Source: Eutreptiella sp. 'Long Island Sound 2002' (lineage: Eukaryota; Euglenozoa; Euglenophyceae; Eutreptiales; Eutreptiaceae). Taken from it: a stretch of 64,000 nt of DNA. The translations under genes and the position numbers were made by a program. The stretch lies in the NCBI GenBank assembly GCA_964036045.1, contig OZ038381.1, positions 150,926,352 through 150,990,351 of the forward strand, given 5' to 3'. The notes below the pieces were generated by a model, which saw only the letters and a list, made by a program, of their open reading frames with translations, made no database searches and was not told the origin of the DNA. This document shows positions 1-64,000 of the stretch, piece after piece; position 1 is the stretch's first letter, and every line of letters starts with the position of its first letter.

Positions 1-59
1 GGAACATCGACAGCAAGCAGTAAGCGATACCTGGACAGTAGATAACAAAGACTACTCCG

Positions 60-212
60 GATGAACAAGCAACACAGCACAGCACAACACAACACAACAC
101 AACACAACACAACACAACACAACACAACACAACACAACACATCACATCACATCACAACACAACACAACACGGCACAGCACAATAAAACACAACACAGCAC
201 AACACAACATGA
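60..212. repeat. ACAAC-type pentanucleotide microsatellite
   Basis: About 30 copies of a 5-base motif (ACAAC/AACAC), pure in the middle and interrupted toward the right by GGCAC, AGCAC and ATAAA variants. A long reading frame across it encodes only a Gln/His/Thr repeat and is not a gene. A longer, more diverged array of the same motif lies at 43,920-44,310. Confidence 0.9.
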
Positions 213-1245
213 CCTGAGTACTCCCCAGCTCTACCCATGGGCTGGGTGCCGGGTGCGAAGGGCCGGACGACAGGGCCCGGGCACTACCCTAGCGGCAGTG
301 TACTGGCAGTGTCGGGTGCGCGCACGCCCCAGTGCCAAGCACCATCCCCGGGGAGCCTGCGGCCCCTAGTACCGGCCCCCTCGGCCCTGGGAACGGTCAG
401 CGAGGCCTAGCGAGGACGGCTGACCCAGCCTCCCCCACCTCTCCCTCAGCCCCCCCCCCCCCCCTGCACACAGGGCCCTCTCTAGAGCTCTGGCATGCGC
501 CTCCCCCACGCTGAGCGCCCCGATTGACGCCCGCCCCACAGAAGGGCCCCACCGCACCCGAGCACGCGCCCACACACAGGGCCCTGTGCAGAGCCCTGGC
601 ATGCGCCCCCCAGCGCTCATGCCTCTGCCCCCCCTGCCGCCCTCCGCCCCCCCCCTCCCTGCCTGCGCCCCCGTCCCCATAGAGGGAAAGGACAGCAACG
701 CGGAGCCCCCCCCGCCGGGCCGGGGGGCAGACCACCAGGGGCGGGGAGAGGAGCCTGCCTCCCTGCGCCCGCCCGTCCTGATGCCCTTCAACAGGGCTGG
801 CCGGCAGCCTGAAGGCCCCATGGACTGGGGCTTTGGCGACGCGGCGAGACAGGTACGGGTATGGAGGGTGCGTTAGAGAGAAGTGTGCGAGAGTGGGGCC
901 CCCAGGCGACGGCGTGAGCCAGGGCCGGCATTTTTCTGTTTTGAATTGTTGTTCATGTTTTTCCTTTCGGTTTTTTGCGCAAGTGCCTGTAGAGGTGCAA
1001 GCCTCGTGCAGGAGCCTTCGGGCCTGTTAGCGCTTTTCCTTCGGGTTTATCCTTTTAATTGTTCATGGGCAGAGTGAGGAGAGCGGCACCACAGAGCCCT
1101 AGAGGCTTGTGGCCTGGTCACGTGCGGGGGGCCCAACCAAGACCCCCCGCGCCGCAACCCACCCCGCACCTAACCCTGCCGTTGACCAAGTAGGCTGCCA
1201 AACAAGCTGCCGGCTGGCGGCTGAAGAACGGAGTGAGAAAGGGGA
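213..1245. other. No recognisable gene; C-rich and G-rich low-complexity DNA
   Basis: This is the left flank of the giant hAT element. It has runs of C and G, some overlapping Pro/Gly/Arg-rich reading frames with no domain I recognise, and a short T-rich segment at 925-975. I see no promoter, RNA gene or coding signal that I can defend. Confidence 0.5.
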
Positions 1246-1253
1246 GGGGTCCC
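1246..1253. repeat. Left copy of 8-bp target-site duplication
   Basis: GGGGTCCC lies directly outside the left terminal repeat and is repeated in direct orientation at 27081-27088. The 8-mer is nearly palindromic. Read as an inverted repeat the two flanks would differ at two positions, while as a direct repeat they match exactly, which supports a duplication and not an extension of the terminal repeat. Confidence 0.82.
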
Positions 1254-1267
1254 CAGCTATGGGTATA
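1254..1267 (+). repeat. Left terminal inverted repeat of giant hAT element
   Basis: CAGCTATGGGTATA, matched perfectly by the reverse complement at 27067-27080. It begins CAG, as many hAT ends do. Inside it come three copies of AAGTCTG in tandem (about 1268-1290). Confidence 0.82.
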
Positions 1268-1800
1268 AAGTCTGAAGTCTGAAGTCTGATTTGGCATGTC
1301 GTGTTGCGGACCCACATTAGAGCACATCCAAGTAAAAGTCTGATACAAGTGCGCCCCCCCCCCCCCCACACACACAGGAACATGAGTTCAAGAAAATGGT
1401 TATACCAGTGCATACCCCCCCCCCCAAGACACATAGCAACTCCACAGGAAAATGAGGATAAAAGTGCAATACCCCACCCCCCACAAACACACAGGCACTT
1501 CACCTCGGGAAAATGGTGCGTTAGGGAAAATAGGTTGGAATGGAAAATGTGGACAAGGGAACACTAGAAAAAGTCTCATACAAGCCCACCCCCCCCAAAA
1601 CACACAACCATGCAGTTCAAGAAAATGATGGGTTGGGTTGGGGAAAAAAGGGGGTTTGAAAATCCGGAAAAGGCAATCTTGGGAACAATGTGGCACAAGT
1701 ACCCACCCCCCCCCCCCCCGCCCAAAAAAAAACCACATACCTCTTGAAAAATGGGGCGTTGGGGAAAATGTGGAAAAAGGGAAAACCAAGGGAAATGGGA
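1268..1800. repeat. Left subterminal repeats of giant hAT element
   Basis: Tandem (AAGTCTG)x3, then about six degenerate units of 50-100 bp. Each unit combines a TAAAAGTGC or ATACAAGTGC-like start, a C run of 8-15, an ACACACAGG or ACACATAG-like stretch, a TTCA box and AAGAAAATGG. The same units occur in inverted orientation at 26,715-26,990 near the right end. Such subterminal arrays are typical binding regions for hAT transposases. The minus-strand USP-hAT reading frame runs into this block without a stop as far as 1400. Confidence 0.7.
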
Positions 1801-4800
1801 AAACCGTACTGATGCTTGCTAATGTATGAATGGACCTGCAGAGAAGGAGAACATGGGGATTGGCACAGCAGGCATGCAAAAGCACAATACCACTGCAACC
1901 CCAACACTGCCATTCATCAATGAGTCCGTCCATGTCATCCACCGGCACTTGGGAACATGGTTGTGAGCTGCTGGGAGGTGCAGCAGAACGGGTAACACGA
2001 TCCGTTGGGGGGGGCCAGTCAGAGTCCATCTGGGCTAGCAAAGGCAACACCTGTTGCATAGCAAGTTCTCGGGCTTCTCCCCAGGTCTTGCTATTTGGCA
2101 CCTTCACACCCATGCTTGCCAAGCAATCACAGATGCGAGCGCGTGTCCAGTCACGCAATGTGCCTGACTTTGCAGCACATACCAACTTGGCCTGTGCACG
2201 GGCCAAGGCACGCTTTGGGTCGGACTTCCGTGGTGCCACTGCCTCCTCTTCACTGTTATTTTCAGCAGCCTTAGCTGCATCATCCACAACCTGCACCACT
2301 GCCTCACCACACGGTCTTGGATCCTTGACGAAGCACGTATGGCAAACCAGACATGTGTTGCACCAGATGCGCACAGACTGCCTGCACACTGCACAGTCCA
2401 TGCCCCTTCGGAAAGTGAAGAAGTCATGGTTGCCACCATGCTGAGCAGGACTACCATCTGGTTCGACCAAAGTGCCCTCAGTGTGCTCAGACGGGGCTTG
2501 TCGGTCAGCGCGTCTGCGTGTTGCGCCTTGACAAGCCAGTGGCACTTCCGACCCCCCAAAAGATGGCAAAATGTCACCATCGTCTGCCACTGCAGCCTCC
2601 CCTTCCAGGCACTGCAACATGGCCGCTTCCACTGATGTACGTGGATCAATGCGATGCGAAACCCTATGCCGGGGACGCACATCGAAGCGTGCATTGGCTG
2701 CCAGCTTGCTGGCTACCTCAACACCTTGCCCCTTCACCCACTGCCGCAAAGGTGGCAGATTACAATGCAAAGCCATGCACATGCTAAGGACATGTGTGTC
2801 CTCCATATCATGCATACTGTTGGTGAACCTCCCACGCAATGAAATGGCACGCTCAACAGCAGCCTCAGCAGGGCAATATGTGCGCAGCAATGCCAAAACA
2901 CGCCAAACATTCACCCATCGGACATGCTTCCGCTCCGGCGTCAAGGCCTCCCACATCCGGGACATGGGGGTCTTGGCGAAGGTGCGAACGACATGCTCCT
3001 TGAAGGATTCCCACTCTTCCAATGCACGAGCAGCATTAACATGCGCAGCTGCCATTTCAGCATGGTGTGTGCCCATGAACTGCTTCAGCAGATCCACTCC
3101 AAATGTGGCTCGATCAGCCGCTGGTAGAGCGAGCCAACGGCCGTGGTCAAGCAACACAGCACACTCAAGAACACCCCGGGGGTCAATGGTCCCCTGTCCC
3201 TCCCTGATGCCAGCAAGCAGTGTGTCTGTGACTGCCCGTGCCTCTGTGGCTGGAAAAGGGGGGCTGGTTGTGCACCTCTGGCCATCGGTATCAAACCGGA
3301 CCAATTCAACGCCATGCCATGCACCTGTCACAGTTTGCTCTTTGAATTGAGTCCACCCTGGCCCCTCCTCCCTCGCCACCTTTTCCACCCGTGCCTGTAA
3401 CATTTCGGTTGCCTTGGTCAAGTGGGCACCTGTTGGTGCATGCAACTGTGCAACGTTGTTGAAGCTGCGCGTACCGTGTAGTATGTCCCCATATACCACT
3501 GCCCATGACAGCAAACCTGCATCATGGCAATCCTCCCACACATCCTCCTCCTTGGTGGTGAGGTGCGTTTTGGAATCCAAATGCCTCGCCACCCATGGCA
3601 CATTGGCCAAGAACACCTCGGACCACCGGATACGGTGACTAGCAGGGATCAAATGCAACCCGCTGCGTGTATCTGGTCTGGTGTTCTCTTGGACACACCT
3701 CTCGAGGTCCTTCCACTGGCGCGCACCGTTGTACAATGCACGTTGGCGACCCACAGCTGCCAGGTAGTCACCATGCACTTGGCCGGCAGCCTCCAAGGCA
3801 AGGCCTAGCTTGCGCCGGACCACATGGCATGGCTCACCCAAGGGGGTTAGCAAGGACAGCCACTTCACAAGCATGGCAAACACATTGTGCTCCATTGCCG
3901 ACACATCAACAGCTTGCCTTGCAGTGGCACCACGCACATCAAGGTTAGAGGCACCATCCACCGCAAAAGCCACAACCTTCTGAGCCCACCAGGCACGATC
4001 AGGCATCCAGGACAGCAGCACTGCCTCCACCTGTGCCGTCACCTCTTGTGCCTCCCCTGAAGCCACATCCACCACACCAAGGAACACCTCACACATTCCC
4101 TCCGGCCCAGTGCCTGGAAAGAGGAGCAGGATGGCATACTCATTGATGCGATGCCGTTGCCGGTCAGATCCATCCAACAACAAGGCAATGAACAATGCCC
4201 TTTGCAAGGTCTCTGACACACCATCTTGCATGGCGCCATGCATTGCGACCATGGCCTTCTCAACTATCCATCGCCGAGAGGCATGATGGCCCGGTTCGGA
4301 GGTCAACGCACAATGCAGAAGAATGCGTTCACTGATTGCACGGATGGATGTGCACATGCGGAGGCCAATGTACACCTCCACCAAGCGTGACAAAATGGCT
4401 GCCACCGCATCGCTCATAGGTACACCGAGGTCCATGCCCTCACCCCTAATGAACACAGTGCTCCTCTCTGCCACATTGACTGCACATGCAGATGCACTGG
4501 GGCACAGTGCCCGAAAACGTTCTGCACAATGCACCCGGAAACTCTCCTCGGCGGCCAAGTGGTGGCGGCTAGAATTATCAATTTTCTTGCGGCTGCTGGT
4601 CGTGCCACGTGACACACCAAGGTGACCCTCCAGGACATCTTTACGCCATCCCTTTGGTGTAGCGATCATCATACGCATGCCCATGCCATATGTTCCATTC
4701 ACCAAGGCTGTAGTAGCCTTCGGTGGCCGCTTCACCCCAAGACAATCCGTTTCAACAGCCCATGAACAACATATGCACATTACACCCCCTTGAACAGTGA

Positions 4801-6472
4801 ACTGCAACTGCCAATGCTCATCCACAAACGCTTGCAGTGTCTTTGGCCCTGCTGTCTGTTGCTTGGGGGCTGCCCCCATCATCACAGAAAAAGCATTGCT
4901 CCCCGTTGCTGCCAGTGCAGCAGATCGGGCTCTATCCTGTTCTATGGACTCGGAAACAGACCGGTGCGACATGCCCTGACCTGCATGCCTCTCATCCCAC
5001 TCCTTCTCATGACGTGCCCGGAGATGAGCCTGGTGGGCTTGCACACGGACCTGCAGATGCTGTTTCACCCGTATCCTTTGCTTTTGTACAAGCTTTGCCA
5101 CAGCTTCAATAAACTCGGTGGTGGGCTGCACATCCCCCACATGTGTGGTATATCCGGGGTCACCCGTTGGTAGCGCCATAGCTGGCAACTGGGTGTTACT
5201 TGGCACGCTCGGGGCATGCCTGTTGACAGTTGGTGTTGCAAACTCTGAGGGGGAGGGTTGTGCGTCCCCAATGTGGTTGGTAGACTCAGGGTCACCTGTT
5301 GCCAGCGCCATGGCTTGCAACAGGGTGTTACTTGGCATGCTCCGGACATGCCTGTCGACAGTTGTTGCTGCAGACTGAGAGGGGCCATCACGTACACCAC
5401 GATTGCTTTGTGAACCGCCCTGTGACAGACCCACCATCTCCGTGGGAGTACGCTCATACAATAGGAATGTCACCTTTCGTGAAGTGGCTGGGGGCCTTCC
5501 CTTGGTCACTGACGCATCATCACACAACCACCACACATCGCGAACTAAAATGTGAGCAATAAAGTGCCCTTGCTCCCTAGTTGGTCCAACATGTAGCACC
5601 ATGGCCCGCAGGGACCAATGGTACCCATTGATATCCACAAACTCATGATCCACCGTCAAGCTATGAAGCTGTTGATTGTGGACATGGAGTGGAGCCCACT
5701 TGTTGAACACTAGTGACGATAGTACAATGGCCTCCTGGAGATCCCCCCCACAGCCACATGGGGGGGCGTTTGAAGGGCGGCCCAACGAACGGCCCCTCAT
5801 TCCCTCCCTCATTCGCACCCGCACGCTCTGGCCCTGGTTAGTAACATGCAACACTGGGGCGGGCATTCCCAACTCACCTCCAGCCTGGTGGACTTTCACG
5901 TCACACACTGGGCACCGCTGCCACCATTGCTCATGAGACAAGCAGTTAGATAGAGAACGAACACCAGCACGAACCAGTTTCGGTACCATGTGCTTCCAAC
6001 ACTCAGCCATCTCGGACTGCTGCATCCACTCAAACTTGGGAGCCCTCCTGACACATTGACACCGACCACTACACTGGCACACAGTAACAGTTGGCTGTCC
6101 CTCATCCGCCAACAGGCGTGCAACGGCACGTGGACGGTACACAGCACCTGTCATACCTGCCACAATGTCACCCCAACGTGTAGCCCACACCGCAACATCA
6201 TCTGGGCACTCATCATGGAAGGACTCCTGTCCCCCAGAGGCTAGCAGGAGGCATTGCAACGTTGTACCAAGCCAACACCAACTGTGACTTGGGGGGTTCG
6301 CCATGCCACATGGCCGTTGCCATGCTCCACCTTGCGGACCGCCACTAACCTGCAGGCAGGCGGAGAGCATGTTGCTGCAAGAACTTGCGGTGCAAAGGAG
6401 GCAAACTCTGCCATTCTCCACGGCCGTAAAGCACCACCAATCGCCTATCCCCTTTCCATGGGCAAGTAGCAT
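1400..6472 (-). CDS. USP-like deubiquitinase domain fused to hAT transposase
   Basis: 1690-codon ORF with ATG at 6470-6472. Residues about 60-343 look like a ubiquitin-specific protease. There is a Cys box around C66 (SWCWLGTTLQC), Cys pairs at about 132-140 and 187-190 (CQCSGRCQC, CPVC) that could form the zinc finger, and a His box YHWSLRAMVLH...GHFIAH (H303) followed by CDDASV (D318/D319) and FLLYER. Residues about 545-1245 look like an hAT transposase of the ZNF862/ZMYM-like type: LLLDGSD (D767), AFAVDGASN (D839), a degenerate HxxxRKL segment (883-889), and a C-terminal dimerisation motif PAEAAVERAISLRGRF (1201-1216) then NSM. A C4 cluster (CAVC...CNTC.VCHTC) is at 1360-1380. After about residue 1520 the frame reads through low-complexity subterminal repeat DNA to a TAA, so the true C-terminus is uncertain. 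The same frame is open upstream to 6697 across a TAG at 6494-6496. The catalytic assignments come from motif matching by eye. Confidence 0.78.
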   Translation of the reverse strand: MLLAHGKGIGDWWCFTAVENGRVCLLCTASSCSNMLSACLQVSGGPQGGAWQRPCGMANPPSHSWCWLGTTLQCLLLASGGQESFHDECPDDVAVWATRWGDIVAGMTGAVYRPRAVARLLADEGQPTVTVCQCSGRCQCVRRAPKFEWMQQSEMAECWKHMVPKLVRAGVRSLSNCLSHEQWWQRCPVCDVKVHQAGGELGMPAPVLHVTNQGQSVRVRMREGMRGRSLGRPSNAPPCGCGGDLQEAIVLSSLVFNKWAPLHVHNQQLHSLTVDHEFVDINGYHWSLRAMVLHVGPTREQGHFIAHILVRDVWWLCDDASVTKGRPPATSRKVTFLLYERTPTEMVGLSQGGSQSNRGVRDGPSQSAATTVDRHVRSMPSNTLLQAMALATGDPESTNHIGDAQPSPSEFATPTVNRHAPSVPSNTQLPAMALPTGDPGYTTHVGDVQPTTEFIEAVAKLVQKQRIRVKQHLQVRVQAHQAHLRARHEKEWDERHAGQGMSHRSVSESIEQDRARSAALAATGSNAFSVMMGAAPKQQTAGPKTLQAFVDEHWQLQFTVQGGVMCICCSWAVETDCLGVKRPPKATTALVNGTYGMGMRMMIATPKGWRKDVLEGHLGVSRGTTSSRKKIDNSSRHHLAAEESFRVHCAERFRALCPSASACAVNVAERSTVFIRGEGMDLGVPMSDAVAAILSRLVEVYIGLRMCTSIRAISERILLHCALTSEPGHHASRRWIVEKAMVAMHGAMQDGVSETLQRALFIALLLDGSDRQRHRINEYAILLLFPGTGPEGMCEVFLGVVDVASGEAQEVTAQVEAVLLSWMPDRAWWAQKVVAFAVDGASNLDVRGATARQAVDVSAMEHNVFAMLVKWLSLLTPLGEPCHVVRRKLGLALEAAGQVHGDYLAAVGRQRALYNGARQWKDLERCVQENTRPDTRSGLHLIPASHRIRWSEVFLANVPWVARHLDSKTHLTTKEEDVWEDCHDAGLLSWAVVYGDILHGTRSFNNVAQLHAPTGAHLTKATEMLQARVEKVAREEGPGWTQFKEQTVTGAWHGVELVRFDTDGQRCTTSPPFPATEARAVTDTLLAGIREGQGTIDPRGVLECAVLLDHGRWLALPAADRATFGVDLLKQFMGTHHAEMAAAHVNAARALEEWESFKEHVVRTFAKTPMSRMWEALTPERKHVRWVNVWRVLALLRTYCPAEAAVERAISLRGRFTNSMHDMEDTHVLSMCMALHCNLPPLRQWVKGQGVEVASKLAANARFDVRPRHRVSHRIDPRTSVEAAMLQCLEGEAAVADDGDILPSFGGSEVPLACQGATRRRADRQAPSEHTEGTLVEPDGSPAQHGGNHDFFTFRRGMDCAVCRQSVRIWCNTCLVCHTCFVKDPRPCGEAVVQVVDDAAKAAENNSEEEAVAPRKSDPKRALARAQAKLVCAAKSGTLRDWTRARICDCLASMGVKVPNSKTWGEARELAMQQVLPLLAQMDSDWPPPTDRVTRSAAPPSSSQPCSQVPVDDMDGLIDEWQCWGCSGIVLLHACCANPHVLLLCRSIHTLASISTVFPFPLVFPFSTFSPTPHFSRGMWFFFGRGGGGWVLVPHCSQDCLFRIFKPPFFPNPTHHFLELHGCVFWGGWACMRLFLVFPCPHFPFQPIFPNAPFSRGEVPVCLWGVGYCTFILIFLWSCYVSWGGGYALV

Positions 6473-9338
6473 GCCATGCCCCAGTGCGGACCACTACAGG
6501 TTGCCTATCGACACGGTACCTATGCCCCGGACGGCTAATGCCATCTGGGCATTGCCTTCTCCCTGGTTTGCCATGCGGACCACTGCCAACGCCTCCCTCT
6601 TCCACCCAGATCTCACCACCCACGTGCCGCCCCGTGGAGAACACTGCTGACCATGGGGTACTATCAAAACGATGTTGATGGGGAGCTGTCGTCTCATTGC
6701 ATGACAGCTGTATTGTAGTCCATGTGAACCACTTTGGTACCAGCTTCCTTGCTATGCGGTTCACCATCATCACAAGGGGGCCATGCTCCTGTGTCCCTTG
6801 CACAAGCCGCGACCGGCGACAATCCCCTTTCGCTGTATGTCCTTTGCTCCCACCGACACCCAACTGCAACCTTCGCAAGGAGAACTGCCCTAACGTCTCT
6901 CTAGTGTACAGCAGTGTCCCCATTATGCCATGCAAGACACACAAAGGTGCTACCTGCAACGAGCGGTCGTAGCTGGCGCCCCGGTAATGTCCTCCCGGCC
7001 GGAGCCCATCACGTTCGGCCTCACCAACGACGATCACGCATGCTTGTTCACAAGCTTCCTCCATCTCCTGGATTGTATGGTACACTTTGGCTTCTCCCAT
7101 ACCCGGACTCCAAGCTGCAGCAGACGTCACAGCAGTGTCCGGGCCAAACCTTGAATCCATTATTTTGTGTGTGTTTGTACGCAACAACACAACCTTCCCA
7201 TCGATGTGGTGGGCGAGATGTCGAAAATGGTCGGGCCTTCCCCCCAAGGGCTTCCCTTCCCAATTATTCTCTTCCAGGGCCCTACAAACACTTAGAGCAC
7301 TCTCCTTAACCTCTATCCCACACCGTTCCTTGTACATTGTGGTTGCCTGGACTCGGAGGTCCACTCCAGTTAAGGGGGTCTCACTGCGGAGCGCATGGAG
7401 GCTGAGGGCAGTTGCATAAAAAAAACATGCACCGGCGACATACTCATCACGTGCCAACCGTAACTTCAGTTGCCGGATGGTAGGCAGCTCCCTACCGGCA
7501 GGAGCCTTGATTTTATCCACCTCAACCTTCTGGTTAGGATTGTCACAGCCAATTGCTGCGGCCCCATCCGCCCCTAGCCGCACACGCTTTGCAGCAGGCA
7601 TGGGGTTGGGATCCCTGGGCATTGCTTTCTTGCCTGAGGGGGGGCTGTTACATGGCTCCGAGCCATCTGTGCTGGACTGACTAGGTGCCACGACAGTGCA
7701 TGCCGTCCCCATACTGCTATCCATATTTGGGGATGACATTTCACTATCTTGCCCACTCAATGAAACTTGTGGTGGGCGCAGTGCTAGGGGCACAGGGGAT
7801 CCCTGATCAGAGAGTGACTCAGCACCGCAACCGGGGTGTGGCGTGAGGCATTCTTCTGCAGCACCTGGCCCTATGTTCTCCATTACCTCTCCGCCCTGGT
7901 TCTCATCGTCAGCATGCACACCACCTGCAACTTCAGGTGCACCTGGGGGTCCACATCGCAGCGCACAGGCTGGGAGGTTGGACGCACTTGGATCACCTCT
8001 GCGGGGATCCTGGTCAGCAGTCATAGGAGTTGAGGCGGGGGGGGGGGGGGGGGTGGGGGGGGGTTGCTGTGCTTCACCAAGGGTGCCAGTTGTGCCTATG
8101 GCCTCCTTTGTGCCCCCTTCCAGGTGCATAGCACATGCATCGTTGGGTGTACCGTTGTCATCAGGGACACCGACAGATGCATCTTGGGATCGGAGTCGCA
8201 GCGCACAGGCTGGGACGTCGGACTGGCTTGGATCACCTCTGGGGGGATCCTGGTGAGGTGTCGGGGGTCCTGGGGGGGGGGGGGGTTGCACCCCAGCCTC
8301 TGCCATGGCTTCCAATAGAAGCACCATGGCCTCCTCCCCTGCATCATCTGTCCATGCATTATTCACCACACGGACACCAGCATGGAGGTATCCCAAGTGG
8401 TTGCGGGGTACCTCGGGGCTGAAAGGGGTGCACCTCAGTATCACATCGCTACTCTCTTGCACGGGAATCCGCATGGACTCTGCAAAGTGGCGTCCCACCG
8501 TATAGGCAGCCACCAGGCTCTCCTCTGACAGGGGCTTCCGCCGTTGCTCCCCCAAGCCTTGCATCGCAATGCGGACACACCGGGCAATGCCATGGCACGT
8601 TGTCATCAGTGCTTGGTCGAACTGTTGCTGTCTCCTCAGCTTCACCGTCATAGGTGCTGGATTGGGTGGGACGCTGGGTTGAGGTCCGGGACTGCAAGTG
8701 GACGTTGAGCTTTCGGGCAACAGGGAGCTCCGTCGACTACCCCCAGATCCAGGGGTCCCCTGGCTAGTGGGACCTGTGCCACCGGCTGGCGCTGCCACTC
8801 TGTGTCGACCACCCCCGGATCCTGGGGTCCCCTGTGCTTTCGATCCCTCCCCGTTGGCCGGCAACAGTGAGTTCCGGCGGCTCGCAGGTGCCACCAAATC
8901 ACTTGTGAATGGCCGTGCTGCACTTGCTGCCTGTGGCCAAAAGTACTGCATTGTGCCCAAGGGTACTCTCCGTACTTTCTCCACATACATCCTCTCCACA
9001 GTGGGTGTGGGGTACTTGGTCTCCCCTCTCCAGAAAGGCCATGAGTCCACAAGTGGCAAGGCATACACAATGTCATTCCATGCCTCTAGCCAAGCAACTT
9101 TGCTAACGCTCATGGGGTGTCCAGCAATGGCCCCTCGTCGACTCCCCACTTTCCCACGGTCTTGCTCATACTTTTTTATCCGGTCCCAGAGGTCTGAGGC
9201 TACCTTATGGTACTCCACAACAGCACCTCCATCCTCCCGCGTGCACTTTGGACTGCCCTCTTGGCTGTACATCAGGCGGCACAGTGCTGCAAGTCCAAGG
9301 GTATGGACGACATCAGGGGAACATGTCGCCATGTGCAT
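6345..9338 (-). CDS. Large protein with OTU-like cysteine protease domain
   Basis: The open frame is 6345-9344 with the first ATG at 9336-9338, about 997 residues. The N-terminal third is globular (WDRIKKYEQDRGK, AWNDIVYALPLVDSWPFWRGE). The middle is Pro/Ser/Gly-rich with tandem-like segments (TPHQDPPRGDPSQSD, SNLPACALR). Near residue 640 the sequence YVAGACFFYATALSLH resembles the OTU catalytic block (normally DGNCLFRA). Near residue 786 GGHYRGASYD resembles the OTU catalytic His block. OTU proteases cleave ubiquitin or ubiquitin-like chains. The usual Asp in front of the Cys block is not obvious. Coding character seems to continue upstream of 9344 across a TGA at 9384-9386 (segment APPEREAIYYRKLAMHM), so the 5' end may be broken or lie in another exon. 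The 3' end overlaps the USP-hAT ORF by 128 nt in a different frame, and both may belong to one gene with a lesion near 6680. Confidence 0.55.
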   Translation of the reverse strand: MHMATCSPDVVHTLGLAALCRLMYSQEGSPKCTREDGGAVVEYHKVASDLWDRIKKYEQDRGKVGSRRGAIAGHPMSVSKVAWLEAWNDIVYALPLVDSWPFWRGETKYPTPTVERMYVEKVRRVPLGTMQYFWPQAASAARPFTSDLVAPASRRNSLLPANGEGSKAQGTPGSGGGRHRVAAPAGGTGPTSQGTPGSGGSRRSSLLPESSTSTCSPGPQPSVPPNPAPMTVKLRRQQQFDQALMTTCHGIARCVRIAMQGLGEQRRKPLSEESLVAAYTVGRHFAESMRIPVQESSDVILRCTPFSPEVPRNHLGYLHAGVRVVNNAWTDDAGEEAMVLLLEAMAEAGVQPPPPPGPPTPHQDPPRGDPSQSDVPACALRLRSQDASVGVPDDNGTPNDACAMHLEGGTKEAIGTTGTLGEAQQPPPTPPPPPASTPMTADQDPRRGDPSASNLPACALRCGPPGAPEVAGGVHADDENQGGEVMENIGPGAAEECLTPHPGCGAESLSDQGSPVPLALRPPQVSLSGQDSEMSSPNMDSSMGTACTVVAPSQSSTDGSEPCNSPPSGKKAMPRDPNPMPAAKRVRLGADGAAAIGCDNPNQKVEVDKIKAPAGRELPTIRQLKLRLARDEYVAGACFFYATALSLHALRSETPLTGVDLRVQATTMYKERCGIEVKESALSVCRALEENNWEGKPLGGRPDHFRHLAHHIDGKVVLLRTNTHKIMDSRFGPDTAVTSAAAWSPGMGEAKVYHTIQEMEEACEQACVIVVGEAERDGLRPGGHYRGASYDRSLQVAPLCVLHGIMGTLLYTRETLGQFSLRRLQLGVGGSKGHTAKGDCRRSRLVQGTQEHGPLVMMVNRIARKLVPKWFTWTTIQLSCNETTAPHQHRFDSTPWSAVFSTGRHVGGEIWVEEGGVGSGPHGKPGRRQCPDGISRPGHRYRVDRQPVVVRTGAWHATCPWKGDRRLVVLYGRGEWQSLPPLHRKFLQQHALRLPAG

Positions 9339-9386
9339 TGCCAACTTCCTGTAATAGATGGCCTCCCGTTCTGGTGGGGCATGTCA

Positions 9387-9683
9387 CCCTGCCTCGCCGA
9401 GGGCTACACGGAATCCCATTTTCATCTGGGCAGCTTCCATGGTGTCCCATGGGGGCCATTCAGGATGCTGGGCCATTTGTAGGAGGCTGCCTCACAACGG
9501 TTAAAGGTTGTGGCCTCTTGCGTGCTCCACAAGGTGCAGTTCGATGGGCACTTGTTGGTGACCACAACTCAGGAGGACAATCTGGTCCCGGACCCCGATA
9601 CTCGAAGTGGTAGGCTGCTTCCTCCTTGGGTTCCTGCGCGGGCCCACTTGATGCCACCGCGTGGTATGAACGTAGACCCTGGT
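9387..9683. other. Possible degraded 5' coding extension of the OTU-like gene
   Basis: On the minus strand, short open segments with protein-like composition (for example WDTMEAAQMKMGFRVALGEAG) lead into the OTU-like ORF but are split by TGA codons and a frame change. I cannot define a complete gene here. Confidence 0.3.
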
Positions 9684-10098
9684 CGAGGCGCAACGGCCGG
9701 GGACCAAGGGCAGACTTCTGCGCCTCAAGGGCTAGCAGTAGCTGGGTAGGGGTGAGGGATGGACAATGACCGAGGTCGAGGCGCGGCGGCCAAGGACCAA
9801 GGACGAAGTCCTGCGGCTCGGCGGCCTGCAGTGGTTGTGGTGGGGTATGGACGAGGACCGAGGTCGAGGCGCGGCGGCCAAGGACCAATGGCCAACTCCT
9901 GCGGCTCGGTGGCCTGCAGTGTGTGGGTGGGGGGACGGCTAATGACCGTGGTCGCGGCGCTGTGGCCAGGGACCAAGGGCCAACTTCTGTGGGTCAAGGG
10001 CCAGCAGTAGGTGGGCTGGGGGATGCGGGATGCCCCTCGTTGAGGCGCTGCGGCCAGAGACCGAGGGGCAACTCCTGCAGCTCAGAGGCTAGCACAGG
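9684..10098. repeat. 88-bp GC-rich minisatellite, left block
   Basis: Four to five copies of a unit containing CGAGGCGC(G/T)GCGGCC, AGGGACCAAGG, CTCCTGCGGCTC and GGCCTGCAGT. Unit starts at 9684, 9777, 9865, 9953 and 10041 give spacings of 93, 88, 88 and 88. The same unit recurs at 21511-21766, on the far side of the large satellite and the helicase. Confidence 0.8.
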
Positions 10099-10187
10099 TG
10101 AGGTACAGGTATCTGGGTCGTAGACGCTATGGTCAAGACCACAGACAACTTCTTCACCTGAGTGGTGAAGTTAGTGGCAGAAAGGTC

Positions 10188-13100
10188 GTAACAAAGACTG
10201 CACGAAGAGGGGTGAAATATTTCACGGAGGCACCAAATAAGTCACGGAGGGGCATAAATAATTCACAGAGGCATCAAATAATTCACGGAGGGGCATAAAT
10301 AATTCACGGAGGGGTGAAATAATTCACGGAGGGGTGAAATAATTCACGGAGGGGCCAAACAATGCACGGAGGGGCATAAACAATTCACGGAGGGGCTAAA
10401 TAATTCACCGAGGGGCATAAACAATTCACGGAGGCATCAAATAATTCACGGAGGGGCAGAAAAATTCACGGGGGGGCATAAATAATTCACGGAGGGGCCA
10501 AATAATTCACGGAGGGGCATAAATAATTCACGGAGGGGTGAAATAATTCACGGAGGGGCATAAATAATTCACGGAGGGGCATAAATAATTCACGGACGGG
10601 CCAAATAATTCACGGAGGGGCATAAATAATTCACGGAGGGGCATAAACAATTCGGGGAGGCATCAAATAATTCACGGAGGGGCATAAACAATTCACGGAG
10701 GGGCCAAATAATTCACGGAGGGGCATAAATAATTCACGGAGGCATCAAATAATTCACGGAGGGGCATAAATAATTCACGGAGGCATCAAATAATTCACGG
10801 AGGGGCATAAATAATTCACGGAGGCATCAAATAATTCACGGAGGGGCATAAATAATTCACAGAAGCATCAAATAATTCACAGAGGGGCATAAATAATTCA
10901 CGGAGGCATCAAATAATTCACGTAGGGGCATAAACAATTCACGGAGGCATCAAATAATTCACAAACGGGCATAAATAATTCACGGAGGTATCAAATAATT
11001 CACGGAGGGGCATAAATAATTCACGGAGGCATCAAACAATTCACGGAGGGGCATAAATAATTCACGGAGGCATCAAACAATTCACGGAGGGGCATAAATA
11101 ATTCACGGAGGGGTGAAATAATTCACGGAGGGGCATAAATAATTCACGGAGGGGTGAAATAATTCACAGAGGGGCATAAATAATTCACGGAGGCATCAAA
11201 TAATTCACGGAGGGGCATAAAAATTCACGGAGGCATCAAATAATTCCCGGAGGGCTGAAATAATTCACGGAGGGGCATAAATAATTCACGGAGGCACCAA
11301 ATAAGTCACGGAGGGGCATAAATAATTCACGGAGGCATCAAATAATTCACGGAGGGGCATAAATAATTCACGGAGGCATCAAATAATTCACGGAGGGGCA
11401 GAAATAATTTACAGAGGCATCAAATAATTCACGGAGGGGCATAAATAATTCACGGAGGCATCAAATAATTCACGGAGGGGCATAAATAATTCATGGAGGC
11501 ATCAAAGAATTCACGGAGGGGCATAAATAATTCACGGAGGCATCAAATAATTCACGTAGGGGCATAAACAATTCGGGGAGGCATCAAATAATTCACGGAG
11601 GGGCATAAATAATTCACGGAGGGGCATAAATAATTCACGGAGGCATCAAACAATTCACGGAGGGGCATAAATAATTCACGGAGGGGTGAAATAATTCACA
11701 GAGGGGCATAAATAATTCACGGAGGCATCAAATAATTCACGGAGGGGCATAAAAATTCACGGAGGCATCAAATAATTCCCGGAGGGCTGAAATAATTCAC
11801 GGAGGGGCATAAATAATTCACGGAGGCACCAAATAAGTCACGGAGGGGCATAAATAATTCACGGAGGCATCAAATAATTCACGGAGGGGCATAAATAATT
11901 CACGGAGGCATCAAATAATTCACGGAGGGGCAGAAATAATTTACAGAGGCATCAAATAATTCACGGAGGGGCATAAATAATTCACGGAGGCATCAAATAA
12001 TTCACGGAGGGGCATAAATAATTCATGGAGGCACCAAATAATTCACAAACGGGCATAAATAATTCACGGAGGCATCAAATAATTCACGGAGGGGCATAAA
12101 GAATTCACGGAGGCATCAAATAATTCACGGAGGGGCATAAATAATTCACGGAGGCATCAAATAATTCACGGAGGGGCATAAATAATTCACGGAGGGGTGA
12201 AATAATTCACGGAGGGGCATAAACAATTCACGGAGGGGCTAAATAATTCACCGAGGGGCATAAACAATTCACGGAGGCATCAAATAATTCACGGAGGGGC
12301 ATAAAAATTCACGGGGGGGCATAAATAATTCACGGAGGGGCCAAATAATTCACGGAGGGGCATAAATAATTCACGGAGGGGTGAAATAATTCACGGAGGG
12401 GCATAAATAATTCACGGAGGGGCATAAATAATTCGAGGACGGGCCAAATAATTCACGGAGGGGCATAAATAATTCACGGAGGGGCATAAACAATTCGGGG
12501 AGGCATCAAATAATTCACGGAGGGGCATGAATAATTCACGGAGGGGCCAAATAATTCACGGAGGGGCATAAATAATTCACGGAGGCATCAAATAATTCAC
12601 GGAGGGGCATAAATAATTCACGGAGGCATCAAATAATTCACGGAGGGGCATAAATAATTCACGGAGGCATCAAATAATTCACGGAGGGGCATAAATAATT
12701 CACAGAAGCATCAAATAATTCACGGAGGGGCATAAATAATTCACTGAGGCATCAAATAATTCACGTAGGGGCATAAATAATTCACGGAGGCATCAAACAA
12801 TTCACGGAGGGGCATAAATAATTCACGGAGGGGTGAAATAATTCACGGAGGGGCATAAATAATTCACGAAGGGGTGAAATAATTCACAGAGGGGCATAAA
12901 TAATTCACGGAGGCATCAAATAATTCACGGAGGGGCATAAAAATTGACGGAGGCATCAAATAATTCACAAAGGGGCATAAATAATTCACGGAGGCATCAA
13001 ATAATTCACGGAGGGGCATAAACAATTCACGGAGGCATCAAACAATTCACGGAGGGGCATAAATAATTCACGGAGGCATCAAACAATTCACGGAGGGGCA

Positions 13101-16100
13101 TAAATAATTCACGGAGGGGTGAAATAATTCACGGAGGGGCATAAATAATTCACGAAGGGGTGAAATAATTCACAGAGGGGCATAAATAATTCACGGAGGC
13201 ATCAAATAATTCACGGAGGGGCATAAAAATTCACGGAGGCATCAAATAATTCCCGGAGGGCTGAAATAATTCACGGAGGGGCATAAATAATTCACGGAGG
13301 CACCAAATAAGTCACGGAGGGGCATAAATAATTCACGGAGGCATCAAATAATTCACGGAGGGGCATAAATAATTCACGGAGGGGTGAAATAATTCACGGA
13401 GGGGCATAAATAATTCACGGAGGGGCCAAACAATGCACGTAGGGGCATAAACAATTCGGGGAGGCATCAAAGAATTCACGGAGGGACATAAATAATTCAC
13501 GGAGGGGCATAAATAATTCACGGAGGCATCAAACAATTCACGGAGGGGCATAAATAATTCACGGAGGGGTGAAATAATTCACGGAGGGGCATAAATAATT
13601 CACGGAGGCATCAAATAATTCACGGAGGGGCATAAAGAATTCACGGAGGCATCAAATAATTCACGGAGGGGCATAAATAATTCACGGAGGCATCAAATAA
13701 TTCACGGAGGGGCATAAATAATTCACGGAGGGGTGAAATAATTCACGGAGGGGCATAAATAATTCACGGAGGCATCAAATAATTCACGGAGGGGCATAAA
13801 GAATTCACGGAGGCATCAAATAATTCACGGAGGGGCATAAATAATTCACGGAGGCATCAAATAATTCACGGGGGGGCATAAATAATTCACGGAGGGGTGA
13901 AATAATTCACGGAGGGGCATAAATAATTCACGGAGGCATCAAATAATTCACGGAGGGGCATAAATAATTCACGGAGGGGTGAAATAATTCACAGAGGGGC
14001 ATAAATAATTCACGGAGGCATCAAATAATTCACGGTGGGGCATAAATAATTCACGGAGGCATCAAATAATTCCCGGAGGGGTGAAATAATTCACGAAGGG
14101 GCATAAATAATTCACGGAGGCATCAAATAATTCACGGAGGGGCATAAATAATTGACGGAGGCATCAAATAATTCACGGAGGGGCATAAGTAATTCACGGA
14201 GGCATCAAATAATTCACGGAGGGGTGAAATAATTCACGGAGGGGCATAAATAATTCACGGAGGCATCAAATAATTCACGGAGGGGTGAAATAATTCACGG
14301 AGGGGCATAAATAATTCACGGAGGGGTGAAATAATTCACCGAGGGGCATAAATAATTCACGGAGGGGTGAAATAATTCACGGAGGGGCATAAATAATTCA
14401 CGGAGGCATCAAATAATCCACGGAGGGGCATAAATAATTCACGGAGGCATCAAATAATTCACGGAGGGGTGAAATAATTCACGGAGGGGCATAAATAATT
14501 CACAGAGGCATCAAATAATTCACGGAGGGGCATAAATAATTCACGAAGGCATCAAAAAATTCACGGAGGGGCATAAATAATTCGCGGAGGCATCAAATAA
14601 TTCAGGGAGGGGCATAAATAATTCACGGAGAGGTGAAATAAATCACGGAGGGGCATAAATAATTCACGGAGGGGTGAAATAATTCACGGAGGGGCATAAA
14701 TCATTCACGGAGGATTCAAATAATTGACGGAGGGGCATAAATAATTCACGGAGGGGCCAAATAATTCACGGAGGGGCATAAATAATTCACGGAGGGGCCA
14801 AATAATTCACGGAGAGGTGAAATAATTCACGGAGGGGCAGAAATCATTTACGGAGGCATCAAATAATTCACGGAGGGGCATAAATAATTCACGGAGGGGT
14901 GAAATAATTCACGGAGGGGCATAAATAATTAACGGAGGGGCCAAATAAATCACGGAGGGGCATAAATAATTCACGGAGGGGCCAAATAATTCACGGAGGG
15001 GCATAAATAATTCACGGAGGGGTGAAATAATTCACGGAGGGGCATAAATAATTCACGGAGGCATCAAATAATTCACGCAGGGGCATAAATAATTCACGGA
15101 GGGGTGAAATAATTCACGGAGGGGCATAAATAATTCACGGAGGCATCAAATAATCCACCGAGGGGCAGAAATAATTCACGGAGGCATCAAATAATTCAGG
15201 GAGGGGTGAAAAAATTCACGTAGGGGCATAAATAATTGACGGAGGGGCATAAATAATTCACGGAGGCATCAAATAATTCACGGAGGGGTGAAATAATTCA
15301 CGTAGGGGCATAAATAATTCACGGAGGGGCATAAATAATTAACGGAGGGGCCAAATAAATCACGGAGGGGCATAAATAATTCACGGAGGGGCCAAATATT
15401 TCACGGAGGGGCATAAATAATTCACGGAGGGGTGAAATAATTCACGGAGGGGCATAAATAATTCACGGAGGCATCAAATAATTCACGGAGGGGCATAAAT
15501 AATTCACGGAGGCATCAAATAATTCACGGAGGGGCATAAATAATTCACGGAGGCATCAAAGAATTCACGAAGGGGCATAAATAATTCACGGAGGGGCCAA
15601 ATAATTCACGGAGAGGTGAAATAATTCACGGAGGCATCAAATAATTCAGGGAGGGGCATAAATAATTCACGGAGGGGTGAAATAAATCACGGAGGGGCAT
15701 AAAGATTTCACGGAGGGGCCAAATAATTCACGGAGGGGCATAAATCATTCACGGAGGCATCAAATAATTCACCGAGGGGCATAAATAATTCACGGAGGGG
15801 CCAAATAATTCACGGAGGGTCATAAATAATTCACGGAGGGGCCAAATAATTCACGGAGGGGCATAAATAATTCACGGAGGCATCAAATAATTCACGGAGG
15901 GGCATAAATAATTCACGGAGGGGCCAAATAATTCACGGAGGGGCATAAATAATTCACGGAGGGGTGAAATAATTCACGGAGGGGAAGAAATAATTCATGG
16001 AGGGGTGAAATAATTCACGGAGGAGCAAAAATAATTCACGGAGGCATCAAATAATTCACGGAGGGGCATAAATAATTCACGGAGGGGTGAAATAATTCAC

Positions 16101-17660
16101 GGAGGGGCATAAATAATTCACGGAGGCATCAAATAATTCACCGAGGGGCATAAATAATTCATGGAGGCATCAAAGAATTCACGGAGGGGCATAAATAATT
16201 CACGGAGGGGCCAAACAATTCACGGAGGGGCATAAATAATTCACGGAGGCATCAAATAATTCACGGAGGGGCATAAATAATTCACGGAGGCATCAAATAA
16301 TTCACGGAGGGGCATAAATAATTCACGGAGGCATCAAATAATTCACGGAGGGGCATAAACAATTCGCGGAGGCATCAAATAATTCAGGGAGGGGCATAAA
16401 TAATTCACGGAGGGGTGAAATAAATCACGGAGGGGCATAAATAATTCACGGAGGGGTTAAATAATTCAAGGAGGGGCATAAATCATTCACGGAGGCATCA
16501 AATAATTAACGGAGGGGCATAAATAATTCACGGAGGCATCAAATAATTCACGGAGGGGCATAAATAATTCACGGAGGGGCCAAATAATTCACGGAGGGGC
16601 ATAAATAATTCACGGAGGGGTGAAATAATTCACGGAGGGGCAGAAATAATTCACGGAGGCATCAAATAATTCACGGAGGGGCATAAATGATTCACGGGGG
16701 GGTGAAATATTTCACGGAGGGGCATAAATAATTCACGGAGGCATCAAATAATTCACGGAGGGGCATAAATAATTAACGGAGGGGCCAAATAATTCATGGA
16801 CGGGCATAAATAATTCACAGAGGCATCAAATAATTCACGGAGGGGCATAAATAATTCACGGAGGGGTGAAATAATTCACGGAGGGGCATAAATACTTCAC
16901 GGAGGGGTGAAATAATTCACGGAGGGGCATAAATAATTCACGGAGGGGTGAAATAATTCACGGAGGAGCATAAATAATTCCCGGAGGCATCAAATAATTC
17001 ACGGAGGGGCATAAATAATTCACGGAGGGGTGAAATAATTCACGGAGGGGCATAAATAATTCACGGAGGGGCATAAATAATTAACGGAGGGGCCAAATAA
17101 TTCATGGACGGGCATAAATAATTCACAGAGGCATCAAATAATTCACGTAGGGGCATATATAATTCACGGAGGGGTGAAATAATTCACGGAGGGGCATAAA
17201 TAATTCACGGAGGGGTGAAATAATTCACGGAGGGGCATAAATAATTCACGGAGGGGTGAAATAATTCACGGAGGAGCATAAATAATTCACGGAGGCATCA
17301 AATAATTCACGGAGGGGCATAAATAATTCACGGAGGGGTGAAATAATTCACGGAGGGGCATAAATAATTCACGGAGGCATCAAATAATTCACGGAGGGGC
17401 ATAAATAATTCACGGAGGCATCAAATAATTCACGGAGGGGCATAAATAATTCACGGAGGGGCATAAATAATTCACGGAGGGGTGAAATAATTCGGGGAGG
17501 GGCATAAATAATTCACGGAGGGGCCAAATAATTCACGTAGGGGCATAAATAATTCACGGAGGGGCCAAATAATTCACGGAGGGGCATAAATGATGCAAGG
17601 AGGGGCCAAATAATTCACGGAGGGGCATAAATAATTCACGGAGAGGTGAAATAATTCGCC
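10188..17660. repeat. 7.5-kb satellite of alternating 20/21-bp units
   Basis: About 360 tandem units share the head AATTCACGGA. The tail alternates. Very often every second unit ends GGGGCATAAAT (21-bp unit), and the unit between ends in one of three forms: GGCATCAAAT, GGGGTGAAAT or GGGGCCAAAT (20-bp units). The basic period is therefore about 41 bp with a variable half. Rare variants mark longer-range duplication: the combination of ATTCCCGG and a shortened GGCATAAAAATT recurs at about 11,243, 11,775 and 13,249. No gene is visible inside; reading frames in it are repeat artefacts. It lies between the OTU-like ORF and the helicase of the giant element. Confidence 0.95.
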
Positions 17661-18081
17661 AATATTGATGGAGTGATCAAATAACGTGCATGGAGGTGCA
17701 AATTATTCCATGGCGACACCTTGCTGTTCCCTGCACTGCCAAAATGTCCCACACAGTTTGTCATACGTTCTAGGGGTGCAAGTCATTGCGCCAAGGCAAG
17801 GACATCACACCAACTTGGGTCACCTCATGGGGATCCTGGGCACGTCAGGAATCGGGGGACGGGGGGGGTTTCTGTAGAGCCCCTGACTTGGTTCATGACA
17901 CCCTGAAGCACGGAACCAAACACTGCATATAGACGAGAGGCGGACAATAGAGACCCTCAGATTGTGGCCGGCAACCCATGACGTTCCATGTAGCATCCAT
18001 TCTCAACGTCCGATGTCCCACGCACACCTCCACATGCGCCACACTGGAAGCTGTCCAATGTTCCACAGAGGCAGGGTCATG
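17661..18081. other. No gene seen between satellite and helicase
   Basis: Mixed-composition sequence with no recognisable coding, RNA or repeat feature. It probably contains the 3' untranslated region of the leftward helicase gene, because that frame ends in TGA at 18082-18084. Confidence 0.4.
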
Positions 18082-21000
18082 TCATGATTTCAGCGGTCCA
18101 AACCGAAGACCAATTGATCCTGTAGGCTTCTCTGCCGGTGCGACCATGCCAAGGACATACCGCTTCACACGATCCGGCAATGGCTTCCAACCACAGTGCT
18201 GGGCATGTCCACGGTGAACAGCATGTGGGGCACACACATCGCGCCCCCCCTCACAATCTCTCACCCCATGGAGCAAAGACGCCACATACACCCCCAAGGG
18301 TGTGCAGAAGTCATCGCCCAGGAAGCCTACCGTGTCCACGTGCTGGTAGGCATCCTGCCACACAGGCAGAGAAACAGTGCGGTAGCCAGATGACCGGGGG
18401 GGGTTGGGATAGGTTTGGGCGTCGTGGAAGGGCTTGGTCAGCAGAAACTGCACCGGCCTTTGCTCGTGGTCCGCCAAATCCTGTGTGTGGCACACTCTCT
18501 CCAACCCGTCAATGTGATGCCATCCTGCCCAGTCAGTGTCCTCATCCTTGATGAGGATGTAGGGCAATGCCCACTCCGTGAAATCGGGGAGGGTAACCCC
18601 GAGGTGCTTTGGTTCCACTTCCCCCGTTTCCAGGCGCAGCCGCATCTCCAATGTCCCAACCCTCTTGTTGGCCATGATCCGCTCCCAGTCCAACAATTGG
18701 TCACTCTAGGGGGGGGAGAATCCCCAAGGGTCAAGGGCTTTTGCATGCTTCCTCCACAGTTTCCAAAGCCACTGCCCCACCACCCCCAACCCCCCCCCCT
18801 TGAACTTGTAAATGACGCCCACCTCTTTTTGGGCAAAGGTGGGCTGTTGGTACATAACCCCTGGGAGCCGCACCTTCTGTACGTCGTCTGGGGAAGGGTA
18901 ATTCTGCAGTTCGGCAGCCATCACCCTCAGCCCACTCAACCAAACCGCAGTGACGGGGGAGTCCTCCCAACCGAGAAAGGCCCCGAAAAGATGCAGCTCG
19001 GATTGGGCCCTGCTGGTTAGTGTGTTTGCCCGCACCATGTCCCTCATGATCCCCGGCTCCGAGGAGACCAGGGAGGCAAGGACACCGGAGCCTGCAGACC
19101 CTGGTACCGGTCCAGGGTGGCGATCATCCTCACACACTCATATGCCTGGTCCCCATGCAGCCGGCGCCCTGCCTCCCACACACAGTGCTGCAACCATAGC
19201 ATCTGCGCATAGTGTGTGGTGACGATTGCAACTGACTTGGGGGGGTACACATTTGCACTCTGTGCATGCTCCAAAAAGTGCAGCACCAGCCAGGCCTCCT
19301 CCCTGCTGGTGTTCCCCTGATTGCACATGGCCTCGTCCATGACAAGGCACTCCCATGCTCTGCCAACCTCCCTTCTCAGTAACCCCACCCGGGCGTCCGA
19401 CATCCCGTACCGTGTCAGCTCCGATCTCCACTGAGGATCGTCTGTGCTGACTATGCGGATGCGTTGCCCTCCCAACACCGGGGGGGGGGGGTAATGCTGG
19501 GGCCGAGGCGGGATACCAGCCCAAGGATCCCCCCGTGAACAGCCCACGCACCACCATTGCCAAAGGCACGTCCATGCGGAACTGCTGGGTTAGGACACAC
19601 GCAGTACACCTTGTACGGTACAGGCCAAACTGCTACACACTACTTGTGGCGAAGCGCTGCGAGTCACCATACTGCATCCCTGGTCCCTGGTCAAGGTGCA
19701 CATTGAGGTTAGCAAAATGCCCGGACTGCGCCCATGCAATATGTTGAGCCGTCACCTTGCCCCCTTTCCCCTTTTTATCCCCTTCCGCTTTCGCTGCAGC
19801 TGCAAGAAGAGTGATGGCACTGTATGGGCGCAGTTGACCGGCATCCCCACAAAACATGCACTGTGCCCCAAAAGCTGCCAAGTCCAGACCCACTGGGATG
19901 CTATGCCTCGAGGACTCATCCACGAAGCGGAATGCGAACCGAGTTTGTGGGTCACCCGTTAGCAACAACTTCCGCCGTGTGGCGACCACACCAGCTGTTG
20001 CAAAGAGAACCTGGCAGCTGTTGAGGGCACACTGCAATATGCCATTGCAGTCCGGATGATTGGCCAACGTCTCTTGGACTGTTGTTGGATTGTACGGCTC
20101 CAAACCTGGGGGGGTCCGGCCCCTTGCAGCTCTGAGCCGCATCCAGGGCACGGGGTGGTCCTTCAGGACCGCCTCTGAGAAGACAAGATCCTGTTCTGCC
20201 GATTGGAACACCCGCAGCATCAGGTTGTCGACCTGTGCGTTTGTTGAGGCGGTGACCAAGATGCATGCCCGAGGGGGGTTGTCGGTTGGTGCCCCCCCCC
20301 CCCCCTTTCCTGCCAGTGTGTATCGAATCTGGCGCCTTGGGATTCGGGATGCATGGGTCGAAGTACCCCTGCTGCCACATGACTGCCTTGATGCAGGCCA
20401 CCAGGGTCTCCGACTTCCCCGTGGTGCCCCCCCTTGTCATGGAGGAGACAACAGCACCCTCATCCAGACATTGCCGGACAGCCAAGGCTTGGGAGGGGTT
20501 CAGGTTATGATGCTCCACAAGGTGACGCAGGATCTGCTGGTCCTCGGGAGGGAGGCTGTTAGACAGCAGTGGTTCTTGCCGGGTGGCATTGAGCAACGCG
20601 TTCCAGGCCTCCGCCGTCCGTATCTCCTCACGCAACGACCGGATCGCTGCCTCGTCAGGCAAGACACAGCACCACCACCTGTGGATGTGCAAAATGGGCG
20701 GTTTGCTCGCACAAACAATGGTCACCATGTCACCAGAGGTGCCATCACCTTGCACCTTGCCAATCTAGTCCGGGTTTGGTGCCACGTCAAGGGTGTCGAC
20801 ATCTGGCCGCTTCATGTCCCATCCATGGATGAGATCCCCATCCGTCAGCTCGTAGTTGCCCCAAACTTCGAGCTCAGGTGACCATTCTATTACCTTGACC
20901 ATGTTGCCATGCTTGTCCTCCTTCAGCCCCTCAACCCTCTCAAACCACAGCTCCCTCTGGGCACCTTGCTCCCATGCCCACCTCCGGGCAGCGGCAATCT

Positions 21001-21499
21001 CATGCACGGTGTGCACCAAGGATGCCTTGTGGACATACACATCGCGATCAGCCCAACGGGTGGTGAATCCATCCGTTGGGTTCGTGTCGATGTCATAGTC
21101 CACGTGGGCAAGGTTTTCCGCAAAGGTCCGGGCCTTGCCTTTGGCTTGCGGCGGGCCTTGGCCTGTGCCTTGTGGTCGGGCCTGACCTTTGCCTCGTGGG
21201 GGGCCATGGCCTTTGCCTTGCGGATGGGCTTGGCCTTTGCCTGTGCCTTGCTGGGGGCCTTTGCCTTGCGCAGGGCCATGCCCTTTGCCTTGCTGTGTGC
21301 CTTTGCCTTGTGCAGGGCCATGCCCTTTGCCTTCGTGAGGGCCATGGCCTTTGCCTTGCTGAGGGCCTTTGCCTTGGGCAAGGCCATACCCTTTGCCATG
21401 CTGTGGGCCTTTGCCTTGCTGTGGGCCTTTGCCTTTGCCGTGCTGAGGGCTTTTGCCTTGCCAATGGCCATGGGGCTGTGTTTGCCCTCCGTTTGGCAT
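18082..21499 (-). pseudogene. Upf1-like superfamily 1 helicase, broken by frameshifts and in-frame TAGs
   Basis: All the core SF1 motifs can be read in order on the minus strand. They are a Q motif LNPSQALAV, a Walker A-like RGGTTGKSE (about 20411-20434; first Gly replaced by Arg), motif Ia VTASTNAQVDNL (20224-20259), motif II VDESS (about 19915), motif III GDAGQLRP (about 19840), QQFRM (about 19580), motif IV VAIVTTHYAQM (about 19210), motif V TLDRYQG (about 19115) and motif VI NTLTSRAQSELHLFG (about 19000). The N-terminus (21499 to about 21140) is a Gly-Lys-rich repeat built from (Q/H)GKG units. Three frame changes are needed: at the G run 20291-20304, at the G run 19481-19491, and near 19083-19090, where one base seems missing. 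Three in-frame TAG codons also interrupt it (20765-20767, 19633-19635, 18706-18708). Upf1-like helicases unwind RNA or DNA 5'-to-3'. Its role in a transposon is unknown. Two frameshifts lie in homopolymers and may be sequencing errors. Confidence 0.75.
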
Positions 21500-21510
21500 A
21501 TTGTCTGGGT

Positions 21511-21766
21511 CGGGGCGCTGTGGCCGGGGACCGAGGGCGAACTCTTGCGGCTCGGCGGCCCGCAGTGGGTGGGTACGGAGAGGAACAACGACTCTGGTCG
21601 GGGCGCTGTGGCCGGGGACCGAGGGCGAACTCCTGCGGCTCAGCGGCCTGCAGTGGGTGGGTACGGAGGGGAACGACGACCCTCGTCGGGGCGCTGTGGC
21701 CGGGGACCGAGGGCGAACTCCTGCGGCTCAGCGGCCCGCAGTGGGTGAGAGATGGACGCGTGGGTG
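21511..21766. repeat. 88-bp GC-rich minisatellite, right block
   Basis: About three copies starting at 21511, 21599 and 21687, exactly 88 bp apart, with the cores CGGGGCGCTGTGGCCGGGGA and CTCCTGCGGCTC. It is clearly the same family, in the same orientation, as the block at 9684-10098. Here the units are more uniform, so this block is probably younger. It lies immediately upstream of the helicase start codon and could be in its promoter or 5' leader. Confidence 0.8.
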
Positions 21767-21771
21767 TTGGG

Positions 21772-23118
21772 GCAGGCCCAACTCAGATGTCTGGGCCAGA
21801 GACGCAACGGTCTAGACCCAAGACGCACTTCCTCGCCTCAAGGGGGAGGTTGGAAATAAAAGAGTGCCTGGATTGAGACGCACGGCGCTGGAGCAATGAA
21901 CCGTACTGCGGGATGGGGCACGGCCGCTTCGGGGCGGGCAGGCCCAACTCAGATGTCTGGGTCAGAGACGCGACGGTCTAGACCCAAGACGCACTTCCTC
22001 GCCTCAAGGGGGAGGTTGGAAATAAAAGAGTGCCCTATGTGTAAGAGACGCCCGGTGCACACTTGCCGAAGAGTTGGAAATTGGAACGTTTCGCCCAAGT
22101 CTGTGGACGTTGCGGGGGGGCCTGCGCAGGCAGCAATGACCCAAACTGCGGCCTCTCCGGCGGGGGGGCGGACTGAGACGCACGGCGCTGGGGCAATGAA
22201 CCGTACTGCGGGGTGGGGCACGGCCGCTTCGGGGCCGGAGCCAATGGGAGGTGTGAGGAGCGGCGGTGCCTGCTATACTGGGTCAGTGTCACCTGATCAC
22301 TTGCTGGAGGGGGCAGTGGCCGACGAGGCACAGGTTGTGGGGCCGGCTTGGGGATACGGGGGGGTTTTGGGGTAGCACACAGGATTTCAAGAACCACTGC
22401 TGCGTGCTCCTCGTCCGTGCAAAGGAAATGCGAACGGCTAATTTGCATGCCCTCCTGCCACACCCGCAAGGGGTTTTTCTTGGGCTGCTGAACCGCTAAC
22501 CGGTACATCGCACGGCGGTTCAGCACCCCGTCCACGAAATACTGAACCCCACCCCCGTGATTCTCCCGGATGAGCTGCAATGTTTTGTCACCGTAGGGCC
22601 CGTGAACAGTGGGTTTGGGGGGGTGTGGGGGGGTCCTTGGGTACGTACTTGGGGGGTTGTGGGGGGGATGGCGGTGGAACGGCAGTGCACATCAGGGCCT
22701 CCTCCACGGCTTCCAGGGCTACCAGGTATGGGGTTGAGGTAACGTGGGGTCTCGGTGGAGGATTTACTGGCGTTGGAGAGGTTGCTGGTGAAGGGGGAGA
22801 GGGGGGCGGTGTTGGCAATGGAGGCTGGGGCGAGGCCAGTTTGCCGAGACACTTCTCAGCGTCAGAGTCCCACGGTGGCGAGGGGGGTTGGTCTCCAAAC
22901 CGCAATAGCTCCGGCAGATCCCCCCAACCACATTCCGGAAACGAAGGGCTGGAGGGGACGGAAGAGGCCACGCTAAGGGGGCTAGACGACATGGCAAACT
23001 GCGGCGCGCAGCGGGTGGTGGGGCAGGCCCAACTCCAATGTCTGAGTCAGAGACGCAGTGGTCTAGACCCAAGACAGACTTCCTCGCCTCAAGGGGGAGG
23101 TAGGTAACAAAAGAGTGC
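21772..23118. repeat. Three dispersed copies of a ~97-bp repeat
   Basis: Copies lie at about 21772-21868, 21937-22035 and 23022-23118. Each contains GGCAGGCCCAACTC, CAGAGACGC, GGTCTAGACCCAAGAC, TTCCTCGCCTCAAGGGGGAG and AAAAGAGTGCC. GGTCTAGACC is a 10-bp palindrome inside it. A second shared segment (GAGACGCACGGCGCTGG through GGGGCACGGCCGCTTCGGGG) occurs at about 21874-21934 and 22170-22236. The copies surround the proline-rich ORF. Confidence 0.8.
22035..22992 (-). pseudogene. Proline-rich ORF in two frames, unknown function
   Basis: The first segment (22992-22588, ATG start MSSSPLSVAS) is Pro/Ser-rich and ends in TGA. The second (from about 22610 to 22035) is in another frame, has no ATG, and begins with a protein-like stretch, PYGDKTLQLIRENHGGG, followed by QYFVDGVLNRRAMYRLAV. 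It then becomes Pro/Arg-rich (PPRIPKPAPQPVPRRPLPPP). The two segments would join by one frame change near 22590. I recognise no domain. It sits just upstream of the helicase on the same strand inside the giant element, so it may be a broken third accessory gene. Confidence 0.35.
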
Positions 23119-23231
23119 CCTATGTGTAGAAGAGGCTCAGTGCACACGCGTCTCCTATGCAATACACGCATTTCCCTTTGTCTCAGTAAGAGGCACAACA
23201 TGCAACAATTACATATAAACCCCCCCCGTAC

Positions 23232-23304
23232 AAGAACACGCAGTCAAAATAAGAACACGCACGCATGTTCTTATTATGTAGTCAAAAATAAGAACACGCA
23301 GCCG
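23232..23304. repeat. AAGAACACGC short-repeat cluster
   Basis: Three copies of AAGAACACGC, plus GCATGTTCTTAT, which matches the reverse complement of the AAGAAC core, in about 75 bp. A second cluster of three copies plus a reverse-complement arm lies at 23,742-23,801. Both clusters could fold as hairpins. No gene is nearby. Confidence 0.7.
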
Positions 23305-23311
23305 GCCCCGG

Positions 23312-23590
23312 GGTCCTAGGGTCCCAATTTCTCCTCCTATCGGCCCCTGCTAACATACCAGGAATTTTTTTACCCTGATGCTTCCCACAGGTCCTAGGGT
23401 CCCAATTTCAGCACTTGTTGGCCTCTGCTGGCATGCCTGGGATTTTTAAACTTTTTCCAGATGCTTCCCGCATGTGACAGGGTCCCAATTTCTGCATGGG
23501 CCAGCCCCTGCTGGCATACCAAGAATTTCTAATTTTTACCCTGTTGCTTCCCACAGGACCCGGGGTCCCAATTTCAGCACGTGCCTGCAC
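23312..23590. repeat. ~80-bp tandem repeat
   Basis: About 3.5 diverged copies of a unit with GGGTCCCAATTTC, GGCC(C)CTGCTGGCAT, AATTTTTACCCTG and TGCTTCCCACAGG. The anchor GGGTCCCAATTT falls about every 78-83 bp. TTGCTTCCCACAG resembles a 3' splice site but no exon is evident. Confidence 0.65.
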
Positions 23591-23741
23591 AAACAATGCA
23601 CAACAGGGTTCAGGCCATATTGGTCAATTCACAGAGTCTTTAATTAGGCTTCAAGAAGGATGTCATGGACAATTGGTCAAGGGGTCTCTGCCATATTTCT
23701 GCAAACAAAGGGCGCTGGGAACACTGCACACCAAGGTCTCA

Positions 23742-23801
23742 GAAATAAGAACACGCAAAAAATAAGAACACGCAAATCAATAAGAACACGCGCATGTTCT
23801 T
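23742..23801. repeat. Second AAGAACACGC cluster with inverted copy
   Basis: Three direct copies of AAGAACACGC spaced 14-17 bp apart, followed by GCGCATGTTCTTG, which gives a hairpin arm. A G run follows at 23,807-23,818. Confidence 0.7.
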
Positions 23802-23819
23802 GTACGGGGGGGGGGGGTT

Positions 23820-26700
23820 TACCAGGAGATCAGGACCAAGTGAAATCAAAACGAATTACCTCCAAGTTGTCAACCACCAACACACACATAGCAGAGCCCC
23901 TACTCAGGTTTTTTTTTTTATGACAGTGGGACTTCTGCATCACCCAACTCAAATGCAGTCCGCCACATTGGACAGTACTGCGCCCAGCAAGGCACAATGA
24001 AAAAGAAACCTTGGGGCCGGAATCTGCGCGATGACCCAGACAAGCTCTCAAGGTAGGGGCTGGCATATGTTGTGCAGCAGTAGGGTCCAGTAGGGCTGAG
24101 TGCAGTGGTTTTCGGCAGGTTTGGCAAACATGCAGATCCGTTGGAGTATGGGGAGATGCCTGGCTCCATCCAACAAAATAGGGCCTAAAGCAGTCGGTCC
24201 CCAGACGGATTGTTCCCACGTGGCTGACACATCATCGAAGGGGATGCATACATACAAAGCACAACCTGGGTACACATGTGCATGCAGATACCTACAAATC
24301 GGGACCATCAAATAAAATAAAAACAAATCAAAACACCAAGCATCAGCAAAGGAGACCATCAAATAAAAAAAAACCAAACAAAACACAAATATCAGCAAAG
24401 CAAACCCCTGTCTCAGTATTAGCAAAGTAACCGAAATAGCCAAAGCAGAGCCCCTTCTCATTACATTGTTTTTGGTGGAAGCGTCAGCCTCCCGGCGCCA
24501 TATGTTGGGATGTTTCAAACGTGTCTATGGGGCTCCTTAGGGATGCTGCTGCTGCGAAGCTGGATGCCTTCCCGGCGGAACGTAGAGTTGGATGGTACTG
24601 ATTTTCCCAGGCTTAGGCAAATGCTCCTTCACGCCCCACTTGCTCAACAGCTCTGCCAACCCAAACAGGGCCTAAGAAAAGAGGTCCCTGCGGGAGTCTG
24701 TGCCTCTGCTATGGGGGAAGCAGAGACCGGATGTCAGCGGAGCATCCCCCTGCGTTTGCGCCCTTGGTAACAAAAAATCATCGGAGAGGATGCATAACAC
24801 CTGTAACACACACTTGGCAACACAACAACAGAGAAGAGCCCCTTCTCAGCTATACCCCTGCATGTGCACAAAGGACCTTGCATTGGATTCATGGTTTTTT
24901 GGGGAGCGGTGTACCACAGCGTTGTACCACAGTGTTGCATGCTAAGCGTGTCAACTGTTTGCTTGGGGACCCACATCAGGTGCGGTATTGGCTGTACTAG
25001 GATGAGGATTTGGGCAGTGGCACTGGCAGTGGCATTTTTAAAAATCCGTGGAACACAAAGCAGGGCCTAAGAAAAAGGTCCCTGCAAATGTCTGCGCATG
25101 GCTCCCTGCTGCAGCCCAGACCCAAGTTCCACGGAGCAGGCCCGTGCACACACAATGTCGCCATCATCGAAGGGGCTGAAAATGGTTGGAAACTGCACAA
25201 CCCACATCTACTAACAACAAATCGGGACGGGCTCGCAATACATGGATGCAAATACCAGGAAAATCGGAACCCCTTCTCAGTTGTTGTCAGCGCATTCTTC
25301 ATCGAAGGGGTCTGTGGTCGTAGGCGCCAGGGCCTAGACCACACACAGCTAAAACACCTCAAGGATGTTCTGCATAATGAGCACATTCTGATCGGATGCA
25401 GAAACAAACATGTCAAAACCCCTTCTCAGCTGTTGGCAGCATCATCATTGAAGGGGTATATGGTCGTAGGCGCCAAGGCCTAGACCACACACAACCTGAA
25501 CACCTCCAGGGTGTTCTACATAATCACATTGAAAGAACAGCAAAATGTCTCTGTGAGTGTGCTAGCCTGAGGTCCTGGAGCAAGCTGCAGAAATGGTGTC
25601 CTAATTATACCCAAGTCTGCACCCTTGCTGAACCCGGCGGATGTCTTACCGGTGCCACGGGGTACGCCCCGGGTCTCTCCGCCCCTAGGTGCCCAAATTC
25701 TGTGCTGGCAACAAAAATCCTTGGGGGAATACCCCGCGATAACGCCAAGGTATTGGTTTTTCCTACCTGCCTGCCTACTACAGGGGAGGGGTGGCCAAAA
25801 GCTATGAGGCATGAAAACGCCTGTTTGCTATGTGGCCAAAACCTAGGCTACCATTGCCACTGCCCATCGAAAACCCTGTTGAAATTCCAGGAAACTGGCA
25901 GGACAGTGACACACACACTTTAGGTCCTACACACCCTACTGCGGACCCAGCCTTCGAAGGATGACGTCATCCAGGCCTTCCACTCCTACACGCACACGCT
26001 ACTTGGTGCGGCTGTCAACGAGGTCGTAGGCCCTGCTGGCCTTCCTGTGAGAGAAGCAAGCAACAAACAGCGCTACTAAGCTGTTGTGGCCTGACAGGGA
26101 CGCCATTACGCGTACCCCTGCCAGGGCTTGGAGGGAAGGAGTGCACTGCGGCGCGGCGTGAGTACGTGTCGTTCATGGCGGAGTCGTTCAGCATCTTCTT
26201 CGGTTCCCCATTTCTTTGGTGTGATCTGCGCCCTTTTTGCTGAGCAAAAAATTGTGCTGTCGAAGACAGCAAAGTGCACCAATCACCCTGACCTACACCA
26301 CCTGAGAGGTTCACATGCAGGCACTGTTTTGGGCTGAGGAACCTAACCACCCTCGCCATATTATACGGGTCCTCGAGTGGAAAATAATACGCTGTCCCAA
26401 AACAGGTCCTTCCAAGAAAGCAAGCTTAAGGAACTCCGCCCGTTCTTTATAGAACGTAGGGCGGAGCCCCTGGGTAACCTAAACAAGGGTTTACCGAGCG
26501 CACCACGTGTGGCCTACCCTTTAATGTGTCATGTGCATGCACAGGAGACACAGCCGCAATGACTCTACCAGGGGGTGGCCCCTCTTGGGCTTACTCACCT
26601 TACCTACCACAATGTCAATCTCAAGGATGATGACTCTACCAGGGGGTGGCCCCTCCTGGGCTTACTCACCTTACCTACCGCTGCAAGCGAAAGGAGAGCA
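23820..26700. other. No recognisable gene; short duplications inside the giant element
   Basis: No domain or convincing ORF on either strand. A ~150-bp segment beginning CCCCTTCTCAG is duplicated in tandem at about 25,270 and 25,420. It contains GGTCGTAGGCGCCA, GGCCTAGACCACACACA and a CTCAAGGATGTTCT-like end. Further CCCCTTCTCA remnants occur at 24,451 and 24,839. A ~65-bp duplication (GACTCTACCAGGGGGTGGCCC) is at 26,560-26,690. This 2.9-kb stretch may be a decayed gene or the element's right-hand noncoding region. Confidence 0.5.
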
Positions 26701-26714
26701 AACAACATGACATG

Positions 26715-27051
26715 CACACATGCAGGCATATTTTCCCCAACCCACCATTTTCCTGAAGTGAAGTTCCCGTGTCTCTGTGGGGGTGGGGGGGGGGGGGTAC
26801 TGCCCTTTTATCCCCATTTTCTTGAAGTGAAGTTCCTATGTGTCTGGTGGGGGGCTGCACTTTTATGATTCGAAACAGGGGGGGGGGGTACTATGCTTTC
26901 CCCCATGTTGAACGTTTTCCGAGGTTCCATATTTTCCCATTTTCCACTTGTCCACTAGTCTGATATTGGGGGGGGGGGGTCTATCATGGGGGGCTTGGGT
27001 GTTGGGGGTTGGGAGGGATGGTCCATAAAAGTCTGAAGTCTGAAGTCTGAT
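26715..27051. repeat. Right subterminal repeats of giant hAT element
   Basis: Units in inverted orientation to those at 1268-1800: CCATTTTCCTGAAGTGAAGTTCC, a GTGTCT box, a G run of 10-13, then TACTGCCCTTTTA, repeated with variation. (AAGTCTG)x3 recurs at about 27,029-27,050, but in the same plus-strand orientation as at the left end. Confidence 0.7.
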
Positions 27052-27066
27052 AGCCCATTGGGTTAC

Positions 27067-27080
27067 TATACCCATAGCTG
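27067..27080 (-). repeat. Right terminal inverted repeat of giant hAT element
   Basis: TATACCCATAGCTG, the exact reverse complement of 1254-1267. Confidence 0.82.
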
Positions 27081-27088
27081 GGGGTCCC
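27081..27088. repeat. Right copy of 8-bp target-site duplication
   Basis: GGGGTCCC, identical and in direct orientation to 1246-1253. Confidence 0.82.
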
Positions 27089-28100
27089 CGCAACCCCCCG
27101 GAATAGGCGGCGTGGCCCTGCTGGAGGAGTGGACCAGGCCGCCCTTGCGCGGCCCGGTCTAGGAACTGACAAGGGATCTTTCATGGATTGGGAACGGATG
27201 AGGATATTGGAAATCGAATTGTATTGGAATGCCCCCCAGTGGGCACCTGTCTGGCTGGACACCCTTGGTAAAGGTAAACAAGATCCTTTGCGTATGGGTA
27301 AGGTATAAGGCCCCCCGGCCATCACCCCGGCACCCACAGCAGAAAGGGCGCCCGGGAGGGGTAATAGTCCCCGATCCCCAACGGCAGCCCCAATGGTGAG
27401 CTCACTACCGGAGGGGGCATGTCTGCGGGGTAAAAACACACAACATTTAATAACGCAAACATACTGCGTACACTGCCGTAAATGATGCTTAAACGGCTTA
27501 AGGGCCTCCCCCAAGTCCAGTTAAGTGCGTCCCCCAGAGCCAAAGCCAGACTCAACCAGCCGCGTTGAGGCGAGCCCAGTTATCTGGGTATGATAGGCCA
27601 CACGTAAGTGCTGCCAGGCACGCCTCTTCGCATCCCCACGGGCTTAAACTGCGCAAGGGGCCCCTAAGTACTGTATTGTTCAAGAGTTAAGCCCCGGCAG
27701 GCTTTAATCCCGCCGGGGCTATTAATTAATAATATAGGGTTCTGGTTAAGAGGACTCACGTTGAGTCCCTACTACTGCTAAGCCGGGGTTATGATCTCCG
27801 GCACTGCCTGCTTACCTTGCCTGCTTGCTGCTTAGCGTAGCCAAGTAGGGGCAAAGGGCAACCCCATCTTACAGCTAGCGGAGGCGAGGCGTTAGTACGG
27901 TCTTCGGACCGGAGGACCCAGCCCGGAGCTCTCCCGACGGGGGAACCCGACGCAGGAGCCGGCGGGGGAGGACGGGCAAGACATGTCTCAGCAGCGGCCA
28001 CCAGCCGGGCAGGGCCCCTGTCCCCTCCCGGCCGGCTGGCACGCGCTGGTGCAGACGACCGCCCCCTATAGGCACCCTCCAGGAACCGCCCGCTGCTCCC
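27089..28100. other. Right flank of giant element; no recognisable gene
   Basis: GC-rich sequence continuing the pre-insertion locus. Overlapping Pro/Arg/Gly-rich frames are present but no domain. One clear stem-loop at 27690-27720 has a perfect 9-bp stem AGCCCCGGC/GCCGGGGCT with a 13-nt loop. It looks structural, but there is no transcript context. Confidence 0.45.
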
Positions 28101-28129
28101 CTAGCTAGAGGGGCGGGACCCCCTGCCCC

Positions 28130-28559
28130 CCTAGCTCGTGGGTCCGGGCCGTTTTGGTACCTGCCATCCCCCGCAAGCCCTCCATAGGCATCCACCGCCA
28201 CCTGGGCAGGACTCCCCGTCCTCCGAGCTGACGGGCCCGGGCCGTTGGGAGCTGCCGTCCCCTGCGGGCCCACCATAGGCCCCGACCAACGCCTGGGCAA
28301 GTCTCCCCGTCCCCCCAGCTGGTGGGCCCGGGCCGCAGGGGGCCACCGTCCACCACACGCACTCTGTAGGCACCGAACGCCGCTTGGGCGGGACTCCCCG
28401 TCCCCCCGGCTGGTGGGCCCAGGCCGCAGGGGGCCGTCCCCCACAGGCACTCTATGGGCACCGACCACCGCCTGGGCCGGACTCCCCGTCCCCCCAGCTG
28501 GCGGCTGCGCGCGACAAGGGGCTGTCCTCCTCCACACGCACTGTGTAGACTCCCCGTCC
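28130..28559. repeat. ~90-bp GC-rich tandem repeat, interrupted by foldback element
   Basis: About five copies of a unit with AGCTGGTGGGCCCGGGCCGC, CACTCTGTAGGCACCGACC and GGACTCCCCGTCCCCC. Measured spacings are 91 and 88 bp. The array stops in mid-unit at 28559 and resumes at 32497 in the same orientation, because a 3.9-kb element is inserted. Related units occur at 38,675-38,830 and singly within the 47-bp array. Confidence 0.8.
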
Positions 28560-28583
28560 CTTAGGCGTCACAAGTTGCCCGCC
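28560..28583 (+). repeat. Left 24-bp TIR of foldback element
   Basis: It begins CTTAGGCGTCACAAG and ends TTGCCCGCC. It is identical to the reverse complement of 32473-32496 over all 24 bases. Confidence 0.85.
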
Positions 28584-28989
28584 CCGCACGTGGCGCTATG
28601 GCCCACGGAAGTCGTCGTTGTAGTGAGGAGAAAAGTATGTGAAAAGGGGTGTTATTTTGGGGGTATCTATCCCCCCCCGGTGGCAATAGGCAAAAAGAAG
28701 GTATGTATGTGAAATATATGCCGTTATTTCTATTTCTAGCTACACACAAATTTTCGAAATAAAGATACCAAATCACAAAAATATGGTGGTATTTTACCTT
28801 TAGACCATTGCATACCTATAGCACGGGGGGGGGGGGGGTCTATCTATTATTACTTTTACCCCTTGGTTCCAGGGTTACCACAACACCCACGTATACAGCA
28901 AAAGAAAAAGAACAGCAAAAATATGGGTCATTGAAAAACAAACAAAACTACCCCCAAAGCATATACGTGTATTTCCTTTTTTTATGAAC

Positions 28990-30214
28990 CTGGCCAAAAT
29001 TTCGGCCAGTTTGTGCCAAAACAATCAAAACACATGGTCTCATTCACCAAACAGGCCCAAGCTGGCCGAAATTTCGGCCAGGTCCTTCAAAACTTGAAAT
29101 AACGCCACAGAAATGGATACCTTGGAGCTTTTTTGGAAGCTGGCCGAAATTGAGGCCAGCTTTTCCATTGGTTCCATTGGAAACATGCATGTGTATATAC
29201 ACCTTTTAACGCTTCTGGCCGAAATTTCGACCAGCTTTTTGGTTTAACGTTGAATGACTATACTCATTTTCATTTTTTAAGGGCTGGCCGAAATTTCTCC
29301 CAGCTCTCTAGTCTAATCAGCTTTCATACGTTCATATTCGGCTTTTTTGCCAGTCGGGTCCAAAAACATCAAATCACATGGTGTTATTCACGAGACAGGC
29401 CCAAGCTGGCCGAAATTTCGGCCAGGTCCTTCAAAACTTGAAATAACTTCACAGAAATGGATACCTTTGAGGTTTTTTGCAAGCTGGCCGAAATTGAGGC
29501 CAGCTTTTCCATTGGTTCCATTGGAAACATGCATGTGTCTATACACCTTTTAACGCTTCAGGCCGAAATTTCGGCCAGCTTTTTGGTTTAGTGTTGAATG
29601 ACTATACTCATTTTCATTTTTTTAAGGGCTGGCCGAAATTTCTCCCAGCTCTCTGCTCTAATCACCATTCATACACTCATATTCGGCTTTTTTTGTTGGT
29701 GTGGCCGAAATTTCGGCCAGCATTTCCTGTTTCTGCGCATATCAGCAATTGTTTTCCCATCCTGCACATTCTTCTTGGTTCCAGGGTTTCCACAAAAGCC
29801 GCCTATGCACCACAAGGAAAAGAGCAGCAAAGATACGGTTCATTGAACAGCAAACAAAACTACCCCCAAAGGATATATGTGTATTTCCTATTTTCATTAA
29901 CCTGGCCGAAATTTCGGCCAGCTTTTCCAAGATCATCAAAACACATGGTCTTATTCACCGGATAGGCCCAAGCTGGCCGGAATTTCGGCCATGTCCTTCA
30001 AAAATTGAAGTAACGTCACCGAAATGGATACCTATGACGGTAGACATGCGCAAAGAGCACAGGTGCATTGACATTTGAAGATGGTGTACAATGTACCACA
30101 CTCAATCACGGGCAAATACTTGCCAACTAACAAATCCACACAGGCTATGGGAAAAAACAATAGCAGTACACCAAAAACACTTAGGGACGCAGATGCTGGC
30201 CAAAATTTCGGCCA
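28990..30214. repeat. Left arm: ~345-bp modules with 16-bp palindromes
   Basis: The palindrome GGCCGAAATTTCGGCC occurs exactly at 29064, 29408, 29561, 29703 and 29904. Near matches are at 28992, 29142, 29217, 29285, 29486, 29631, 29975 and 30198. The spacing 29064 to 29408 is 344 bp, the module length. Each module also carries a GCTTTTCCATTGGTTCCATT box and an ATGACTATACTCATTTTCAT box. An outer segment with ACCACAAC/AAAGAACAGCAAA and CAAAACTACCCCCAAAG occurs at about 28,866-28,976 and again at 29,778-29,888. Confidence 0.85.
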
Positions 30215-30609
30215 ACCTTCGTACCGGCAAACAATATAACCCGTTGGGAATGGCAGCAGGCAACAGGAGACATACGAATGACTTTATAAAAAAGAAGATC
30301 TTGGATGTAATCCACAGGCGGTGCGGCCTTGAGATCGTCATAGCGCCGCTGCACACGATCCTCGGATAATTTACGGACGTGGCCAATGCTTCGGTCGTGG
30401 TCCATTACAATTTGGTCAAAGAAAACTTTTATTTTGGTTGTTGACCTGACCCAGTCGGACAACGTGATGGGCGTTGATGAATTTTTCATTGGTGGTGCCT
30501 TAGGCTTCCCTTGAAGTCCCTCTGTGCTTGCCTTATCCCCGTCCGGTTGATGGGCAGGTTGGGATTGCCCATATTCGGACGCAGCTTCAGCTGGAGGGGA
30601 AATAAGCAC
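30181..30609 (-). CDS. Short unidentified ORF in centre of foldback element
   Basis: 142 codons without an ATG at the 5' end (GTG; the first in-frame ATG is near residue 41). The middle part, WVRSTTKIKVFFDQIV followed by DHDRSIGHVRKLSEDRVQRRY, looks protein-like and charged. The 3' end runs into a palindromic repeat (translated as GRNFGQH). It may be a captured or remnant exon. I do not recognise it. Confidence 0.25.
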   Translation of the reverse strand: MLISPPAEAASEYGQSQPAHQPDGDKASTEGLQGKPKAPPMKNSSTPITLSDWVRSTTKIKVFFDQIVMDHDRSIGHVRKLSEDRVQRRYDDLKAAPPVDYIQDLLFYKVIRMSPVACCHSQRVILFAGTKVGRNFGQHLRP

Positions 30610-30761
30610 CTCCTAAGAATCCATTGCACGCTCGGTCATAAAAGGGGATGCTACAGCAAGGGATTTCATGGAAAGAGAAATAACAAAAGAGGCAATAACA
30701 AGCGCAATTCAATATAAAATGGCCCAAAATCGACGTCTTGACACGAATGATGGAATACCAT

Positions 30762-32290
30762 AGCCGAAATTTCGGCCAGCCATGCACTGGATGTGAAACC
30801 ACTGTTCAAAATTGGGTTGCCGAGAAGCTGGCCGAAATTTCGGCCAGAAATGTGTGTCATTTGGAATCATGGGTCCACATAAGGCAACTTTGGCCGAAAT
30901 TTCGGCCAGCAAAATGCAAAACAGAGAATGTACACACAAAACAGTGGCAATGCGTGGCACACCCCATACGAGCATGACAGTTATAGTAATACCAGAAGAC
31001 ATTAACGCTGTGAGAAGAAAGCAGCTTTATAGGAGTGTACGGTGTAATATTTATGCACAACAAGAATTGCAAGTTGGCAGAAATTTCGGCCAGATGTTTT
31101 GGATGGGAAAACAATTGCTAATATGCGCAGATCTGGGACACACTGGCCGAAATTTCGGCCACACCGGCAAAAATGCGGGATACCAGCGTATGAAAGGTGA
31201 TTAGACTAGAGAGCTGGGAGAAATTTCGGCCAGCCCTTAAAAAAATGAAAATGAGTATAGTCATTCAACACTAAACCAAAAATCTGGCCGAAATTTCGGC
31301 CAAAGGCGTTAAAAGGTGTATGTACACATGCATGTTTCCAATGGAACCAATGGAAAAGCTGGGCCTCAATTTCGGCCAACTTCCAAAAAAGCTCAAAGGC
31401 ATCCATTTCCGTGACGTTATTTCAAGTTTTGAAGGACGTGGCCGAAATTTCGGCCAGCTTGGGCCTGTCTGGTGAATACTACCCTGTGTTTTGATTTTTT
31501 TGGTACACACTGGCAAAAAAGCCGAATATGAGCGTATAAAAGGTGATTAGACCAGAGAGCTGGGAGAAATTTGGGCCGGCCCTTAAAACAATGAAAATGA
31601 GTATAGTCATTCAACGTTAAACCAAAAAGTTGGCCGAAATTTCGGCCAGAAGCGTTAAAAAGTGGATATACACATGCATGTTTCCAATGGAACCAATGGA
31701 AAAGCTGGCCTCAATTTCGGCCAACTTCCAAAAAACCTCAAAGGTATCCATTTTTGTGACGTTATTTAAAGTTTTCAAGGACCTGGCCGAAATTTCGGCC
31801 AGCTTGGGCCTGTCTGGTGAATGAGACCATGTGTTTTGATGTTCTTGGAAAAGGTGGCCGAAATTTCGGCCAGGTCAATAAAAATAGGAAATACACGTAT
31901 ATCCTTTGGGGGTAGTTTTGTTTGCTGTTCAATGAACCGTATCTTTGCTGTTCTTTCACTTGTGGTGTATGGGTCGCTTTTGTGGAACCTCTGGAACCAA
32001 GAAGAATGTGTTGGATGGGAAAACAATTGCTGATATGCGCAGAAAGAGGAAATGTTGGCCAAAATTTCGGCCACACCAACAAAAAAAGCCGAATATGAGT
32101 GTATGAATGGTGATTAGAGCAGAGAGATGGGAGAAGAAATTTCGGCCAGCCCTTAAAAAAATGAAAATGAGTATAGTCATTCAACGTTAAACCTAAAAGC
32201 TGGCCGAAATTTCGGCCTGAAGCGTTAAAAGGTGTATATACACATGGATGTTTCCAATGGAGCCCAAAAGTTGGCCTCAATTTCGGCTAG
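30762..32290. repeat. Right arm: inverted ~345-bp modules with 16-bp palindromes
   Basis: Exact GGCCGAAATTTCGGCC at 30830, 30892, 31145, 31286, 31440, 31632, 31785, 31856 and 32202. Near matches include 30762, 31076, 31216, 31362, 31707 and 32057. The spacing 31440 to 31785 is 345 bp. The sequences between palindromes are the reverse complement of the left arm (for example ATGAAAATGAGTATAGTCAT and AATGGAACCAATGGAAAAGC), so the two arms could fold on each other. Confidence 0.85.
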
Positions 32291-32472
32291 CTTCAAAAAA
32301 ACCTCAAAACATGATACACTAGACGAAGCGGATACCTAAGGCTAACACATCACCACCTATTTCAATGGATGTCACACAACGCTGGTACCAACATTGCTCA
32401 CATATGTCAAATAGCATACTCAAACTAGAAATGTAGAATATTCTCACATCGTGTGTATATGGGGTCCTAGAG

Positions 32473-32496
32473 GGCGGGCAACTTGTGACGCCTAAG
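32473..32496 (-). repeat. Right 24-bp TIR of foldback element
   Basis: It begins GGCGGGCAACTTG and ends ACGCCTAAG, the perfect reverse complement of 28560-28583. CGTCC follows at 32497-32501 as the second copy of the target duplication. Confidence 0.85.
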
Positions 32497-32890
32497 CGTC
32501 CCTCTAGCTAGCGGGCCCGGGCCGCGGGGGGCTCCCGTCCCCTGCAGGCACTGTGTAGGCATCTACCACCGCCTGGGCAAGACTCCCTGTCCCCCCTAGA
32601 TGGTGGGCCTGGGCCGCAGGGGGCTACCGTCCCCCACAAGCACTCTGTAGGCACCGACCGCCGCTCGGGCAGGACTCCCCATCCCCCTAGATGGTGGGCG
32701 CGGGGCGCAGGGGGCTGCTGTCCCCCATAGGCACTCTGTAGGCACCAACCGCTGCCTCGGCAGGACTCCCCGTCCCCCTAGCTCGTGGGCCCGTGCCGTA
32801 GGAGGCCGCTGTCCCGCACAGGTTGATGTCCCCACAGGCACTCTGTAGGCACCGACCGCCGCCTAGGCTGGACTCCCCGTTCCCCTAGGG
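32497..32890. repeat. ~90-bp GC-rich tandem repeat, right continuation
   Basis: About four units in the same orientation as 28130-28559 (GGGCCCGGGCCGC, CACTCTGTAGGCACCGACC, CAGGACTCCCC). The unit cut at 28559 resumes here. Confidence 0.8.
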
Positions 32891-33378
32891 CTGCTTGCCG
32901 CGTTTGAAGTTGTTGTAGTAGGGCCAGTTGATGAGGGGATGGTGGTGCGGCGCCCACGCCGGTAAGCCCCAAAAGCCGGGAACTTTGCACCAACGGACCA
33001 ATGAGCCCCACTAATCGCGTTGGGGCCCACTGCGCCCACGGGACGGCGGTGCTTGTGCGCGCTGGCAGGCCGAACACGCCACTGGTCGGTACCACGGCCA
33101 CATCCTAAGGCAAAGTATGGGACGGTTTGATCGGGTGTTGAGTGAAAGTTGCGGTGCGGAATGGGAAGATGCATCACTAGTCAATGTACCGTAACCAAAG
33201 TTGAACCACAATTGAGTCTCCCTTAGATCGGCACAAATGCAAAGTCACTAACATGGCCCTGCCTCCTGCAAAGCCTTACCTCTGCAGAGAAGGGTCGGAA
33301 TTGGACAACTGGGTCCACATGGGTCGCCTCGTTGCGCGTCGGAGGTTCCGTTTCCTCTTCCTTCACAATGGTGTGTCT

Positions 33379-33795
33379 TCATTTCTTCTCTCTTGTGTCT
33401 TTCTCTCTCTCTTTCTCTCTCTTCTGCTTCTTCTCCTTTTTGTGGGTCTCCTTGACTTCCTCGTGACCACTAAATAGAGCTGTCCCGGTGGTCATGCAAC
33501 CAGCTACTACCTCAATCGACCTGTAGACATTCTCGTATGCGCCACTATCCGCGGCAGCATCTTCCCACCAACCAGCAGGGAACCCTTCCGCATTGGGGTT
33601 GAAGAAATAGAACCTTGTTTGCGGTGACCTTCCTCCCCGCCCACCAAGTGGTGCTCCGATGCTCACCTTCACAACCCCATACCCTTCGAAGGCCCACAGG
33701 ATGTGTCCCCATTCCAGTGGTCCGGGAGGGCATACGGGTGTGCAATTCATTGCTCGGGTGGGAGCTGAGTCAATGTTGAAGCAAAGTTGGACCAA
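33379..33795 (-). CDS. Unidentified ORF, possible exon
   Basis: 138 codons. The centre is protein-like (WGHILWAFEGYGVVKVSIG, RFYFFNPNAEGFPAGWWED), and the C-terminus is a Lys/Glu-rich low-complexity tail (KKEKKQKREKEREKD) encoded by a pyrimidine repeat at 33,385-33,440. I do not recognise the family. It could be one exon of a decayed gene, because similar-looking open segments continue to 33,177 and below in other frames. Confidence 0.3.
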   Translation of the reverse strand: MVQLCFNIDSAPTRAMNCTPVCPPGPLEWGHILWAFEGYGVVKVSIGAPLGGRGGRSPQTRFYFFNPNAEGFPAGWWEDAAADSGAYENVYRSIEVVAGCMTTGTALFSGHEEVKETHKKEKKQKREKEREKDTREKK

Positions 33796-34240
33796 AGTTG
33801 AACCGAACGGCTGAGATTTGGAAAAATGACTTCAAGTATGCGTACCGCCGGCACCGGCGGCACCGTACCACCATACCGTATCTCATGTGACTCCCTTTTT
33901 AATGTTCCAACCTCTTTGCACTCGCCGGGGACCTGGCTTTGATGTTCCCAGTTACATTTGAGCTCACGGAGCGTAGTGGCGTGGAAGTTGAACCAAAGTT
34001 GAACCGAACGGCAGATATTTGGGAAAATGACGTCAAGTATGCGCACTGGCGGCACCCGGCGGCACCGTACTACCATACCGTACCTCATGTGACTCCCCTT
34101 TTAATGTCCCAACCAGTTTGCACTCGCCGGAGACCTAGATTTGTTCTTTCTAGAGACATTTCAGCCGACGGAGTGTAGTGGCGTGGAAGTTGAATAAAAA
34201 ATGAAGAACAGTTGAACCAAAGTTGAACCGAACGGCAGAG
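33780..34240. repeat. ~200-bp tandem repeat (AAAGTTGAACCGAACGG)
   Basis: Two near-full copies of a unit start at ACCAAAGTTGAACCGAACGG (33791 and 33992, spacing 201). A third partial copy is at 34216. Each copy contains a GGCGGCACCGTACYACCATACCGTA segment and an ACTCCCYTTTTAATGT segment. A single diverged ACCAAAGTTGAACCA also occurs at about 33,195. Confidence 0.75.
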
Positions 34241-34244
34241 ATTT

Positions 34245-34668
34245 GGCGCAATATCCACGAATGACGTGCTCTTGTGTGCCCCATTTTTTCGTTCTTGCAA
34301 CCAATCTAGCAATGTGGTCCTCTTTACCATATGTGCATCGCGTTCCCACGTCCGTGCCTCCAGTTTGGATCAATGTGGAGATGACGGCGACACCGATGGA
34401 ACAGCGACAGCAATGTTGAGGCAACGACGGCAATGTTGAGGCGAAGTTGAGTGCAATCTTCAGCAGGTGGGAGCGAACAAAGTTGCAACAATGAAGGTAT
34501 AAATTGAAGCGTAAGAGGGTCATCGGTATTTACAACTTTGAGCGTCATGTACAACTTTGCGCGCCATAAGCCACACGCTGTGGACCGCAAAAGAGCAAGA
34601 AAAAAACCACTAAGTGTAGGCACCAAGGTCCAATGAAGAGTCAGACTCAGTGTCGCCTTGCATTTCAG
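34245..34668. other. No gene seen
   Basis: Sequence with several short AATGTTGAGGC repeats (34,410-34,450) and no coding signal that I can support. Confidence 0.4.
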
Positions 34669-35871
34669 CTAGTGCCACACCTGCCTGACCAGCAACGTGG
34701 ACAACCTGTCCCTTCGGCGACCTTCCCAGCGAGGCAACTCGCTACCCAAAAAAATACGTGCTTGACATTGGTGAATCACTCTAAGCCACGCCTCGCCTAT
34801 GTTAGTTTTTGCACCTCTGCCACCAGCTCGATTGCTGTAGTTATTGTGCATATCTTTGATAATAGCATTTGCAGACTCCAAGACGTCGCCCGAGAACATA
34901 CCGATACCGTATGGTTTGATATTCTCAACGACAGACTTGCAGTCGTGTATAAAAAAACCAAGTATGGGGACTTGGAGTCCGGACGCAAAGCATTGCCCAA
35001 TGCGCGCGCCGCCTGTGATATTTTCAGGGCCTGTGGATCATGCCACGTCTGGTACAGGGCAGTCAGTGCGCGCGCCATGCCTCTGACGGCACCATCAATT
35101 GCATTATCGATAAAAAGTACACCAGATAGTTTATTCCACGCGACCAAGAGTCGCCAGGACTCCTCCCCATCAGGTTCTGCCTTACCTTTTGGTGTAAAAC
35201 CTGTCTTGTACTCGCGCGAAATGCGTCCAACTTCAACAACTACAGCAGGGTCCTGACGCACACACAAGGCATGAACCTGGTTAGCAACAATGCGCCCGAT
35301 ACACATCAGTCCATGTAGAATACACATGACAACCTGAGATTAAGGATCTGACACACGAGTCAAGGGTTTGTGTGTGCCCCCACGCCCCTCAACAGGCTGC
35401 AGCTGTTTGATTCGAACAAGCTCGTGCCACATAGCGTTGGCGGCAGCGGGGCGCTTTAGGTCAAATCCCACCAATGTTCCATCTCGCCAAATGCCAAAAT
35501 TGTACAAACTCGCCACCATCCAGTGGGTTGTCATGCCCAATACATGGCGAAGCCATGGTGAGTCCCCCCCAAAAAAAGACGCGTGTAGGATAAGCAGTGC
35601 CGCAGTAGTTCATGGTGCCCTCGTCCAAAATTTTCTGTATCCACCTTACATTGACACGCCACAACCATGCCAGTGCCACCACGTCGTTTTCTGGCACCAC
35701 CCCCACTCCTATTGTCCACAAGTACGGCAACATCCGTGACAAACGGCCGAAGTTCGCGAGGCCAATCGACAGCTGCACCCAAGTGCGACCACCGACAGGC
35801 ACGCCATCTCCGCGGACGATGAGGTCCAGGTCTAGGTCTTCCGGTGTACAGTCCCTAGGCAGCTTGTACAT
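34669..35871 (-). pseudogene. Degenerate gene of an uncharacterised GDG-motif family
   Basis: Three minus-strand segments in different frames read as one protein. 35871-35461 contains LDLIVRGDGVPVGGRTWVQL. The next, 35540-34797, is split by a TAA at 35340-35342 and contains MCILHGLMCIGRIVANQVHAL. The last, 34899-34669, contains ESANAIIKDMHNNYSNRAGG. This order (GDG block, an LH block, then ExxNxxIK with SNxxGG) is like a family of uncharacterised proteins I associate with repeats in algae and invertebrates. That association is from memory and untested. At least two frame changes and the TAA make it a pseudogene. Confidence 0.35.
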
Positions 35872-35959
35872 TTGGCGGATGGATCATCGTAGCCGCCTCA
35901 CCCACTTCCACACCCCAATGGCGCGTCGCAGCGCGTGGTCCCCCGAACTGCTTGACCCA

Positions 35960-37900
35960 TAGTAAGGATGTTTGTAAACACTCACTATGGGCCATTCAAT
36001 TTAGCCATATGCCATATTATATGGGCTTTAGTGCCCCATGGGTATATATGTCCCATATTGGCATTTTGACCCCTTTTCCCACTTTTCGTGTACTCCAAGG
36101 GTCGAAGCATTAAAAATGCTTTTCTTGTGCTTCGAACCCGAACCCTTGTTGATAAAGGGACGTAAGGCTTTGGGTTGCTTCCATGCAAAAGCCCAAAGCC
36201 CATCTCCCTTGGGAACCGGAGATATAATTTTTGGAGTGATCACTTTTTGCACGACCAACCCTCTTTTGGACCACGATGGTCCCCAACTCAATCTGCCCCT
36301 CATTTCGGCCCCGGGGTTGTGTGCGCCCGGTATCCAAAGGGCGATTTAGCAAGGGTACAAGAACCCGCCTCGAATAGGCTATGTCCCCATGTATCCTCGC
36401 CTTGCGATGGGAGATCCATGGGTGATCCAATATGGGGTAGGTTGCTGCTTGCCATTTTTCGTGTACCATTTTTCGGCTAAGGGGAAAAATGGCTAGAGGC
36501 GGCCTCGAGGGTTAACATGGGGCATATATTGGGACCTAAGTGCCATGTGTCTATAGCAACTTTGGTTAGATTATTGCTTGCCATGGCCATGGAGATACGG
36601 GATCGTGATTGTGGGCCGTTTCGGCCAACTTTCGCTGTTTTTGTCATTTTAGGCCAGGTTGGGAACACCATATCCCCATGGGGCAAGGGACCTAGCCGGG
36701 AAGGAAGGGCGATTCTTGTGGCATATGAGCAAGGGTCAATCGCCCTAGGTTTTCGTATTTGCTCCTCCGGCCTAGCCGGATATATGCAACATATGGTGCT
36801 CCCCATGTCCCCGAATTTTGCCTTCTGTGCTGTTTTGTGCCCCGTCGCGTGACCATCCCCTCGGAGCGCAGCAAGCAGCCGGCGGGACAGCAAGCCAAAC
36901 CCCAATGCATACGGTTAAAGGGAGTACCAAGGTAGGTGTATTGAGGCTTGGCTTGGCAGGGTCGCCCCGAAAGCCTACCCTTGTCAGTCACCCAAAACGG
37001 CCGATTTTGCCATTTTTGGCATCTTGACCCCACATCGCGACCCCGTGGCGCCAGGAGGACGGGGAATCTGAGAGAACGAAGTCGCATAGGGCCTTTAGGG
37101 AGTTTGTAATCGAAGTGCACAGGGTTGGTTGCTTCGCCCCTGCCCTCGTTCGGCCCGGCCGAGGGGTCAATTTTGGACTTTTTTGAGGCAAAATCAGGTT
37201 GGGCTGAAAGAGCCCATTTTCAGCCCCCAACTCCTAGGGGATAATGGCGGTGTCATATCTCCGGCTCCGAGGGGAGTTGGGACGTGCCATCAGTGGAGCA
37301 TCGGGAGCCACTGTTGGTTGGCCCTGGAGCTGATTGGCTCCCAGGGGGTCGCCCGTGGCTGGTCGGGACGCTTCTCCCTTGGCAGGATTCTAGGGTCAAT
37401 TCCGGGCAGGTCCGTGGGTTGTGTTTGAACCCCCGTACCTACGTGCCACTGAGGAGGTGGGACCTAGGGTTGGGATATGATTTGGGACTGAGTGTCTATT
37501 GCCTTGAGGCACCCTTACCCCAGTCCATGGCTTAACCCACGTGTGTACATACCCTGATGTGTTTGTGTACATACTTTCTTTTTGTTTCATTGTTGTATGA
37601 GGATGCCCATGTGAGCGCAGTGCTTTGCCTGCCTGCTTGCCTGTGTGTCCGCCACAACGTGACCCGTGGACAAGCCCCCCACGGGAACACGTCAATGTGT
37701 CTTGCGCGTGGATCCTCTCGATACGCCGCCGCCCATACTGCTCACGAACTCAGATCCTTGCATTGGGAATGTCGGTGCACTCTGCGGCGTGTGCCCTTGA
37801 GATTCGAAGGGTGCGGCGTGTTCGGGCCCACTTTGGACAAGGGTACCGGTTGCAGGGTACCGTCTCGATGACATCGACAACGGATCAAGTCCATCAAGGT
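35960..37900. other. No recognisable gene
   Basis: Unique-looking sequence with many overlapping frames of 60-140 codons on both strands, none with a domain I know. Small recurring words (CATGGGG, GGCCCC, CCAAAGGGCGAT) suggest decayed repeat material. I cannot say more. Confidence 0.4.
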
Positions 37901-37933
37901 CGGAACATATCGATGTTCTTTGCCAAAGGTAAC

Positions 37934-38690
37934 TCAAAAAGGGCGGTCCATGTCCATTTCGGGAAGGTCATCAGGGTCGACTGACTGGCCTGGTATCTCA
38001 ATGCCAGCGTCGTCGAGGTGTGTTGCAGGTTTGTGTAGATCCTCCGTCGCCACCTCATTGGTTGGCAATGGATATGGCTCTAGCTCCTCCAACCCGTCGG
38101 CTGGCTCGGTGTCAGATTGTGGTGCGGGACCAGTATCAGGGCCGGCATCGGGATCCTTCCCTGCGGAACATCCACTTGGTAGTGACACGTACAGATGGTC
38201 GTATGGCTGGAGCCACACCTCATCATGTGAGAGTGTGTCCTCGAGAACATTCGGGAAGTAGTCAACAGGTTCTCCTTCAGGTGATACCCAGTTTTCGACC
38301 AAGTGTACCACAAAATGCCGTGTGTGTGCGGCATACTCGATGTCCATCAATAGCCTCGATGTCAAGCGGGAACATGCCTCTGCTGCTGGGTTCTCTAGAC
38401 CAGGCACATACCACAACGTGAGGTTGTACTCCTCGTGGAACTGCGACCAACGCACTTGTGGTGGCGTCAATGGTCGAGCGCATGTTTTGAGATAACGAAG
38501 GGCTTCGTGGTCGGTATGTACGTGAACTTGTTGAGGCCCTCGAAGGAGATGAAACCACTGCTTCGGAGCTAGCACAATAGCCAACAGTTCCTAGTCTGGG
38601 ATGGGGTATCGAGGTTCAGCAGATTGCATCTTGCGTGACATAAATGCAATAGGTCGAAGATGTCCTGTGTACTTCCCGCTGGTGGGCCCG
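37934..38690 (-). pseudogene. Ty3/gypsy-type RNase H remnant
   Basis: Minus-strand translation shows the classic Ty3/gypsy RNase H order: LRPIAFMSRKMQSAEPRYPI, then ELLAIVLAPKQWFHLL, VHTDHEALRYL, QVRWSQFHEEYNL and YVPGLENPAAEACSRL. An in-frame TAG at 38591-38593 lies just before ELLAIV, where related elements usually have Lys or Gln. The fragment begins abruptly at about 38,690 where the GC-rich ~90-bp repeat ends. Reverse transcriptase and integrase are missing. The acidic tail after about residue 110 (PDAGPDTGPAPQSDTEP) is not a standard domain. It ends in TGA at 37934-37936. This is an old, truncated copy. Confidence 0.8.
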
Positions 38691-41600
38691 GGCCGCGCGG
38701 GGCTGCTGTCCCCCACATGCACTCTGTAGGCACCGACCGCCGCCTGAGCCGGACTTCTTGTCCCCCTAGCTGGTGGACCCGGGCCGCAAGGGGGTGTCTT
38801 CCCCCGCAGGCATTTTGCATTGCAGGAGTTCCACTGCCCACTGCCCCCAAGCAATGAGGCAGAGCATTGCAGCAGTTGCATTGCCCACTGCCCCCAAGTA
38901 GTGGGGCAGTGCATAGCACGAGTTCCGTTTTAAGGCAGTGAACACCTTTTGAGATGGACTCCTAGTCCCCCTAGCTTGTCCGCGCGCACAGTGCATGAGT
39001 TCCGCTGCCTGCCGCCCCTAGGCGGTGTGGCGGTGCATTGCAGGAGTAACCCTGCCATCTGCCCCCTATGCAATGAGAAAATGCGTTGCATGCGCTGCAC
39101 TGCCCACTACCCCGGGGGAGTGTGGCACTGCATTGGAGGAGTTCCACTGCCCACTGCCCCTAGGCAGTGGGGCAGTGCATAGCACGAGTTCCATTGCCCA
39201 ATGCCCCCAAGCGGTGAGGCAGTGCATTGAAGGAGTTGCACTGCCCACTGCCCCAAGGCAGCGTGGCAGTGAGTTGCACGAGTCCCACTGCCCACTGACC
39301 CTCAGCAGTGTGGCAGTGCGTTGCAAGGTTTCCACTACCCTACCACAACACCCAACAATGGCCGCCATAGCAAAGCACCCTACTACCGGTGTTAGGTTGT
39401 AGCACCTTGCAGCCGCTGCCAGCGCAGAGCACCCCAGTGCAGCTGCAATGCCACACGGGTGGGAAGCTGTGGCAGCCACCAGCGCAATGCCTTGCATTGC
39501 CTTCAACTCCCCCCCCGCCCCTCCCCCCCTATTTTGTTGCCATAGCAGAGTATCACGCGGCAGCTGTTGTGGCACAGCACCCTGCTGCTGCCGCCATAGC
39601 AGCGCACCGTGGTGCTAGGGCCACATCGCAGAACCCTACTGCAGCCGCCACAGCGCAGCACCTTGGTGTTGCTGCTTAACCTGAATACCCTGCTGCTGCT
39701 ACTGAAGCATGCCATCCTGCCCTTGCTGCCAAAGTACATCACCTTGCCGCTGCCACCAGGGCACGGCGCCCTAAAGCTACTGCCATTACGGCACCATACT
39801 GATGCAGCTGCAACATAACACCTTGCTGCTTCCACTAGCACACCGTGCCTAGCTGCTGCCGCCGTGATGCAGCACCCTGCTCCTACAACCGTAGCGCGGC
39901 TGTTGGTCCCACACAAGCATTGGATAGACGTTCTTTCGTTAGGTTTCCTTTCCGAGGTAAACGTCTCAGGTATCCTCAGCCAACACCGCCCCCACGCAGC
40001 GAGGCAGTGTATTGCATGAGTTCCACTGCCCACTGCCCCCAGGCGGTGAGGCAATGCATTGCAGGAGTTCCACTGCCCACTACCCACTGCCCCTGAGCGG
40101 TGTGGCAGTGCATATCAGGAGCTCCACTACCCACTGCGCCTGAGCAGTGTGGCAGTGCATAACAGGAGGTCCAGTGCGAACTGCCCCCGGGCAATGTGGC
40201 AATGCATTGCACGAGTTCAACTGCCCACTGCCCCCAGGCAGTTTGGCTGTGCAATGCGAGAGTTGCACTGCAAACTGGCCGTGGGCGGTAAGGCAATGCA
40301 ATGTAGGATTTCCACTGCCCACTGCCCGCAGGCAGTGTGGCAGTGCATTACATACTGCTCATTAGGCGGCGACTGCCTCCTGGGCAGTGCTCCCCGTCCC
40401 CCCCGTTGGTGGGCCCGCTGTTGCCAGGCGGTAAGGCGGTGCATTGCAAGAGTTCCAGTGCCCACTGCCCCTAGGCACTATGGAAGTACATTGCAGGAGT
40501 TCCACTGCTCACTGACCCCAGGCAGTGAGGCAGTGCATGACAGGGGTTCCATGGAGTTCGACTGCTAACTACCCCCGGGTAGTGGGGCACTGCATGGCTG
40601 GAAATCCGTTTTTAGGCAGCGACCGCCTCCTGGGCACGACTCCCCGTCCCCCCAGCTGGTGGGCCAGCGCATTCCAGGATTTCCACTGCCTGCCGCCCAC
40701 AGGCGGTGTGGCACTGCATTGCAAGAGTTGCACTACCCACAGCCCCTAGGCAATGTGGCAGTGCGTTGCCGGAGTTGGACTGCCAATTGCCCCCAGGCAG
40801 TGAGGCAGTGTATTGTAGGAGTTGCACTGCCCACTGCACCCAGGCAGTGAGGCGGTGCATTGCAAGAGTTCCTATGCCCACTCCCCCCAGGCAGTGTGGC
40901 AATGCGTTGTAGGGTTTCGACTGCCCACTGCCCCCATGCATCGACGCGGTGTATTGTAGGAGTCCCACTGCCCACTGCCCCCAGGCAGTGAGGCAGTGCA
41001 TTGCAGGAGTTCCAGCGCCCACTGCCCCTGAGCAGAGTGGCAGTGAATGAAAAGGAGTTCCCCTACCCATTGCCCCCAGGTAGTGTGGCAGTGCATGGCG
41101 AGAGTTCCATAGCAAGAATTCCGCTCTTTAAGCAGCGAACACCTCCCAGGCCGGACTCCCCGTCCCCCTAGGTGGTGGGCGCGCTTTGCAGGAGTTCCGC
41201 TTCCCACTGCCCCGGGGAGCTGTGGCAGTGCATAGCAGGAGTATGCCCTAGGCAGTGTGGCAGTGCATTGTAGGAGTTCCACTCCCCACTGCCCCTAGGC
41301 ACTGAGGCAACGCATGACAGGAGTTCCAGTGCTCACTACCCCCAGGCAGTGAGGCAGTGTGTTGCCTCGGCTGCACTGCCCATTGCCCCAGGCAGTGAGG
41401 TAGTGCATTGAAGTAGTTCCACTGCCCACTACTCCCATGCAGTGTGGCAGTGCATTCAAGGAATTCTACTGCCCACTGCCCCTAGGCAGTGTGGCAGTGA
41501 ATTGCAGGAGTTCCACTGCGCACTGCCGCCAGGCAGTGTGGCAGTTCATTGAAGGAGTTGCACTGCCCATTGCACCCATGCAGTGAGGCAGCTTATTGCA

Positions 41601-41774
41601 GGAGTTCCACTGCCCACTGCCCCCAGGCAGTGTGGCACTGCATTGAAGGAGTTCCACTGCCCACTGCCCCCATGCAGTGAGGTAGTGCATTGCAGGAGTT
41701 CCAGTGCCCACTGCCCCTGAGCAGCAGGGGGTGCCGTAATTAAAAAAAAAACTCGGAGTGTCCAATACACCCTA

Positions 41775-41865
41775 CAATGGCGGTTGGTGGGTAACCGATG
41801 GCAATTGGTGGGTAACCGATGGCGGTTGGTGGGTAACCGCTGGCGGTAGGTGGGTAACCGCTGGG
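41775..41865. repeat. Short tandem repeat GGCGGTTGGTGGGTAACCG
   Basis: About four copies of a 21-22-bp unit (TGGCGGTTGGTGGGTAACCG) inside the larger array, next to the tRNA-like sequence. Confidence 0.75.
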
Positions 41866-41914
41866 TGTAAGTAACATGGGGACATAAACAAGACCAAAAA
41901 AGCGAAGCTAAAAT

Positions 41915-41992
41915 TGTTGCAGGGAGCAGGGTTTGAACCCAGGACGCTTGGAATTGGAGCTTGGTATAACTACCGACTAAGCTATGTCAGGA
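41915..41992 (-). tRNA. tRNA-like sequence (degenerate tRNA gene or SINE head)
   Basis: On the minus strand an A-box match TAGCTTAGTCGG (41973-41984) is followed 33 nt later by a B-box match GGTTCAAACCC (41929-41939). A TTTT run just downstream (41910-41913) could terminate RNA polymerase III. The acceptor and T stems pair poorly when I fold it by hand and the anticodon is unclear, so a functional tRNA is unlikely. A tRNA pseudogene or tRNA-derived SINE fits better. Confidence 0.35.
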
Positions 41993-43919
41993 TCTGGTGA
42001 TGGCTTACTATCAGAGAGTGCATGCCATGTTAAAAAAAGGGGGGGGGGTGAGTGTCCTTATGGCACCCTGACTGCCCCAAGGCAGTGAGACAGTGCATTG
42101 CAGGAGTTCCACTGCCCACTGCCCCTCATCACTGTGGCACTGAATGGCAAGAGTTGCACTACCCACTGCTCCTAGGCAGTGTGGCAGTGCATCCCAAGAA
42201 TTCCGCTGTTTAGGCAGCGACCGCCTCCTAGGCAGGACTCCCCATCCCCCCAGCTGGTAGGCCCATGCATTGCAGGACTTCCGTTGCCCACTGCCCCCAG
42301 ACGCCGTGGCAGTCCATTACGGGAGATCCATTGCCTACTGCCCCCAAGCAGTGAGGCAATGCATTGCAGGATTTCCACTGCCCACGGCCCCCTGGCGGTG
42401 AGGCAGTGCATTGCGGGAGTTGCACTCCCCACTGCCACAAGGCAGTGGCAGTGCATTGCACAAGTCCCACTGCCCACAGCCCACAGCCCCCAGCCAATGT
42501 GGCAGTGCGTTGCGGGGTTTCCACTGCCCACTGGCCCCATGCAGTGAGGCAGTGCATTGCAGGACTTCTACTGCCTACTGCCCCCAAGTAGTGTGGCAGT
42601 ACATTGCAAGAGTAGCGCTCTTTAGGCAGCGACCGCCTCCTTGGCAGGACTCCCCGTCCCCCAAGCTAGTGAGCCTGAGCATTACAGCAGTTGCCCTGCC
42701 CACGGCCCCCATGCGGTATGGCAGTGCATTACAGGAGTTGCACTGCCCACTGCCCACAGGCAGTGTGGCAGTGAATTGCGGGAGTTCCATTGCGGGAGTT
42801 CCACTGCCTACTGCCCCCAAACAATGAGGCAGTGCATTGCAGGAGTTGCACTGCCCACTGCCCCCAGGCAGCAAGGCAGTGCGTTGCAGGAGTTCAACTG
42901 CCCGCCGCCCCCACGCAGTGTGGTAGTGTGTTGCATGAGTTCCACTGCCCACTGCCCCAATGCAGTGTGGCAGTGCAATGCAGGAGTCGCACTGCCCACG
43001 GCCCCTAGGCGGTGTGGCAGTGCATTGCAGGAGTTGCACTGCCCAATGCCCCGGGCAGTGGGGCATTGCATTGTAGGAATTCGACTGCCCATTGCCCCCA
43101 GCCAGTGTGGCGGTGCACTACAGGAGTTCCACTGCCCACTGCCCGCTGACAATGAGGCGGTGCATTGCAGGAGTTCTACTGCCTGCTGCCCCAAGCAGTG
43201 AGGCACTACATTGCAGGAGTTGCACTGCCCACTGTCCCCTGGCAGTGGTGCATTGCAGGAGTTCCGTTTTTAGGCAGTGAACGCCTCCTGGGCAGGACTC
43301 CCTGTCCCGCAAGCTTGTGGCCGGCGCATTGCAGGAGTTCCACTGGCCACCGTCTCCACGTCTCCGTGTGGCACTGCATTGCAGAAAATCCACTGCCCAT
43401 TGCCCCCAGGCAGTGTGGCACTGCATTGGAGGAGTTCCACTGCCCACTGCCCCTAGGCAGTCTGGCGGTGCATAGCAGGAGCTCCACTGCCCACTGCCCA
43501 TAGGCAGTGAGGCAGTGCATAGCAGGAGTTGCACTACCGACAGCCTCCAGGCAGTGTGGCAGTGCATTGCAGGAGTTCCCCTGCCCACTGCCCACTGCCC
43601 GCAAGTGCAGTGCGGCAGGGCAGACAAAGTGCAGTGCGGTGCACAGCACCAAGCAGTGCAGCAGCCGCACACAAAGTACCGATGGTGCAGCGCGGCACAC
43701 ACGGTGCAGTGGGCCTACTAGACCCATGCAGTGGGCCTACTAGACCCTGTGTGACTGTGCACAGGCGTCGGCAGAGCAATACTGGCCAAGTGCGACTGTG
43801 CACTGGTCCGGCAGTACAACAACACACTAGCACACAGCACGAACTAAGACACACAGCCCTCCCATTTACCTGTACCCGTGGGTAGACATCCCGGCCATTG
43901 CCTTCTGGTAACCGCGCCT

Positions 43920-44310
43920 TCGGCACAACATAACACAACACAGCACAACACAAGGCAGCACAATACAACACAACACAGCACAACACAACATAACACAATA
44001 TAATACCATAACACAGCAAAACACAACAGACCGCAACACAATGCAACAGAACGCAACACAACACAACAGAAACACAACACAACAGAAACACAACACAACA
44101 GAACACAGAGCAACGCAATGCAATGCAACACATGCAACATTCTACAACGCACCACAACAGAACACACCGCATCGCAACACAACAGAACACAACAGAACAC
44201 AACGCAGCACAATACATCACCAAACAATGCAACACAACACACGACCCAACACAACACAACACAAACAGAGCAACACAACACAACACAACACAACATAACA
44301 CGGTGCGAAA
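43920..44310. repeat. Diverged ACAAC-type microsatellite
   Basis: About 390 bp of ACACA/ACAAC pentamers with interruptions, the same motif as 60-212. A 279-codon minus-strand frame across it encodes only Cys/Val/Leu repeats and is not a gene. If the GH2 exon at 44.4-44.9 kb is genuine, this array would lie in its first intron. Confidence 0.85.
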
Positions 44311-44405
44311 TACCACGCCACCCCACGACCTCACGCGACCCGACCCGACACAGCACAGCATTACAATGATCACAGAACAACACAGCGCTTAAAACTGCAT
44401 GCAGC

Positions 44406-44900
44406 TCATTGGTGCAAAGGACTCCACACACACCACATTCGTTGCACTGTGTCTGCGGTTCGGCGAGGGGCTACACCGCTGAGGCAGCTCTCCACCGGGA
44501 ATGGGACCAGAATGCTGTGTCGCAGCGTCCGCCCCGTGGGCAGCTCTGTGCCTGGTGCAGCCTCCCACTCCCATAGCCCATTTAGATTATGCCATGTCCC
44601 TGCCACGCCCGAGTCCCGCAGCTGGGATGTGTCCGGGGGCGGTGGGCCCCGCACGCCCCGCACCAGCGTCGGCCGTGGGTACTCTGGCAGCGGCACTGCG
44701 GCTGCCGAAACCTCCAATGCCCAGCGCGATGGGATGTCGGCGGAGCCTGTAGGAGATGCACATTGTGTGCGTTGCCACTGTGCCATGCTAGGCCGCCGGG
44801 GTGTCACGAGAAGGGCCTTGGAGGCAACAGGGCCGCCGATCAGGCAACTCCAGCAATAGAGACCAAACAGACAACACAGCCTTGCTGACCGCAGGGGCAT
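44406..44900 (-). CDS. First exon of a secreted glycoside hydrolase family 2 protein
   Basis: The ATG at 44898-44900 opens a 164-codon frame. Residues 1-28 look like a signal peptide: Arg at 4 and 7, then the hydrophobic LCCLFGLYCWSCLIGG and VASKA. Residues 71-80 (LPEYPRPTLV), 103-113 (WHNLNGLWEWE) and 130-143 (ILVPFPVESCLSGV) match the N-terminal sugar-binding region of GH2 beta-galactosidase-type enzymes. The family match breaks off after RMW at about residue 156, where the DNA reads TGGTGTGTG, a plausible phase-1 splice donor. The in-frame stop at 44406 would then lie in the intron. I find no convincing following exon to the left, where low-complexity and satellite DNA begins. It could be a live host gene with large introns or a truncated copy. 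Confidence 0.55.
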   Translation of the reverse strand: MPLRSARLCCLFGLYCWSCLIGGPVASKALLVTPRRPSMAQWQRTQCASPTGSADIPSRWALEVSAAAVPLPEYPRPTLVRGVRGPPPPDTSQLRDSGVAGTWHNLNGLWEWEAAPGTELPTGRTLRHSILVPFPVESCLSGVAPRRTADTVQRMWCVWSPLHQ

Positions 44901-45865
44901 TGCAGATCAGATCAGGAGCATGTCTGCGCAGACATGTCAGGAAAAGCGCAATCCGTGGGGCGGGGCTTTAACCTGAAAGCAACTTCGTGGTACCATTGGT
45001 GTTACTCCTGTCAGTGCCCCTTCCCTTGCTCTCAACTACCATCGGTCTTAGCTTCCTTGAGCATTCTCCATCATGTGCCGCACGCGCACCCATCTGTGCT
45101 CTAGCCTCCAAAATGTTGAACGCCGCCAGCGTAGAGTCTGGCTCAACAGGTCAGTCTTTGATCACTGGAACACTGCCGTCCCCAAAATCGTGGTCGAATG
45201 GGGACCCTGTCGGACCACTGTAAGGGTTCAGCTCAATACTTGGCCCTTTGCTGGACATGGGGGAGGGGGCACACTTACATCAACACCGCAGCCAGATGGC
45301 CAGTAAGTGGCAAGGCAGATTATTTTTTTTGCCTGCAAACAAACTCGTGGTGATTAGATTGAGTCAACCTGGTGGTCATCCTAGGCAAAAAATTGATGCA
45401 AGCAACCTGCCATTTTGTTTGTGCAGTTTTCAGATGTGGGTTTCCCAAAATAACCAGTACAATTTGCTCTGTGTCTGCTGTTTTTCGCAACATTGTGATG
45501 GAAGAAAAAGACGAAGAGCCATTTGATACTGTTTGGGGTGACAGATTGTGCCCCCAAAGCGTGCCCCCAGATGTGTATGCTGATGGAACCCAGCCAATGC
45601 CACGTCAAATTCCCACCTAATCTCTACCCAGTTCCCACCCAATCTCCAGCCAACTCCCACCTACAGAGTTCCCACCCAAACACCTCCCAAACACCACTCA
45701 ATTCGCACCCAATCCCACACAGTTCCCAGCGAATTCTCTCTCACCAAAATGCACCCAAATTCCACTCTATTGCCTGGGCCCTGCAGTGGTTCGGAGTGCT
45801 CCAGACTGCTCCCAATTGCCCGTTTCCGATGTAATTTACACCCACTGCCCTCCCAGTTCCCACCG
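44901..45865. other. No firmly recognisable gene
   Basis: One plus-strand segment at about 45,100-45,250 (RQRRVWLNRSVFDHWNTAV, PKIVVEWGP) looks protein-like but is short and unidentified. The segment 45,600-45,770 contains simple CCCACCYAA-type repeats. Confidence 0.35.
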
Positions 45866-46065
45866 CGAAAAATGTAAGTCGTGTACAAAAAAACCGTATA
45901 GTCGTGTAATTTTTTTTTATGCTGTAAATGCGTGTAATTTTTTTTTTTTGCTGTAAGTCGTGTGAATTATAAAAAAAAATTGAATTTTTTAATTTTTGCG
46001 GTAAGTCGTGTAATTTTTTTTTTTGCTGTAAGTCGTGTAAATTATAAAAAAAATTGAAAAATTGA
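45866..46065. repeat. AT-rich repeat: (GCTGTAAGTCGTGTAA + T-run) units
   Basis: About five units combine GTAAGTCGTGTAA or GTAAATGCGTGTAA with T8-T12 runs and an AAAAAAACCGTATAG segment. The same units make up the large palindrome at 56,126-56,330, so this is a dispersed family. Confidence 0.75.
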
Positions 46066-46486
46066 AAGAAATCCAACCTTTGCAATACATGCGCAATATG
46101 TACAGCTGCCGGTTCCGTACGGCACCCCATAGCGACCTTAACGATGGGACGCCGAGTCCACAAAGCACATAGTACTCCGCGTGGCCACCAATTAGTTGGG
46201 ACTCGGCCAATATAACATAGTTTCACATGTTGTCATTGGCACTAGACTCAAAATCAGGCCCAAGAGAAGAGTCCTGACAGGGCCATGGCCAACATCCAGT
46301 GTGCCTGCACTGGGAACAAAATCAGGCTCAAGAAAAAGAGTCCCGACAGGGCCATGGCCAACGCTACTGCCACCATTATAGGCCACCAAGGCACTGGCAT
46401 GGGGCCAATATTATAGCAATCTTATACGCTCCACCATTGGTACACCAAACGGCGGAGGAAAATACAGCCCACAAAACATGCACCCG

Positions 46487-46741
46487 CTACAAGTAGTTGC
46501 AGAATGCACGCTTGTAGATCAAGTCCGTTTTTGTGTCACCGGACTTGGGCTTTGCACCAGGATTGGCGTTAAGCTGACAAGCGGCGCGCAACTCTGGAAC
46601 TACCTGCTTGCACAGGTCATCAATGAAAAGCTGGTCACGCTCCAGCTGGCCAGATGCATCTGCTGGGTAGCCATCCGGCACCTTGCGCCACTCTCCACGG
46701 ATGAGGACCTTGGGACGGGTGTCCTCCTCACAAGTGGGCAA
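46487..46741 (-). CDS. Unidentified exon-like fragment
   Basis: 84 codons with protein-like composition (VLIRGEWRKVPDGYPADASG, QLERDQLFIDDLCKQVVPEL, KSGDTKTDLIYKR) and an end at TAG 46487-46489. It begins where the 85-bp array begins, so its 5' part may have been displaced or replaced by repeat expansion. No family recognised. Confidence 0.3.
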   Translation of the reverse strand: MPTCEEDTRPKVLIRGEWRKVPDGYPADASGQLERDQLFIDDLCKQVVPELRAACQLNANPGAKPKSGDTKTDLIYKRAFCNYL

Positions 46742-47166
46742 ATTGGCTACCTCACCCCTGCCGTATCGGGGAGCCCCACCGCTGCAGAGCGGGGGGCAGA
46801 ATCAGAAGTGGCCCACAAGTGGGCAAATTGGCTACCTCACCCCTGCCGTATCGGGGAGCCCCACCGCTGCAGAGCGGGGGGCAGAATCAGAAGTGGCCCA
46901 CAAGTGGGCAAATTGGCTACCTCACCCCTGCCGTATCGGGGAGCCCCACCGCTGCAGAGCGGGGGGCAGAATCAGAAGTGGCCCACAAGTGGGCAAATTG
47001 GCTACCTCACCCCTGCCGTATCGGGGAGCCCAACCGCTGCAGAGCGGGGGGCAGAATCAGAAGTGGCCCACAAGTGGGCAAATTGGCTACCTCACCCCTG
47101 CCGTATCGGGGAGCCCAACCGCTGCAGAGCGGGGGGCAGAATCAGAAGTGGCCCACAAGTGGGCAA
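46729..47166. repeat. 85-bp tandem array with nearly identical copies
   Basis: Five full copies and a partial one start at 46729, 46814, 46899, 46984, 47069 and 47154, each exactly 85 bp apart. The only differences I see are single bases (CCCCACCGC against CCCAACCGC). 85 is not a multiple of three, yet the unit has no stop in any plus frame, so long overlapping frames appear; they are artefacts. The high identity points to recent expansion. Confidence 0.95.
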
Positions 47167-47729
47167 GGCCATAAAGGTGGTTTGCTGAAACGTACAGACG
47201 TCCACCACCGCCTGTCGTACAACCATAAGTTCTTCACGTCAGTGCATGCATGTGCAGTTCAATCACACAGGCTCCATGTGTCCCCTTCTTGGTTGGGGTG
47301 CTCCACTATCTATGTACATTACCAGAAAAATCAAGGGGCGTGGCAAACGCATGTGTGCCATGTGGCTGTGTGTATGGGGTATCCCATCGCGGGTGAGGTG
47401 CCCCGTGCTTCAGTGGAAGCACCCTGGACTCCAGCTTCGCTGGTCCCAGGTTCGAATCCCGCTGCCCGGGCTGCCAGAAGCGGATCAAGCGGAGCGGCGG
47501 CTCGGGCAAAGGCAAGCAACGGGTGGGGTGGCAGCCTCCCATCGGGCGTGGGCGGTGGCGGGGCGCACTGCTGCAGGCGCCTGGGCACATTTTTCTAATT
47601 GATGATTGTAAAAGGGGAGCTGTAGCAGCTCAGTGGGGAAAAAATAGTTAAGGCCAGTGAGAAAAAATAGAAAGCAACGGGAGGGGCCCCAGTCCCCGGT
47701 CGGGCGAGGCCGGTGGGGGGGGGCACTGC

Positions 47730-47800
47730 TACAGGCCGGGTTCGAACCGGCGATCTATGTGACGACAGTTGACGATGTTAACCACTACACCACACTGCCT
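47730..47800 (-). tRNA. tRNA-like sequence (probable tRNA-derived SINE or pseudogene)
   Basis: On the minus strand, GGTGTAGTGGTTAA (A-box region, about 47780-47793) and GGTTCGAACCC (B box, 47738-47748) lie at normal spacing. The T stem pairs perfectly (GCCGG/CCGGC), but the acceptor stem (GGCAGTG against CTGTAGC) does not. A related GC-rich sequence at about 47,529-47,585 suggests a small repeat family. Most likely a SINE head. Confidence 0.35.
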
Positions 47801-48209
47801 CCCATATTGTCTATGTGGGGGGAAACGTTCAAAACTTGCACAATCGAGTCAAGCTCGGCGGCAGTGGTCCTGCGCCGTCACTTGGCGGGGGGGTGAGCAT
47901 GGGCATGTAGTAATCACAACCTGGTTGTGCTGACGTCTGAGCTGAACTCGACGTCCCGTACATGATCGTGACTAGACACAATAGTCGTACAGGCCTATGG
48001 CTCCGTGCCGCAGAACATCCACTGGCACCGGAGCCAAATCGGACTGCGCTCAAGGTCACCCGGGGGGGGGCCTCTTGGGGCAAGGGGGGGACCTCAATCA
48101 GGGGTTTAGCGTGACGGGGTACAGAGGCCATCATACCCTATCGTCACCACGAATTCAAGTGCGGATCAGGTGTTTTCTTGCATGTTCATTCGAACATGGG
48201 AGTAGGCCC

Positions 48210-51200
48210 CTACATCTCAAAGCAGCCAGAGTCCGGGGTGGTAGGTGACTCTGGTGGGGAGTGCCCTGAGCAATCAGTGTCACAAATCGAGCAGTGCCAG
48301 AAATTGGGCGTGTCTGGCGCCAGAGGCGATGCTGGTTGCCGCGGCGAGTATACAGGCTGTCTGTTGGAACGTGCCGGCATGCTGGGTGAGTACATGGTTG
48401 TTCCGTGTGAGTGTATGTCCACTGAGGCGGGGCTTGATGGCACCGAGCTAGGCGTGTTGAAATGCCTGCGTTTGGTTGGCCGCGGGGCCGAATGGTTTTC
48501 ACTCCCTGATACCGTGAATAGACTGTCCTGCGAGGCCTGAGACTGAATGTAATCCTCTGTGGAGGCGAAAGACACGGTGGTCTCAGAGAGAGAGCCACTC
48601 TGATGACTTACAGGTTCATCCATGAGACATAGGTCCAGCTCATTCAAAAGCAGGCGGGCGGGTGTATCTCTGCACAATGGGGAGGCACTGACCGGTACTC
48701 TAATAGGTGTCACGAGGGGTGTCACCATGTTGTGTGTATCTGACTGTGTGCCTGACATGGGAGCGGACGGTGTCGCACACGGCGGTGTTGAGGGTTCTTG
48801 CACCACTGGGGGTGGGGGTGAACCTGCACGTTCTGCGGGCTCGGGGGGGGATGGGTGCTTGTGTGAAAAAATGATCACTTTGCTGTGGTTCGCTTCCGTG
48901 CTTGCCCTGCCCTCCTCTCTGTCCCCGGGGGGTTCAGGGTATAGCGGGTTTTGTTGCCGTCCCCATTCTGCCAAATCATTGGCACGTTCATTACCCTCTA
49001 TGTGCACATGAGATGGGACCTTGTACCAACTCAGTATACCTTGGTGGCCCGCGATGAGCTGTAGCAACTCTTCCCATAGCTCGGGGTGTAGTATGGGGCC
49101 GTGTGGTCCGTGCCAGCCACGGATTTTCCAGATTCGCGCTGCGCCGGTGGCTCCCAGGTAGACCAAGGCAGAGTCTGTCATCAGGGCCAAGTTTGCTTGT
49201 GGGAAAATTTTTAGCCCCTGTGTCACTGCGTACACCTCAGTAGCATTATTTGTTTGAGGCAGGTGTGCAGGCATAGGTGCCCCTAGATCCAGTGTGTTCG
49301 GCACATGTACTCCGTATCCACCAATATACCCTATGGGCAGGACCCTTTCTGATGAGCCGTCCGTATATATCTGGGTCAGCCCTTGTGCCACGATTCCCTC
49401 CAGTTGGGAGGCAAACTCTTGCTTTGCAGCCAGTTTCCTGGCCATCTTGGCGTCATTGCCCGTGCGTCGTGGCCTCGGCAAATTAGCAGAACAGGAGAGG
49501 TTGGGGTGAACCAACTTACCCTCTTCCAAAAGCTGCAGGACGCAGTCCGTAAATATACTTAGCTCAGCAGTGGGCAGCCACCTCAGAGGGTATTGTTGCC
49601 AAGTGGCTAGTTTTTTCACCCAGCCAGTCAGGAAGTTTTCCCACGTGACGGTGAAACCCTTAATCCGGGCTGATGTTCGCAGACCCCAGTTGACCACGAT
49701 GGCCGACCAGGCCAGAAGTCCTGGCGCAGTACTCAAGCTAAGGGAGGCGGTATCCCAGACCAATGCGGACACAGAAGAGATGGGGTTGCCTTCAATCACA
49801 ATGGGCGCATACGCCTTGTTGATGCAGTCAAAAGCAATTTTCAAAAAGCGGCAGTCCGTGCAGAGATGCTTGTGGGTTTCAGGCACCCCATCAATAGGGC
49901 AGTTGGCGTGTCCCGGGTTCATTCTTGCTTGGCGTTGTCCCGTCGGGAGTTTACGCCATAATGCCCTGTAAAGGAAATGCCTGTCCGTGTCTGGTAACTG
50001 TAGGGCCATGAGGGCCTTCCATGTGTCCCTGGATTGTCTGGTGCAGAAATTGTTCGGCTTGGCTAGCTCCCTGGACACAGCCGAGGATTGCCAATGGAAC
50101 CAAAAGCTCGGCACATGATGTACTGCAGGGGGGGAACTGCGCAGTAATAACAGCTTTCGCTTGTGCAATCGATACACAGATTTCCACGTGTGTGGTAGTG
50201 CTTCGCACAATTCCGGACTCTGGACGATGTCTCTGAGAAATAGCACAATTTTACGAATCAGCGATGGGGAGTAGTAGGTCCTGCCTGACGACTTCGCAAA
50301 CAAGCGATTGTGCCACAGTGGTAGCAGGGCCGGTTCTATTGCTGGCAGAGTGGGTGAAGCCAAATTCATGGTGACTGAGTATGCCTTGGCGGCAAAGGCC
50401 ATGGTAGGCATGGTGCTGTAAGGAACCGGTCCCATGCTGAAGAAAGGAAGGGTTGCCGAGGTGCAGTGCACTCCGTATCTCTGGGCCCAGTGCTTGAAGG
50501 GAACGGCTAGGATGTTGGAAATTGTCGCTGGTTCTTTGACGTACTGCAAAAACATGGAGGCGTGTTGCCACATCAAAAAAGATTTCGGGGGCATGAGTGA
50601 GAAACCCCCTTCCGATACAGGTAGCCCCAGGATGGGGAGAGTGATGCCCCACGGGTTCAATTTGAGTGCAATGCGGTACACGTCCGCCAGTTGGGCACAG
50701 ATCGCCTTTGTGGGGAAGATGACGCGTGCTGGTACCGTCAGTACAGGCAATATCCATTGTTTGAGTAGTTCTATGCGTTGTTGGAGTGTCAGTCCCCATT
50801 CTTGCATGCGCACCGCTCGGTGGAGAGCCTTTTGCAGTGCCGGAGCAAATGACTCTTCGGGTGTCGCATTGCCTAACAGTACCCCAAGGTATTTAGCGGA
50901 TGGTTTGATGGCAATCGGGAGAGAGTTGATGAGTGATTTGTGATGCAGGTTCCATGTGCCTTTCAACAGAATTGCCGACTTGTCGAAATTGACCCTGAGC
51001 CCCGTGATCCTGGTGAAGAGAGCAAGCTCGTGCAGAACTCCATGAATCAATTTCACACAGAGATGGTGGGGAAAAGGTAGAATAATCAGTACATCGTCTG
51101 CATACAAAAGTGAGCGGATGTCGTGGTTCAGTGAACGCAAATGGGCAATTATTGGTGAAATGAGCATCGAGAACAAGATGGGTGAGAGAGGGCAGCCCTG

Positions 51201-51444
51201 CCTGACTCCTGAGGTGGGGGAGTATCCATGCAGATGCATGATTCCTTGTGGTAAGAGGAGTTTGATTGGTGCTTGAAACAGATGAAGCAGCGCAGGAACA
51301 TATCCCTGTGGCAGTCCCATCATTTGAAAGAAGACAGAGCAATATGTGTGCGTAACGTTGTCAAAAGCTTTGGAAAAGTCTATAGGGAGAAAGGCTGCTT
51401 TGGGTAATGCCTCCAGGAGCCGAAAGATTCATACAAATGATCAA
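48210..51444 (-). pseudogene. LINE ORF2, 3' part: reverse transcriptase core and RNase H
   Basis: The open frame enters from a frame change near 51,425 (IDFSKAFDNVTH) and runs to TAG at 48210-48212. The RT core shows SGVRQGCPLSPILF and the catalytic LLYADDVLII (YADD at about 51,093-51,104). RNase H follows: IYTDGSSE (about 49,362), NNATEVYAVTQGL (about 49,240), LMTDSALVYLGA (about 49,170) and GNERANDLAEWG (about 48,970), which supply the D-E-D-D catalytic set. The C-terminal tail is Ser/Pro-rich and ends with a short CSICDTDC cluster. The protein would copy element RNA into DNA at the target site and remove RNA from the hybrid. This part appears intact; the lesions lie upstream. Confidence 0.85.
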
Positions 51445-53446
51445 ACATGTATCTACCGCGGATGAAGCCCTTTTGCTCAAGTGGGGTTAAATAGATGATG
51501 AGGTCTTTGAGATGCAGAGAAATAGATGCTGCCAACCATTTCAGTGCCACATTCTGGAGTACCAGCGGTCAAAAATCACCTGCTGTGGGCACACCTGAGC
51601 CCTTGGGGATGGGATTGAGTAGCGTTGTGGTCCACTGCTGCGGCAGTGTGCCATCAACCAAAAATTGTGTGACAATACGCAACATGACAGGCGCAAATTC
51701 ATGCAGAAAGGAACGGTACACTTGTGCCGTAAAACCGTCTTCTCCTGGGGAAGACGTGGGATGCAAAGACAATAGGGCTGCCTGAATCAGATCTAGATCT
51801 ATCGGTTTCGTGAGCATGCGGAATAGTGACTGTGTGTTTTTGCCATGAAAGAAGGGGTGCAGATATTGCCGGCATGCATCCTCAGAGGCACCAGTGGCCT
51901 GCATGGTAGACTTCAGCTTGCTGGTGATGTCGTGGGCGATTGCGTCAGCTGAGTGTAGGGACTGGCCGGTGGTTGTCCGCAAGCATGAGAGCTTTCGTTT
52001 TATTTTGAGTTGTTGGAGGAGTCTCCAAAGCTCTCTTGGCTTGTCCTTTGCCGTGTTGGCTGTGTCAAGACTTTCTTTCAGTTGTCGCTGTACCTGTTCC
52101 CTGGCCTGTTCACCCTCTGACTGAGCCCGTAACATCACCAACATATAATAGGCAGAGGAGGGGTCTGGTGGGTGGCAGCCCAGGTCATTCAAATGATCCC
52201 ATGCCAGTGGCGAGATATGTGTAGTGGAGCACTCCATGACGAGTGCCTGTATGTTGGTGAAACCCGAGGGGTTGTGGTGCTTCTCGTAGTCGATGGCAGT
52301 GCGCATAATGATTTGCTGTGCGTCCTTCCACCAACAGAAGCCCTCTGAGCGTAACCCCATCACCTCTGCTTTCAGTGTGTCGACCAGTTCTTGATTATGC
52401 AAAAAATTTGTCGGGCAGCGGGTGCGCTTTGCAGTGTTCGATTGCGGCGGTGGGTCCATTGTCATTGAGACACACTTGTGGTCGGAGGCGCCTAGGAATA
52501 GAGGATAGCATCCTGTAACATACTCAGAGAGTTCAGTCGGGAAGTGGATTCTGTCAATGCGCCTTCTGCGGTCCTTTATTGTTGTGCCGTGTGTGTGGTT
52601 GGCTGGTGGCGTCGCCGTGGTCCTGTGGTGTTTTGGGGGTGGTTTTACTTGTGGTGCATCTTGTGTCGTATGACTGTGTTTGCGTTTTTTCCCGGTCGGT
52701 GGTTTGTTTGGTGTTGCCACAGGGAAGCCCCAAGTCCATCCTTCCAAATGTGCCGACACCGATTTGGCTTCATGCACAAATGGATAGGCGTCCATCAGTT
52801 CATTGGTGGCTAGGAATTGGGTCTCGACTGTTCTAGCTGCAGTCACCTCAGAATCAATGGATTGTGGGGGGGAGGCAACATCTCTGTGGGGCAGGATGAA
52901 TGAATTATGGTCTGCCAATAGTATAATCCTGTCCTGTCTGTGGACAAAAAATTGATGTAGGGCTGTCCATTGCGCTTGCCTCAGTTTGGCCTCATGGTGG
53001 AAGTGGGCCACCAATATAGGGTAACAGGCCCCGAAGGGGGAAAGTAACTTGACCAACATCATTCTTGACTGCAGCTGAGGGTGTGTAGGGATGGGGATGG
53101 GCTCTGGGAGTGATGGCATAGACCAGTCCTGCCTGAAGGCAACGCTTGCACCACCTCTGCCCTGTGGGGAGAGTTGGGCATAAAAATGGAAGTTGAAAGC
53201 TTTGAAGTGTTTCTGCAAACGGATCAGATCTTCGGGCGCACTGAGGTGGGGCTCCAGTATCCCCATGACGGAGACCTCTTTTTGTACTAAAAATTTTGTG
53301 ATGAAGTCCACGCGTCGTTTCCGTTGACAAGAAGAGGTTACTTCTGCGCAGATTCCATTGGCATTGAACACCGCAAGGCGTGTTTTGGATGCAGGTGGGA
53401 GCAGTCTTATCTTATTCAAGGGAGCAGTTTGTTGGGTCGGATTCAT
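51445..53446 (-). pseudogene. LINE ORF2, 5' part: AP-type endonuclease and start of RT
   Basis: The ATG at 53444-53446 overlaps the stop of the preceding ORF as ATGA. Endonuclease motifs are NANGIC (N28, N30), GILEPH (E65), LLADHN (D179), RRIDRI (D298) and SDHKCV (D322, H323), matching the exonuclease-endonuclease-phosphatase fold that nicks target DNA. RT begins with SSPGEDGFTAQVY and LLNPIPKGSG. A TGA at 51569-51571 follows AGDF, where related elements usually have Arg, so a CGA-to-TGA change is likely. The same frame then runs on for about 45 codons (PLVLQNVALKW, QKGFIRGRYMFDHLYESF) until a one-base frame change near 51,425 moves coding to the next segment. Confidence 0.85.
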
Positions 53447-53682
53447 TTTCCTGGCTCATCCCTTTTCCGCTTAGCAAAGGAGATACTCACTGCGGGTGTG
53501 TTGGGATGCTGCTGTGGTGTTCTAGCCGCAGCTGACGACTTCCCTCGGGCCATGCGTTTTTTGGACTGGAAATCCTCGTTGCTGATAACCGTCAGGTGCC
53601 TGCGGCCATCCTTGGTTTTGAACACGGTTCCGATAAGATCGTCTGCCCTTGGTGTTTGAATTCTCCAAGTGGCTAGGTGCAT
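53443..53682 (-). CDS. Basic C-terminal segment of LINE ORF1 (short ORF)
   Basis: 79 codons, Lys/Arg-rich (DFQSKKRMARGKSSAAARTP, SFAKRKRDEPGK). It overlaps the upstream ORF by 10 nt in another frame (TAG 53673-53675) and overlaps ORF2 by the ATGA at 53443-53446. It may be a separate small ORF, or the end of ORF1 cut off by a one-base frameshift near 53,683. The basic tail fits RNA binding. Confidence 0.5.
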   Translation of the reverse strand: MHLATWRIQTPRADDLIGTVFKTKDGRRHLTVISNEDFQSKKRMARGKSSAAARTPQQHPNTPAVSISFAKRKRDEPGK

Positions 53683-55301
53683 CTCACCGGCTTAAATGCA
53701 GAGCTGTGTAGCACCATTTCTTGCTTGTGCTTGCCGCCTAGCACTTCCTTGACCTGGATCTCTCTCCAATAGGCGGGTACCCCGATCAGATACACCGTGG
53801 TTATTGTCGACCATGAGGCAGTGACTGTGGAGCTTGTTCCGTCAGAGTCATACCCATTCAGCAGATCTCCAGTCAGTTCTTCCTTCAGAGTGATACCCGC
53901 CTTCTCAAATGATTTTAGTTGCGCACACACTTTTTTCTTCATGTCGGTGGTAACACCCATGCGCAACTTTGAGGCGTTGAGGTACTGCAGCATGATACCG
54001 GAGTCTGGTTTGAGGCAGGAACCATCTTCCCAGAAGGGAGCAATTATAGTGGCAAACAGATGTGGACCCAATTGTTTACGTTTGTCCTTGGTGGTAAAGA
54101 TTTCCAATACCTGGTGCATTTTCCCCGAATCATCAGCCTCCAGCCATGGAATAGACATTATTGCAAAGTGTGGCTGCGTTCCGAACTTGTCCACTACCTC
54201 ATTCAGTATCATAGAGTCCACGTTGGCGAAGAAGAGGCGTGTGTCTTTTCCATCTTTCCCAGGACTTTCACAGGCGGTGTGCTTGTTGAGTTTGAGCAGA
54301 TCATACGCCGACTCGGTCCACGACTTATGTGCGTGAATTGCATAGAGATCCTCCGGCATTTCTGGTTCTTGGAAAAGCTAGTCGTTCGGGCTTCTGCCTG
54401 GCGTTTGTAGTCCCAGTGACTTGAAACGGGGTTGACGGTTAGAGTGCCTGCTGATGTGTGTGGAGAATAGGACCCATGCAAACCATTGCTTGTTTAATCC
54501 CGTGGCGACGGAGCTGATTTTTCTGTCGGTGAGAAGTATCCTGTCCAGATTCCAGGGCAGCTTCTCTGCTAGCTTCACACCATCATATACTAGTTGCTTT
54601 GGTTCGAGATCGAACACCACGTACGCTAGCGTTCCAAGGGTGGGCAGCATGCGAATTAGGTGCTCACCTGGTGTGATGGCGTCGTCCAAGTTGATGAGCT
54701 CTGTTGCAATGACAATGTATGGCTTTTCTCCTTTGAATACCCCTGTAGCGTTTTCCACTGAGTCCAGTTTTTGAGCGGAATTCAGCAGCATGGAGGGCGT
54801 GCTCGGGTCCAAACCACTGTGGATGTATCTTTTAGACTGTAGAATGAAGTCTGCATTTTCCAAGTCGGCGTAGGCGCAGATTTGCTCTGATTCGTATGCC
54901 ATGAGCGCTTCGTCATTGGGTGTGGCATTAGCGCGGATGAAGTGCCGTGCACTCATTCGGCTGTGGGACATCGATTGGCAATAGAAAGCAAATAGCTGAT
55001 GCAGCGAGGTGAGGGAAGGCGGTGCCAATGTCTCCGTGCCGCAGAGCAACCACTGGCACAGGAGCCGAATTGGACTTCGCGATTTCGGGAGGGCCGCTGC
55101 ATTCGGTTCTCCCGTCTGGGGTGGGCAGAAGCGTGTCGCGAGGGGCGGTGGTGTCGATGCGGGCCGTCCCTTGCTGTTGCTTGGTGGCTGCTTAGGCAGC
55201 TCTATCGAGGGGTGTGAGGAGGAAGGAGGGAGGTGTCTGGGCTTCCTGTGGTGAGCCCTTTGAGGAGTTGATGGTCTTGACCTGCCATCAGTACCAGGCA
55301 T
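53673..55301 (-). pseudogene. LINE ORF1-like protein, split by in-frame TAG
   Basis: Two segments in the same frame (55301-54381 and 54377-53673) are separated by one TAG at 54378-54380. The N-terminus is Pro/Ser/Arg-rich. The central part (MSARHFIRANATPNDEALMA, PYIVIATELINLDDAITPGE, VVFDLEPKQLVYDGVKLAEK) and the second half (LYAIHAHKSWTESAYDLLKL, FATIIAPFWEDGSCLKPDSG, KKVCAQLKSFEKAGI) look like a globular nucleic-acid-binding protein, but I do not recognise a named ORF1 domain. It starts with an ATG 7 nt after the TGA of the preceding ORF. Confidence 0.55.
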
Positions 55302-55308
55302 GAGCCTT

Positions 55309-56010
55309 TCAGTATTCGAAATCCATTTCCTCTGTGCCTTCCAGTGGGGGCAGTGACTCGTCGTCGCGAAAGGAATGGTTTTGTGCCTCGAGGATTGGGT
55401 GGAAGTGTCGAAAGGCGCACTGTGCTAGGGCTTCTTGGAACATGTAGCCTTTGTACTCTTTCGGGAGCAGCACCATACCCATGTGGTAGTGGTGGAAACC
55501 GATTTTCTGTACCCCGGCGAATGCCATAATGATCCATATGGGTTGGAAGTCTCTTTTCATTTCTTCGTGCTTTCCCATGCAGAAATCAATAGATCTATTC
55601 TCACAGTTCCGGTGGAACTTGAGTACTCTTTCGCTGCAGGCGCTGTCCGTGGACATTTCCAAGTGGTTTGCTTGTTCGTCCTGAGATGGGCGTTCATGTT
55701 GGACGTCGCTTGCATCTGCCATCATGTCGTACAGTTCGTCTGGGGAGGCCGTAACAGCCAGTCTCTAGAAAATGTAATGATCCACGGGCAAGAAAAGTTG
55801 GTACAGGGAGTGTTTGAGTTGAAATTTGATCGCAGTTGATGATGGGAGTAGGAAATCCGTTATTGTGAACACGGGGCGGAAAGCGACGAGTAGGCTGTTG
55901 TCGAAGAAAAGTCGATCGCCGTGACCCCTCGGGGGGTAACCCTCGTGTGGTGTTTGCGACATCAACAATGCAGGGCCATTAGGCCGGGCAGGCATGGCAA
56001 AGAAAGGCAT
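55309..56010 (-). pseudogene. Unidentified first ORF of LINE, split by in-frame TAG
   Basis: Segments 56010-55768 and 55764-55309 are in one frame with a single TAG at 55765-55767. The text on both sides is protein-like (VFTITDFLLPSSTAIKFQLK before, LAVTASPDELYDMMADASD after). It ends in TGA 55309-55311, 7 nt before the next ATG. A segment IWIIMAFAGVQKIGFHHYHM is hydrophobic with His. No domain recognised. It could be part of ORF1 or an extra ORF. Confidence 0.4.
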
Positions 56011-56125
56011 CGAAAAAAAATAGACACTCAGAAAGTGGGCAAGGTGGCTACATAACCCCCGACGCTTTTTTTTTCTGCTGTAAATGCATGTAACAAAAAA
56101 CCGTCAAGTCGTGTATTTTTTTTTT

Positions 56126-56330
56126 TTGCTGTAAGTCGTGTAATTTTTTTTTTCCGCTGTAAATGCGTGTAACAAAAAAACCGTCAGGTGGTGTAATTTT
56201 TTTTTTCCGCTGTAAGTCGTGTAAGCCGGCTTACACGACTTACAGCGGAAAAAAAAAATTACACGACTATACGGTTTTTTTGTTACGCGCATTTACAGCG
56301 AAAAAAAAAAATTACACGACTTACAACATA
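56126..56330. repeat. ~200-bp near-perfect AT-rich palindrome
   Basis: The centre is GTAAGCCGGCTTAC with its axis between 56227 and 56228. Each arm is about 100 bp: CCGCTGTAAGTCGTGTAA, A/T runs, an ACCGTMA-like segment, GTAACAAAAAAACCG and CGCTGTAAATGCGTGTAA, mirrored with few mismatches. The arms use the same units as 45,866-46,065. A cruciform or hairpin RNA could form. It may be a MITE or foldback element, or the result of inverted duplication. Confidence 0.85.
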
Positions 56331-56516
56331 CAGGTTCCCACCCGATTCTCAACCATTTGCAGGCACAATTTCCGCGGACCAAGGAGCTCAGGTCCGTTCA
56401 ATGTAGGACCAGTGCTGGGATGATCGGCGGGACAGGTACAGGTAAGAGCACAGGAAAAGACCTGCTGCAGTGCTATGGCACAGAGGTAAGGCAAGGAATC
56501 GAACAACCCAGGCCAC

Positions 56517-57269
56517 TCACCCCTGCCACAGACTATTAGGACTGTGGCACACACGGCACACCCAGAGATTGCACTGCAGGTGACTAGATGTTACACTGGA
56601 TATTATTGGAGGTTGCAATGGAGGTGCCGGAGTTACTGGAGGTTGCACTGGAGGTTGTTGATTTGGCTTTGGTGCAGCTTTGGGTTTATGTACAATATGG
56701 TGCACCCAAACCACCAAGATACCACCAAGATGTACACTTCCTGAGTCCATAATAAATGGGGCATCTTCAAAAACCTTACTGGCGGATTGCACAAAGCAGA
56801 CAACAGAATGGCCCCTCACATGGCTGCTATTAACCACTTAGCAAATGGCAAGGGCATTGTGAGGTCCTTCAATCACCTTGGGCTTTGGCATTTGCATCTT
56901 TTTGCATGCTGGAAATCCCCATGTGGGTGAAATCAAAAGACAACGAAGTGTGACATAGTTGGAGGGCAGTGCCAACCAGTTTTGAGTGTAAGAAGTGTAT
57001 TTGCACTCCATTGAATGCAGTTGCAACCCCCTGGTAATTGGGCCAACCTCGCATGGTTGCGTCACATACTTCAGAACTACATTGGCCGAAAATTGATGCT
57101 TTCTTGCATATTCTCTTGCGCCATTCCCAAGAAATGTCAAAGAAAATTTGCCTCTCTTCAAGATTGTATGAGCAACGATGTGCCAGGCAGGCCGGTCCTT
57201 AACATAAAAAAAAAAAGGTTCCTGTACACGGGTTTCCCAAAAATGCCCGAAGGCACTCCATTTGACCAT
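56517..57269 (-). pseudogene. Unidentified gene fragment with in-frame TAA
   Basis: Two segments in one frame (57269-56841 and 56837-56517) are separated by TAA at 56838-56840. The first has protein-like text (DRPAWHIVAHTILKRGKFSL, FLGNGAREYARKHQFSANVV). The second begins VVNSSHVRGHSVVCFVQSAS and continues into a Pro-rich tail (KPNQQPPVQPPVTPAPP). Composition suggests true coding ancestry. No family recognised. The second half could instead be an independent exon. Confidence 0.35.
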
Positions 57270-57674
57270 TGGTTCCTAGACCTGTATGTCCTTAACCATG
57301 GGTTCCCAGTTGCTCAACCATTGGTTCCCTGTGCTGTTTTGTTCAAGCGATTTATCTCGTTTTGGCCTCTTTGCATGTCATCATGTATGTGGCTGCAAGG
57401 GAGCCCTTTGAACACAAATCTACAAAAGCAGTGTGCATTTGTGCTGCTTCCATTTTATCCATTAAACAGAGGCTGTTTAAGGAGTTGGGCTATTCAGACC
57501 CCACAACTAATGCGAGCATCTGGGTTCCTGGTCCACAAAGATGGCATCCGAACCCTACCTGACACCCTACACAATTCAAAACGAAGAACATCATTTTTAT
57601 TTTTTGCATCAAGTGAAGTGCCACGGCGTTCGACCACCCCGATGTTCCATCGCCATTGGCGTGGCTGACAATCC

Positions 57675-57995
57675 CTACACCTGGTACACCTGTTGGAAAT
57701 GCGCCGTAACCCGCCCCATAAGGTAAACCTTTGCCCCTCTCACGCTCAAACCATGCTTCTTGCAAATAGTGCGGAACTCAACGTTGGTCCACTCATGCAA
57801 CCTACCCCTCTCCATGGCCCTCAACACCGGCTCATCCACATCATACTTGAAGACCAACTGTGTGGCAGGGTTAGCGGAGGGAGCGGAGGTAGAGGACAAG
57901 GCTGGCCGGTTAGGAAGGTCAGAAGAACCGCTACTAGCAACTTTGCCCGCCCTATCCAAATCCTCCTCGTCAGTGGCGTCGTCCTCATCCTCCAA
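57675..57995 (-). CDS. Small acidic protein or exon with SAP-like motif
   Basis: About 106 codons without an ATG (TTG at the 5' end; the frame is open further upstream). An acidic start (DEDDATDEEDLDRAGK) and a Ser/Pro linker lead to a C-terminal segment, WTNVEFRTICKKHGLSVRGA then KVYLMGRVTAHF. This resembles the SAP DNA-binding helix-extended-helix motif (GL.VRG.K..L..R). It ends at TAG 57675-57677. It may be the last exon of a chromatin or DNA-binding protein. A SAP-like segment also occurs near residue 1441 of the USP-hAT ORF. Confidence 0.4.
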   Translation of the reverse strand: MEDEDDATDEEDLDRAGKVASSGSSDLPNRPALSSTSAPSANPATQLVFKYDVDEPVLRAMERGRLHEWTNVEFRTICKKHGLSVRGAKVYLMGRVTAHFQQVYQV

Positions 57996-58081
57996 GGCAA
58001 CACCAACACATCCCCGATGTCGGTGTCACCGGTTGCCCTCTTGGGGACAGCCTCCAGCATTGTGCAGCATTTGGACAGCCT

Positions 58082-58515
58082 CAAGGATTCACCGCATGAG
58101 GGTTATAGTAGTGTACGGGGGATGCAGTAAATCAATGGGAGGTGTACACCTTGCATAGACCCACCGCATGAGGTTTACACTAGCCTACAAGGGCTCAAGT
58201 AGCCCCTTGGGGGGTGTAGACCCGTAAAGAATTCATCGCATAAGGTGTACACCAGTCCACAAGGGCTGCGGTGACTCCTTTGGGGGGTGTAGAAACGTAG
58301 AGTATTCACCGCATGACGTGTCCACCGCTGTACAGGGGCTGCGGCGAATCCTTGGGAGTTGTAGACCCCTCAAGGATTCACCGCATGAGGTGTACACTAG
58401 TCTACACGGGCTGCGGTGAATCCTCGCGGGGTGTAGACCCCGCGAGGATTCACCGCATGTGGTTTACACTAGTCTACAGGGGTTACGGTGAATTGTTGGG
58501 CGGTGTAGACCCCTC
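58082..58515. repeat. 72-bp satellite, left block
   Basis: About six diverged units of the 72-bp family described at 60,560-64,000, in the same orientation (CACCGCATGAGG, TTTACACTAGTCTACA, GCTGCGGTGAATCC, GGGGTGTAGACCCC). Confidence 0.85.
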
Positions 58516-58633
58516 GCATGTCGCTCCATCGCCTTGCTTCTTTTGTCCAAATCGCGGGGAATTTCGAATGGAAAATGCCTGGGAACGTGCTCGGATACAC
58601 CTAAGGCTATACCGAATATGCTTGGGGATCTCC

Positions 58634-58790
58634 TGAGCGGCCGCCGGAAAAATCCCAAGCAATTTCCCGACCGGCAACCGGATAAATCCCAAGCGATATC
58701 CCGAGCGGCCCCCGGATAAATCCCAAGCGATATCCCGAGTGCCCACCGGATAAATCCCAAGCGTTTTTCCGAGCGGCCGGCGGAGAAATC
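58634..58790. repeat. 34-bp tandem repeat, left block
   Basis: Units of GGATAAATCCCAAGCGATAT and CCCGAGCGGCCCCC, with anchor starts at 58681, 58715 and 58749 (34 bp apart). The same family occurs at 60,240-60,420. Confidence 0.85.
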
Positions 58791-59048
58791 CCCGGTGAGA
58801 GTTGGTGCACCCACAGAAAAAAGCGCTCATGGCGCGCACGAACAAAAAAAAAAAAAGAAAAATGGTACAAAGTACCACAAAAAACATGTGTCGGGCACCT
58901 CCGAACAGTTGGGTATGCGGCCCAGGTGCTGCAGTCCGACATTCGCACCGCCCCAGCCCAAAAGATGGTGGGTGACATCGGTTTGGGTATACCCCGGCCG
59001 CACCGAGGACCTCAGGCAGTGGGTTCCTGAGGTAGAGGTCAGCAAAGG

Positions 59049-60050
59049 TTAACGGTCAACGTGGTCCGTAGGGTAATGGTCACTTTCGCGAAGCAAGGTG
59101 GCAGGGGAGGCACTTGAGGATGCGTCATCCACATCAATGCACTCCACCTTCACAGCTGGCTTCCTTGGGACGCCGTGGCGGCGAAATTTTTTTGGAGGTG
59201 GTGCCGCCGGGACAAGGGAGTCACTGCTGCTGCTGCCGGTGGTGGTACTGGGGGTGCCAGTACTTGTAGAATCACCGCTGTCCGTATGTGAAGATGCGTC
59301 ACCAGATGCCATGGAGGAATTACTAGAGCTGTCTGAAGCTGTTGGGTCAGGGTCTGACAAATTATTTGCATCGACAACAATGCGCCTGTGCAGCGTGACA
59401 GCGCGCATTGGTTGGGTCCGCTGCGTGGCCGAGTCCGACACAGGAGCAATGTCAGAGGATGCGGCTGAGTCCTCGGCAGTGTTTGTCACCACTGTCACCT
59501 TCGTCCCCTGTTCGCGGGTTGTACTATGCTTACCTACCACTGCCTTACCTTTTGCCCGTTCCTTGGCCAATTGTTTCCGCTGTTTTTTGGTTAGATAAGG
59601 GTTCGCACTGGCATAGTTGAATGTGGGCCAGTGCCGTACCGCTGCCATGGTTGCAAGGGTCCACCGCCGTTGTCCACTCCGCTCAGCACCACAACGGCCA
59701 CAGATGCAGTACACATCCATTTGCGGCTTGCAGGTGTCAGCGGTTATATATACTGACTGGGTGCTCATATGCATGTAGCACCTGAACGTATTGTTGTCCA
59801 AAATTTTTGCAAGCAATCGCTCGAACATTGCCCTCCACATGGGGGAGGCACTGACCAGACACTGCCCCAAAACCATCCCCGGCCTCTCGGGCTGCCACAG
59901 ATGGACCTCACAGCGACGGGCATGGCGCCCCAGGAATTTGACATACATTTCATGCCCCAATGTCTCTTCAATCCTTTTGTCTGCCACGGTGGGGGTGAGG
60001 GGGGCAAAACGCTTGCCAAGCCTCAGATCCCTCTCTCCTGCCTCATCCAT
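59049..60050 (-). CDS. Unknown zinc-binding-like protein between two repeat blocks
   Basis: The first ATG is at 60048-60050, giving about 333 residues (the frame stays open a little upstream). The N-terminal half is globular: KRIEETLGHEMYVKFLGRHA, CEVHLWQPERPGMVLGQCLV, and a Cys cluster VYCICGRCGAERSGQRRW that could bind zinc. A basic stretch (LTKKQRKQLAKERAKGKAV) follows. The C-terminal half is Ser/Thr/Asp-rich and disordered, ending in KKFRRHGVPRKPAVKVECID, which looks like a nuclear localisation or SUMO-type tail. The ORF ends in TAA at 59049-59051 and is unbroken, unlike most ORFs here. No family recognised. It is enclosed by the same two satellite families on both sides. Confidence 0.45.
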   Translation of the reverse strand: MDEAGERDLRLGKRFAPLTPTVADKRIEETLGHEMYVKFLGRHARRCEVHLWQPERPGMVLGQCLVSASPMWRAMFERLLAKILDNNTFRCYMHMSTQSVYITADTCKPQMDVYCICGRCGAERSGQRRWTLATMAAVRHWPTFNYASANPYLTKKQRKQLAKERAKGKAVVGKHSTTREQGTKVTVVTNTAEDSAASSDIAPVSDSATQRTQPMRAVTLHRRIVVDANNLSDPDPTASDSSSNSSMASGDASSHTDSGDSTSTGTPSTTTGSSSSDSLVPAAPPPKKFRRHGVPRKPAVKVECIDVDDASSSASPATLLRESDHYPTDHVDR

Positions 60051-60239
60051 CCACACCCATCCTCATGTGAAGGGAGGAGGGATGTTAAGGGTGGGGGTTA
60101 CGTAGCAAAAGATCTGCCAAACAAAGGAATGATGGTGGGTTGGGCACATTGGGAAATGCATCTGGTGGGGTGTTCAATGGGTTGGGTCTGACCTAACTTT
60201 CTGAAAACGCCTACCGATTGGGTAAGGCACGTTGGGGAA

Positions 60240-60420
60240 AAATCCCTGAGGAGGATCCCGAGCGGCCCCCAGACAAATCCCAAGCGATGTCCTGAGCGGC
60301 CACCGGACAACTCCCAAGCGATTTCCTGGGCGGCCACCGGATAAATCCCAAGCGATATCCCGAGCGGCCGCCGGATAAATCCCAAAGCGATATCCCGAGC
60401 GGCCACATAATATATCCCGA
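60240..60420. repeat. 34-bp tandem repeat, right block
   Basis: About five diverged units of the same family and orientation as 58,634-58,790 (AAATCCCAAGCGATRTCC, GAGCGGCCRCC). Confidence 0.85.
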
Positions 60421-60559
60421 GCGCTTTTTTTCGGGTCGGGATTTATCCCAAGCAGTTTGGCAGCGATGGTTCCAAATCCCGGCGCGTATACCCGGGTATT
60501 TTCGCTAAATCCTGTGGGAAATGGGTAGGGATTTGGTCATAAGAAGCAAAGCTTTGCGA

Positions 60560-63500
60560 CATGTGTCAAGGATTCACAGCGTGAGGTTTACACCGGTGTA
60601 CACGGGGCTGCGATGAATCTTTGGGGAGGGGGGTAGAGCCCTGAAGGATCGACCACATGACGTTTGCACTAGTCTACGAGGGCTGCGGTGAATCCTTGGA
60701 AAGGATTCACCGCATGAGGTTTACATTAGTCTACAAGAGCTGCAGTGCCTGCTAAGGGGGTGTAGACACAGAAAGTATTCACTGCATGAGGTTTACACTA
60801 GTCTACAAGGGCTACGTTGAACCCTTGGGGGGTGTACACCCCTTAAGTATTCACCGCATGAGGTTTACACTGGTCTAGAAAGGTTGCCGTGAAACCTTGG
60901 GGGGTGTAGACCCCTCAAGTATTCATCGCATGAGTTTTGCACTAGTCTACAAGGGTTGCTGGGAATCCTTGCAAGTTATAGACACCTGACGTAATCACTG
61001 CATGAGGTTTACACTAGTCTACAAGGGCCACGTTGAACCCTTGGGGGGTGCAAACCCCTTAAGCATTCACCGCATGAGGTTTACACTGGTCTAGAAATAA
61101 TACCGTGAAACCTTGGGGGCTGTAGACCCCTGAAGTATTCATCGCATGAGTTTTGCACTAGTCTGCAAGGGTTGCTGGGAATCCTTGCAAGTTGTAGACC
61201 CCTGACCTATTCCCCGCATGAGGTTTACACTAGTCTACAAGGGCTGCACTGAATCCTTGAAGGGTGTAGACCCTGCCATGAGGTTTACACTAGTCTACAA
61301 GGGCCGTGGTGAATCCTCGCAGGGTGTAGACCCCTCAAGGATTCACCGGTTGAAATTGACACGAGTCTACAAGGGCTGCACTGAATCCTTGGGGGGGTGC
61401 ACACCCCGCAAGGATTCACCGCATGGGGTGTACATTGGTCTACAACGGCATCTACAAAGGCTGCGGTGAATGTTTGGAGGGTGTAAACCCCTCAAGTATT
61501 CACCGCATCAGGTTTACAGCAGTCTACAAGGGCTGCGGTGAATCCTAGCAGGGTGTAGACTCCTCAAGGATTGACCACATGAGGTTTACACTGGTCTACA
61601 AGGGCTGTGGTGGATCCTTGGAGGGTGTAGACCCCTGTAGTATTCACTGCATGACGTTTGCACGAGTCTAAATGGGCTGCTTCATTGGAGGGTGTAGACC
61701 CCTGCAGGATTCATCGCATGACGTCTACACTAGTGTACAAGGGCTACAGTGAATCCTTGGAGGGTGTGAACCCCTAGGGTATTGACTGCATGAGGTTTAC
61801 ATTAGTCTACAGGGGCTGCGGTGAAACCTTGGGGGGTGTAGACCCCTCAGGTATTAACCGCATGAGGTTTACACTAGTGTAGAGGGGCCATTGTGATTAC
61901 TTGTGGGACGTAGAGCCCTAAATTATTCACCGCATGAGGTTTACACTGGTGTACAAGGGCTCTGGAGATTCCTTGGGGGGGAGGGTAGACCCCTCAAGTA
62001 TTCACCACATGAAATTCACACTAGTCTACACGGGGGGCGGTGAATCGTTGGGGGGTGTAGACCCCTCAAGCATTCACCGCATGAGGTTTATATTAGTGTA
62101 CAGAGGGTGCGGTGAATCCTTGGAGGGGTAGACCCCTCAAGTACTCACCGCATGAGGCCTAAACTGGTCTACAAGGGCTGCCGTGAATCCTTGGGGGGTG
62201 TAGACCCCTCAATGATGCACCGCATGAGTCTTACACTAGTCTAGAAGGGCTTGCGGTGAATCCTTGGGGGGTGTAGACCCCTCAAGGATTCACCGCATAA
62301 GGTTTGCAGCAGTCTGCAAGGGCTGTCGTGAATCCTTGGGGGCTGTAGACCCCTCCGGTATGCACCGCATGAGGTTTACATTACTCTACAAGGGTTGCTG
62401 TGCATCCTTGGAGGGTGTAGACCGTGAAGTATTTACCGGATGAGGTAAACTAGTCTAGAGGGACTGCATTGAAGCATTGGGGGGTATACACTCCTCAAGG
62501 ATTAAGCGCATGAGGTTTACACTGGTCGACAAGGGCTGCGGGGAATCCTTGGGGGTTGTAGACTCCTCAAGTATTCAGCGCATGATGCTTACACCAGTCT
62601 ACAAAGGCGGTAGTGAATCCTTGGATGGTGTAGAAGGGCTGCGGTAAATCCTTGGATGGTGGATAACCCTCAAATATTCACCGCATGAGGCTTACACTAG
62701 TCTATAAGGGCTGCGGAGAATCCTTGGATGGTGTAGGCCCCTCAAGTATTCATTGCATGAGGCTTACAGTGGTCTACGAGGGTTGCGGTGAATCCTTGGA
62801 GGGTGTAGACCCCTCAACAAGTCACCACATAAGCTACTAGTCTACAAAGGCTGCAATGAATCCTTGGATGGTGTGGACCCCTCAAGTATTCACCGCATGA
62901 GGCTTACACTAGTCTACAAAGGCTGCGGTGAATCCTTGGATGGTGTAGACCCCTCAAAGATTCACCGCATGAGGCTTACACTAATCTTCAGAGGCTGCGG
63001 TGAATCTTGGCGTAGCGTAGACCCCTCAAGTGCTCACCGCATGAGGTTTACACGAGTTTACAAGAGCTGCGGTGAATCCTTTGAGGGTGTAGAGCCCTCA
63101 AGTGTTCACCGCATGAGGTTTACACTAGTCTACAAAGGCTGCGGTGAATCCTTGGATGGTGTAGACCCCTCAAGTATTCACCGCATGAGGCTTACACTGG
63201 TCTACGAGGGCTGCGGTGAATCCTTGGATGGTGTAGACCCGTCAACAAGTCACCACATAAGCTACTAGTCAGCAAAGGCTGCGGTGAATCCTTGGATGGT
63301 GTGGACCCCTCAAGTATTCAGCTCATGAGTTTTACAGAGATTCTACACGGGCTGCAGTGAAACCCGGGAGGGTGTAGACCACTCAAAGATTCACCGCATG
63401 AGCTTTGCAGTGGTGTAAAAGGGCTGTGGTGAATCCTTGGAGGGTGTAGACCTCTCAAGTATTCACCGCATCAGCTTTGAACTATTCTACAAGGGCTATG

Positions 63501-64000
63501 GTGAATCCATGGGGGGTGTAGACCCCTAAGAGTATTCACCGCATGAGCTTTACATTAGTCTAAAAGGGCTGCGGTGAATCCTTGCGGGGTGTAGAGCGCT
63601 CAAGTATTCAGCCCCTGAGGTTCAAACTCATCTACAAGGGCTACAGTGAATCCTTGGAGGGTCTAGATCCCTCCGGTATTCACCGCATGAGCTTTACACT
63701 AGTGTAAAAGGGCTGCGGTGAATCCTTCGGGGGTGTAGACCCCTCCAGTATTCACGGCATGAGGTTTACATTAGTCTACAAGGGCTGCGGTGAATCCTTG
63801 CGGGGTGTAGACCCCTCAAGCATTCACCGCACGAGGGTTACACTAGTTTACACGGGTTGTGATGAATCGTTGGGGGGTGTAGACCACTGAAGGACGCACT
63901 GCATGAGGTCTGCACTAGGGTACAAGGGCTGCTGTGAATCCTTGGGGGGTGTCCACCTCTAAAGTATTCACCACATGAGGTTTACATTAGTGTACAGGGG
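60560..64000. repeat. 72-bp satellite, right block, running off the window
   Basis: About 48 units. The unit reads GTATTCACCGCATGAGGTTT, ACACTAGTCTACAAGGGCTG, CGGTGAATCCTTGGGGGGTG, TAGACCCCTCAA. Each unit holds two potential hairpins: GGATTCACCGC paired with GCGGTGAATCC across the middle, and GGGG(TGTAGA)CCCC. Unit lengths vary by a few bases. The period is a multiple of three, so translated repeats such as MRFTLVYKGCGESL appear in open frames (for example 62,864-63,268), but substitutions break them often and I do not call a gene. Confidence 0.95.

Follow-up and report, generated by a model that had tools for sequence, protein, structure and literature searches.

The stretch of DNA analysed here, 64,000 nucleotides from the euglenid Eutreptiella sp. 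'Long Island Sound 2002' (the window), contains two inverted repeats that an earlier note read as the ends of a 25.8-kb hAT transposon. This raises two questions: does so large an interval belong together as one mobile unit, and is the unit a hAT element?

The ends of the unit

The unit in the window, which we call W, spans 25,827 bp (1254–27080). Its inverted ends agree exactly over 14 bp and it is flanked by a perfect 8-bp duplication, as the earlier note had stated. The left terminal inverted repeat (TIR), CAGCTATGGGTATA, was located by motif scan at 1254–1267 (plus strand) and continues into the left-type end AAGTCTGAAGTCTGAAGTC. The right TIR, part of a right-type end, lies at 27067–27080 (minus strand). 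The two are mutual reverse complements and the sole exact matches to the 14-mer within the window. When up to 2 mismatches were allowed, the window gave 3 matches against 0.34 expected, the third being at 56675 with 2 mismatches. The target-site duplication GGGGTCCC is found at 1246–1253 and again at 27081–27088 (no strand assigned).

Inside the TIRs, the left subterminal region (1268–1800, plus strand) holds three AAGTCTG units and one further, followed by C-rich sequence with AAAATGG pointing inward. The right subterminal region (26700–27066, minus strand) holds inward AAAATGG together with three AAGTCTG units, whose strand is that of the units at the left end. Within the outer 600 bp, AAAATGG is present inward in 3 copies at either end, and AAGTCTGA in 4 copies at the left and 3 at the right. 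The subterminal repeats had been described as mirrored; this holds for AAAATGG but not for AAGTCTGA, which has one and the same strand left and right.

Copies of the family in the genome

A genome-wide search with the 33-bp ends, allowing up to 3 mismatches, detected 745 left-type and 694 right-type ends, with 0 for the reversed control. The TIR 14-mer with up to 1 mismatch occurs at 2,013 sites, compared with 189 for the reversed pattern. Among 100 listed exact TIR sites there are 29 convergent neighbours within 60 kb, where 2000 random placements gave a mean of 1.2 and a maximum of 6. These pairs were listed on one contig, C1, and 28 of the 29 combine a left with a right end; counting the copy in the window, this makes 29 left+right elements. 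Their length ranges from 5.7 to 49.3 kb with a median of 20.1 kb, and 19 of the 29 are at least 15 kb long. The 8-bp duplications are identical at 8/8 positions in 25 elements and at 7/8 in 4, and their sequences differ between places; the chance of a match of at least 7/8 is 0.0004 per pair. The further copies that the earlier note predicted, with inverted ends 15–30 kb apart, were thus recovered. Among the 25 perfect duplications T2/A7 is enriched (23/50 half-sites, p = 4e-4, tested after the sequences had been inspected), and the target consensus is near gTGnnCAc, which is nTnnnnAn-like.

An alternative is an assembly artefact, or a segmental duplication with flanking repeats. In its favour, the remaining pair on C1 (109212231/109227158) is not an element, both of its ends being right ends and their 8-bp flanks inverted copies, and the loci L024 and L025 have a common left end and a near-identical flank. 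Against this stand the matching 8-bp duplications, differing in sequence, at 29 places and the empty sites of two copies described below, and we consider such an origin of the family next to negligible in probability.

Exact TIR matches were also seen in at least 120 stretches of viral_contigs and were set aside as chance-type for a 14-mer in so large a collection. In a separate search, the euglenid spliced-leader motif had 5,415 matches in the genome, with 0 in the control, in keeping with a euglenid as host.

Empty sites and shared interior

Four unoccupied paralogs of the W target were fetched, and all four carry a single GGGGTCCC; of the scored places that resemble this target, 38 of 40 span the junction. 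The empty site with one GGGGTCCC that had been predicted is therefore present as uninterrupted paralogs. For E6, one of four other copies of the same family that we refer to (E1, E5, E6 and E7), the empty sites contain one duplication in 3 of 3 cases, and E6 sits cleanly inside the empty-site repeat.

W, E1 and E6 are collinear end to end, in blocks of ∼92–97%, and each encodes a ubiquitin-protease/transposase along with another long ORF and a Upf1-like helicase. Their non-satellite interior of 16.4–18.4 kb is common and collinear at different sites, so roughly this length moved together. The earlier note had named as contrary evidence a lack of loci sharing both ends, or ends occurring independently of the interior. 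This is not what the genome shows, though with a reservation: the interior is common to W, E1 and E6, yet there are also gene-poor copies that have this TIR but lack the genes, and for 42 of the 100 exact TIR sites listed no exact convergent partner lies within 60 kb.

A satellite inside every copy read whole

The satellite of ∼7.5 kb that had been placed inside the element is an array of 7,443 bp (10215–17657, plus strand), found by repeat scan to have a 41-bp period made of two ∼20.5-bp units, AAATAATTCACGGAGGGG; it makes up 7.4 of the 25.8 kb of W. An 88-bp minisatellite of ∼4 units (9681–10083, no strand assigned) is also seen in E1, E6 and E7. The satellite array is present in the same orientation inside 12 of 12 copies read whole, with lengths of 0.5–16.5 kb, and E5 contains additional tandem arrays. 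The best array alignments between long copies reach 86–92%, compared with mostly 92–98% for the unique parts; the arrays may therefore no longer have the length with which they were inserted.

These arrays, variable in length and diverging faster than the unique parts, together with the extra arrays of E5, would fit an ordinary few-kb hAT that nested insertions and an expanding satellite enlarged separately at each site, the giant unit itself never having moved. This reading is already largely refuted because the interiors of W, E1 and E6 are collinear, and the clean position of E6 within its empty-site repeat also argues against it; we regard it as very improbable.

The units recur every 20.5 bp on average, corresponding to two helical turns, and would therefore lie on the same face of the helix. 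Conceivably, though we doubt it, the satellite is not a passenger but has a function in the transposon, as an iteron-like array to which an element protein binds and on which the element's Upf1-like helicase acts, e.g., in replicating, amplifying or keeping the element open. If so, the DNA transposon would possess a replicon-like control region of its own.

Coding content

The hAT transposase was said to lie against the left end. A long frame is indeed found there (ORF1, 1400–6493, minus strand, 1697 aa from stop to stop), but it has no Pfam hAT match and matches the Pfam UCH/USP family (PF00443) instead, with an E-value of 2.4e-5 and 24.5 bits at a cut-off of 23.9. Further PF00443 matches scored 26.2 and 27.3 bits. 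The profile match spans the His-box end only (GHFIAHILVRDVWWLCDD, 5516–5569, minus strand, placed by this match and by motif position), and the putative Cys box SHSWCWLGTTLQCL (6248–6289, minus strand) was read by eye against the box consensus. When the N-terminal part of P0013, one of the close homologs P0001–P0013, was compared with the PDB, all 11 matches were USPs (E 0.16–2). With a putative Cys box and a His box, the N-terminus of ORF1 has the sequence marks of a USP-class deubiquitinase. Homologs of ORF1 form clusters with 231 and 215 members.

The rest of the frame reads as a hAT-like transposase, with core landmarks at 2840–4180 (all minus strand): LLDGS, proposed by eye as the first D (4166–4180), DGASNL (3941–3958), CH (3806–3829), the RW motif HRIRWS (3620–3637), VLLDHGR (3137–3157) and AVERAIS (2840–2860). 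We infer that ORF1 is the transposase acting on these ends.

ORF2 (6345–9383, minus strand, 1012 aa) shows OTU-like motifs by eye only, and searches matched it to nothing in Pfam and to nothing credible in the PDB. It appears little constrained (dN/dS 0.55, 1.03 and 1.16), and frame-breaking indels were seen in 6 of 6 frame comparisons. Further along lies a helicase region (18082–20764, minus strand) whose frames are interrupted in W. Its putative motifs are TGKSET at 20422, VDESSR at 19923, GDAGQL at 19848 and QFRM at 19584 (minus strand). In the window the AAA_11 match (E 5.1e-6, 26.9 bits) is just below the Pfam cut-off of 27; in E1, AAA_11 (5.3e-14) and AAA_12 (3.4e-8) are clearly above it, in two overlapping frames. 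PDB matches are named 5′-3′ RNA helicase-like (best E 8.7e-5). By the two domains in E1, the protein classifies as an SF1 Upf1-like helicase. A low-complexity GKG-repeat frame follows (20765–21727, minus strand), the E1 counterpart of which is inside a 753-aa helicase ORF, and then proline-rich open frames (22035–23243, minus strand), partly common to E1 and E6 by alignment. Thus, of the three or more other genes claimed for the element, the helicase is well supported, ORF2 is long but matches nothing, and the rest are open frames only.

Relation to hAT transposases

An HMM-HMM alignment of ORF1-type proteins with 11 hATs is full-length and collinear, and scores 25.5, where none of 40 column shuffles exceeded 21.1, a control that covered the 11-hAT set only; by its own measure the match is non-significant (probability 0.85%, P 0.065). 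The DGASN, C/H, RW, LLD and ER landmarks are collinear with those of hAT, whereas the proposed first D misses the hAT first D. With an HMM of the same 11 hATs (hmmsearch), six ORF1-type proteins score no better than shuffled sequences, and the HMM-HMM comparison with six hATs from this genome gave no signal (15.3 against 14.9 reversed). The Pfam hAT domain (Dimer_Tnp_hAT, PF05699) was absent from the window ORF and from four homologs or fragments; elsewhere in the same genome PF05699 is matched at least 150 times (150 of 1757 candidates scored). Pfam and PDB searches of the transposase gave no credible transposase match, and the structure predicted for P0002 from a 4-sequence alignment has a mean pLDDT of 30.

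The missing Pfam match, the weak and mixed profile signal and the unplaced first catalytic D would agree with another or a new DDE superfamily making 8-bp duplications (KDZ/Zisupton-like, P-like or unnamed), as such duplications occur outside hAT too. The collinear landmarks scoring above all 40 shuffles argue against this, as do the nTnnnnAn-like target and a TIR beginning with CAG, which is a hAT habit; P-element and KDZ Pfam domains were equally absent from the nine window ORFs. We judge it unlikely, though it is the alternative to which we give most weight. The short exact TIR, the 8-bp duplications and the target motif fit a hAT; the nTnnnnAn consensus is mentioned together with hAT in 9 listed papers, and the RW motif is named as hAT-typical in a passage of PMC8151067. 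The claimed hAT membership is therefore backed by the duplication, the target motif and the collinear landmarks, by which the transposase is likely hAT-like, and the hAT label is unproven at profile level.

Proposed mechanism

Taken as a whole, the following account is very probable. W is one copy of a real, high-copy family of very large TIR transposons in a euglenid genome. A hAT-like DDE transposase, encoded by the element and sharing its frame with a USP-type deubiquitinase, would recognise the asymmetric left and right ends, excise the whole unit and insert it by cut-and-paste into an 8-bp target near the consensus. W, E1 and E6, the copies with genes, have a ∼16–18 kb core that comprises the transposase, ORF2, the Upf1-like helicase and further frames, and in addition the satellite. 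Gene-poor copies, which retain the ends, satellite and short unique parts, are presumably mobilised in trans. The protease probably shields the transposase or counters host ubiquitin signalling.

Comparison with known systems

The 745 left ends, clean duplications and multi-gene cores suggest that hAT-like chemistry can move ∼16–18 kb or more in nature. The family would help explain how much of a euglenid genome is repeats, ORF1 would be a natural deubiquitinase-transposase fusion, and the arrays offer a test case for satellites arising and spreading within transposons. Among the papers listed in literature searches none reports giant hATs, and a term search of the main text of a review on giant eukaryotic transposons (PMC6431247) did not return the word hAT.

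Teratorn, Starships and Mavericks likewise reach tens of kb and carry several genes. Mavericks/Polintons are marked by a retroviral-like integrase, a protein-primed polymerase and a capsid; when nine window ORFs were scanned, none of their Pfam matches was an integrase, polymerase, capsid or tyrosine recombinase. The basis of Teratorn is a piggyBac-like transposon, and that of Starships a tyrosine recombinase-like gene (PMC10175614).

The occurrence of a deubiquitinase together with a helicase recalls Helitrons. Helitrons have neither TIR nor target duplication, whereas the present element has TIRs and 8-bp duplications and its protease is of the USP class, and no Rep/Helitron domain is among the Pfam matches of the nine window ORFs. 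Some Helitrons carry VTD/OTU deubiquitinase domains, an example of a transposon-encoded deubiquitinase with a helicase, and they use a RepHel protein and no classical transposase (PMC9741609). Tetris-like DNA transposons have internal tandem repeats that feed satellite DNA (PMC4079207); by comparison, the satellite here is inside each of the 12 copies read whole.

The family also resembles hAT elements such as Ac, Hermes and Tol1/Tol2, with which it shares 8-bp duplications, an nTnnnnAn-like target, short TIRs, subterminal repeats and, putatively, transposase landmarks including the RW motif (PMC8151067 in part). Cut-and-paste transposons are mostly <10 kb and contain little besides the transposase, Tol1 and Tol2 being 4.4 and 4.7 kb (PMC10175614). 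In size and complexity the family goes far beyond what is usual for such elements: in contrast to hAT, it has a median length of 20.1 kb over 29 copies, shows no Pfam hAT domain, and combines a USP protease in the transposase frame with a helicase gene and a satellite.

Insertion of giant elements with an 8-bp target duplication

The window's own copy of the giant hAT-like transposon (W, 1254-27080) ends in terminal inverted repeats (TIRs) that are exact over 14 bp, and GGGGTCCC flanks it on both sides as an 8-bp target duplication. A giant unit with matching TIRs and a perfect duplication, as the earlier note had claimed, is therefore present in the window sequence. The satellite that the note put at ~7.5 kb inside the element was measured at 7,443 bp with a 41-bp period. 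Its description of mirrored subterminal repeats holds in part: AAAATGG runs inward from both ends, but AAGTCTGA does not change strand between the ends. An open frame of 1697 aa is found at the left end.

The window belongs to contig C4, and the genome searched comprises 2205 contigs (2.28 Gb). Allowing one mismatch, the TIR 14-mer matched 1044+969 sites, against 98+91 for the reversed pattern. Left-type and right-type ends (33 bases, up to three mismatches) were found 407+338 and 327+367 times genome-wide, and their control patterns had no matches genome-wide. Pairing was analyzed for 100 exact TIR sites among the matches listed, all on contig C1. Of the neighbouring sites within 60 kb, 29 pairs were convergent, 3 divergent and 7 on the same strand, whereas random placement gave a mean of 1.2 convergent pairs; 42 of these 100 sites had no exact partner within 60 kb. 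All 29 convergent pairs were inspected, 9 of them whole, 1 from already fetched loci and 19 at the ends. One left and one right end were seen in 28 of the 29, where two of 18 pairs, ambiguous by a simple rule, were assigned left and right by eye. At C1:109212231-109227158 both ends are of the right type and inverted relative to each other, and their 8-bp flanks are reverse complements; this interval was rejected as an inverted duplication rather than an element.

With W included (n = 29), the elements measure 5.7-49.3 kb, with a median of 20.1 kb. Further copies with inverted ends 15-30 kb apart had been predicted; the 28 left-right pairs on C1 agree with this, 19 of the 29 elements being at least 15 kb long. 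The target duplications match at 8 of 8 positions in 25 elements and at 7 of 8 in four, one of which, that of copy E2, sits in a C-run.

A query fusing both flanks of W around a single GGGGTCCC scored at 40 places, namely the two flanks of W itself and 38 across the junction. The four paralogous places fetched are all uninterrupted at the junction (78-84% identity) and have a single GGGGTCCC, which is the empty site that the earlier note had anticipated. For copy E6, all three places fetched (92% identity), including a neighbour from the same tandem array, have one GGGGTCAA, with a 3-6-base gap in the G-run right beside it. As the uninterrupted paralogs keep a single duplication, we conclude that W and E6 inserted precisely into repeats.

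Conserved interior and satellite

Besides insertion with an 8-bp duplication, the comparison of copies shows a conserved interior. After masking of tandem repeats, W aligns collinearly with copies E1 and E6 from one end to the other, in blocks that are ~92-97% identical and interrupted by indels. Relative to W, ~2 kb is missing from E1, and ~4.5 kb of the transposase stretch is missing from E7. The non-satellite length is 18.4 kb in W, 16.4 kb in E1 and 18.3 kb in E6. In a second group (E2, E3, E4, E9, E10, E11), 4-6 kb remain once the 41-bp array is subtracted, and E4, E9, E10 and E11 resemble W only close to the ends. The left ends fall into two subfamilies that have the TIR in common and differ further in (GTCGTGTTGCGG vs. 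CTCGTGTCAAGG; loci L001, L006 and others). Among the copies read whole, the CTCGTGTCAAGG subfamily accompanies the gene-poor ones, and P0002, a transposase of 67% identity, may be its partner.

The 41-bp array occurs in one orientation in all 12 copies read whole (W, E1-E11), over 0.5-16.5 kb. Units most often follow one another at 20 or 21 bp, or at the 41 bp to which these add up (measured in 10 copies, W and E1-E9). In the largest copies, which were sampled by probes only, satellite was found in 3/5 (49.3 kb), 3/5 (39.6 kb) and 4/4 (40.3 kb) probes. A 35-base unit pattern had 15,116 exact matches genome-wide (control 0). The 100 matches listed, on C1 up to 32.6 Mb, lie in five places: E9, E2, E3, E4 and a fifth place, 1.4 kb inward of a left end (942081). 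Since this variant is present in E2, E3, E4, E9, E10 and E11 and absent from W, E1 and E5-E8, the result on confinement to elements covers the 35-base variant and C1 up to 32.6 Mb. Array identity between long copies is 86-92% (short arrays up to 96%) against mostly 92-98% for the unique parts, so the arrays turn over faster.

Genes carried by the element

The N-terminal part of ORF1 (1400-6493, minus strand) is a USP-type ubiquitin protease, with a UCH profile over the Pfam cut-off and 11 of 11 PDB matches, all weak, to USPs; it runs on in one frame into the transposase. In a 5.8-billion-protein database, ~8,000 candidates were scored in each search, yielding 4 relatives at first and 13 using an alignment of the 4. 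They are unnamed and all ENA-derived, the two biggest clusters having 231 and 215 members. ORF2 (6345-9383, minus strand, 1012 aa) had no Pfam match and no convincing PDB match. Relative to W, dN/dS for E1, E6 and E7 is 0.44, 0.54 and 0.76 (E7 partial) in ORF1, and 0.55, 1.03 and 1.16 in ORF2; frame-breaking indels are present in every one of the six comparisons, and stop codons in five of them. Pfam and PDB searches identify the helicase (18082-20764, minus strand) as SF1/Upf1-like; in W its frames are interrupted and the AAA_11 match is slightly below the cut-off.

ORF1 would cut and paste the element, gene-poor copies would be mobilised in trans, and the protease would protect or regulate.

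Host and neighbouring sequence

The euglenid spliced-leader 24-mer had 2655+2760 genome matches with at most one mismatch (control 0). More than 5,400 copies exceed expectation from SL RNA genes alone, and the surplus perhaps represents retrocopied mRNAs. Contig C2 starts with CCCTAA repeats. hAT transposases of the canonical type, from this genome and relatives, carry an N-terminal chromodomain, PF00385 (loci L211 and L213 by eye; proteins P0016-P0018, P0022, P0023, P0025, P0026).

Elsewhere in the window, inspection by eye shows a LINE-like retrotransposon (48210-53455, minus strand) with frames for an endonuclease, a reverse transcriptase and a C-terminal RNase H; tblastn matches its RNase H portion to bacterial ribonuclease H (seven plasmid records). 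Several 47-bp tandem arrays (GCATTGCAGGAGTTCCACTGCCC...) lie at 38817-43593, and a large 72/216-bp satellite (60701-64000) reaches the window end.

Relation to the hAT superfamily

Among the papers listed by searches of open-licence literature, no title or abstract opening dealt with giant hAT elements, and a search aimed at giant hATs with target duplications found none; some of the searches were not on this point, and several had many more matches than the papers listed. Several comparisons of the transposase gave no hAT signal: Pfam had no hAT match, hmmsearch with a hAT profile scored six of the proteins no higher than shuffled sequences, and HMM-HMM comparison with six hATs of the same genome showed nothing. 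A structure model of P0002 failed (mean pLDDT 30) and lends hAT no support.

HMM-HMM alignment with 11 hATs was full-length and collinear, placing DGASNL on DGASNM, C and H on C and H, LLD on LLD, the W of the RW motif on TRW and AVERAIS on ASERIVS; the proposed first catalytic D falls off the hAT one. The score was 25.5, and none of 40 column shuffles went above 21.1; the match's own statistics give P 0.065 and a probability of 0.85%. We count the 8-bp target duplications for hAT, and the TIRs start with CAG, as is the habit of hAT elements. Taken together, we conclude that the element is hAT-like and probably a member of the hAT superfamily. T at position 2 or A at position 7 of the duplication is enriched (23 of 50 half-sites, tested after inspecting the sequences), a preference that fits the nTnnnnAn target consensus of hAT elements.
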